Virus record (IMG/VR): IMGVR_UViG_3300033183_000031
Location: 1 to 31,224 of that record
Source: a virus
Direction: 5' to 3' (one strand)
Length of the DNA stretch: 31,224 bases
Within the stretch, counting starts at the first letter, position 1. Every line of letters begins with the position of its first letter. The notes beneath the pieces are model-generated. The model worked only from the letters and a program-made list of their open reading frames with translations, was not told the origin of the DNA and did not search any database. Both the position numbers and the translations under genes were made by a program. This document shows positions 1-31,224 of this stretch, one piece after another.

Positions 1-68
1 AGGCAAGATTTGTAATAACCTTCAAAGAAGCTATGACCAAACCCCACCATGACCAACACGCATATCAT
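1..68 (-). CDS. N-terminal fragment of a small secreted or membrane protein, cut by window edge
   Basis: An ATG at 68-66 overlaps the TGA of the holin-like gene (ATGA), and the frame stays open to the window edge for 22 codons. The visible residues begin MICVLVMVGFG and look like a signal peptide or membrane segment, followed by SFFEGYYKSC. Coupling to the holin-like gene suggests a lysis-cassette member or a small exported protein. The family cannot be named from this fragment. Confidence 0.5.
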   Translation of the reverse strand, partial: MICVLVMVGFGHSFFEGYYKSC

Positions 69-259
69 CCCATCTTCATTAGAACCGCAACAAGCAAACC
101 AATGATCGAGCCTGTCGCAGCAATCATAATGCCTTCCATTCTCTTCACACGATTGAACAAATCTTTGAACTGGATTTTCATTTCGGTCTTGATTTCTATA
201 ACCTCCTTTTCCAATCCATCAATCCTCGCGTGTGCAGATGCTACAGTTCTTTTGTCCAT
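65..259 (-). CDS. Holin-like small membrane protein (haemolysin XhlA type)
   Basis: This 64-residue protein has an N-terminal charged amphipathic helix (about residues 5-42, heptad-like, rich in E, K and I) and one C-terminal transmembrane helix (about 44-62, IMIAATGSIIGLLVAVLM). That layout is the one known for XhlA-type phage proteins, which act with holin and endolysin to open the host membrane. AGGA lies 8 bases before the ATG. It follows the tail-fibre genes, a usual place for phage lysis genes, and its stop overlaps the start of the next gene. The lysis role is inferred from topology and position; a membrane-anchored structural protein is the alternative. Confidence 0.6.
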   Translation of the reverse strand: MDKRTVASAHARIDGLEKEVIEIKTEMKIQFKDLFNRVKRMEGIMIAATGSIIGLLVAVLMKMG

Positions 260-263
260 CTAT

Positions 264-518
264 TTAGTCCTGTGATGCTAGATGCGTTTGATACGCTGCC
301 TTTACCGCGTCAGTGAATACTGGAGTACAGATTGCAGATACGTCTGCATCTTCCTGAGTAAGATCAGCGTCAGGCATTACCACATGACGGTGATAGCTGC
401 GTGATAGTTCTTCACCATCTTCACTAACAATAGTCGCAGTGCGTACTTGCACCGATGACCATGTGCCATGATTGATGACTTGGATCATGTCGTTAGTTGT
501 TGTTTTAGTCAGTGCCAT
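264..518 (-). CDS. Small MALTK-type virion-region protein
   Basis: The protein has 84 residues, starting at the ATG at 518 because an excellent ribosome site (AAGGAGG) lies 6 bases upstream; a longer frame to 545 has no such site. It begins MALTKTTTNDMIQ and then has a soluble mixed beta/alpha sequence including VRTATIVSEDGEELSRSYHRHVV. Proteins with this pattern are common beside tail-fibre genes in marine phages but have no assigned function. Its first residues match the start of the neighbouring tailspike (MALTKVNNRMI), hinting at a shared N-terminal signal. It lies 4 bases from the holin-like gene. Confidence 0.7.
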   Translation of the reverse strand: MALTKTTTNDMIQVINHGTWSSVQVRTATIVSEDGEELSRSYHRHVVMPDADLTQEDADVSAICTPVFTDAVKAAYQTHLASQD

Positions 519-557
519 GTTTACCTCCTTGGCTGGACTGTCCACGCACTAGGCGCA

Positions 558-2045
558 TTAAGTGCTTAAATTTCCAGATACTTCGTTATTGGAAACATTT
601 GTTAATGAGTTGAAGTTTGTAAAAGCCCCAACAGCATTGTGAATATTATTCCCAACAATAACAACATTTTGTGCATCAGTTATATTAAACGCATTAAGAC
701 TTATTGCTGTATTAACATTTAACGTATTGCCACTTATCGTTACTGCACCTTGGCTTACATTAGAAGTAATAAGCATATGGTTAGCTAATGCTTGGGCAGC
801 AGTTGTTCCTCTTATAGAATTTCCAACAATGCTTAATCCATATGCCCCTGTTACACTACAAAAGTAACCGAGCTTTTGTTTCGAAGAATTGCCCGTTATC
901 GACATATTGTAAATGTTAGAAAGTGGAGATGAAGCAACTAAAATATCTGGATAAGTATTATAAGACAAAGTTTCATCTTGATAAAATGCGTTGCCAGAAA
1001 CAACAACATTTTCTGGTACACCATGATCGGCTCCAATTTGCAAATTAGACCCATTTGAGCCGTGCAAAATATTATTAGAAATTACAAGATTACCAAACTT
1101 ATAACCAGTAGAGGTATTTTCGTCAGAACCTGCATAGACCGTATAATATACAGCCCCTGAACATTTTACATAATTACTATCAATTATTACCTCTTTGGTT
1201 TTATTTTCACCGTCATCAAGCAGGGCAAATATACCACCATGACAAGCTAAAGCATTAGGAGCTTCAACAATATTGTTAGATATAACAACAAGCTCGCCTT
1301 GATGAACGTCTATCCCCTTGCGATAACAATTATAAACTTTGTTGTTTGTTATAGTAATTCGTCTATTGTAATCTGTTGTGCCAGTCTTGAAATTGCACAT
1401 TACACCATAGCCTCGATCTATTGATCTGCCATGATTTTGCGTAATATTTCCATCAAAATTTACATTGACACAATCTTGAAATACACACCCAGAGAATAAA
1501 CCGCCGTCAAAAAAACAATCAGTTATGCTTGTTTGTTCAGAAATAGTTGTTATCCAAAGGCAAGTTCTGTTTGCATTTTGAACAGTTGTTCCTGTTATGA
1601 AAACTTTTTCCCAGTTGTTAATGTGTAATAAATTTGCATTTCCAATTAATGTTGGAAGAGCAACTTGGTTTAGATTTTGAATATTTAAGTTTTCAATCCA
1701 AAGCCTGTTCCCCGCACTACCTGTGCAATTAAACAAAAAGAAACCACCAGTTGCATCCGATGCTGCCGCAATATCCGCAATATTAAATTCTAATCTTGCG
1801 TTATTTCCTATAACCCGAATGTCGGCATCTGCGCTTGGGTTTACAGTGATTATATTTTCAATTTTAAACGGCAAGTCACTGTCTGTTCTGTGAGGAAATT
1901 CAACAACACCACCAGAAGAAACAGCCGCAAATGCTGCTTGTATTGCAGCACTATCGTCGGTTACTCCATCACCAACCGCACCAAAGTCAAGAACGTTGAC
2001 AGTAGCCCCATCAATCATTCTGTTATTTACTTTTGTTAGAGCCAT
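558..2045 (-). CDS. Tailspike protein with right-handed beta-helix (pectate-lyase-like) fold
   Basis: The protein has 495 residues. Residues 1-15 are a short MALTK head; residues about 18-40 (VLDFGAVGDGVTDDSAAIQAAF) match the entry motif of pectate-lyase-3/glycosyl-hydrolase-28-like beta-helix proteins. The rest is rich in N, I, V and G with repeated 'ISNNxV / ITGNxx' strands (ITNNKVYN, ISNNIVEA, ISNNILHG, VSGNAFY, ITGNSS, ISGNTLNV, IVGNNIHN, VSNNEVSG), as expected of coils of a parallel beta-helix. Such spikes bind and often cleave host surface polysaccharide. The head is very short, so it probably attaches to another fibre rather than to the tail directly. Catalytic residues cannot be assigned by eye. 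Confidence 0.8.
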   Translation of the reverse strand: MALTKVNNRMIDGATVNVLDFGAVGDGVTDDSAAIQAAFAAVSSGGVVEFPHRTDSDLPFKIENIITVNPSADADIRVIGNNARLEFNIADIAAASDATGGFFLFNCTGSAGNRLWIENLNIQNLNQVALPTLIGNANLLHINNWEKVFITGTTVQNANRTCLWITTISEQTSITDCFFDGGLFSGCVFQDCVNVNFDGNITQNHGRSIDRGYGVMCNFKTGTTDYNRRITITNNKVYNCYRKGIDVHQGELVVISNNIVEAPNALACHGGIFALLDDGENKTKEVIIDSNYVKCSGAVYYTVYAGSDENTSTGYKFGNLVISNNILHGSNGSNLQIGADHGVPENVVVSGNAFYQDETLSYNTYPDILVASSPLSNIYNMSITGNSSKQKLGYFCSVTGAYGLSIVGNSIRGTTAAQALANHMLITSNVSQGAVTISGNTLNVNTAISLNAFNITDAQNVVIVGNNIHNAVGAFTNFNSLTNVSNNEVSGNLST

Positions 2046-2058
2046 TTTTGTCTCCCGA

Positions 2059-2907
2059 TTATGATGTTATGTAACAACCAGATAGGAAAATTCTGTTTAT
2101 GCCGCCATTTAGCATATCAGCAGCCCCTATAGTTGAGTATTGAGCATCGCCTTTTGCAATTTGTGAAAGAACAATACTTGTGCCAGTGCCAATATTGCCG
2201 CCCAAAGGAGCATTTGACCATCCTTGCTGACTATCTGCTCTGAAAACTGCATTAGTGTTATCACTAGCCGCAGAATAAGGTAGGCCACCAATTAACAAAT
2301 ATCCTGTAAACCCTGTGGTATCTAAGGCACTCAATCTAACAAAAGCCTCAATATATACAACATTGCCTATTTTCGTGTACTTCCCATGCTGGTCTGAATA
2401 CGTTAGTGTTGTAAAGCTGCCGCCACCGCCAGAAGCCTCATATGTCGGCGTCCACGTCCCCTCTTCATAGTCATCGAACAGTTCACTTGTGCCAGTGCCA
2501 GAGGTGGCAGAGAAGTCGATGCCTTTGCCGTTAGCTAGGACAACATTTCCAGTTGGCTCAAAATTACCAGAACCATCTAATGTTGCTCTAGGCGCAGCAT
2601 TAGTGCGGAATGTCATTTCGTTGGTATCATTTCGATAGGCAATAGACCCAGCATCAGTGTCTGTATCGCCCATGCGAAGTTCACTTTCGCCAGTAGTAGA
2701 CGAAACAATAAAGACACCAGTGAATGAACGGCTTGTATCGCCTACAGTTAATCCTTCAAGAGTAGCATTGCCACCATCTATTGCATCTCCAGAAACACTA
2801 TCATTTGGCAAAGATAGAGAGCCAGATAGGGTAAGATCACCCTCAACCTCAACGTCATTAAATGTAGGGTTTCTGCCGAAGATGCCGCCTTGCTGTTTGA
2901 TCGTCAT
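2059..2907 (-). CDS. Tail fibre / receptor-binding protein
   Basis: The protein has 282 residues. The N-terminus (GGIFGRNPTFNDVEVEGDLTL) is a short adaptor widespread in fibre genes of marine podoviruses. Residues about 20-130 are repetitive beta-structure rich in G, S, T and D (fibre shaft). From about 140 comes ELFDDYEEGTWTPTYEASGGGG followed by YTKIGNVVYIEAFVRL, the C-terminal head seen in many marine phage fibres and presumed to bind the receptor. It lies between the T7-type fibre and the tailspike, 12-13 bases from each, so it probably forms part of a branched adsorption apparatus. The ligand is unknown. Confidence 0.75.
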   Translation of the reverse strand: MTIKQQGGIFGRNPTFNDVEVEGDLTLSGSLSLPNDSVSGDAIDGGNATLEGLTVGDTSRSFTGVFIVSSTTGESELRMGDTDTDAGSIAYRNDTNEMTFRTNAAPRATLDGSGNFEPTGNVVLANGKGIDFSATSGTGTSELFDDYEEGTWTPTYEASGGGGSFTTLTYSDQHGKYTKIGNVVYIEAFVRLSALDTTGFTGYLLIGGLPYSAASDNTNAVFRADSQQGWSNAPLGGNIGTGTSIVLSQIAKGDAQYSTIGAADMLNGGINRIFLSGCYITS

Positions 2908-2919
2908 ATCTTATCCTTT

Positions 2920-5028
2920 CTACGCAGAGATTGCGCCAAATGTTTTCCATGTGCCCGGGGTTCCTGCTGTCACGCAAACCCAGCCCATGAAGCCACCAGC
3001 AGAAGGCGTACTGTCCCAAACAATATCGCCTCTTTCGTATGTCCCAGATGTAGGCGCAGCACCGCCGTAACCAATCCCTTGTTGAAGCTCTTTGTAATAA
3101 ATTGTTGAACCTGTCTCACTAACATCAGCAATGCTATCAACCGATACATGCCCAATAATTATTGTACTGCTGTTTGAGGTGATTGCTGAAGTCCCCGCAG
3201 AACCACCAACAAAGATGTCGTTAATTGTGAATGTGGTTGTGTCACGGACGTAAAGAGCAGAGTTCCAGTCAGTATTAAGCTCAGTGACGTAGATTTTATC
3301 AATGACCATATCCTCACCATTTCGTGAGTGGATCACATTAGTGGCAGAATTTGCCGCTTGTGGCAATTCTTCTGCGTAAAGTCTGCCAATATACAGATTA
3401 TCTAAGCCATCATACAAAGAGCCAAAAGCTGGGCCTTTAATGTCTCTGACACGCAGGGAGTTGATGTGCATTTTTACAGTAGCTGTAGAGCCGCCATTTC
3501 CTACGTTAATGCAACCAACTTCTGAAGTTACTGGAGAATAATTGCAGCTTTGGAAAACTGCATTTCCAACATATGCAAAACAATTATTTCCAGTCCCAGT
3601 GTTTGTAATCTGGACTGGGTTTTCATTCCAGTTGTCTACATAGATATTATCTACAGAAAAGAACTCCCATGTCCCACCATTGATGTAGATACCATGACGA
3701 CCATTTGTTGTGTCATCATTCTTAATGTAAAGGTTTTGGATTTGCGTTCTCTTGGAAGAAGAGTTGATCCCGTAACCATACTGGGGAGCCGTGCCCTGAA
3801 CGTTGAACAGACGTATATCACCACAGATCAATGCATCACCAAATGATGTATCAATGGCTGTTGAAGCACCAGTTATCTTAGCAGATTTAATCTCTACATA
3901 CTCTGCGTCGCTTACAAAAAGAACTCTGTTCAAATTTGTTCTTGATGCAAAAGCTAAAGTCACTTCTGCAATAAGTGAATAGAAAACAACAGAAGTCGCA
4001 GATGTTGCTTTTAACCAATGATCTTCATCTCCTGTAAATGTAAATCTGCCAGAACCAAAAACCACAATGTTTGCTGGAATGGTAATTTGACTTGTTACTA
4101 AGTAATTACCTTCATCTAAATATAATGTCTTATTATTAGCAGCAGTAAACGCAGCTTGAATAGCCGCAGTATCATCCGTCACACCATCACCGACAGCACC
4201 AAAGTCTTTGACCGATACAGTCTCTTGCAGCTTGCTTGTTAGTGTACGATCCTGTGCGCCAGTGCTGCCTTGATTGTAGGTCACAACATCAGGATCAGTT
4301 GTTAGCGAGGTAACAGCATTACCCACAATAAACTCAATCGCAGAGTTTAAGGGTGGGGCTTCTGTGAATGTCAGCGTAGAGCCGCTAATCGAAAACGTGT
4401 CTTTGTTTTGGTAAACACCATCGATGTAGACTTGGATGTTGTTCTTTGATCCAGCCGCTTCTGTAGTGCTAAACGCAACAATAGTACCATCACCAGTATG
4501 GCTTGCCTTTGTGTAGTTAGCGCCCAGCACAGAGCCTGTCAGTAGGTCTGAGGCAGCTTGTGTTTGTACGTTGCCTTCTGTGTCAAAGCTGAGAAGTTTG
4601 TCTGCGCGAACGCTTGCTGCGGGTAGTTCCAGAGAGGCTGTCGACGGATCGAAGTCTTTGATTCTGATTGAGCGTTCAGCTAGGTCTTTGACATCAGCAC
4701 CAATAGCAGTCAGGGTATCAAGCTGCGTGTTCAGTGCAGCACGGTTAATATCCACGCCAGCAGTAAAGTCAGTGGTGCGCTCAATAGTAGTGTCGCGAGT
4801 AATAATTACTGTCTTAGCGCCAGTCACAGTCATTGTGACCGTACCAGTAGAACCATCGCCACCAGATACAGTGTAATTGGTAGTAATAGTTTGAAGAGCT
4901 TCATCGACATAAACATTCAAGTCAGTGTCAACAAAGAACTCAAACGGAACCGCAAAAGAAGTCTGGGTAACACCAGCAGCTACAGAGTAACTTATACGCG
5001 GAGTATTGTTAGAAATATCAATGGTCAT
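2920..5028 (-). CDS. T7 gp17-like tail fibre with pectate-lyase-like domain
   Basis: The protein has 702 residues. Residues 1-150 resemble the T7 gp17 N-terminal domain that joins the fibre to the tail (YSVAAGVTQTSFAVPFEFF, then the typical VIITRDT, INRAALNTQLD and RSIRIKDFDPS). A second repeat (TKASHTGDGTIVAFSTTEA) follows at about 175-240. Residues about 270-300 (VSVKDFGAVGDGVTDDTAAIQAAF) begin a beta-helix domain. The last 50 residues (GIGYGGAAPTSGTYERGDIVW, GWVCVTAGTPGTW) look like a small tip domain. It is the main adsorption fibre and the likely anchor for the next two fibres. The ribosome site GAGGTGA precedes the ATG, and a putative late promoter lies 46 bases upstream. Confidence 0.9.
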   Translation of the reverse strand: MTIDISNNTPRISYSVAAGVTQTSFAVPFEFFVDTDLNVYVDEALQTITTNYTVSGGDGSTGTVTMTVTGAKTVIITRDTTIERTTDFTAGVDINRAALNTQLDTLTAIGADVKDLAERSIRIKDFDPSTASLELPAASVRADKLLSFDTEGNVQTQAASDLLTGSVLGANYTKASHTGDGTIVAFSTTEAAGSKNNIQVYIDGVYQNKDTFSISGSTLTFTEAPPLNSAIEFIVGNAVTSLTTDPDVVTYNQGSTGAQDRTLTSKLQETVSVKDFGAVGDGVTDDTAAIQAAFTAANNKTLYLDEGNYLVTSQITIPANIVVFGSGRFTFTGDEDHWLKATSATSVVFYSLIAEVTLAFASRTNLNRVLFVSDAEYVEIKSAKITGASTAIDTSFGDALICGDIRLFNVQGTAPQYGYGINSSSKRTQIQNLYIKNDDTTNGRHGIYINGGTWEFFSVDNIYVDNWNENPVQITNTGTGNNCFAYVGNAVFQSCNYSPVTSEVGCINVGNGGSTATVKMHINSLRVRDIKGPAFGSLYDGLDNLYIGRLYAEELPQAANSATNVIHSRNGEDMVIDKIYVTELNTDWNSALYVRDTTTFTINDIFVGGSAGTSAITSNSSTIIIGHVSVDSIADVSETGSTIYYKELQQGIGYGGAAPTSGTYERGDIVWDSTPSAGGFMGWVCVTAGTPGTWKTFGAISA

Positions 5029-5073
5029 GGTTCACCTCGTTTGTCTTGTTGTCACACAAGAACGCAAAGAGGA

Positions 5074-5086
5074 TCAACGCACAAAA
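5074..5086 (-). promoter_or_regulatory. Putative late promoter element upstream of tail fibre
   Basis: Minus strand TTTTGTGCGTTGA. The identical 13 bases occur at 19982-19994, and in both places the element begins 46 bases before the start codon. Its first 8 bases (TTTTGTGC) are repeated 14 bases upstream, at 5093-5100, ending at the stop of the gp16-like gene. A small hairpin (CTTGT / ACAAG, 5045-5060) lies between the element and the fibre ribosome site. No clear TATAAT-like -10 follows, so the cognate polymerase is unknown. Confidence 0.5.
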
Positions 5087-5100
5087 TGTCTAGCACAAAA

Positions 5101-8100
5101 TTACTGCGCCCAAGCGCGGGTAATCTGATTTATATCATCCTTTAAAAACCACATTCTGGCAAAAGGAAGATTGCGAACAACTACTCGCGCACCCTCTCCA
5201 TATTCTCCGCTGGCAAACTGATATACCCCAGAGGCAGTATCAGCTGTCCAAGATGGTCCCGCTCCAGCAATCCCAGTAACAGCATCAAGTATACTAGGTT
5301 GTTGAGGGAACTTAGGAGATATAATGCCATTTGTAATGTTAGGCCCACCAAGAGCTAAAGATGTATGCATAGCAGTATAGAACAAGTCAGAATACAAAGC
5401 ACCAATACCGCTCATATCAAATGTTCTAGCAAACTTGTCACGCCAACTCATATTATCCCAAATATAATCTGGAGTACGAATAGATAGAGACATATAAGCT
5501 AAGCCAAATGCAGAGCCGACACCAAGCATTCTGTTTTTAACCTGACCTTGAGCAAACGCACCAACAGTTTTGTTTACGTTGGCAAGCATGTAACTGTAGA
5601 ACTGAAACGGCAGACCTAAGAAACCATTTTCAATACGAGTGTAACCTTTAAACTTAGCGTCTTCTTTGAAGCCAAACATGCGACCAATATGAGATGGAAT
5701 ATAAACAACACCATCATTAATAATTGGTTTGTCAGCAGGGGTTGCCGCCATAATTGTATTTAGCACACCACTATTTAAGGCAGACTTAAATGTCTGAACA
5801 GTTTCCTCATTAATAGTAGATTGCTTCTTCCATTCCTCTAAGGCCATACGATTCATTCGGTTTTCATAGTCAGGAACAGACTCGCCATCCATTTTCTTAG
5901 AACGTGAGTGCATAACCTCATGAAGCATTACAAAGTTAGACCACTGCTTTGGTGTCTTAAACACATCAGGCAAAGGCTCAACGCCCTCCATTTTTGGACT
6001 TAACCATGCCTTGCTGTCAAACATCTTTCCTTCAATGTATTCACGATCAAAGTAAATGCGATTTTCTTCTCTGCGGAAAAACGCTGGGACGTACCGACCA
6101 CCTATTATTTTACCAACAGGCGATCCATCTTCATTAACCTCAAGAATGTCTATGCGTTTGCCATCAACTTCAGGAATAAAAATATGATCGTTCCAGTGAT
6201 CAGTGTTGGCTAGATACAGACCATTCTCAGTCTTCTCCCAAGGAGCCTTGGCAATCTTCTCAGCTTGCTCGCGACCAATCCCATATTTAGCAAGCCAAGT
6301 TAGCTCTTGTTGAGTCAATTGATTGTATCGAATTGAGTAATCAATAATAGAATGACCATCAACAATACCAGCTAGTTGTTTAGCTAATACTGTCATTGGC
6401 CCCAAACCGTTCATTATGTGAAACGCATTTCGAGCATTGTTTAGCAATTCGCTTGCATCAAGATTGTTTGCCAAATCATCATGCAAGCGTAAGTGTGCGG
6501 AGCCAAGAAAAATATCTATTGCCTCACCAGCATATCTAGTTTGGTTTACAGCAACATTAACTTTATTCTTATCCATAAGAACCTGCATTCCACGAATAAC
6601 ATTCTCCATATCATGCTCCATAATGATACGAGAGAAATCAGGTAATGCAGCCAGACCAGCTGAACCAAGATAGTTAAGTGACGCTGCGTCACGCATAATT
6701 GCTGCAGTACGTTGGCTAAATGAATCAGGATCACGAAGAACAGCACCAGCAATTCGATCATACATGTGCATGTAGTCACGGCGCATACGGTTGATGTCTT
6801 TGTCTGAAAAGCCCTTTGAGATCATGTCGAACTCAAGATCAAACATAACGCCTTGAACATCTTGCCCAAACATCTTTGCATACTCAATGCGTGGCTCAAT
6901 CCGAGAAGCATAAGTCTTCATTGCTGCCAATGGATCGGTAACAATAAACTCAGTAACTAAACTGTTGGGAATGTCTATTTGACGATGGCGAAAATGCTTA
7001 GAGCGACCATAACCAAAACCAATGTTGTCAACATTAGTTGGATCAGTCTCACCAAGAATACGTTCAATAGTTAAGTCAACACGCTCTTGTATTTTCTCAG
7101 GACGCGCATCTAACTCTTTGCGTACAAACTGCGCAGTCTTTCGATCTAGTTCATAAACATACGGATTCTCAGTATACCACCTGTGCAAGATACCGCTAAG
7201 CTTAGAGCGATTCTTTCTAATAGCGCCCTTGTCCCAGAAACGAGGAAAGAAGACATCATTAGCCGCCCTGTTAGGCTCTAGGTCTTCTAGACCCATAAGA
7301 GACTGACGTTCATCTGCAAGCTTAGCACCAAGACGATTAAGCTCTGCTTTAATTAAACCAGCTTGCTTGCGTGACTTTGCTGTCTTCTTTGCTTCAGCGA
7401 CACTTAATCGACCATTTAGATTGTTAATTTTTGCTTCGAGTTGGGCAATGCGTTTCTCTAAGCCTTTTTGTGTGCCAATAAGGCCAGTGTCCTCTAGCCT
7501 GACTTGAGCATCCTCAAAGTATTTATTGATTACACCAATAGCTTTAATTTCGTTTTCTGTTAGATCAGCAGCTTTGTTAATTCTCTTTTCATTAACGCGA
7601 GTCAGCCATTTTTTGTAAGTATTTTCAGAACCAGAAATTTTTCTGCTAATCATTCCCAGATCAATATCTAGTTTGCTCGATGGCACTGCATTTGTATCTG
7701 CTCTCCAAAGAGTAAGCAGATCATCATGCGCCTTAACAAACAAACCACGGTTTGCAGCAGATCGCTGATGCACTGACTGAGGTGTAGGCAAACCAACTGA
7801 GTTCAAAGCAAGAGCAATGCCACTGTCTCCAAAGCTCTTAACAAAAGCTTCCTTAACAACTGTCGGATATTTAGACTGCAATGCTCGCTTCATTGGAGTC
7901 GTTACAGCTTTATATAAAAAACTATCTGTATATACAGAGTTCATAATACGAAACGGATCGTCCATATCTAAACCCATAGCCTCAAGTTCTCGCATTGCTT
8001 GCTCTTGCTTTAGAACTTGAGAGTAACCCTTCATCTCTTCAGACCTAGCTGCAAACATGCTAGACTGTGGCGTATCAGCATATTTAATAGCATCTGATTC

Positions 8101-8841
8101 CGCTCTTGCTGCCTCTGTGTCAAACATTTTAATCTGCTCAACTAGATACTCATCAGAATCATTGCCAAATCGACGCTCTGCTCTTGGAGTTCTTAATATC
8201 TCAGGAGTAATGTTGCCCATAAGATCAAGGCGACGAACCATCTGAAACTCTTCTTCAAGTGCAGCTTTTGTTTTTGTATACGCTCTTGTCTTTATGCCGC
8301 CAAATGCAGCGCCAAACCCTGCGCCAAACAAACCAGCAGCCAGTACATTTATTGCGCCCTCTTGTGCAGTTTGTAGAGGATCAGACTGTCTAGTTAATTC
8401 AACGCCAGCTTCTAATGCAGCAACCCCTGCGCCTACACGCAAAGCAGATCGACCAACACCAATAGCAGGGCCGCCAAAAGGTAAAGCAATCAAGTTAATA
8501 GGGTCAAAGATACCAGCACCAAACTGAGCAAGTATTGATGAGTTCTGCAATACCTGACGACGAGATGCAGACTCTTCAATTTGTTGCTTTAGTGCGGTCA
8601 TATGCTGTGGGCTAACAGCATGGTAAAGTTGTGGAGCAAACAACTCATACCCTTCTATGTCCTCTTTCCAGTCGTAACCTTCTTGGGGAGAGTAGCGAGT
8701 AGAGTTAGCTATCATGTTGTAAGCTGGAGCGTAACTATATCCCAGAGAAGCTTTCAGTGTATCAAAGAAAGACGGATCAGGCTGCTCAACTATATTGTTG
8801 TTAAAGTAACCAACACGAAAACTATTAACGTCAACTACCAC
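5101..8841 (-). CDS. gp16-like internal virion (ejection) protein with embedded zinc-metalloprotease motif
   Basis: The protein has 1246 residues, about the size of T7 gp16, and is the third gene of the ejection-protein set. It starts at GTG (8841), 6 bases after GGAGG and overlapping the previous gene by 11 bases. Residues 100-180 contain glycine/alanine-rich hydrophobic stretches suited to membrane insertion; about 450-510 is a coiled coil. T7 gp16 carries an N-terminal lytic transglycosylase; I see none here. Instead residues 974-978 read HEVMH, the HExxH zincin signature, within a segment (about 880-1005) that looks inserted between two ordinary ejection-protein stretches, with ENRMNRMALEEW downstream able to supply a glutamate ligand. 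By analogy it is ejected to form the periplasmic channel; the protease may cut the peptidoglycan layer or a host or virion protein. Confidence 0.8.
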   Translation of the reverse strand: MVVDVNSFRVGYFNNNIVEQPDPSFFDTLKASLGYSYAPAYNMIANSTRYSPQEGYDWKEDIEGYELFAPQLYHAVSPQHMTALKQQIEESASRRQVLQNSSILAQFGAGIFDPINLIALPFGGPAIGVGRSALRVGAGVAALEAGVELTRQSDPLQTAQEGAINVLAAGLFGAGFGAAFGGIKTRAYTKTKAALEEEFQMVRRLDLMGNITPEILRTPRAERRFGNDSDEYLVEQIKMFDTEAARAESDAIKYADTPQSSMFAARSEEMKGYSQVLKQEQAMRELEAMGLDMDDPFRIMNSVYTDSFLYKAVTTPMKRALQSKYPTVVKEAFVKSFGDSGIALALNSVGLPTPQSVHQRSAANRGLFVKAHDDLLTLWRADTNAVPSSKLDIDLGMISRKISGSENTYKKWLTRVNEKRINKAADLTENEIKAIGVINKYFEDAQVRLEDTGLIGTQKGLEKRIAQLEAKINNLNGRLSVAEAKKTAKSRKQAGLIKAELNRLGAKLADERQSLMGLEDLEPNRAANDVFFPRFWDKGAIRKNRSKLSGILHRWYTENPYVYELDRKTAQFVRKELDARPEKIQERVDLTIERILGETDPTNVDNIGFGYGRSKHFRHRQIDIPNSLVTEFIVTDPLAAMKTYASRIEPRIEYAKMFGQDVQGVMFDLEFDMISKGFSDKDINRMRRDYMHMYDRIAGAVLRDPDSFSQRTAAIMRDAASLNYLGSAGLAALPDFSRIIMEHDMENVIRGMQVLMDKNKVNVAVNQTRYAGEAIDIFLGSAHLRLHDDLANNLDASELLNNARNAFHIMNGLGPMTVLAKQLAGIVDGHSIIDYSIRYNQLTQQELTWLAKYGIGREQAEKIAKAPWEKTENGLYLANTDHWNDHIFIPEVDGKRIDILEVNEDGSPVGKIIGGRYVPAFFRREENRIYFDREYIEGKMFDSKAWLSPKMEGVEPLPDVFKTPKQWSNFVMLHEVMHSRSKKMDGESVPDYENRMNRMALEEWKKQSTINEETVQTFKSALNSGVLNTIMAATPADKPIINDGVVYIPSHIGRMFGFKEDAKFKGYTRIENGFLGLPFQFYSYMLANVNKTVGAFAQGQVKNRMLGVGSAFGLAYMSLSIRTPDYIWDNMSWRDKFARTFDMSGIGALYSDLFYTAMHTSLALGGPNITNGIISPKFPQQPSILDAVTGIAGAGPSWTADTASGVYQFASGEYGEGARVVVRNLPFARMWFLKDDINQITRAWAQ

Positions 8842-11800
8842 TTAGTGCCTCCAACATAGATTTTAGATGAAGCTCAAACTCATTAGCCATAGGATCATTA
8901 AGCGTAGATACTTGATCTAACATTCTGTTAATCATTCTAGGAATAGAAGTTGGTGAAGCCTGAAGTAGCTTTCTATAGTTAGATGAAACAGAGAGAGGCA
9001 ACCTTTCAAACAGTGGCTCAAATTGACGAGACTCTAATGCATCCAACATTATTGGAGCAATTGTTTGCTGGGCTGCAGAAGCTCTTTCTTCTTTTTCAGC
9101 AAAGAACTGCTCGCGTTCCTCCATAAACTGCGGCGTTGGCATAAAGGTCATACCACCCAATGGATTGATAAATGTCAGATCAGTTTCTGATGTACCTTTA
9201 GGGCCAACCAATGCCTCGGAAATTTGCTCATAACTAGCTTGCATTTCTTCTAATGAGGCCAATCTGCGATTACCCTCTTCAATAGCTGCTTCTTTATCCT
9301 TTTCAGTCTTCTTAGCTTTGTATCCTGCAAAGATTGGTTCATTTGTAGAAAAGAATGCTGGAATAACCACTGGCTCGTCGTTCTCATCAACATAGATTTC
9401 TACTTCTTGAAGATTACGAACACCCGCCTCATCAACAATAACTACGCCATAAGTCATGCCACGATCATCAGAATTAAAACCAACAGGCATTAATTTGAAC
9501 TCAGCTGTATTCCAGTCAATGTTTTTGTCTGTAGTCATTTGAGCCATAGACTTGCGGACATAGCTCATAAACGTATCTTCAAAACCTTTTACTGTAGAAG
9601 ATAATGGATACAAAGTTTTGTTAGAGCCAGCCGATGTAATGATCCGCTCATCCTCAACAAACTGGCTGTCAATTACACCCTTTAGGATGGTATCAATTTC
9701 CTCAAAACGTTTGTCATCTCTCGTTTCAGAAATGCTCTCAAAGTAGTGGACTTTAGCAGCACTTACCAATCGAGCAAACAAATTTGGATTTGTTAATGAC
9801 TCTGGGTAGTTTACGGAAATGTAATCTTCTACATTTTCAGTACGAGCTCTATTTGCCTTATTGCTTGCCTTGCGAGTAAAGAAGGCATCCATATCCTTAG
9901 ATAAGTTAGGATCAGCTATAGAACGGCTTACTTGCTGCAAGTGCTGCATCATAGCTTGAGGATCAGAGTTTGTTTCTGCAAAAGAAACCGCAGCATTCAT
10001 TAGTGCAATCTGATCTGCGTTAAGGCCAGATAGCCCACCTGAGTCAATCTCAAATCCAGCATCAGTTACATAAGACCGTGCAGATCGATAGGTAGAAAGA
10101 ACCCGCTTAACCTCACCCTCATCTGTAATTCGACCTGCTAAGAAAGAGTTGATTGTATCGTACTGAGCTTGAGGCCAATAAGATGGAGATATTTGCTGAA
10201 CAATAGCATTTGTTCGAGCGTCATCAGAATACTCAGGGTTTGTATAAAAATCAGCTGGTATGTTTAACTGACGATCAAGTTTTGCACGTTCAGCTGCTGT
10301 TAAGTCAGATGTGTCCCTTGCATTGTTAAGGACATCATTAAATAACTTTTGGTCTTGGATGTTTTGAATATTTGTTGCATATCGTTCATTTGCTCTTTTG
10401 CCATACTTATTTAAGTTTGTAGTAAAATAGCCAGGATCATCTGAGTTTTCCCGAGCAAGATCAATTGCTTTCTTTTGCTCTTCATTTAACAATGTAGCAT
10501 TAAAGTTTCTGTCTCGTGCATATTGCTGCATCTGATTAGTTACTTTTGGGTTTGATGCAGTGCTAAATGCAACTCGAAGATATTGACCAGAAACAAAGTT
10601 GCTAATCTGGCTCTTATAAGTTTCCTTGCTTGACGGCGACAATGCTGAGTAAAGCTCAGAATCCCGCTGTGTAATTAAATCCTCAAGATCGGCAGTTGTT
10701 TTGGCTTCAGTAAAGCTTGGGTAAAACTCATCTCTTAGATAATTATTGTAAGCAATAGCTGCATCCTGAAATGCTTTGTCCTCTTTGAACCGAACTTCAT
10801 CAGAAATGCTTTCTGCATATCTATCAGCTGCCTCGATCAAACCCGCCTGATTTGTTTGCTCTGCTACACTCAATAAGCTTGTCGCAAGACTGTTTGCTTC
10901 AGGACTTAACTTTGCCTTGTTCTCATCAGTAGGATTCTTTAAGAATGTTTGAATGTTAATAACATCCTCAACGCTCTCAGCCCCAGAAAACAATTTGCTA
11001 GTAAGCGCAGATGTCATGCTTTGAAGTCTAGCTGAAGACTCCATAGTGTATGACTCAACCTCTTGCTGGGTTGCTCCATTCCTAAATGCATTTAATCCAA
11101 GCTCTCGGTCTTGGAGGTAAGCATCAACTGCATCAGCAACAGAGCCAGTTAAACTCCAAGATGATGAGCCTAAAATATCAAAGTATTCTTGCGTTAAATC
11201 ATACTGGCTTGCAGCAGCTTCTGCTTGCCGCTGTCTTGTTTTGATTTCACGATCAAGACGTACTTGATTAATTCCATCAGTAATTAGCTCAGTTCCAAAT
11301 TGAGCAATGCTCTCACGGAATGAAGCTCCACGACCACCAAGCATTTTAGTTAGGTCAGTAAACACCCCACTGGGCATTCGACTTAGATCACCGCTATCTA
11401 TTGCAACCAAAGCTTGCTGCAAGTCGTAATCACTTACCCCCTCTTTAGTCGCCTTATAAAGTTCATATCTTAAAAGACCTCGCGCTTTAGCTTCATCTCT
11501 CTTAAGATCATTTCCAAGAGTAGCGTTTGGAAGTATTGTTCCAGCTTCAACATTAATACCATCAAGATTAACGCCAGCTGCTATAGTTCGTTGACCTAAC
11601 TCAAAGTTGCCAACCGCAAAAGCGTCTTCAATGCTAGATAGGTTTTCAGTGGAACTGTTTGCGTAAGCTAGCTGATCATTCTTTTCCTGACGAGCTTGCG
11701 CTTGTAGCTGCAATGCCCTGTATTTACTACCCTGTACGCTTGTTCCAATACTTTGGATCACTTGCTTAAATACAGTAGACTCTTCAACATTAGACATCTC

Positions 11801-12208
11801 GGCAATATAATCAGACATTGCTTGACGGAATGCTTCAGGACTCTTGCTAAATTGAATGGCCAGCTCTTTAGATTTGTCTTCAATCTCGGTGCTAATTTCT
11901 GTTTCAAAGCGCTGAAGCAATACTTGCTGATAAGCATTTTGAGCAATACGACCAAAACCTTTTGGACCTTCATAAATCTTGGGGCGACCAGTTTCTGGAT
12001 CAAGTTCAATAATCTCAGATCGCTCTAATCCTTGAGCGTATTCTATACCAGCTTTCTTAGCATCTTCAGCTGCACGTTGAGCAAGTTGTTGTTGTGCTTG
12101 CGCCCCCGCTTTAGCAACTGCTTCACCTACAATAACACCGCCACGAGATGCTCGTGCAACACCAACTGGTCCTATTTTAAACTGACGCTTTTCTCTAATA
12201 ACTGCCAT
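8831..12208 (-). CDS. gp15-like internal virion (ejection) protein
   Basis: The protein has 1125 residues, larger than T7 gp15 (about 750), almost entirely alpha-helical and soluble, rich in A, Q, E and S, with no cysteine noticed. The N-terminus is RQFKIGPVGVARASRGGVIVGEAVAKAG, followed by a long alanine/glutamine helix, a pattern typical of gp15-like proteins of marine podoviruses. It lies between the gp14-like and gp16-like genes, in the T7 order, overlapping the latter by 11 bases and 4 bases from the former. AGGAT precedes the ATG. The role (ejected during infection, building the trans-periplasmic conduit) is inferred from order and composition, not from a catalytic motif. Confidence 0.75.
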   Translation of the reverse strand: MAVIREKRQFKIGPVGVARASRGGVIVGEAVAKAGAQAQQQLAQRAAEDAKKAGIEYAQGLERSEIIELDPETGRPKIYEGPKGFGRIAQNAYQQVLLQRFETEISTEIEDKSKELAIQFSKSPEAFRQAMSDYIAEMSNVEESTVFKQVIQSIGTSVQGSKYRALQLQAQARQEKNDQLAYANSSTENLSSIEDAFAVGNFELGQRTIAAGVNLDGINVEAGTILPNATLGNDLKRDEAKARGLLRYELYKATKEGVSDYDLQQALVAIDSGDLSRMPSGVFTDLTKMLGGRGASFRESIAQFGTELITDGINQVRLDREIKTRQRQAEAAASQYDLTQEYFDILGSSSWSLTGSVADAVDAYLQDRELGLNAFRNGATQQEVESYTMESSARLQSMTSALTSKLFSGAESVEDVINIQTFLKNPTDENKAKLSPEANSLATSLLSVAEQTNQAGLIEAADRYAESISDEVRFKEDKAFQDAAIAYNNYLRDEFYPSFTEAKTTADLEDLITQRDSELYSALSPSSKETYKSQISNFVSGQYLRVAFSTASNPKVTNQMQQYARDRNFNATLLNEEQKKAIDLARENSDDPGYFTTNLNKYGKRANERYATNIQNIQDQKLFNDVLNNARDTSDLTAAERAKLDRQLNIPADFYTNPEYSDDARTNAIVQQISPSYWPQAQYDTINSFLAGRITDEGEVKRVLSTYRSARSYVTDAGFEIDSGGLSGLNADQIALMNAAVSFAETNSDPQAMMQHLQQVSRSIADPNLSKDMDAFFTRKASNKANRARTENVEDYISVNYPESLTNPNLFARLVSAAKVHYFESISETRDDKRFEEIDTILKGVIDSQFVEDERIITSAGSNKTLYPLSSTVKGFEDTFMSYVRKSMAQMTTDKNIDWNTAEFKLMPVGFNSDDRGMTYGVVIVDEAGVRNLQEVEIYVDENDEPVVIPAFFSTNEPIFAGYKAKKTEKDKEAAIEEGNRRLASLEEMQASYEQISEALVGPKGTSETDLTFINPLGGMTFMPTPQFMEEREQFFAEKEERASAAQQTIAPIMLDALESRQFEPLFERLPLSVSSNYRKLLQASPTSIPRMINRMLDQVSTLNDPMANEFELHLKSMLEALSGS

Positions 12209-12212
12209 ATTG

Positions 12213-12671
12213 CTATCCTGTTGGTGTTACTTTAGCTAAACTATCCTGATAGTCTGCATAACCTTGTGCCATTGTGGTAAATGCACCAATCATTGCAGCT
12301 TGTCTACGCGCCCTGCCCTCAATACGAGTTGCCGTTGCTTGTTGCTGAAGTTTCATAGCCTCAAAAACGCCCATCAAATCTGAGCGATTAGTATCTTCAA
12401 CTGCTATTTCTTTTTGCCTATCCAAAAATGCAGTCACAGATCGATCAGAAGATACATCCCGACCCATAGCAGAAAACGAAGCAATGTTTGCTTTCACATT
12501 ATATCGATATTGCTCAAGACGGTCATTGTGTCGTTGCAAAGCCTCAGTTTGACTTATGACTTTTTGCGTTTCAATATTAAAAGCATCTAGCTTTCCAGCT
12601 TCCTCAGCGGCTCTTCCAGCTGCAATTTGACCCGCTGCGCTAACACCAGCTGCAATAAGTTGCCAAACCAT
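12213..12671 (-). CDS. gp14-like internal virion (ejection) protein
   Basis: The protein has 152 residues, similar to or a little shorter than T7 gp14 (about 196). The N-terminus WQLIAAGVSAAGQIAAGRAAEEAG is a small-residue amphipathic helix able to insert in membranes. It is followed by a long helix (KLDAFNIETQKVISQTEALQRHNDRLEQY) and a C-terminal alanine-rich helix. This layout is characteristic of gp14-like ejection proteins, which form the outer-membrane pore during DNA entry. It precedes the gp15- and gp16-like genes, as in T7. GAGG lies 11 bases before the ATG. Confidence 0.75.
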   Translation of the reverse strand: MVWQLIAAGVSAAGQIAAGRAAEEAGKLDAFNIETQKVISQTEALQRHNDRLEQYRYNVKANIASFSAMGRDVSSDRSVTAFLDRQKEIAVEDTNRSDLMGVFEAMKLQQQATATRIEGRARRQAAMIGAFTTMAQGYADYQDSLAKVTPTG

Positions 12672-12696
12672 TAGACCATTAACCTCATTGCTAAAA

Positions 12697-14901
12697 TCAT
12701 GTTATCAACTCCGCTACTATCCCATTAACTTGCAAGCTTAATGGATCATCTTGTTCTATTGTGATCTGTGGATTGCGATCATATCCAAGAACACGGAACT
12801 CTTTCTTACCAGTAAATCCAGTCTCCGTTACCAGTGGGCGTGTGTTTACCTTCATTGATCGAGCATCTTTAACGTCTACAACCACGTTAGCTAGACCACG
12901 AATCTCACCAGTCGCAGGGCCATTGCCCATGCTGGCATCAATCGGATTGGTTACAACCTTCGCTGTAAACTTCTTGCCGACATACGCATGAGTAAAGCCC
13001 AAGCCAGTATATGCCGTAAGGTCAACTTCATCATCTGAGTTTACTGTGAAAGAGCCAAGGTGCGACTGCGTAGTGCCATCAGTCACAATAACATCAATCA
13101 CATCATCTTCTTCGTACAGATCGCTTACATCAACCTTGTCAGAACTAATCGCCTCATACAGCCAGAAGTCTAAGCCAACATCCTCTTTGAACTCGCATAG
13201 CTGCAAGTTACCACCAGAGTCATAAACATTTGCAAAGATACGATCCTCGATGCAGATCACTGAGCAGAACGATCCATCTGTTGTTACCCGCGTCCAAGAG
13301 GCTCGACGTTCAGCACGATTGGACGAGAACAAAGCAGCATCACCATTGCCCATAGTTAAGACTGCATAACTATCAGGTAAGCCAAAGCCACTGTGTGCAA
13401 CACTCATACACTTAGGATCATCGATCAGATGTGAGGCAAGCGTAGAGATTGCATTCGCAGTGTAGGCATCTTCACTGTCGGTGTAGAGATATTCACGAAC
13501 AACTTTACCGTTGTTAGCAACAAAGATCGTTGCACCATCAATCGGGCTTGGCAGAACATGAGCAACCCCATATGGAGTTTGCTTTCTGATCTGAGCATTC
13601 GTCGGCGTAATTGCTTGGTTCAAGTAAGTCGGAATGTATAGTTCGCTCGATGCAGTAAAGACTTGCAGATCACGGTTAGAAACCATGTAGCGGATTTCAT
13701 TTACATCCCCAGTTGCAGCAACCAGTGCAATCGAGTCATTGTCAGCAGCATCCCCAACATCGAAGTTAAAAAACTGACCAATCTTAGACATCCATACCGA
13801 ATCAGGTTCGGCAAGCGTTCCACCAAACACTAGACGGTTTTCATGGAATGTAACCGCAGCAGGATACCCGCGAACAGAAGACCAGGATTGTTCATCCCAG
13901 TCCAATGTTGGCGCATGAGTTACTAAGCTGATGTAGCCGCCACCATCTTCTGCACTCGTTGCATTTGCACCAGCAGTGATTGTGTAAGTATTATCATCAA
14001 TGATGTCGCCAACTGTGCGAGCGCCATTTAAGTTTGCAGTAGTGATACCACCAACAGAAGATGCTTCCTCTAGAGTAATAGACTCACCGCCCTCGAACCC
14101 ATGTGCGATATGAGTTACCTCTACAACATCGCTACCTTCTCTTGTGCGCAGCGGGTTCAAAACAGAAAGGCGTATCTTTAATTCATCGACAACGGTTCCT
14201 GTTACGACAGTTGCTGATGTGTATCCAGTAATCTCTATCTCAGATTGACCATAACGAATGATCGTTCCAACGTGATCTGACTCCCAGTAATCAGCACTCG
14301 TTGTCAGAGTAACCCCACTTCCGCTTGTAGCAGAAGGATCAAGCGTAACACCTTGCGACTGAAAGCGAGTATATGGCTGATAAGTTTTGTTGCCATCAGC
14401 ACGTTGGTCAAAGGTAAAAACGCTAATCTCAAAGTCAGTTAAAGATGTGCGTGTTAGCATTCTTGGTGCAAACAACGGATGACAGATAAACATAACATCG
14501 CCGTATTGCGCTGTCGTGTATTCCTGCAAGTAGTCTTCATCGAAAGGAAGATCGTTGCTATCTGTGTCCTGAGTGATTGTCTCTACAAGAGTAACACTGC
14601 CATCAGTCTCTAGCTGAAAGCAGCGCACTTTACCCTCTTCAACGGAAATAACGTACTCTTCATTGTTATCAAAGATAAAGCGGAACAAGTGAGACTGTGC
14701 AGTGCCAGCCCCACCACTAAGACCATAGTCGTAGATATGCTTTAGCCCGAAGCGTTTTTTTACTGATCCTTCAGCCATAACGACCATATTCTCTAGGCGT
14801 TGGGCTGACTGAGCATAAACAGGCGAATCAGTTCTCATTAACAATGAGTCACTTACTTCACCATACTGAAAGCTGCTAATAGGAACTCGTACTTTCTGCA
14901 T
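12697..14901 (-). CDS. Tail tubular protein B (T7 gp12-like nozzle)
   Basis: The protein has 734 residues, close to T7 gp12 (about 790). The N-terminus reads VPISSFQYGEVSDSLLMRTDSPVYAQSAQRLENMVV, then EGSVKKRFGLKHI. This is the beginning shared by gp12-like nozzle proteins of marine podoviruses, where the gene product is first threaded with short-tail partners. Further marks are YPAAVTFHENRLVFGGT and SLVNxxR-like strands of the beta-propeller-like nozzle. The protein closes the tail tip and opens on adsorption. It overlaps the gp11-like gene by one base (TAATG), with AAAGG 8 bases before the ATG. Confidence 0.9.
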   Translation of the reverse strand: MQKVRVPISSFQYGEVSDSLLMRTDSPVYAQSAQRLENMVVMAEGSVKKRFGLKHIYDYGLSGGAGTAQSHLFRFIFDNNEEYVISVEEGKVRCFQLETDGSVTLVETITQDTDSNDLPFDEDYLQEYTTAQYGDVMFICHPLFAPRMLTRTSLTDFEISVFTFDQRADGNKTYQPYTRFQSQGVTLDPSATSGSGVTLTTSADYWESDHVGTIIRYGQSEIEITGYTSATVVTGTVVDELKIRLSVLNPLRTREGSDVVEVTHIAHGFEGGESITLEEASSVGGITTANLNGARTVGDIIDDNTYTITAGANATSAEDGGGYISLVTHAPTLDWDEQSWSSVRGYPAAVTFHENRLVFGGTLAEPDSVWMSKIGQFFNFDVGDAADNDSIALVAATGDVNEIRYMVSNRDLQVFTASSELYIPTYLNQAITPTNAQIRKQTPYGVAHVLPSPIDGATIFVANNGKVVREYLYTDSEDAYTANAISTLASHLIDDPKCMSVAHSGFGLPDSYAVLTMGNGDAALFSSNRAERRASWTRVTTDGSFCSVICIEDRIFANVYDSGGNLQLCEFKEDVGLDFWLYEAISSDKVDVSDLYEEDDVIDVIVTDGTTQSHLGSFTVNSDDEVDLTAYTGLGFTHAYVGKKFTAKVVTNPIDASMGNGPATGEIRGLANVVVDVKDARSMKVNTRPLVTETGFTGKKEFRVLGYDRNPQITIEQDDPLSLQVNGIVAELIT

Positions 14902-15485
14902 TAGCTGCGCCTTTCAGCAATAAACCTCGATGTGTTGAGTTTGCGTGTTGTTTGCTGTTGTGAATGTAGTCTACGCGCTTGGCGCATTTGATAGTCTGCT
15001 TTTTGCTCCATCAATGAAGCTAAGCTAGAGTCTCTCGCAACAGATACAGCAAGAACGCCAGCCATCATATATTCAACAGCAGTTGTGAAATATGGAGGCC
15101 ATGTGGATTCATCAGCACGGAATACATAGTCAGCAATTACAGTGTCAGTTGCCACCGCATTGCAAAATACTTTGCTTCCGTACAGGTCAAACTTGATTGG
15201 ATATTCGTTTACCGTAACAGCACTCAGCATAATCACCTCAGAAGGTAACTGATATGCTGCATCCCAGCGTCCAGTTGGAGCGGCTGCTAAACGGTTTAGT
15301 TCAGCCTGATCTGTTGCAAAGCGCCAGCGTGAATTGGTCAACGCGGCACGAGCCATGTCTTCATACATTGCGGAGCTAACAGACGCTTCCGCAGTGCCAT
15401 CCTCAAACGATTGAATCGCGTCACCCCCAATCAAGAGAGATGCGCGAGAGCAGATTTTTATTGGCGTGTTTGCTACATCAGGCAT
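14901..15485 (-). CDS. Tail tubular protein A (T7 gp11-like gatekeeper)
   Basis: The protein has 194 residues, as in T7 gp11 (196). It contains ICSRASLLIGGDAIQSFEDGTAEA, then MYEDMARAALTNSRWRFA, and LPSEVIML at about 80, all typical of the phage tail tubular A family that forms the ring between portal and nozzle. The start ATG has no visible Shine-Dalgarno sequence and lies only 11 bases after the terminator hairpin at 15496-15511. Translation may therefore depend on read-through mRNA and weak initiation, which would keep its level far below that of the capsid protein. Confidence 0.85.
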   Translation of the reverse strand: MPDVANTPIKICSRASLLIGGDAIQSFEDGTAEASVSSAMYEDMARAALTNSRWRFATDQAELNRLAAAPTGRWDAAYQLPSEVIMLSAVTVNEYPIKFDLYGSKVFCNAVATDTVIADYVFRADESTWPPYFTTAVEYMMAGVLAVSVARDSSLASLMEQKADYQMRQARRLHSQQQTTRKLNTSRFIAERRS

Positions 15486-15495
15486 GTGTAAAGTT

Positions 15496-15511
15496 GGGGG
15501 CCGAAGCCCCC
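15496..15511 (-). terminator. Rho-independent-like terminator after the capsid operon
   Basis: On the minus strand GGGGGC-TTCG-GCCCCC, a six-base-pair stem capped by a TTCG tetraloop, is followed by AACTTT. It stands between the small structural gene and the gp11-like gene, the position of the T7 T-phi terminator after gene 10. The U tract is poor, so partial read-through is likely. Confidence 0.65.
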
Positions 15512-15518
15512 ATCCCTA

Positions 15519-15788
15519 TTAGTCGCTGTCTGTTGATGTGATGGCAACGCCATCTACAACATCAACAGTGCTGCCATCATTTGCATTTACATATGTGTAA
15601 AAGACAGCAGGTGTTCCATCAGTGTCAGCAGCAACACAAACAATGTCATAAAGATTCAACATGTTTGCTGCATTGTTGAAGTAACCTGCAGTGTTTACGT
15701 CTGCTTGCGTATCTGTAGTTGTGTACTTCCAGAATGCAACGCCTGACGCGCCACCAATGCGAACTAGGTTTGCTGAGTTATAAGCCAT
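15519..15788 (-). CDS. Small structural protein next to the capsid gene (possible head decoration)
   Basis: The protein has 89 residues. The pattern NLVRIGGASGVAFWKYTTTDTQADVNTAGYF, then MLNLYDIVCVAADTDGTPAVFYTYVN, is a small beta-rich fold known from many phages, usually just downstream of the capsid gene. AAGGAGA precedes the ATG, and the gene sits between the major capsid gene (12 bases away) and the terminator, so it should be made at the same high level. That supports a stoichiometric capsid partner such as a decoration or cement protein, but this is inference from position. Confidence 0.65.
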   Translation of the reverse strand: MAYNSANLVRIGGASGVAFWKYTTTDTQADVNTAGYFNNAANMLNLYDIVCVAADTDGTPAVFYTYVNANDGSTVDVVDGVAITSTDSD

Positions 15789-15800
15789 AATTCAGTCTCC

Positions 15801-16610
15801 TTAGTTGTTATCTAGGACTTCATAGACACCATCGTCATCAATAACGACAGCACCCATAGACATCATAGATGTTGTTAGGTGTGAGACTTTTTCTGCAATG
15901 TAGTTGATCTCAGTCTGAACATCAGAGTTGATGCCCAAGCCAACAGCAGATGTGTGGTACGCAAAGTTCTTACCACCAGCAACAGCAGACGTTGAGAAAA
16001 TCTTGAAGCCCAAGAACTCTTTCATTGTCATGCCGCCAGCGAATGGCAAGTTTTGTGGACCAACAAAGTCAGATGATGCGAACTCGGTGATTGCGAACAA
16101 GTCAGCAAAACCAGCAGGTGACATCGCAAGATAGCGTTGACCATCTTCTGGAATGTCTGCGTTACCGAATGTCTCAAACAATGACAGCAAGTCTGCTTTT
16201 TCAAGAGCAGATGATGTGTCGTGAATTTGAGTTGAGTTTGCACCTGAATCCATTGCAGTTGTTAGGATTTCGTCAGTCTTACGACCTAGTGCAGCAGCGG
16301 CTGATTGAGCAACAGCTTGACGCTCGTTGATGTTGATTTTCAACTCGTCTAGCTTGTCGATGTACTCAGGCGCATAGTAGTCAGCCATAGTAGCTTCTAC
16401 GTTTGTGTGCGCCAACTCCATTGGAGTTACGTTACCGTTGCGTGATTTAGTTGTTGCAGAGCCTTTTCCAATGATTTGGAAACGAGCAACTGAGCCAGTC
16501 ACATTTGTAGAGCGAACAGTGTTCCGTAGCTTGGAACCCATGCGCTGATACGCCATGTGAACTTCTGTCTCAAACTGCTTGATAAAGGCTTGATCGATTG
16601 TATTAGCCAT
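15801..16610 (-). CDS. Major capsid protein
   Basis: The protein has 269 residues, shorter than T7 gp10A (345) but like the capsid proteins of many marine podoviruses. Marks seen are FETEVHMAYQRMGSKLRNTVR at the N-terminus, SVARFQIIGKGSATTKSRNG (about 40-60), then YAPEYIDKLDELKININERQAVAQSAAAALGRKTDEI (about 80-115), the alpha-helical spine and E-loop region of HK97-fold T7-like shell proteins. AGGA lies 9-12 bases upstream of the ATG. The gene follows the scaffold and GNAT-like genes and has terminators before and after. Confidence 0.92.
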   Translation of the reverse strand: MANTIDQAFIKQFETEVHMAYQRMGSKLRNTVRSTNVTGSVARFQIIGKGSATTKSRNGNVTPMELAHTNVEATMADYYAPEYIDKLDELKININERQAVAQSAAAALGRKTDEILTTAMDSGANSTQIHDTSSALEKADLLSLFETFGNADIPEDGQRYLAMSPAGFADLFAITEFASSDFVGPQNLPFAGGMTMKEFLGFKIFSTSAVAGGKNFAYHTSAVGLGINSDVQTEINYIAEKVSHLTTSMMSMGAVVIDDDGVYEVLDNN

Positions 16611-16690
16611 TTTTTCAGTCCTAAGTGAAGTTTCGGTTTGCTACGGGTATCTGCGTTTTCATCTCAGTTCGGGTATCCACAAGGGGCCGA
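16611..16690 (-). other. Leader of the capsid gene
   Basis: This 80-base untranslated stretch lies before the capsid ATG. On the minus strand GATACCCG occurs twice, 25 bases apart, and a modest ribosome site (AGGACTGAAAAA) precedes the start. No clear sigma70 -10/-35 pair is visible. The nearest promoter-like element is at 16746-16757, inside the end of the upstream gene. Confidence 0.4.
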
Positions 16691-17284
16691 TCAATGCACT
16701 ACAGGCCGTGATGTGCCATCATAAACATTTTTTCCGTTGGGATTACAACGCACAAAATCAACGTACTTGTGCGGCCCCATCGTTGCTACACCCACTGCTT
16801 CAAAGTCTAACCAAGCTGCCCAGTCTAAGACAAACTCAAAGTCACCGTTGATTGTCATTGATAAACCAGCGTGTGATTGATCGAAGAAGTTGACCAGCAT
16901 TCGTGATCCACGCGCCATTGCATGGAAGTTTTCTTTGATCTTGTCGGAAAACATTGCAAACATCTGAGGCCAAGTCTGATCGTCATCAAACCAAAGGCCG
17001 CCCACCATAATAAAGCTTTCGCCTTCTTTACGGCAGATGTAGCACTCTGACGTTTCATACATCTCAATCAAAGCTTCCCTTACGTCAACATGGCCTAGTA
17101 TTGCCAGTTCATGTCGGTTCTCTAAGCTGAGATTTTGAGCCACTTCTTCAACGTGGTCTAAAGTAAAAGGGGTAAGATAGAACTTACCCCTTTGCAGTAT
17201 CTTAATCTCGGTAGATGTTTTGGAACCCTTCGGTAACTTGCTTGATGAAGAGCGGGTCTTTATCTTTCCAGTACCTTGGGTCAT
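16691..17284 (-). CDS. GNAT-fold-like protein (T7 gp13-like)
   Basis: The protein has 197 residues. The central part (SECYICRKEGESFIMVGGLWFDDDQTW, then MARGSRMLVNFFDQSHAGLSMTINGDFEFVLDWAAWLDFEAVG) resembles the acetyltransferase-like fold of T7 gp13, a small virion-associated protein. The family role is assembly-related; enzymatic acetylation is not shown. The ATG at 17284 has GGGAG upstream and lies 83 bases inside the scaffold gene in another frame. Residues 1-30 are low-complexity (S, K, T) and run through the terminator at 17167-17194, so a later, non-ATG start is possible. The 3' end carries a copy of the late promoter element that could serve the capsid gene. Confidence 0.55.
   Translation of the reverse strand: MTQGTGKIKTRSSSSKLPKGSKTSTEIKILQRGKFYLTPFTLDHVEEVAQNLSLENRHELAILGHVDVREALIEMYETSECYICRKEGESFIMVGGLWFDDDQTWPQMFAMFSDKIKENFHAMARGSRMLVNFFDQSHAGLSMTINGDFEFVLDWAAWLDFEAVGVATMGPHKYVDFVRCNPNGKNVYDGTSRPVVH
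16746..16757 (-). promoter_or_regulatory. Putative late promoter element upstream of capsid gene
   Basis: Minus strand TTTTGTGCGTTG, identical over 12 bases to the elements before the tail-fibre and portal groups. It lies 136 bases before the capsid start, inside the last codons of the GNAT-like gene, where it encodes ordinary residues (FVRCN). The greater distance makes it less certain than the other copies. Confidence 0.35.
17167..17194 (-). terminator. Rho-independent terminator after the scaffold gene, inside the GNAT-like ORF
   Basis: On the minus strand AAAGGGGTAAG-TTCTAT-CTTACCCCTTT forms a perfect 11-base-pair stem with a six-base loop, followed by TACTTT. It begins 8 bases after the scaffold stop codon. 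It also lies within the 5' part of the GNAT-like reading frame, so terminated transcripts would lose that gene. Confidence 0.7.
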
Positions 17285-17936
17285 TCATCATCTCCCGAAG
17301 TTCGCGCTCTGATGTTTGCGCGGCTGGTTGTGTGTTACCAGCAAAGTTGCCATCCTTCATCGCCTCTTGGATTGCTTCAAGGGCGATGATTCCTTCGTGA
17401 CTCTCGCACATGCGCTCGATGGCTGGCAATGCTTCTTTTGGGAAAAACTTATTCGCGAACACAGAAGCTGCTTCAATTCGTGCTTCCGCATTGTCGCCAA
17501 GCTTTGAAGCTTCTGCCTCAAGGTCAGGCTGGTTGCCCATGACTGCCTGAGCATACATCTCAATCCCTTGTTCAAACTCTTCTTGACTGTAGCCATTCTC
17601 GAATGAATGTTCTGACCACCACTTCAATAGCTCATTGTCTACTGATGCATCCTGATCGATGCTATCTGGCAGTTGATAATCACCCGCTGTTTCTGGACGA
17701 CCACTAAACGCTTCATTTTGTATTTCTTCCATGATTGCGTTGCGGATGTCTTCTTCCTTACTGCCAAGCTTTGACTCAAGCTCTTTATATGCTTTAGCTA
17801 AATCTTCGCCTGTTTTGTATTTTTCAGGAAGCCATTCAGGTCGATCTGTAGCCTCTACCTGTTCTACATCTGCTTCTGTTACAAAGTCGCGCCCATCTGC
17901 TGCTGCTACTTCTACTGCTGCTTCTTGGTCACTCAT
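17202..17936 (-). CDS. Capsid assembly scaffold (T7 gp9-like)
   Basis: The protein has 244 residues, acidic and glutamate/alanine-rich. It contains RPEWLPEKYKTGEDLAKAYKELESKLG (about 32-58), a strong mark of podovirus scaffolds, then a helical middle and the C-terminal helix-turn-helix LREMMNDPRYWKDKDPLFIKQVTEGF, which in this family contacts the capsid protein. It lies between portal/Bbp19 and capsid genes, as expected. AGGAGT lies 7 bases before the ATG, and the start overlaps the upstream gene by 4 bases (ATGA). It would direct procapsid assembly and then leave or be recycled. Confidence 0.88.
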   Translation of the reverse strand: MSDQEAAVEVAAADGRDFVTEADVEQVEATDRPEWLPEKYKTGEDLAKAYKELESKLGSKEEDIRNAIMEEIQNEAFSGRPETAGDYQLPDSIDQDASVDNELLKWWSEHSFENGYSQEEFEQGIEMYAQAVMGNQPDLEAEASKLGDNAEARIEAASVFANKFFPKEALPAIERMCESHEGIIALEAIQEAMKDGNFAGNTQPAAQTSERELREMMNDPRYWKDKDPLFIKQVTEGFQNIYRD

Positions 17937-18190
17937 TTTTTACTCCTATGTGCGTGTGCTATACGCTGCTCAATAAGGCCAACAAGAAACCGTTGACCTT
18001 CATGGTGGCGTAACTCTTCCGTAGCCACATTTGGCCCATGCACCATTTCGATGGTGATGGATCGCAAATACCTTAATACTTCTTTGCCAGTTGGCGATTC
18101 AAATATCTGTGCAATGTTCTGGCTGATGATTACATCGTCTTCAGATTTGCGTTGGAGACCGTCGATCCCGATATTAACCTTGTTGCTCAA
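17933..18190 (-). CDS. Bbp19-like phage protein
   Basis: The protein has 85 residues. The pattern FESPTGKEVLRYLRS, then ATEELRHHEGQRFLVGLIEQRI, matches small proteins related to Bordetella phage BPP-1 Bbp19, which occur between portal and scaffold genes in many podoviruses. Function is unknown; position suggests a head-assembly role. The only suitable start is TTG (18190) after AGGGAAT, inside the last codons of the portal gene, so translation is probably coupled to the portal. The stop overlaps the scaffold start (ATGA). Confidence 0.65.
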   Translation of the reverse strand: MSNKVNIGIDGLQRKSEDDVIISQNIAQIFESPTGKEVLRYLRSITIEMVHGPNVATEELRHHEGQRFLVGLIEQRIAHAHRSKK

Positions 18191-19703
18191 GCATCATTCC
18201 CTGTTGTTGCTGCGCCATTTGCTGCGCTAATGCAGCTATTTGTCTACGCTGTTCTTCATCACGAATCAAGCTTTCTGGCACACCAAACTTTTTGGCAAGG
18301 TGAACGGCTGTCTGTTCACCATCAATTAATAGCTGCAACATCTCTGGGCCAAAGACCCCACCAACTAGTTCAAGGAAACGCGCAACACTTGAGATGTCTT
18401 GGTTTGCTTGGGCTTGCGCCAATGGCGATACTGATCTGACTTTAACCTCGCGACCATTCACTGTTGGTACTTCAATGCGTCCTTGCTTTTTAAGGATGTA
18501 TATAACTCGCTGAAGAACAGGTTGAACAAGCTCCGCTTGCAATCTGCCAAACGCAGAACCAATCCGACGAGATAAATCCGCCATGCGTTCCGCCACTTCT
18601 GTTGCGGTGGCAGGGGTTTTATCAGGATTACCAAGCATGTCGTTGTAAAGCGCTCGCTTAATATTAAGTCGCATATCGCTAAGAACCAACTGCGCAACAT
18701 CGAAACGACCCGCAGCTTGTAGTGGTTGTAAGCCCTGACTACCCATAGCTTTCGGAATGATTGAGCCAGGAACAAGTTGAATCGTGTCAGGGTTGATAAC
18801 ACCGTCATCCTCCATCTGATAGATGCCTGAGATTGCCATTTGCGCGTTCTCAAGGATCAATTCGATAGTCAGGTTGGTTGTTTTGATTGCCGCAAGTGCA
18901 TTGATAAGAGGCCCACGCCCATAAACTTCACCCGCACACTTCGACCAGCGGAAACAAATGAATGGGTTTGAACCTAGTCCACGCATTTCCTTCATGTGTA
19001 AAACAGTCTCAGTGGTCATACAAATAGCATAGTGAATGTACGCTTCTTCGTTTTTCCGTGAGTAGTCGCGACATACGACCTCTAAGACTGTTGTCTCTTG
19101 GTTTCGCCCCATCATTGACTTCACTTTGGCATCAAAGTTTGAGTTGGGGTACATCATCTCTAAATGATCGAACTTAACTTTCTTGCGCTCACGAAAGACG
19201 TGGTCAATTCTATCGTCGGGACCAGTGTCAAGGACAACATGGGGGAGCGGGATTGCTGAAAAGATCACTGGGTTTACTGCGTCTCCCTCTTCGACGCACA
19301 GGATACCAGTCCCGACAGCCAAGTCCATGAATGATTCATGCACTTCTTGGCTAAAGTTTGAGTTCTGAAGAACCTCGAACACATACTCAGTTACTTCATC
19401 CAACTCATTGTCTATTGTTTCACGTTGATCTGGCGGCACTTCACTGCCTGACATCAGATCAGCCCAACGCGCAAAGTTAGGAACTAGCCCTGATTGTAGT
19501 CTGCTCGCAAACTCTTGAACGCCAACAACCGCAGTTTCGTCAAAGATTTTTTCATCTCGACGTTGACCAGCTTCCTCATAGTAAAAAGATTCACGCTGTG
19601 GCAGCGCATACTCATAGCACTCTTCAAACAAAGGAACCCAGTTCTCGCGGAAAGCCTTCGCTTTGTTGTACTTCTCGACGTATTGTTTTGCGAGCTTATC
19701 CAT
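18174..19703 (-). CDS. Portal protein (head-tail connector, T7 gp8-like)
   Basis: The protein has 509 residues, close to T7 gp8 (536). Marks are WVPLFEECYEYALPQRESF near the N-terminus, then FDETAVVGVQEFASRLQSGLVPNFARW (about 55-80), KCAGEVYGRGPLINALAAIKTTN (about 245-265) and a glutamine-rich C-terminus. This is the dodecameric ring at the portal vertex through which DNA is packed and ejected. The start overlaps the stop of the small MCFGGG gene (TAATG), and the 3' end overlaps the Bbp19-like gene by 17 bases. Confidence 0.92.
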   Translation of the reverse strand: MDKLAKQYVEKYNKAKAFRENWVPLFEECYEYALPQRESFYYEEAGQRRDEKIFDETAVVGVQEFASRLQSGLVPNFARWADLMSGSEVPPDQRETIDNELDEVTEYVFEVLQNSNFSQEVHESFMDLAVGTGILCVEEGDAVNPVIFSAIPLPHVVLDTGPDDRIDHVFRERKKVKFDHLEMMYPNSNFDAKVKSMMGRNQETTVLEVVCRDYSRKNEEAYIHYAICMTTETVLHMKEMRGLGSNPFICFRWSKCAGEVYGRGPLINALAAIKTTNLTIELILENAQMAISGIYQMEDDGVINPDTIQLVPGSIIPKAMGSQGLQPLQAAGRFDVAQLVLSDMRLNIKRALYNDMLGNPDKTPATATEVAERMADLSRRIGSAFGRLQAELVQPVLQRVIYILKKQGRIEVPTVNGREVKVRSVSPLAQAQANQDISSVARFLELVGGVFGPEMLQLLIDGEQTAVHLAKKFGVPESLIRDEEQRRQIAALAQQMAQQQQGMMLEQQG

Positions 19704-19936
19704 TAATAGAACCTACCTAAGAAACCTTGACCGCCAGCACGGAACAATGAGCGACGACCAGCACCACCGCGCATACCGCCTCGACGTTCCGCTCTTGCTT
19801 CTAACGCTTGCGAAATGTCTTCACGTTTTTTTTTCGCGCGCTTTTCAATTTCTTCACGTTTAGCATAGTCAGCTTCAACACGTTGTTCTGCCGCAGCTTC
19901 TTTTTCGGCTTGAGAGGGGCCACCACCAAAACACAT
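19703..19936 (-). CDS. Small basic MCFGGG protein upstream of portal
   Basis: The protein has 77 residues, starting at the ATG at 19936 with a strong ribosome site (AAAAAGGAG, 7 bases away). It begins MCFGGGPSQAEKEAAAE, has a charged helix (E, K, R-rich, about 10-50), then a glycine/arginine-rich tail RRGGMRGGAGRRSLFRAGGQGFLGRF. Position before the portal matches that of small tail-assembly or core proteins in T7-like phages. The N-terminal peptide and an RRSL motif also occur in the protein at 22758-22973, so the two may be paralogues. Function unknown. Confidence 0.7.
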   Translation of the reverse strand: MCFGGGPSQAEKEAAAEQRVEADYAKREEIEKRAKKKREDISQALEARAERRGGMRGGAGRRSLFRAGGQGFLGRFY

Positions 19937-19951
19937 AACAATCTCCTTTTT

Positions 19952-19974
19952 GCTATTCGTATTCACAGAATAGC
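19952..19974 (-). promoter_or_regulatory. Leader hairpin before the MCFGGG/portal genes
   Basis: GCTATTC and GAATAGC form a perfect seven-base-pair stem with a nine-base loop, between the putative promoter element (19982-19994) and the ribosome site. It would form near the 5' end of the portal-group mRNA and could protect it or serve as a processing site. Confidence 0.4.
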
Positions 19975-19981
19975 GGAAAAC

Positions 19982-19994
19982 TCAACGCACAAAA
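19982..19994 (-). promoter_or_regulatory. Putative late promoter element upstream of portal group
   Basis: Minus strand TTTTGTGCGTTGA, identical over 13 bases to the copy before the tail fibre and again 46 bases before the start codon. The equal spacing argues for a promoter or another site fixed relative to the start. Confidence 0.5.
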
Positions 19995-19995
19995 C

Positions 19996-20012
19996 GTGGA
20001 AGATGCTTCCAC
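19996..20012 (-). terminator. Hairpin after TerL, possible weak terminator
   Basis: A perfect palindrome GTGGAAG-CAT-CTTCCAC lies 2 bases beyond the TerL gene. On the minus strand it is followed by GTTTTGTG, a short T-rich tail that is also the start of the promoter element. Termination and restart at one compact site is plausible; a protein-binding site is the alternative. Confidence 0.4.
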
Positions 20013-20014
20013 TT

Positions 20015-21538
20015 CTACATCCTCGACCAGACGTTGCTTCTGCGCTGCGTTCTTGGCTTTCGATTAAACACATCGAAGTTACGTTTGGCAACCATAGCTT
20101 GGGCTGGCTTCTGACTATTCATCAAGGCTCTGCCCTCACCAGCACCCAAGAATAGATACTGCGCTGCATCGTGAACGTGTGAAAACATGTTCTTATCTGG
20201 TTTATCTGCATATCTTTCGCCACTCACTTCCATGCGGCGATATTGGTATCCACCTTCAAAACCCTTGATAAGCTGGGGACAGCGCCGATCAATTAGGAGT
20301 GCTGGCTTCCCTTCAACCATCTTCGTCAACTGGGAAGAGACAGCCTCGAGGCGAAGGTCAACAGAGTTGGAAGGCGCGGGAAATGCCCTCAAGCCAGCAC
20401 CGCGCAGAATGTGAAAGGGAGTAGATTCATCAGTCTGCGCTCTAAAGTCACCAGCAGGATCGCCATAGATTATGACCTCACCAGCCGCCGAGAAACGAGT
20501 TGCCAATTCATTTCTAAGAACTTCAGCAAATCGCACAATGCCCATATCAATAGCAACAATCTCAGACTGAACAAGCCATCGACCTCTTACCTTTTGACCC
20601 AAAACAGCGGCGGGCGTTAAGCCAAAGTCAACGCCGACATATACTGGGACACCCGCAGCGACTGGAATCTCTTCTTTAGCAATGTGAACTTCTGGCGCAA
20701 ACATAGGATATACTGGCTTTCCGTCTTGAACATGACCAAGCCTATTCATTACATAGACATCGATCCAACTCTTAGTCTTACCGCGAATCAGGTTCGGATA
20801 ATAAGACTTCATCATGTGCTTTTGGTTCTCAGCCTCAGTGCTAGGCACATAATCCTCTAGCTCACCTTCCTCGTTCTTTACTTCTTTCATACCCGCAGGC
20901 TGGGTAAAGAACTGCCAGTTATCTGGCTTTACAAGCATCTTAGCTTGCTCTCGAGGAATATGGTCAGGGATTGGAACTTCCCCAGACATGATAGGCCACC
21001 AGTGATCTTCTTCAGGAGCGTTGGTATCCGCAATCACCCCAGTCCAACTAGGCCCACCGTCACGCATAGAAGGATAACGACCAACACGCATAGTACACGC
21101 ATCGATGATAGACTTCGGAACTTCTCGAGCCTCGTTAATCCAGATGCCAGTCAGTTCTAATGATAGCAGCTTCTTGACATCTTCAGGACGGTCTAAAGCT
21201 AAGAAGAGGACTTCGAGGTCAATGTCGCCCTTCTTGATATGATGGGTGTATGGGACTGACCATGTGAATTTGCCCCAGTCTGTTTCTGGGAACCAGTCAA
21301 GCCATGTCTTAATAGTTGTAGTTCGTAGCTGTGGGTTTGTGTTCCGTATAATAGCCCATCGAGACTTTCGCATTCCGTCTGGGCCTTTCTTTTGCTGAAG
21401 CGCCCGACGAAAGACTTCCACACAACACCCAACACTTTTACCACTCCCTACTGGCCCCCTAATCCCGCGAAAGAACGTATCGTCCTTCATAAACGACTTT
21501 AGCATTTCACCATCAGGCTTGTACTTAAAATCTATCAT
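20015..21538 (-). CDS. terL: Terminase large subunit (TerL)
   Basis: The protein has 507 residues. The ATPase half has Walker A GPVGSGKS (28-35) and a Walker B region LTGIWINEA (129-137) with the catalytic glutamate. The RNase-H-like nuclease half has VGVDFG (Asp304), YGDPAG (Asp360) and HVHDAAQYL (Asp457), the expected acidic triad. Together these pump DNA into the procapsid and cut the concatemer. It works with TerS (23776-24153), from which it is separated by ten small genes. The start overlaps the upstream gene (ATGA). Confidence 0.93.
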   Translation of the reverse strand: MIDFKYKPDGEMLKSFMKDDTFFRGIRGPVGSGKSVGCCVEVFRRALQQKKGPDGMRKSRWAIIRNTNPQLRTTTIKTWLDWFPETDWGKFTWSVPYTHHIKKGDIDLEVLFLALDRPEDVKKLLSLELTGIWINEAREVPKSIIDACTMRVGRYPSMRDGGPSWTGVIADTNAPEEDHWWPIMSGEVPIPDHIPREQAKMLVKPDNWQFFTQPAGMKEVKNEEGELEDYVPSTEAENQKHMMKSYYPNLIRGKTKSWIDVYVMNRLGHVQDGKPVYPMFAPEVHIAKEEIPVAAGVPVYVGVDFGLTPAAVLGQKVRGRWLVQSEIVAIDMGIVRFAEVLRNELATRFSAAGEVIIYGDPAGDFRAQTDESTPFHILRGAGLRAFPAPSNSVDLRLEAVSSQLTKMVEGKPALLIDRRCPQLIKGFEGGYQYRRMEVSGERYADKPDKNMFSHVHDAAQYLFLGAGEGRALMNSQKPAQAMVAKRNFDVFNRKPRTQRRSNVWSRM

Positions 21539-21735
21539 CTAAGCCCCTTATCAACTCCAAACTTAATCATACGCTCAACAACCTCTGGGCCAATGCTGTC
21601 AATCATTTGATCGAGCATCTTATTGGTCACAAAGGTTGCGCCATGCTTTTCATCAAAGTGCTGGAAGTGAACCTTCTTAACAATACCTCGAAGCATCGCA
21701 AGCTCTTCCTGCTTCAGCGTATTGGTAAAGCTCAT
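21535..21735 (-). CDS. Small hypothetical protein before TerL
   Basis: This 66-residue soluble protein has two predicted helices (LKQEELAMLRGIVKKV and LDQMIDSIGPEVVERMIKFG). I do not recognise a function. It overlaps its neighbours on both sides by 4 bases (ATGA), so it belongs to the coupled run between TerS and TerL. A role with the packaging motor is possible from position only. Confidence 0.6.
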   Translation of the reverse strand: MSFTNTLKQEELAMLRGIVKKVHFQHFDEKHGATFVTNKMLDQMIDSIGPEVVERMIKFGVDKGLR

Positions 21736-21923
21736 TTCTTTTTAGCCGCTATTTTCTTTTTGGGCGCAGCTTTCTTTTTGGGTGCTGGCTTAGGCTGGGG
21801 AAGATTAGGCACATGTACGAGTCGCCGCGAATCACGGGTGCGAGTTGCTCCTGAGTACGTTGTTCCTGCAAGCGTATGTGTTTCTCCAATGTATGGAGTG
21901 CCATCCGAAAATGTCCAAGCCAT
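21732..21923 (-). CDS. Small protein with histone-H1-like lysine/alanine/proline tail
   Basis: The protein has 63 residues. The first 38 residues (WTFSDGTPYIGETHTLAG...SGATRTRDSRRLVHV) match a short 'G.PY.G.THT' domain that recurs in small phage proteins. The last 20 residues alternate KPAPKKKAAPKKKIAAKKK, like histone H1 and bacterial H1-like tails, and should bind nucleic acid. It shares one base with the upstream gene (TAATG) and four with the downstream one. DNA binding is inferred from composition. Confidence 0.6.
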   Translation of the reverse strand: MAWTFSDGTPYIGETHTLAGTTYSGATRTRDSRRLVHVPNLPQPKPAPKKKAAPKKKIAAKKK

Positions 21924-22087
21924 TACTTCTTCCTCGCTTTTGCTGCTAGTTCTTGAAACTTCTTTTTACCGTATTTCTTGCGACCAATTGCAGCCGCTAA
22001 AGCCTTTGGGTCTTTTACGCCCTGCTTTTTAAGTTGGGCAGTAAGCAAAGAAAAACGCTCACCAGTTCCTAATTTAGGCTTCTTCAT
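21923..22087 (-). CDS. Small basic phage protein (54 residues)
   Basis: Sequence pattern LGTGERFSLLTAQLKKQG, then DPKALAAAIGRKKYGKKKFQELAAK. This 'ALAAxIGRKKYGKKKF' family is widespread in phage genomes near terminase genes but uncharacterised. It is strongly basic (about a quarter lysine or arginine). It overlaps both neighbours by 1-4 bases. Confidence 0.65.
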   Translation of the reverse strand: MKKPKLGTGERFSLLTAQLKKQGVKDPKALAAAIGRKKYGKKKFQELAAKARKK

Positions 22088-22332
22088 GTCCGATACTTCC
22101 TAACTTTTTCAGCAGTTTTCTTTGGCTGCTTTGAAAACTGTTTTCCCGCCTTTAGTGCTTTCCGCTTTAGCGCAGAAGAACGAGCATATTCACTATCGCT
22201 TAACGCCTTGATAGCCGCCTCGGGCAGATACCGCTCACCAGTTGCTTCCTTACCTTGCGTAGAAGGTTTGCCAGACTTGGTGCGCCACTTCTGCTTAGTC
22301 CAAGCTCTTAGTGATTTCTGCGGAGCCTTCAC
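22084..22332 (-). CDS. DUF5872-like small basic protein
   Basis: The protein has 82 residues, starting at GTG (22332) that overlaps the upstream stop (GTGA). The pattern SLRAWTKQKWRTKSGKPS, TGERYLPEAAIKAL and a C-terminal KQFSKQPKKTAEKVRKYR matches the DUF5872-like family found in phages and algal viruses. Its function is unknown; the strong positive charge suggests nucleic-acid contact. The family call is from memory of the pattern, not a search. Confidence 0.65.
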   Translation of the reverse strand: MKAPQKSLRAWTKQKWRTKSGKPSTQGKEATGERYLPEAAIKALSDSEYARSSALKRKALKAGKQFSKQPKKTAEKVRKYRT

Positions 22333-22499
22333 GATGTATAGCCCCCGCCTTTAGCTTTGTATTGCTTTGCTAACATCTGCGCCTTACGAGCAGACCATTG
22401 CCCAGGCTTTCCACCTTTGCCACTCGCTTTAATCCGCTTGAACAGCGACTTCCGCATAGTTGGCTTGGTATAGTTACCCGCTGCATTCACCGTACTCAT
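22329..22499 (-). CDS. Small basic protein with GQWSARKAQ motif
   Basis: The protein has 56 residues. The pattern TKPTMRKSLFKRIKASGKGGKPGQWSARKAQMLAKQYKAKGGGY is a small family common beside the DUF5872-like gene in phages. Function unknown, strongly basic. The ATG overlaps the upstream TGA, and its stop overlaps the next GTG, so it is translationally coupled on both sides. Confidence 0.65.
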   Translation of the reverse strand: MSTVNAAGNYTKPTMRKSLFKRIKASGKGGKPGQWSARKAQMLAKQYKAKGGGYTS

Positions 22500-22765
22500 G
22501 GCGTTTGAGCCTCTTGAACTTTGTCCTTCATCCGATCTTGGCGCATCATATTCGCCTCGATCTTCTCGACCTTCTTCAACAGCGAACGGTATTTCGGGTT
22601 TACCGCATGCTGCTTATCATCAGTCACACCCTTGCGAACAAACTCTTTAACCTGACGACGAAGCTTAGAAAACGCACTAAAATCCTTTGGCGTGTTATCA
22701 AGCTGTTTATTCAGCATCTCATAACGAGCCTTCATCAAACTCGCAGGGCTTTGTCCTTTAGGCAT
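22496..22765 (-). CDS. Hypothetical helical basic protein
   Basis: This 89-residue protein is nearly all alpha-helical and charged (MKARYEMLNKQLDNTPKDF, FSKLRRQVKEFVRKG, LLKKVEKIEANMMRQDRMKDKVQE). No family recognised. It overlaps the upstream MCFGGG-type gene by 8 bases and the downstream gene by 4, in the compact run of basic genes. A coiled-coil structural or DNA-binding role is possible. Confidence 0.6.
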   Translation of the reverse strand: MPKGQSPASLMKARYEMLNKQLDNTPKDFSAFSKLRRQVKEFVRKGVTDDKQHAVNPKYRSLLKKVEKIEANMMRQDRMKDKVQEAQTP

Positions 22766-22973
22766 CGTCAGTCACTCCTAGTGGGTCTAATAAACTACGG
22801 CGCTTTGCACCTACTCGCTGCGTTGGAGACTCGAACCCAGTTCGAGCAACATCCTTCAACTTCTGCGGATCTCGCTTTGTCTTAGTCATTGCTAAAGAAG
22901 GAAGCGCACCAAACTTAGGCTTCTTACTCTGATAAATATCTTCGGCACTAGGCCCACCACCACCAAAACACAT
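22758..22973 (-). CDS. Second MCFGGG small protein
   Basis: The protein has 71 residues, beginning MCFGGGGPSAEDIYQ and containing RRSLLDPLG near the C-terminus. The N-terminal MCFGGG-PS and the RRSL motif match the protein upstream of the portal (19703-19936), while the middle differs. AAGGA lies 7 bases before the ATG. Likely a paralogue or a family sharing a terminal signal; function unknown. Confidence 0.65.
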   Translation of the reverse strand: MCFGGGGPSAEDIYQSKKPKFGALPSLAMTKTKRDPQKLKDVARTGFESPTQRVGAKRRSLLDPLGVTDDA

Positions 22974-22976
22974 AGC

Positions 22977-23249
22977 CTAATCCTTCTTCTTATGACGCTT
23001 TGCAAAATTCCTAGCAGCCTCTACACTGCCAAATCCCCAAGCCTTCAATGCTAAAGCCTTCCGCGTAGGACGACCCTTCTCATCCTTCATCGGCCCCTTC
23101 ATTCCAGCAAACCGAGCAGCAAAAGAAACACGACGAGGATTAGTCCCACTCTTTACTGGCGCTTTCAAATTAGCGCCCTCAGTACGCTTAAAGTAAGCAC
23201 GACCCGCAGAAGTCAATCCACCCTTCGGATTCTTATGCTCTTTCCTCAT
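22977..23249 (-). CDS. DUF6321-like small basic protein
   Basis: This 90-residue protein shows the order KGGLTSAGRAYFKRTEGANLKAPV, PRRVSFAARFAGMKGPMKDEKGRPTRKALALKAWGFGS, which I recall as the DUF6321-like family of phage and algal-virus proteins. Function unknown. Strongly basic. The ATG overlaps the TGA of the 30-residue upstream gene. Confidence 0.65.
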   Translation of the reverse strand: MRKEHKNPKGGLTSAGRAYFKRTEGANLKAPVKSGTNPRRVSFAARFAGMKGPMKDEKGRPTRKALALKAWGFGSVEAARNFAKRHKKKD

Positions 23250-23338
23250 TTACCCTTGCTCCCCAAAGCCGCCTTCGCATTCTGGTTGTTCGCAGTCTGC
23301 CGCGTCGCCTCTGGCTTCTTATCGCCAAATCTAGACAT
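23246..23338 (-). CDS. Mini-ORF of 30 residues
   Basis: It encodes MSRFGDKKPEATRQTANNQN and then AKAALGSKGK. The ATG overlaps the upstream TGA (TGATG) and its TGA overlaps the next ATG, so it fits exactly in the coupled chain; leaving it out would create the only sizeable gap here. It is basic and disordered. Function unknown. Confidence 0.5.
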   Translation of the reverse strand: MSRFGDKKPEATRQTANNQNAKAALGSKGK

Positions 23339-23622
23339 CAGCGACCTGTATCATTCTCTCGAAGCGTTACCTCAACAGTCCCACTCGTAAAATCCCCAGT
23401 CTTCACGCCAGCACGATACTGAGCCCCAACACCCTCGTACCCATTCCCCTCATACTGAGAAGTAAACGTGTCAACATCAGCCCAAGTAGAACCATCAAAA
23501 CTACGCTGAACAGTAACAGTCGCACTGAACGTACCACCAATGCTCAATGAAAAATCACCACGCAAAGAAAGTCCGTCACTAAACGTGTTTTGCGCAGTAA
23601 TAGATTTAGTAACTACATCCAT
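23338..23622 (-). CDS. Small beta-rich phage structural-type protein
   Basis: The protein has 94 residues, starting at the ATG at 23622 (AAAGGAGA, 7 bases upstream). The sequence SLRGDFSLSIGGTFSATVTVQRSFDGSTWADVDTFTSQYEG is a beta-sandwich-like pattern ('G.FSATVTVQRSFDGSTW') common in phage proteins of unknown role. A virion-surface or decoration role is a reasonable guess. A putative late promoter element lies 48 bases upstream, which would make it the first gene of its transcript. Confidence 0.65.
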   Translation of the reverse strand: MDVVTKSITAQNTFSDGLSLRGDFSLSIGGTFSATVTVQRSFDGSTWADVDTFTSQYEGNGYEGVGAQYRAGVKTGDFTSGTVEVTLRENDTGR

Positions 23623-23775
23623 AGCCAATCTCCTTTTACTGGCACCCTACAGTAAAAAAAATATTTCTGGCAATGCACAAACTTGTAGAGAAAAAAATGA
23701 CTGAGAGAGACTATTACAGTAACACACTGCCACGTTTTTCCCCCTACCCCCCTGTCGCAGACAGCTGAAAAACAA
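23623..23775 (-). other. Intergenic region between TerS and the small gene cluster
   Basis: This 153-base gap holds a late-promoter-like element (23671-23682), an A/T-rich run, a C-rich tract on the plus strand (23740-23752) and a short hairpin CTGTC-GCA-GACAG (23752-23764). I see no gene in it. The hairpin plus G-rich tail on the minus strand does not look like a standard terminator. Confidence 0.5.
23671..23682 (-). promoter_or_regulatory. Putative late promoter element, diverged copy
   Basis: Minus strand GTTTGTGCATTG, two mismatches from the TTTTGTGCGTTG core. It lies 48 bases from the next start codon, nearly the same as the 46 bases at the two best copies. It is followed by an A/T-rich stretch (AAATATTTTTTTTAC). 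Confidence 0.4.
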
Positions 23776-24153
23776 TTATCCTAGATCAATGCTTACCTTA
23801 ATATCTCCTGCTACTTGCACCTGAGAACGATCAATAGGTTTATACCCTGCGCGATCCAGCAAATCCTTACTGGCCTCTAGCTGAACGTACTCGGATTTAG
23901 CATTCCTAGAAAGCCTAGCCACCGTTGCTAATGCACCCGTAGCACTAATCCCAAATGTCTCAGTCATCTTCGACTGCATGTATTGTTGCACATGTGGTAA
24001 TGCTAACGCTCTGTGTCCAGATGTTCTTGCTGACTCGCCCTTTGAATACCCAGCTTTTTCAGCGGCTTCCTGAATGCTACATCCTTCTGTCACGAGTGTA
24101 TCAACTAGCGCTTGCTGTTTTGGAGTTGGTTTACGATTTGCAGGAACACTCAT
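23776..24153 (-). CDS. terS: Terminase small subunit (TerS)
   Basis: The protein has 125 residues, starting at the ATG at 24153 because AGAAAGGG lies just upstream; a GTG at 24174 is in frame but lies inside a hairpin. The N-terminal HTH region (KPTPKQQALVDTLVTEGCSIQEAAEKAGYSKGESART) has the known small-terminase pattern and should bind the packaging site. A helical oligomerisation part follows, ending with DIKVSIDLG. It would hand DNA to TerL at 20015-21538. The distance of about 2.2 kb between the two is unusual. Confidence 0.8.
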   Translation of the reverse strand: MSVPANRKPTPKQQALVDTLVTEGCSIQEAAEKAGYSKGESARTSGHRALALPHVQQYMQSKMTETFGISATGALATVARLSRNAKSEYVQLEASKDLLDRAGYKPIDRSQVQVAGDIKVSIDLG

Positions 24154-24171
24154 TGCTACCCTTTCTGGAAC

Positions 24172-24193
24172 CACCTGACCGAAGTGTCAGGTG
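24172..24193. promoter_or_regulatory. Palindrome in the TerS leader
   Basis: CACCTGAC-CGAAGT-GTCAGGTG, perfect eight-base arms with a six-base spacer, ending about 20 bases before the TerS start. It can be an operator in DNA or a hairpin in the leader mRNA. It shares CTGAC...GTCAG with palindromes at 24516 and 24704. Confidence 0.5.
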
Positions 24194-24226
24194 CGTTCTG
24201 CTAACAGTTTGCTATACGAGTATTAC

Positions 24227-24326
24227 TAACAATCTTCTATGTTTATGTCGACTAGAACGTCTATCACATGTTTATGTCGACTGACTTATTGCAGAATGTC
24301 TGTCACTATTTCAAAGAAGATTGTTA
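24227..24326. repeat. 12-base inverted repeat enclosing a direct repeat
   Basis: TAACAATCTTCT at 24227-24238 is repeated inverted at 24315-24326 (AGAAGATTGTTA). The 76 bases between them hold two copies of a 15-base direct repeat. The perfect match at this distance is unlikely by chance alone. Confidence 0.55.
24239..24282 (+). repeat. Two direct copies of ATGTTTATGTCGACT
   Basis: Copies lie at 24239-24253 and 24268-24282, 29 bases apart (nearly three helical turns), so bound proteins would sit on the same face of the DNA. Each ends in GTCGAC. It may be a tandem operator or a minimal iteron pair. Confidence 0.55.
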
Positions 24327-24417
24327 AGGAACGGTTGCTACTATGTTTCCTTACTGTAGCCCCCCTCTCCCTCTCTCCCCCCACACTAGCATCTTTTTGC
24401 TATGTCTTGTCAATAGG

Positions 24418-24430
24418 TGACGTTACGTCA
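24418..24430. promoter_or_regulatory. Palindrome TGACGT-T-ACGTCA
   Basis: A near-perfect 13-base palindrome with a further ACGTCA half-site at 24447-24452, just upstream of TATAAA/TTGACA boxes. It is a possible repressor or activator site for the rightward early promoter. Confidence 0.4.
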
Positions 24431-24496
24431 CTTTGCAAATTACGCTACGTCACACTCTATAAATGCTATTGACACGCTATAAAGGCTTGCCGATCT

Positions 24497-24745
24497 CTAG
24501 CTACATTTGAGTAGTTCTGACGTGGCGTCAGAGTCTGTAGTTCTCCATTGCGCTGCGGTCATCTCGCATTCCTTGGTGATCACACGCTCAAAATACCATT
24601 CGCAAGCAGCTTCCTTGTTCTGTTCGATTGGCTCTGGCTTGATGGCTGATGGCTTGTGCGGCTCTGAGTCTATCTGTGTGAGGAAGCCACTTGCGAATAG
24701 CAACCTGACTGGAGTCAGGATTTTGGTCGTGTGGTCAGTCGTCAT
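24497..24745 (-). CDS. Possible leftward hypothetical protein, opposite the early leader
   Basis: An 82-residue frame begins at ATG 24745 (MTTDHTTKILTPVRLL) and includes EAACEWYFERVITKECEM. Composition and codon use look like a normal soluble protein, better than the overlapping plus-strand frame. No good ribosome site is visible (only GCGAGG inside a hairpin), and the same DNA should hold the rightward early promoter or leader. No family recognised. It is listed as doubtful. Confidence 0.35.
   Translation of the reverse strand: MTTDHTTKILTPVRLLFASGFLTQIDSEPHKPSAIKPEPIEQNKEAACEWYFERVITKECEMTAAQWRTTDSDATSELLKCS
24516..24532. promoter_or_regulatory. Palindrome TCTGACG-TGG-CGTCAGA
   Basis: Perfect seven-base arms with a three-base spacer, downstream of the putative early promoter boxes. 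No T run follows on either strand, so an operator or RNA hairpin is more likely than a terminator. Confidence 0.45.
24704..24719. promoter_or_regulatory. Palindrome CCTGACT-GG-AGTCAGG
   Basis: Perfect seven-base arms with a two-base spacer, 66 bases before the first early gene. It shares CTGAC...GTCAG with two other palindromes in this control region, though spacer lengths differ (4, 5 and 6 bases between the CTGAC and GTCAG boxes). Confidence 0.4.
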
Positions 24746-24764
24746 CGCGAGGATGGTCCTCGCG
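24746..24764. promoter_or_regulatory. Palindrome CGCGAGGA-TGG-TCCTCGCG before the first early gene
   Basis: Perfect eight-base GC-rich arms with a TGG spacer, ending 8 bases before the ribosome site GGAG of the first rightward gene. In RNA it would make a very stable hairpin at the end of the leader, able to affect translation or mRNA stability. Confidence 0.45.
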
Positions 24765-24784
24765 CTCAAATGGAGAACAAGACA

Positions 24785-25234
24785 ATGACTAAGACACTAT
24801 CTAAACTAGCTCAAATGAAACTAGAGATCATCAAGTATCATACTCACTACAAAGAATCATCTAAGATTGAAAACGTAGATGGTACGTTGGAAGCGTACGA
24901 GCTAAACGATAAGTTCCTTATCGGACTAGCTCGGGACGCTTGCTACACAGCGCACAACAGCTTGCAATTCAAGAAGCAGCAGATCGCTGACACGATTGCA
25001 GAGCTTGAGATCAACCAGTCCGAAGGACGTGTGTATCAAGCTGAACGCAACGATGAGTTCATCAAGTCTCGCTTGATGCCAGAGCTTGACGAACTGAAGT
25101 GCCGTTACGAAGCAGATTGCGAAGTTTACAAGCACATCACCAACGGTGAGACATACATGCCACCGAAGCCTCGCGTAGCGAACAAGGCTAAGAAGCCAAT
25201 CGATACCTCAGCATACAAAGCAGCGGTGGCGTAA
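24785..25234 (+). CDS. Early hypothetical protein (149 residues)
   Basis: It starts at ATG 24785 after GGAGAACAAGACA. The protein is soluble and mostly helical and charged (LSKLAQMKLEIIKYHTHYKES, FKKQQIADTIAELEINQSEG, LMPELDELKCRYEADCEVYKH), with a lysine-rich end (PKPRVANKAKKP). No family recognised. As first gene of the rightward series it may be a host-takeover or DNA-metabolism accessory protein; this is position only. Confidence 0.7.
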   Translation: MTKTLSKLAQMKLEIIKYHTHYKESSKIENVDGTLEAYELNDKFLIGLARDACYTAHNSLQFKKQQIADTIAELEINQSEGRVYQAERNDEFIKSRLMPELDELKCRYEADCEVYKHITNGETYMPPKPRVANKAKKPIDTSAYKAAVA

Positions 25235-25295
25235 CAGCCACCCACACCTGAGCAAGTGTTGAAACTGCTCTTTACCATAACAAAGGAGAACACCC

Positions 25296-25493
25296 ATGGA
25301 AAACCGTAACGAAGACGCAATGATGCGGGCCTTACGCGCAATCATTCATACAGAGATTAGCGCTCGCATTGATCAGATCGTTGAAGCTCAACAAAATGAA
25401 AACAATTTTGATATCGAAGATTACCGTAACGATATCGAAACAATGATCTCTGAGTACATCAACTACAATGTAACTGTAACCATCGAGGGGTAA
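25296..25493 (+). CDS. Early hypothetical protein (65 residues)
   Basis: ATG 25296 follows a perfect AAAGGAGAACAC site. The protein is acidic and helical: IIHTEISARIDQIVEAQQNENNFDIEDYRNDIETMI. No function recognised. The same AAAGGAGAACAC leader precedes other early genes. It follows the 149-residue gene after a 61-base gap with no clear terminator. Confidence 0.6.
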   Translation: MENRNEDAMMRALRAIIHTEISARIDQIVEAQQNENNFDIEDYRNDIETMISEYINYNVTVTIEG

Positions 25494-25494
25494 C

Positions 25495-25689
25495 ATGAAG
25501 ATCAACGTACATAATGTAGTGGAGGTGCGTGAGCAGATCACGCACTACACAAACAATCTCAAGTTTATCTGCCGCAATCTCATTGTTATCGATGAAAGCG
25601 GCAATGAAATAGAAATCAGTTTGTTCACTGAACAAGATGAACGTGCACTTGCACCACTCACAACAAAGCGGAGCTATCACAATGCTTAA
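25495..25689 (+). CDS. Early hypothetical protein (64 residues)
   Basis: ATG 25495 comes one base after the previous stop, with GAGGGG upstream. The protein is small, mixed alpha/beta (LKFICRNLIVIDESGNEIEISLF). No family recognised. Codons near its start contain a hairpin GTGCGTGA-GCAGA-TCACGCAC (25525-25545), which could slow translation. Confidence 0.55.
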   Translation: MKINVHNVVEVREQITHYTNNLKFICRNLIVIDESGNEIEISLFTEQDERALAPLTTKRSYHNA

Positions 25690-25786
25690 ACCAATCGGAC
25701 TGTTTCACACACCCAAGAACTGGGATGAACTGATGGCTTGGAACTTAGCTGCAAAGGAGGCTGAACATGAACGGCTGGAGCAATAA
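25682..25786 (+). CDS. Mini early protein (34 residues)
   Basis: It encodes MLKPIGLFHTPKNWDELMAW and then NLAAKEAEHERLEQ. The 'FHTPKNWDELM' start resembles small uncharacterised proteins of other phages. It overlaps the previous gene by 8 bases and the next by 20, and contains the AAAGGAGG ribosome site of the next gene. Confidence 0.5.
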   Translation: MLKPIGLFHTPKNWDELMAWNLAAKEAEHERLEQ

Positions 25787-26000
25787 AGAAACTTGGTTAG
25801 TCAATCTCTGGTTTGGAGATAATCTCTCTGTGCTAGTAGATGATGGCTTTACTGTGGATGCTGCTTTCATTGAGCAGCATGTTGATGAAGTCATAGAACA
25901 TAGCCTTAACACACCGTTGAGCGGCTTTATCAATGACATGCTCAACTCTGCGCTTGGCAGAGTAAATTACTGGGAACTTGGAGAACACTACAATGATTAA
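25767..26000 (+). CDS. DUF7249-like small early protein
   Basis: The protein has 77 residues. The pattern MNGWSNKETWLVNLWFGDN and a C-terminal INDMLNSALGRVNYWELGEHY matches a small phage family with the NxETW signature (DUF7249-like, from memory). Function unknown; its spread among early gene clusters suggests a host-interaction role. AAAGGAGG lies 9-10 bases before the ATG. Confidence 0.7.
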   Translation: MNGWSNKETWLVNLWFGDNLSVLVDDGFTVDAAFIEQHVDEVIEHSLNTPLSGFINDMLNSALGRVNYWELGEHYND

Positions 26001-26169
26001 ACTATACACAACAGAAAAAGGTGAATGGTTTACATCCATTCGCCAAGCCAAATCAGTTGGTAGAATAGTTGAGCAAGTAGACTTTGATGCCGACCTTCTT
26101 TGCACTTACTTAAACATGATGGCTTATATGCTTGATAAGCCAGTCAATCCAAAGGATCACTTACAATGA
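25993..26169 (+). CDS. Early hypothetical protein (58 residues)
   Basis: ATG 25993 overlaps the previous gene by 8 bases. It encodes MIKLYTTEKGEWFTSIRQAK followed by a helical, acidic half. No family recognised. Its stop overlaps the next ATG. Confidence 0.55.
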   Translation: MIKLYTTEKGEWFTSIRQAKSVGRIVEQVDFDADLLCTYLNMMAYMLDKPVNPKDHLQ

Positions 26170-26366
26170 TGACACGCAAACATTTTGAATGGGTGGCAGA
26201 TAGCATTGCCCCCATGGTCAACTCACCACTTGTGATCGAACGCATTGCTGACGAACTACAAGAAATGAATCCACGCTTTAATCGAGATCGCTTTGTTGAT
26301 CGAGCAATCAAAGCATGGGAACGCAACAATCTACCACAGGATATTGACGATGAAATACCTTACTAA
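26166..26366 (+). CDS. Small early protein with MTRKHFEWVAD motif
   Basis: The protein has 66 residues: MMTRKHFEWVADSIAPMV, then IADELQEMNPRFNRDRFVDRAIKAW. The 'MTRKxFxxIAxxI ... NPRFDRxRF' pattern is widespread among phage and plasmid small proteins with no known function. Coupled to its upstream neighbour by a 4-base overlap. Confidence 0.65.
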   Translation: MMTRKHFEWVADSIAPMVNSPLVIERIADELQEMNPRFNRDRFVDRAIKAWERNNLPQDIDDEIPY

Positions 26367-26382
26367 CTGGAAGGCAAAACAT

Positions 26383-26553
26383 ATGAGCCAACCTGATTGG
26401 CAGTATGTAGTTGTAGTTACTAAGAACTATGAAGAGTCATTCAAGTTTTTAAACTATGAAGAAGCAGAAGCGTATGCCGATGATCTTGTTTACGCAGGTG
26501 TTGGCTTGAACAACGTAAACATTGTTACATGGGAGGAATACAATGCCAACTGA
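26383..26553 (+). CDS. Early hypothetical protein (56 residues)
   Basis: Start chosen at ATG 26383 because GGAAGG lies 9 bases upstream; an in-frame ATG at 26350 would add 11 residues and overlap the previous gene. The protein (WQYVVVVTKNYEESFKFLNYEEAEAYADDL) is a small alpha/beta domain. No family recognised. Overlaps the next gene by 11 bases. Confidence 0.55.
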   Translation: MSQPDWQYVVVVTKNYEESFKFLNYEEAEAYADDLVYAGVGLNNVNIVTWEEYNAN

Positions 26554-26716
26554 AACTGTTGCCTGCCCAGAATGCCTGGGCGATGGCGTAATGTATTACA
26601 CTCGACCCGAGCCTTGGGTCAGTCGTGATACACCACCTGCAATGGAAGAATATACCAGACCATGCTGGGCTTGCCATGGTTCTGGCGAAGCAGAGGTTGA
26701 CGAAATAGACTTTTAG
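26543..26716 (+). CDS. Small zinc-knuckle protein (DnaJ-like CxxCxGxG)
   Basis: The protein has 57 residues with two CxxC knuckles, CPECLGDG (8-15) and CWACHGSG (41-48), matching the CxxCxGxG pattern of DnaJ-type zinc fingers. One zinc is likely bound by four cysteines. The remainder is acidic (EAEVDEIDF). GGGAGGA precedes the ATG. The target (protein or nucleic acid) is unknown. Confidence 0.65.
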   Translation: MPTETVACPECLGDGVMYYTRPEPWVSRDTPPAMEEYTRPCWACHGSGEAEVDEIDF

Positions 26717-26725
26717 CTGCATGTT
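26697..26725 (+). promoter_or_regulatory. Possible promoter of the HTH gene
   Basis: TTGACG (26697-26702) and CATGTT (26720-26725) are 17 bases apart. The -10 is weak (three of six). If used, transcription would begin at about 26732, the A of the ATG, giving a leaderless mRNA. The palindrome 26716-26731 overlaps the -10. Confidence 0.35.
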
Positions 26726-26731
26726 TGCAGC
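26716..26731. promoter_or_regulatory. Operator-like palindrome GCTGCA-TGTT-TGCAGC
   Basis: Perfect six-base arms. It lies between the stop of the zinc-knuckle gene and the ATG of the HTH gene, directly touching the ATG. Twelve of 14 core bases match the palindrome at 28053-28068 in the recombination promoter. Confidence 0.6.
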
Positions 26732-27016
26732 ATGAAAGCATATCTCGACATAATCAAACAATCCGCAGATGACTACGACATCAGCCTCTTGAAAGCATTC
26801 AAGTTCGCTGGTGTCCCGACATCAACATACTACAGAACAATAAACGGAGATACAGAGTTACGCTATGAAACAGCACTAAAGGTTAGCAATGCAGTCCACG
26901 ACCTTCACGCGATACAACAAGCCCGTGAGCATACCCAAAGACTACGAGAAGCTGGTGAAGATGTTAATCGACGCTCGATACGAGCGCGGATTAAGTCAAG
27001 AGAGACTAGCACTTGA
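26732..27016 (+). CDS. Helix-turn-helix DNA-binding protein (94 residues)
   Basis: Residues about 18-55 (LLKAFKFAGVPTSTYYRTINGDTELRYETALKVSNAV) fit a Cro/CI-type HTH with the recognition helix at STYYRTI. A basic C-terminal tail follows. The ATG has no ribosome site and abuts a palindrome, as in leaderless repressor genes such as lambda cI, so autoregulation is likely. The last 128 bases overlap the next HTH gene in another frame. It is the best candidate to bind the CTGCAT-NN-TTGCAG sites. Confidence 0.65.
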   Translation: MKAYLDIIKQSADDYDISLLKAFKFAGVPTSTYYRTINGDTELRYETALKVSNAVHDLHAIQQAREHTQRLREAGEDVNRRSIRARIKSRETST

Positions 27017-27137
27017 GATTGGTTGCACAGTTTCACTCATTCACAAATGGGAATCGCACAAGCGAATACCTTCTGGGTTTATGCTTATGTGTTGGCTGGA
27101 TGCACTAGGCTATGACATCGAAGTCACGAAGAGGTAA
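26889..27137 (+). CDS. XRE-family HTH regulator (82 residues)
   Basis: The pattern YEKLVKMLIDARYERGLSQERLALEIGCTVSLIHKWESHKRIPSG is a textbook XRE/Cro-CI HTH (about 19-65). Start at ATG 26889 is supported by AAAGG 6 bases upstream. It overlaps the previous HTH gene by 128 bases and the next gene by 26. It is a likely transcription regulator of early genes; whether it or its upstream neighbour reads the palindromes is open. Confidence 0.75.
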   Translation: MQSTTFTRYNKPVSIPKDYEKLVKMLIDARYERGLSQERLALEIGCTVSLIHKWESHKRIPSGFMLMCWLDALGYDIEVTKR

Positions 27138-27441
27138 GGAATACATTTACTGCGTTTCATGTGAAACAAAAACAGAATGGTTTGTTGCGATCCTGCGCAA
27201 CGACCACAAGAAAACAATGAACAAGCACTGGTACGTTTGTCTTCATTGTTATGAGGAGGACAGATGGCAAACCGTAACAAGAGCAAAGGAACTTACCACG
27301 AAAAGTGGTTTGTCGACTGGCTCAACCAGATCAAAGCGAAGATCGAAGCGAAGCGCGTCCCCCTCTCAGGGAGTTTGGGAGGCGAGTATTCAGGAGACAT
27401 CCACCTCTACATCAACGGACAAAAACTGGTGGGAGAAGTAA
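27112..27441 (+). CDS. Zinc-ribbon protein with long overlapping tail
   Basis: The first 50 residues (KEYIYCVSCETKTEWFVAI and YVCLHCYEEDRW) form a zinc ribbon with two CxxC pairs. From 27264 the frame overlaps the nuclease gene for 178 bases, and there the sequence turns into S/T/K/R-rich low complexity, as expected from an out-of-frame reading. The frame has no stop until 27441, so the tail is probably translated but unimportant. A zinc-ribbon with a recent loss of its own stop codon is possible. Confidence 0.5.
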   Translation: MTSKSRRGKEYIYCVSCETKTEWFVAILRNDHKKTMNKHWYVCLHCYEEDRWQTVTRAKELTTKSGLSTGSTRSKRRSKRSASPSQGVWEASIQETSTSTSTDKNWWEK

Positions 27442-27623
27442 AGTATAGGGACAAGTCTAACTTTCCTAGTCCTTTCAGTGTTCTCGAGAACCGAGACATT
27501 GCATTCTACAAAAGACGGAGAGGAACTCCGCAAACTCTAGTCATAATGACTGGCGAACAATTTCAACAGCTAATGGAGAACAGCTATGGAATCACAGAAC
27601 AAGATGCTCAAGACAATCCTTGA
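27264..27623 (+). CDS. Holliday-junction-resolvase-like PDDEXK nuclease
   Basis: The protein has 119 residues. Core motifs are KGTYHEKWFVDWL (Glu13), the loop VPLSGSLGGEYSGD (Asp45) and LVGEVKYR (Glu58, Lys60), the E-D-ExK arrangement of archaeal-type Holliday junction resolvases and related phage enzymes. It should cut branched DNA, for recombination or to clear branches before packaging. GAGGAGG precedes the ATG. Lies upstream of the recombination cassette. Confidence 0.75.
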   Translation: MANRNKSKGTYHEKWFVDWLNQIKAKIEAKRVPLSGSLGGEYSGDIHLYINGQKLVGEVKYRDKSNFPSPFSVLENRDIAFYKRRRGTPQTLVIMTGEQFQQLMENSYGITEQDAQDNP

Positions 27624-27783
27624 CCAAGGCACACATCTTTCAGCGATTGATGCGCTAAATATGATTGGCACTATGCGACTGGCTGCGCGTGTATATGACA
27701 TCAAACAAGAAGGCTATCCTGTCGACAAGTATGTAGCCGAACACAACGGCAAACGAATTACTTACTATCACAAGGCTTTCTAA
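27586..27783 (+). CDS. Small winged-helix / HTH protein (65 residues)
   Basis: The pattern MLKTILDQGTHLSAIDALNMIGTMRLAARVYDIKQEGYPV ... KRITYYHKAF is the small HTH family common in phages, with 'dAl..fG..RLaarI.dLr..G'. It overlaps the nuclease gene by 38 bases. It probably binds DNA; target unknown. Confidence 0.7.
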   Translation: MESQNKMLKTILDQGTHLSAIDALNMIGTMRLAARVYDIKQEGYPVDKYVAEHNGKRITYYHKAF

Positions 27784-27784
27784 G

Positions 27785-28030
27785 ATGTCCAAGTTCAAAC
27801 AAATCAAACCAGATACTTGGGATGCCCACGTTAAAAAAGCTTCTTCTTCCCCAGCATTTGCCAGAGAATACAAGCGATCAAACTATGTACTCAACACACA
27901 CATGGTCATGGCAGATCGCATTCGGAACGGTGAGCCAGTAGGTGAGATGTATCTAACTGGTCGGCTCAAGCAAGAACTGCTTGACCTGACCGACCTGACC
28001 GAAGCTGACTTTGACAAGTATCGACGATGA
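27785..28030 (+). CDS. Hypothetical protein (81 residues)
   Basis: ATG 27785 lies one base after the previous stop. It is a helical, lysine- and aspartate-rich protein (WDAHVKKASSSPAFAREYKRSNYVL, ELLDLTDLTEADFDKYRR). No family recognised. It ends 14 bases before the promoter of the recombination cassette. Confidence 0.6.
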   Translation: MSKFKQIKPDTWDAHVKKASSSPAFAREYKRSNYVLNTHMVMADRIRNGEPVGEMYLTGRLKQELLDLTDLTEADFDKYRR

Positions 28031-28044
28031 GGCTTCCTCATCTG

Positions 28045-28073
28045 TTGACATAACTGCATAGTTGCAGTAGTCT
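28045..28073 (+). promoter_or_regulatory. Promoter of the recombination cassette
   Basis: A consensus -35 TTGACA (28045-28050) is followed after 17 bases by TAGTCT (28068-28073), a moderate -10. The spacer is filled by the operator-like palindrome, so binding there should block RNA polymerase. The YqaJ start lies 27 bases further on. Confidence 0.55.
28053..28068. promoter_or_regulatory. Operator-like palindrome ACTGCA-TAGT-TGCAGT
   Basis: Perfect six-base arms, exactly between the -35 and -10 boxes of the recombination promoter. It shares CTGCAT-NN-TTGCAG with the site at 26716-26731. Confidence 0.6.
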
Positions 28074-28099
28074 ACTCATTATAAATAAAGGAGAACACA

Positions 28100-28864
28100 A
28101 TGAATCGCAAAGGATTCATAGGCGGCAGCGACTGCGTAAAAATCATGCAGGGTGACTGGCTAAACCTATGGCAAATCAAAACAGGTCGCAAAGAATCAGA
28201 CGATCTATCTCGTAACTTGGCAGTGCAGATGGGAGTACACACAGAGGACTTTCACTTGCGTTGGTTTGAGCAAGAGCGTGGCGTAAAGCTGGTCGGTCAT
28301 CAGACTGAGTTCAAAGCAGACATCGGTGGCATTCCATGTGTTGGTACTGTTGACGCTATGCTTGATCGCACAATCATCGAGGCCAAGCATACCAATTCAT
28401 ACAACACAATGAACAAAGCGACTGAGTATTACATGCCGCAGCTTCAAATGTATATGCATCTTGCTGATGTTGAGGGTGCGTATCTGTCTTGTATTTTTGG
28501 TAACAGTGAGTGGGACTTTGTGCATGTCGCTAGGGATGAAGAGTATTTCAATTCAATGTGGGCAGTGGTGTCAGACTTCTGGGGTTACGTTGTTCGCGAT
28601 GAAGAGCCGATTGGTGTTGACACACAAGCACTCTCAATCGACGGTATCCCGCTGGACGAGATGGTCGCAAGAGATGCCACCCATGACAATGCATTCGTCG
28701 ATGCAGCCGTTACCTACATCCAAGGGTATGAACAGAACCGCACTTGGGAGAATGCAAAGAAAGACCTCAAAGCAATGGTCGCTGATAACGAGCGAGAAGT
28801 GTACTGCGACTACCTAACAATCAAGCGTGATAAGCGCGGATCACTGCGCATTACTAAACGATAG
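28100..28864 (+). CDS. YqaJ-type viral recombinase (exonuclease)
   Basis: The protein has 254 residues. It has the YqaJ start GFIGGSDCVKIM (GGSD at 8-11), a conserved Glu at about 49, VGTVDAML (Asp85), TIIEAKHT (Glu94, Lys96) and QLQMYMH (Gln114), the PDDEXK core of the lambda-exonuclease/YqaJ family. These enzymes resect one strand of double-stranded DNA to feed the annealing protein. AAAGGAGAACACA precedes the ATG; 9 bases separate it from the annealing gene. Confidence 0.88.
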   Translation: MNRKGFIGGSDCVKIMQGDWLNLWQIKTGRKESDDLSRNLAVQMGVHTEDFHLRWFEQERGVKLVGHQTEFKADIGGIPCVGTVDAMLDRTIIEAKHTNSYNTMNKATEYYMPQLQMYMHLADVEGAYLSCIFGNSEWDFVHVARDEEYFNSMWAVVSDFWGYVVRDEEPIGVDTQALSIDGIPLDEMVARDATHDNAFVDAAVTYIQGYEQNRTWENAKKDLKAMVADNEREVYCDYLTIKRDKRGSLRITKR

Positions 28865-28873
28865 GAGAACACA

Positions 28874-29344
28874 ATGACCGTATGGGAAACACTTAGCAAG
28901 ATCGATGTGTCTGGTTACACAGAGTCCAAGAATGGATTTACATATCTATCATGGGCACATGCATGGCGTGAGATCAAGAACATCTATCCGCAAGCAACAT
29001 TCAACAAGCACCTCGATGATGACACAGGCGCACCAGTATTCATGGATCGCAACGGCAATGCATATGTTGTCGTCACTGTATCCATTCAAACAGAAGAAGA
29101 GCTAGCAACAGCGACAGAAGTATTCCCAGTGCTAGACTTCAAGAACAAAGCGATAGCCAATCCCAATGCCTTTGATGTGAACAAGGCACTACAGCGTGGG
29201 CTTACAAAGGCTATGGCGTACTTAGGACTAGGCTTCTACATCTATGCAGGAGAAGACCTACCCGAAGGTGATGCGCCGAGCGAGACCCCCAAGTCTCGAG
29301 CGAAAGCGCAATCACCAACCACCAACCGCCACAACTCGTGGTAA
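28874..29344 (+). CDS. DUF1071-family single-strand annealing protein
   Basis: The protein has 156 residues. The pattern TESKNGFTYLSWAHAWREIKNIYP (about 16-40), FPVLDFKNKAI ... DVNKALQRGLTKAMAYLGLGFYIYAGEDLPEG (about 84-132) is the DUF1071 (Sak-like) annealing family. It should anneal complementary single strands produced by the adjacent exonuclease. Residues after 132 are a disordered tail (TPKSRAKAQSPTTNRHNSW). GGAGAACACA precedes the ATG. Confidence 0.88.
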   Translation: MTVWETLSKIDVSGYTESKNGFTYLSWAHAWREIKNIYPQATFNKHLDDDTGAPVFMDRNGNAYVVVTVSIQTEEELATATEVFPVLDFKNKAIANPNAFDVNKALQRGLTKAMAYLGLGFYIYAGEDLPEGDAPSETPKSRAKAQSPTTNRHNSW

Positions 29345-29364
29345 TTAGCAAAGGAGCCAGAAGC

Positions 29365-29742
29365 ATGGCAGAGCAGCAGTACGATGACAGCAACCGTGGA
29401 GCAGCCTTCACACCATTCCCAACTCAACGACTGATCTTACAGGGCAAGATCAATGTCGACGGTAACGACATGAAGATTGTCAACATCATGGATGAAACCC
29501 GTGATGGCAAACAGATCATCGAAGTCTATCAGAAGGTTGGTGTGCTATTCCAAAACATGAGCGACAAAGAAGCAGCACCAGATTACACTGGGCCTCTCTT
29601 TGAGAACAAACGCATCGCAGCTTGGAAGCGTATGAAAGATGACAAACCATACATGTCATTCAACATCAGCGACAAGATGGAAGGGCAGCAGCAAGAGCCT
29701 ACCCCATCATCAAGCTTGCCAAATGATGACATTCCCTTTTAA
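29365..29742 (+). CDS. SSB-like / DUF736-like protein with DDIPF tail
   Basis: The protein has 125 residues, start at ATG 29365 after AAAGGAG. It contains AFTPFPTQRLILQGKINVDG and DYTGPLFENKRIAAWKRMKDDKPYMSFNISDKM, resembling DUF736-type OB-like proteins, and ends in a Ser/Pro linker with DDIPF, the acidic C-terminal tip typical of single-stranded DNA-binding proteins. Third gene of the cassette, after exonuclease and annealing protein, as expected of an SSB partner. Confidence 0.65.
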   Translation: MAEQQYDDSNRGAAFTPFPTQRLILQGKINVDGNDMKIVNIMDETRDGKQIIEVYQKVGVLFQNMSDKEAAPDYTGPLFENKRIAAWKRMKDDKPYMSFNISDKMEGQQQEPTPSSSLPNDDIPF

Positions 29743-29850
29743 TTAGAGATGTTCTCTCTGGGGGGATACACTGCCATAGCAGCCTATTGCCTCACTACCT
29801 CCCAGCAACTGGTCAGCCCTCGGGCTGGCCTTTTTTATACAGGAGATACC
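29743..29850 (+). other. Intergenic region with terminator
   Basis: This 108-base gap contains a palindrome AGAGA-TGT-TCTCT (29745-29757) right after the SSB-like stop, a G run, and the terminator at 29811-29836. No gene seen. Confidence 0.45.
29811..29836 (+). terminator. Rho-independent terminator of the recombination cassette
   Basis: GGTCAGCC-CTCG-GGCTGGCC forms an eight-base-pair stem with one G-U pair, followed by TTTTTT. Canonical on the plus strand. Confidence 0.85.
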
Positions 29851-30033
29851 ATGACTGAACTTAGTCCAGCAGAACAACACATCTTAAAATACTTGCGTCA
29901 ACAGGTCGATCGATTGCAAGATGAACGTTACCGCACAGACGCAAGGCCAAGCATCATGAACGAAATCTATGCAGCTCAACAGGAACTAAAGCGTTATGTC
30001 TCAGAGTTGCGCAAGAAGGGATACAATATTTAA
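29851..30033 (+). CDS. Hypothetical coiled-coil protein (60 residues)
   Basis: ATG 29851 follows AGGAGATACC. The protein is a helical, charged polypeptide (LSPAEQHILKYLRQQVDRLQ, NEIYAAQQELKRYVSELRKKG). No family recognised. It starts right after the terminator, so its own promoter or read-through is needed; none is obvious. Confidence 0.6.
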   Translation: MTELSPAEQHILKYLRQQVDRLQDERYRTDARPSIMNEIYAAQQELKRYVSELRKKGYNI

Positions 30034-30034
30034 A

Positions 30035-30313
30035 ATGACCCAACTAGAAAAAATGTTAGCTGACGCTAAAGAATGCAATAAAAGACTAAACGTTGAAACA
30101 ACATTCAAAGACTTTAATAAGCAACCACCAGCAAAGCCAGTGCCAACTAAGCGTATGGGATTAGGAACAACGCAAGGAAAAAACTGGCGCAATCACAAAC
30201 TAACAGACCAAGAAGTCAGTGACATTAAATACTATCTATCAAAAGGATGGTGCGTAACTTCTACTGCAACAATCGTTGGCGTATCTGTTAGTACAGTGCG
30301 AAGGTTTAAATGA
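30035..30313 (+). CDS. Protein with C-terminal resolvase-type HTH (92 residues)
   Basis: Residues 55-92 (KLTDQEVSDIKYYLSKGWCVTSTATIVGVSVSTVRRFK) form a Hin/resolvase-like HTH ('T.tATIVGVSVSTVRRF'). The N-terminal half is a charged helix and a proline-rich linker. No catalytic resolvase domain is present, so it is a small DNA-binding protein. It starts one base after the previous stop. Confidence 0.65.
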   Translation: MTQLEKMLADAKECNKRLNVETTFKDFNKQPPAKPVPTKRMGLGTTQGKNWRNHKLTDQEVSDIKYYLSKGWCVTSTATIVGVSVSTVRRFK

Positions 30314-30316
30314 TTT

Positions 30317-30421
30317 ATGAAAGATTATTTTCACATGCTGGAACTTATTGAAAAGTTCAGAAAAGTTTATGGAAGGCAGCCAACACGAGAAGAAATCTTA
30401 CTTATCTACAATGGCAAGTAA
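30317..30421 (+). CDS. Mini protein of 34 residues
   Basis: It encodes MKDYFHMLELIEKFRKVYGR and then QPTREEILLIYNGK, a helical pattern resembling 'IekFrkvyGRqPTreEi', which looks like the N-terminus of a small phage HTH-type domain. ATG 30317 has no strong ribosome site (ATG-rich context after AAGGTTTAA). Tentative. Confidence 0.4.
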   Translation: MKDYFHMLELIEKFRKVYGRQPTREEILLIYNGK

Positions 30422-30424
30422 TCG

Positions 30425-30476
30425 TGGGGGCGTTATAGTGTCGGGCTATATATGCAATGGGCTTGCACCGCCCCCA
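30425..30476 (+). other. Possible structured RNA: three-way junction leader
   Basis: TGGGGGCG (30425-30432) pairs with CGCCCCCA (30469-30476). Inside, TATAG/CTATA (30434-30438 with 30446-30450) and TGCAA/TTGCA (30453-30457 with 30463-30467) form two hairpins. Junction strands are only 1-2 bases. It ends 34 bases before the HTH gene start at 30510. No known riboswitch or ribozyme recognised (no hammerhead core). Confidence 0.45.
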
Positions 30477-30509
30477 GAACTTTCTATCAAAAACAAAAAG
30501 GAGAACAAG

Positions 30510-30857
30510 ATGAAAACCTTAGGTGACGCAAGAAAACTTGCGGGATACACACAAAAAATGGTGTGTGAAGAATTAGATGTAGATCAAAGTTCATTAGCAC
30601 ATTGGGAAGGTGGTTATAGAGCAATCCCACAATATCGCTTTGATCAAATGACACAGCTTTACGGCGTTCACCCACAAGAAATAGAATTACCAGAACTAAA
30701 AACACACAAGAAGAAACGCAAACAGGATTTATCTAAACGTTATTACAACGCACGTGCGGATGCATTGCGCTTTGCTTTAGCCCAAATTGTACCGCAAGAA
30801 CACACTGAAAAAGTTATTGAACTTTGCGCAATGATATATGAAGTGGAAAATAAGTAA
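30510..30857 (+). CDS. Cro/CI-family HTH regulator (115 residues)
   Basis: Start at ATG 30510 after AAAAAGGAGAACAAG; the frame is open upstream to 30348 but those codons cover the structured leader. HTH at residues 3-55 (LGDARKLAGYTQKMVCEELDVDQSSLAHWEGGYRAIPQYRFDQMTQLYGV), followed by a lysine-rich linker and a helical C-terminus that may dimerise. Likely a phage regulator of early or late transcription. Overlaps the next gene's ATG by one base. Confidence 0.75.
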   Translation: MKTLGDARKLAGYTQKMVCEELDVDQSSLAHWEGGYRAIPQYRFDQMTQLYGVHPQEIELPELKTHKKKRKQDLSKRYYNARADALRFALAQIVPQEHTEKVIELCAMIYEVENK

Positions 30858-31081
30858 TGGAAACTTTCTATATATTCTTAATTTCTTACTTGCTTCAGGG
30901 GCATCCCATCAAGCGAACAATACTCTTAGAAAACTCAGAGCAATGTCAAATAGCGATCCGCGCTAACGAACCGCTATCTAACAGCCTTGGTGCTAGCTTG
31001 TATTGCATAGATACAGGGAGGATATCTAATTCAATACGACCAAAGCTTAGACCCCAATCTGAAAATGAGGCATATCAGTAA
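30857..31081 (+). CDS. Small exported-type protein with two cysteines
   Basis: The protein has 74 residues. The N-terminus METFYIFLISYLLQG is hydrophobic like a signal peptide or membrane anchor; Cys30 and Cys50 could form a disulfide in the periplasm. It is translationally coupled to the HTH gene (TAATG). The last 35 bases overlap the end of the leftward endolysin gene. Function unknown. Confidence 0.55.
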   Translation: METFYIFLISYLLQGHPIKRTILLENSEQCQIAIRANEPLSNSLGASLYCIDTGRISNSIRPKLRPQSENEAYQ

Positions 31082-31224
31082 ATACTCTACGGCCTTGGTC
31101 TGTTCGAACACGAACCATATCATCATATGCTTCAAATGCAGTTCCGTCCCAATCAAGAATGTTATCAATGTGCCAAGCACCACCCCATTTAAGTTGGGAC
31201 ATGCCAATTTCTTTTGCAGCTTTG
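31047..31224 (-). CDS. C-terminal part of M15-type peptidase endolysin, cut by window edge
   Basis: Fifty-eight codons are visible in this window, then TAA at 31049-31047. The residues WGGAWHIDNILDW and GRRVFTDMPHFQIGV match the end of phage M15 (D-Ala-D-Ala / L-Ala-D-Glu peptidase) endolysins, where the His of 'PHFQ' is the last zinc ligand. The N-terminal SxHxxGxAxD part should lie beyond the window. It degrades the cell wall at lysis. It converges with and overlaps the last rightward gene by 35 bases. Confidence 0.65.
   Translation of the reverse strand, partial: KAAKEIGMSQLKWGGAWHIDNILDWDGTAFEAYDDMVRVRTDQGRRVFTDMPHFQIGV

Follow-up and report, generated by a model that had tools for sequence, protein, structure and literature searches.

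The question raised by this locus is what purpose is served by a short word that recurs on one strand ahead of late gene groups, and which factor reads it. In the window (the whole stretch of DNA analysed, a 31.2 kb virus record, IMGVR_UViG_3300033183_000031) the late genes occupy the minus strand and the early genes the plus strand. Structural-family matches were recorded for terminase, portal, capsid, two tail-tube proteins, internal virion proteins and a tail spike or fibre, and every ORF longer than 300 codons gave such a match with the single exception of that at 8831-12208 (1125 residues), which matched no family and sits at the position usual for an internal virion protein. The early side encodes a YqaJ recombinase, a Sak annealing protein and a RusA-like resolvase (27264-27623). 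Judged by terminase (65% identity), the nearest cultured relative is Pelagibacter phage EXVC031P Hodr.

The recurrent late-strand element reported in the preliminary description proved to be real. Three exact copies of the 12-mer TTTTGTGCGTTG were observed on the late strand, against an expectation of 0.003-0.006 (Markov order 1-3), together with a fourth copy bearing two mismatches, and TTTTGTGCGTTG is the sole 12-mer present at least three times on that strand of the window. The boxes, named for the late promoters proposed below, are as follows.

23671-23682, minus strand: box of the first late promoter, GTTTGTGCATTG, the two-mismatch copy, found at the same place in relatives
19983-19994, minus strand: box of the portal promoter, TTTTGTGCGTTG, within the gap that follows terminase
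16746-16757, minus strand: box of the capsid promoter, TTTTGTGCGTTG, inside the end of ORF 16691-17284 and under codon constraint
5075-5086, minus strand: box of the tail-fibre promoter, TTTTGTGCGTTG, from the window sequence and relatives
5093-5100 (within 5087-5100), minus strand: upstream half-box of the tail-fibre promoter, TTTTGTGC, kept as ATTTGTCCTAG in relatives

Three of the copies lie, as had been described, in gaps between genes (5029-5100, 19937-20014 and 23629-23775); the capsid copy does not, being located within the end of the preceding ORF, with the capsid start about 145 bases further on. The distances of 46, 46 and 48 bases to the start codon were likewise upheld, with the correction that the count begins at the element's 3' edge and not at its start. 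Upstream of the tail-fibre box by about 14 bases, the half-box TTTTGTGC may provide a further binding site. One more match, a looser one with one mismatch at 27413, falls within an early-region gene and was placed outside the element set.

IMG/VR scans conducted with capsid, terminase and tail genes covered at least 225 loci, two of the scans each returning at least about 600 matched stretches. Among the matches listed, the core TTTGTGCGTTG, with no more than one mismatch, occurred in 248 distinct contexts, with the opposite strand accounting for about 20; when matches inside portal and other genes were set aside, those remaining lay ahead of the first late genes, the portal, the capsid or the tail fibre, four places in all. 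In 19 large or near-complete genomes (573 kb) the strict element, defined as the asymmetric 11-base box TTTGTGC[GA]TTG, had 61 copies on the late strand and 0 on the other, and the motif search in relatives proposed in the preliminary description thus showed the word to be equally frequent neither inside genes nor on the two strands. A box variant, TTTGTACGTTG, was noted at the capsid site of four relatives (L063, L068, L125 and L222) and at the tail-fibre site of two (L183 and L191). In many element-free relatives the portal-site gap is wholly absent, and at the first late site of box-free relatives a T-rich spacer and a -10-like word are retained. No equivalent recurrent word was found at the equivalent places in Hodr, MEP301, G001 and G020.

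The coding copy at the capsid was subject to a codon test in which genes were chosen by the peptide FVRC and not by the element. The gene holding the capsid box was represented by 106 distinct ends among the matches listed, of which 90 encode FVRC, and the codons TTT GTG CGT were used in 85 of those 90 as against the 2% expected from gene-wide codon use; being related, the 85 genes do not constitute independent events. In element-free relatives the amino acids are altered (FIYC, FIRC), or FVRC is kept with GTT (L148). It follows from this codon bias, taken with the changes in the element-free relatives, that the DNA word is held and not the peptide alone. Fixed positions, strand bias, synonymous constraint and the closing of gaps on loss of the element thus bear out its description as a phage-specific late promoter element.

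Alignment of relatives anchored on the box revealed a second conserved component, a -10-like motif, TGyTTAcGAw, located 18-19 bases past a -35-like triplet. The corresponding words in the window, and the hexamer of the terminase small subunit (TerS) promoter, are given below.

23644-23651, minus strand: -10-like word of the first late promoter, TGTAGGGT, from the relatives' alignment and kept where the box is lost
19956-19965, minus strand: -10-like word of the portal promoter, TGAATACGAA, from the alignment of relatives
16718-16727, minus strand: -10-like word of the capsid promoter, TGTTTATGAT, from the alignment of relatives
5048-5056, minus strand: -10-like word of the tail-fibre promoter, TGTGACAAC, from the alignment of relatives
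24408-24413, minus strand: TTGACA of the TerS promoter, the hexamer to which the box is fused in seven relatives

When aligned on the last G of the box, the portal sites read T18 G19 ... T22 A23. G25 A26 A27; the capsid site carries the -10-like word of the portal shifted one base further, and the word at the first late site is TGTTATAGGG-like. The element had been described as lacking a normal -10, a statement that is correct only in part, a conserved -10-like word being present; this word matches TATAAT poorly. A sigma-70 consensus scan found no promoter at the four late sites, a result to be expected of activator-dependent promoters. At the TerS promoter, TTGACA is kept in 91 of the 107 distinct regions among the matches listed, and in seven of the 107 the box is fused directly to it (GTGCGTTGACA); because of this fusion, the final TTG of the box probably represents the start of the -35, with a spacer of 18-19 bases.

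Both the spacing of box and -10-like word and the TTGACA fusion fit a DNA site, and hence weigh against a reading in which the element acts in RNA, whether as a processing site, an anti-termination site or a terminator tail. That three copies are located in leaders, and that the portal copy in the window has a short hairpin (19996-20012) ahead of it, would suit such a role, but the hairpin before the box is not conserved in relatives; the terminator-tail version was rejected on that ground, and action in RNA as a whole is regarded as very improbable.

The TTGACA of the TerS promoter is adjoined by a palindrome, GTGACGTTACGTCAC (window 24417-24431), which is kept in many relatives, and a direct repeat, TGTTTATGTCGACT, lies downstream at 24240 and 24269 (24240-24281). 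Palindrome and repeat are likely to be operators of a divergent early/late control region.

With respect to the factor that reads the box, the preliminary description had looked to a sigma-like factor or polymerase encoded outside the window. Neither was found: sigma-70 region 2 (PF04542) was absent from 11 genomes in a search of which the positive control was detected in 10 of 14, and T7-type RNA polymerase (PF00940) gave no match in 11 genomes in a search run without a positive control. Since the phage is without a recognisable polymerase or sigma factor of its own, use of the host RNA polymerase is proposed. The factor that does covary with the element lies inside the window. Comparison of gene content between genomes with the element and element-free genomes singled out one early gene whose product has a recognised regulator domain.

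26889-27137, plus strand: 82-residue HTH_3/XRE protein of the early operon, candidate late activator, from PF01381, PHROG, covariation and a structural model

The neighbours of this HTH gene are the RusA-like resolvase gene and 26732-27016, the protein product of which belongs to no family, has no PHROG match, and carries an invariant TSTYYR motif; it is kept with or without the HTH gene. This HTH-like neighbour was rejected as the factor, occurring as it does in element-free genomes too, as was an XRE protein at 30510-30857, which was detected in 1 of 20 relatives, and weakly.

The HTH gene was present in 15 of 15 element-bearing genomes in which the early locus was covered and in 0 of 4 element-free genomes; in two of the latter (G001 and G020) both flanking genes are present and only the HTH gene is missing. 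The pattern of gene and box was unchanged by added contigs. When only strict boxes were scored, they accompanied the HTH gene in 50 of 51 distinct terminase rows, as against 0 of the 3 rows without the gene (Hodr among them), the exception being L470, in which the HTH gene occurs with one-base variant boxes. At the first late site, 44 of the 65 genomes that carry the HTH gene had the box, against 0 of the 7 that lack it (p = 0.0008), a Fisher value of 8e-4 that, like a second of 2e-4, ignores shared ancestry; the remaining 21 of the 65 possess the gene without a box at that site. An independent-pairs test on the terminase tree, which scored the terminase-portal gap only, had too few pairs for significance. 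On the same tree, when a few short contigs whose portal sites are degenerate and the exception L025 (below) are set aside, the element-free genomes comprise two separate ingroup clades plus outgroups, and in both ingroup clades the representative with a covered early locus lacks the HTH gene. As judged from these comparisons of sequence, loss of the gene went together with loss of the boxes, separately in each of the two ingroup clades.

Two further observations concern single relatives. Although L025 falls by terminase within an element-free clade, a box is retained at its first late site (L025:337), whereas its portal and capsid sites have none. Hodr encodes a larger early-region protein (L230:15431-15958) in which 55 residues give a distant match to the HTH (40%); the box is absent.

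The covariation also bears on the possibility that an alternative sigma factor, of phage or host origin, or a T7-type polymerase reads the box as a -35, the HTH gene being merely linked. A two-part motif with fixed spacing does resemble a sigma-type promoter, but no sigma-70 region 2 was encountered in the 11 genomes searched with a working control, and no single-subunit polymerase in the search without one. Moreover, a host factor would leave unexplained those relatives with near-identical capsids that are without the box, and these same relatives are without the HTH gene. Such a reading is consequently held to be improbable.

A possible change of specificity was apparent at residue 46 of the HTH protein, in the turn before the recognition helix. 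Cysteine is replaced there by valine or isoleucine in seven genomes (L459, L460, L462, L467, L470, L452 and L456), in 7 of 7 of which the intergenic boxes read TTGTGAGTTG, and genomes with Cys46 retain TTGTGC[GA]TTG boxes. Because the substitution is confined to a single clade, and because the coding capsid copy in that clade stays TTTGTGCGTTG, the apparent switch is a lead and not proof, and may possibly be a coincidence.

Characterisation of the predicted protein confirmed a match to PF01381 (HTH_3) at 34.3 bits (cut-off 23), and an AlphaFold model returned a four-helix HTH fold (pLDDT 81). The nearest solved folds were HipB, C.AhdI, C.BclI, C.Esp1396I and P22 c2, with weak Foldseek E-values (best 1.4e-3), and the top PHROG was phrog_4836, 'CII-like regulator' (2e-7, HTH portion only), with repressor families close behind. 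The protein contains only two cysteines, C46 and C68.

A protein of this type could be a repressor or co-regulator. If the box were an operator through which the HTH protein held the late promoters down at early times of infection, repressor and operators would have been lost together, an outcome with which the joint loss of gene and box agrees equally well; HTH_3 proteins are, furthermore, often repressors, and repressor families are among the PHROGs matched. The position of the box is nevertheless upstream of the -35, at most overlapping its first bases, most of these promoters are without a consensus -35/-10 unless an activator acts, and expression from the early operon would supply a repressor just when the late genes are needed. 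Activation rather than repression is thus inferred from the position of the box together with the want of a complete core promoter, and repression through the box is considered unlikely.

The explanation preferred, with fairly good confidence, is that the element represents the activator-binding half of four late promoters served by host RNA polymerase and the candidate 82-residue HTH activator. The HTH protein would accumulate early, from the early operon, and bind the box at about -44 to -34, where it would touch the sigma-70 region of the host RNA polymerase, a contact that would compensate for a weak, long-spaced core promoter; the packaging, portal, capsid and tail-fibre transcripts would thereby be switched on separately. 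A broader proposition, the prospects of which are put at slightly less than even, is that the whole late regulon, an XRE-type activator with all of its four scattered boxes, has been taken apart as a unit more than once in a very abundant group of marine phages, with bare core promoters left behind, and that in one clade the specificity of activator and boxes shifted jointly. If concerted dismantling and a specificity switch were both true, the recognition code of the activator would be readable from metagenomes alone. Podovirus-like genomes of this type, in which no polymerase was recognised, are frequent in marine viromes (IMG/VR, at least about 600 matched stretches in each of two scans), and the present analysis supplies a concrete candidate answer: it names a box and a candidate activator, predicts the register of the promoters, and offers natural variants in which the box is lost or switched.

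Comparison with established systems places this arrangement among phage regulons without equating it with any of them. T7 has extra late promoters before its capsid and tail-fibre genes, and late promoters lie ahead of the same genes here; by way of contrast, no T7-type polymerase was found (a search without a positive control), and there is no contiguous promoter of 20-odd bases. Lambda CII, a tetramer, controls lysogeny promoters through TTGC-N6-TTGC, a direct repeat that flanks the -35. It is a phage HTH activator working around the -35, as is proposed for the window protein, and the best PHROG match of the latter, phrog_4836, bears its name, although over the HTH only and with repressor families matched too; the candidate activator differs in that late genes are concerned and that a single TTTGTGCG box abuts the -35 at most sites. 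Marine isolates of similar type have been described with neither a phage RNA polymerase nor a late-promoter motif reported (PMC8024684, PMC10504331), and nothing on a box or late promoter for these phages was found in the part of the literature covered.

The mechanism envisaged for the HTH protein is by analogy that of C.Esp1396I, which recruits sigma from an upstream site (PMC4041747). The activator-type controller proteins C.AhdI and C.Esp1396I, from restriction-modification systems, are similarly single-domain HTH_3 proteins of about 80 residues and are among the closest folds. However, they act on another operator and other genes, their identity to the window protein is only 22-30%, and they are encoded beside an endonuclease or methyltransferase gene, a neighbour that the HTH gene of the window does not have.

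The late regulon of P2, in which the Ogr activator serves four late promoters through TGT-N12-ACA (PMC3931495), offers a further parallel, both systems having a small phage-encoded activator, a recurrent box before four late operons and, as proposed here, transcription by host RNA polymerase. The differences lie in the components: Ogr is a CX2CX22CX4C zinc finger, whereas the present candidate is an HTH_3 protein with two cysteines, and the P2 box is a dyad, whereas the asymmetric 11-base box adjoins the -35 and has no conserved ACA arm. With zinc finger and dyad box both absent, the system is not a member of the P2 Ogr family; it is best read as a late regulon that resembles that of P2 Ogr in logic and not in protein family.

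Follow-up and report, generated by a model that had tools for sequence, protein, structure and literature searches.

An optional and exchangeable cassette with a predicted zincin fold inside the gp16-like ejection protein of a podovirus and its relatives

The window analysed here is a stretch of viral DNA of 31,224 nucleotides (positions 1 to 31,224 of IMG/VR record IMGVR_UViG_3300033183_000031), and a gene on its minus strand at 5101..8841, with a GTG start, encodes a protein of 1246 residues that is assigned as a gp16-like ejection (internal virion) protein by its family profile and gene order. The profile phrog_342, 'internal virion protein with endolysin domain', matches residues 20-885 with an E of 1.9e-38, and a local alignment with T7 gp16 has an E of 2e-4. 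Genes for terminase, portal, capsid, nozzle, a gp14-like internal virion protein (12213..12671, minus strand; phrog_418, E 5.3e-6) and a protein of 1125 residues in the gp15 position (8831..12208, minus strand, without a convincing family match) precede it. A short protein adjoining the capsid gene (16691-17284) matches the internal virion protein family phrog_308 (E 3e-5), and two beta-helix, pectate-lyase-like tail proteins (2920-5028 and 558-2045) lie downstream of gp16. Elsewhere in the window (30348-30857) is a helix-turn-helix protein resembling phage repressors (phrog_3, E 1e-5), with a Sak-type annealing protein, a YqaJ nuclease and RusA near it. Among cultured phages the closest relative is Hodr, a SAR11 phage (terminase 65%, portal 64%), and so a SAR11-like host is plausible; a prophage search for the host found no relative of the gp16-like core among the cellular genomes searched.

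Matches of the gp16-like protein to known families end at residues 885-888, those found by tblastn in Vibrio phages stopping at 888. Beyond this point lies an inserted block of residues about 886-1012 (5806..6186, minus strand), the limits of which were set by comparison with relatives that have an empty site and that run directly from ...LANxxxW into ...NSGVLNTIMxATPADKP. On its N-terminal side are residues 1-885 (6187..8841, minus strand), where T7 residues 297-403 align with residues 76-178, and on its C-terminal side residues 1013-1246 (5104..5805, minus strand), which a family profile relates weakly to T7 gp16 1104-1177 and whose T7 counterpart is the stretch leading up to the second membrane segment together with that segment. 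A sequence-only reading had seen here an insertion between two ordinary stretches at about 5820-6220, and both the insertion and its extent are upheld by the end of the family matches and by the continuity of empty-site relatives across the site. Translation of the gene agrees with that reading also in placing HEVMH, an HExxH motif, at residues 974-978 (5908..5922, minus strand), with H974 and H978 as predicted zinc ligands and E975 as predicted general base. YENRMNRMALEEW begins at residue 992 of the translated protein, and within the stretch YENRMNRMA (residues 992-1000; 5842..5868, minus strand) E993, with its codon at 5863-5865, is the predicted third ligand. IYFD at residues 929-932 (6046..6057, minus strand) forms a predicted strand before the HExxH helix and is an edge-strand candidate. 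That HEVMH is a chance motif was considered and ruled out by the expectation of 0.018 HExxH occurrences in a protein of such composition together with its conservation among relatives.

Relatives in IMG/VR were gathered by the block (30 loci), by the flanking core (the best 80 of 147) and by other module types (69 loci). The resulting comparison set has 92 sequences, that is 90 unique contigs including the window plus Hodr and one Vibrio phage, and both flanking anchors are present in 86 of these (left out are L077, L083, L105, L113, L117 and L028). Between the anchors there are 23-47 residues in 14 of the 86 and at least 146 in the other 72, and so the segment is present or absent as a block among gp16-like relatives, which is what the sequence-only reading had proposed to look for. 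HExxH with a downstream glutamate is found in 67 of the 72 block-bearing relatives, counted per contig with many near-copies among them (66 HExxH-bearing regions make 36 clusters), and all 67 have the glutamate of the predicted third ligand after HExxH; homologues lacking the histidines or the glutamate of the motif would have told against the sequence-only reading, and these residues are kept in the 67 of 72. The five block-bearing sequences without HExxH are L035-L037 and L108, in which the domain is kept and the motif lost, and L130, in which the region is unrelated and proline-rich. An alignment of 30 diverse rows, 25-77% identical to the window and made up of the window and 29 of the 36 clusters (the seven with the longest inserts being left out by choice), has only H974, E975, H978, E993, A1000 and N1028 as invariant columns, where the invariance of the histidines is by construction because all rows were chosen for HExxH and the fair count is the 67 of 72.

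Among the 67 the catalytic codons vary synonymously (first histidine CAT 50 and CAC 17, general base GAA 40 and GAG 27, second histidine CAC 44 and CAT 23, third-ligand glutamate GAA 44 and GAG 23), and dN/dS for the block is 0.02-0.38 in ten pairs. At the sequence level this pattern is one of purifying selection on the three ligands and the general base in most members. Type C modules (L111, L113, L114, L116, L118-L124, L127-L129) have an extra HExxH, HEYVH, some 70-86 residues before the conserved one and a strand-like stretch after it; the extra motif is probably chance or a family quirk.

Two AlphaFold models cover the block, the first of residues 815-1080, with pLDDT of 84-93 over residues 905-1004, and the second of residues 881-1033 with 30 alignment rows, with a mean pLDDT of 87.7, a pTM of 0.79 and pLDDT of 94-97 over residues 901-1000. 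A prediction in which HEVMH did not lie on a helix had been set beforehand as grounds for abandoning the zincin assignment; in both models the motif lies on a confidently predicted helix, at model residues 84-100 in the second, and a further helix follows that has E993 (model residue 113) close to its beginning. The strand ahead of the motif helix is at residues 48-51 of the second model, residues 928-931 of the protein. An HExxH helix with a predicted third ligand on the following helix is thus found by sequence and by predicted helices. In structural ranking by VIA-align, where Z under 8 can reflect a common arrangement and the values obtained here are modest, the second model comes closest to the YbeY-type structure 1oz9 (Z 6.2, rmsd 4.1, 105 aligned), followed by selecase (Z 4.9, rmsd 4.8, 86 aligned), Wss1 (4.7), jannalysin (4.7) and deuterolysin (3.7). 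The first 14 rows of this ranking we take all to be of the zincin fold, with the first unrelated structure appearing after them at Z 3.7, and the first six rows for the first model (best Z 4.8) are presumably zincins likewise. Foldseek against the PDB gave no match at E <= 0.001 with either model, and so the comparison with zincin folds that had been proposed stands as regards rank and not as regards significance. Three matches in BFVD at E <= 0.001 and two near 0.005 all involve long viral proteins that have no functional name. Overall it is very probable that the block has a zincin fold, and catalysis by this predicted module in the window phage is likely.

Assignment to a named peptidase family is less straightforward. 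The window block has no match in Pfam or NCBIfam, and its matches in PHROGs (phrog_22097, E 0.18) and among PDB sequences were rejected as chance-level. When 30 diverse members were searched singly against Pfam at E <= 10, the families matched by most members were MPTase-PolyVal and Peptidase_M78, with three members each and best E values of 0.028 and 0.044. At record level none of 12 records exceeds the 27.5-bit cut-off of MPTase-PolyVal (PF18818), the best having 13.7 bits, and none of the 12 matches Peptidase_M78 (ImmA/IrrE, PF06114) at E <= 0.001. ImmA/IrrE proteins have an E...N..A pattern downstream of HExxH, and the IrrE pattern is spaced as are E993, N997 and A1000 here; the HExxH is thus shared and a few members match weakly, but there is no significant record-level match and the context differs. 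Minigluzincins such as selecase and jannalysin represent a small form of the zincin fold and are among the nearest structures, modestly so at Z 4.4-4.9 and with identity of only 13-17%, but the known ones are standalone archaeal proteins.

The closest likeness in setting is to the MPTase-PolyVal domains of the N4 virion RNA polymerase and phage P1 DdrB, which likewise have an HExxH helix, a glutamate on the next helix and variable inserts between these, and which likewise occur in large proteins delivered with phage DNA (PMC5512222). In contrast to those, the modules described here fall below the Pfam cut-off and are carried by an ejection protein of the T7 gp16 type; 'gp16', 'ejection' and 'internal virion' do not occur as terms in the available text of that source (PMC5512222), and exchange between near-identical carriers is documented here. 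That zincins occur in injected phage proteins is, from what is available of the same work, already established by sequence analysis (PMC5512222), and what is new here is that the carrier is gp16-like, that modules are swapped and sit at multiple sites, and that some copies are inactivated. A search of the open-access literature, most subscription journals lying outside it, turned up no account of zincins carried by gp16-like ejection proteins.

The block behaves as an optional, exchangeable cassette inside the gp16-like ejection protein. L069 and L070 have 97% amino acid identity both upstream (853/883) and downstream (207/213) of the block and 39% within it; their DNA matches over 6.7 kb up to the block, breaks off and restarts after it, and the L069 block is 67% identical to that of L075 though the upstream parts of this second pair are 58% identical. 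Similarly L132, which is empty with a region of 24 residues, and L119, with one of 194, have flanks that are 97% and 98% identical, whilst regions of 344 and 163 residues (L133 and L134) lie between flanks of 90% and 98% identity and regions of 396 and 150 (L106 and L102) between flanks of 92% and 98%. A tree built from the flanking core of 86 rows needs 7 changes of presence or absence and 13 of module type; the type labels are rough in that type A takes in L133, L140 and L144, each of which looks like an inactivated type A module with an active type-B-like one after it. Maturation of the core, one role put forward by the sequence-only reading, is at odds with a block that is absent or swapped in proteins otherwise 97-98% identical. 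Swapping alone could reflect general mosaicism. Against L068 the window protein has diverged over much of residues 361-840 as well as in the block, where four-fold sites differ more (20/31 against 141/413, p 0.0015); a claim of recent swapping of the window's own block was dropped because other parts of gp16 are mosaic too.

Besides exchange in place, copies of the module are found at no fewer than three sites, near window-equivalent residues 256-312, 560-595 and 886. Intact copies near 256-312 are in L193, L211 and L212, and those near 560-595 in L170, L171, L179, L180, L186, L196-L198, L203, L204, L206, L209, L218-L220, L222 and L223. A scan for modules of types B and C found HExxH in 68 of 69 loci (the exception being L217), all 69 within gp16-like ORFs, and no standalone copy was found among 143 six-frame matches in the loci of the relatives. 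The gp16 of Hodr lacks a module at the usual site, and an inactivated one lies at its residues 258-358 (E 6e-11). T7 gp16 aligns at 297-529 and, weakly, at 1104-1177, and because of this the sites are placed within gp16-C (411-1118) or at its borders, the T7 position of the middle one being given by order only. Such a placing is consistent with a preference for gp16-C and not significant, because there are only three sites and the region is most of the protein.

Domains without HExxH persist at the usual site (L035-L037, L108) and elsewhere (L217, Hodr), and so catalysis is dispensable in some lineages. This would suit a zincin fold serving as a spacer or binding domain for gp16 packing or partner binding, with a structural metal site, as would the absence of the module from the gp16 proteins of T7 and the Vibrio phage. 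We regard such a non-catalytic role as improbable, since the three ligands and the general base appear to be under purifying selection in most members, 67 of 72. A somewhat better candidate, although still an unlikely one, is that the target of the zincin is gp16 itself, cleaved in the head or once ejected, so that gp16-C or a nested cargo domain is freed or activated. Self-processing has been proposed, alongside attack on host proteins, for the zincins of polyvalent proteins, and phage P1 DdrB is processed before packaging, as far as the available text of the source goes (PMC5512222); several relatives have about 90-250 extra residues that separate the helix of HExxH from that of the glutamate and are possible cargo, and it is in such proteins that self-processing is most plausible. 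But the module sits at several chain positions, and near-identical gp16 without it (L132 against L119) and inactivated copies in other relatives exist, and so processing cannot be required for gp16 function in general. The longest nested inserts, of up to about 250 residues in L030:6286-7068, L106 (same contig) and L033, have stretches that by eye are ADP-ribosyltransferase-like; Pfam has no match for L030 at E <= 1 and none convincing for the other proteins scanned.

A role at the envelope was the other function implied by the sequence-only reading, which had noted that no transglycosylase is visible. That observation was confirmed: T7 residue 297 aligns with residue 76 of the window protein, which lacks the N-terminal region that holds the transglycosylase in T7, and scans of 23 window ORFs (of 104 mechanical ORFs) with Pfam and/or PHROGs gave no lytic domain. 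A protease or amidase-like activity might then open the wall or cut a periplasmic protein at DNA entry in place of the transglycosylase. However L142 (3076-4065) has an N-terminal Phage_lysozyme domain (PF00959, 22.9 bits against a cut-off of 22.3) in a gp16-like protein of 1663 residues that also has an intact zincin module, and so the module is not simply a stand-in for the transglycosylase and the implied replacement is not supported. Further, all mapped sites are in the part matching T7 gp16-C, outside the N-terminal periplasmic part, and of 12 IMG/VR relatives that lack the module at the usual site, 11 gave no copy elsewhere in their records, where whole-record scans met only the flanking helix; the exception, L135, probably has a copy near 560-595. 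An envelope role therefore merits little credence, and the idea of a virion-borne protease at DNA entry is kept in so far as a protease in the virion fits, the evidence favouring optional cargo for the host cytoplasm over a part of the entry machine. Four relatives (L166-L169) have about 230-335 residues ahead of the gp16 core, and a Pfam scan of residues 1-330 of L167 and L168 gave nothing convincing.

Comparison with T7 gp16 and its relatives, which share protein family, gene order and DNA ejection (PMC8954989), sets the window protein apart in that it is without the N-terminal transglycosylase and has an extra module near the end of gp16-C. The available text of that account has the N-terminal transglycosylase in T7, not in P22-like phages, as not required family-wide, has the lysozyme domain moved to gp15 in K1E, and has no mention of protease, peptidase or zinc (PMC8954989). 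Polyvalent proteins combine several unrelated enzyme domains in a single delivered chain; L142 has lysozyme and zincin, the window protein one module.

Exchange, loss and relocation of the module in a protein that otherwise hardly changes suggest that what it acts on belongs to the host. The reading preferred, at a probability of about 0.5, is of an optional zincin-type metallopeptidase cassette that is carried in a gp16-like protein, delivered, and most likely cuts a host protein. Packed into the head within gp16, the module would exit together with the ejection proteins, arrive in the host cytoplasm within the gp16-C region and cut a host protein there at an early stage of infection, possibly a regulator or a component of host defence. 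The computations show the block with its conserved motif and predicted helices, its presence or absence, its swapping, its inactivated copies and its several insertion sites, whereas zinc binding, proteolysis and a host target are inferred for the module, and delivery to the cytoplasm is suggested by analogy with T7, where gp16-C has been modelled in the host cytoplasm in what is available of that study (PMC8954989), the T7 alignment being weak in the C-terminal part. Optional presence, exchange and purifying selection on catalytic residues fit a host-directed effector better than an always-needed step of gp16.

A broader proposal, tentative and held at somewhat less than even odds, is that in these podoviruses the gp16-like ejection proteins serve as delivery vehicles that have docking sites, by which a host-matched protease is delivered in each lineage as part of an arms race. 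At three or more positions, all of them within the part presumed to enter the cytoplasm, catalytic zincin cassettes would be exchanged, sometimes with nested cargo between the two catalytic helices, and the protease would enter with the DNA before any gene expression. T4 internal protein IPI* and similar anti-defence proteins are injected with DNA and vary between related phages, but the IPI*-type proteins are not proteases and are encoded by separate genes. If true, such an arms race would also account for the presence of some internal virion proteins in the variable 'islands' of marine phage metagenomes, which the available part of the source calls obscure (PMC3909814). If the module cuts a host protein, gp16 would be a modular injection vehicle and more than a DNA conduit. 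Cargo delivered with phage DNA is mostly poorly known, and the nearest cultured relative of these phages infects SAR11; the natural near-identical phage pairs amount to a ready-made experiment, with the same carrier and a different, absent or dead protease.
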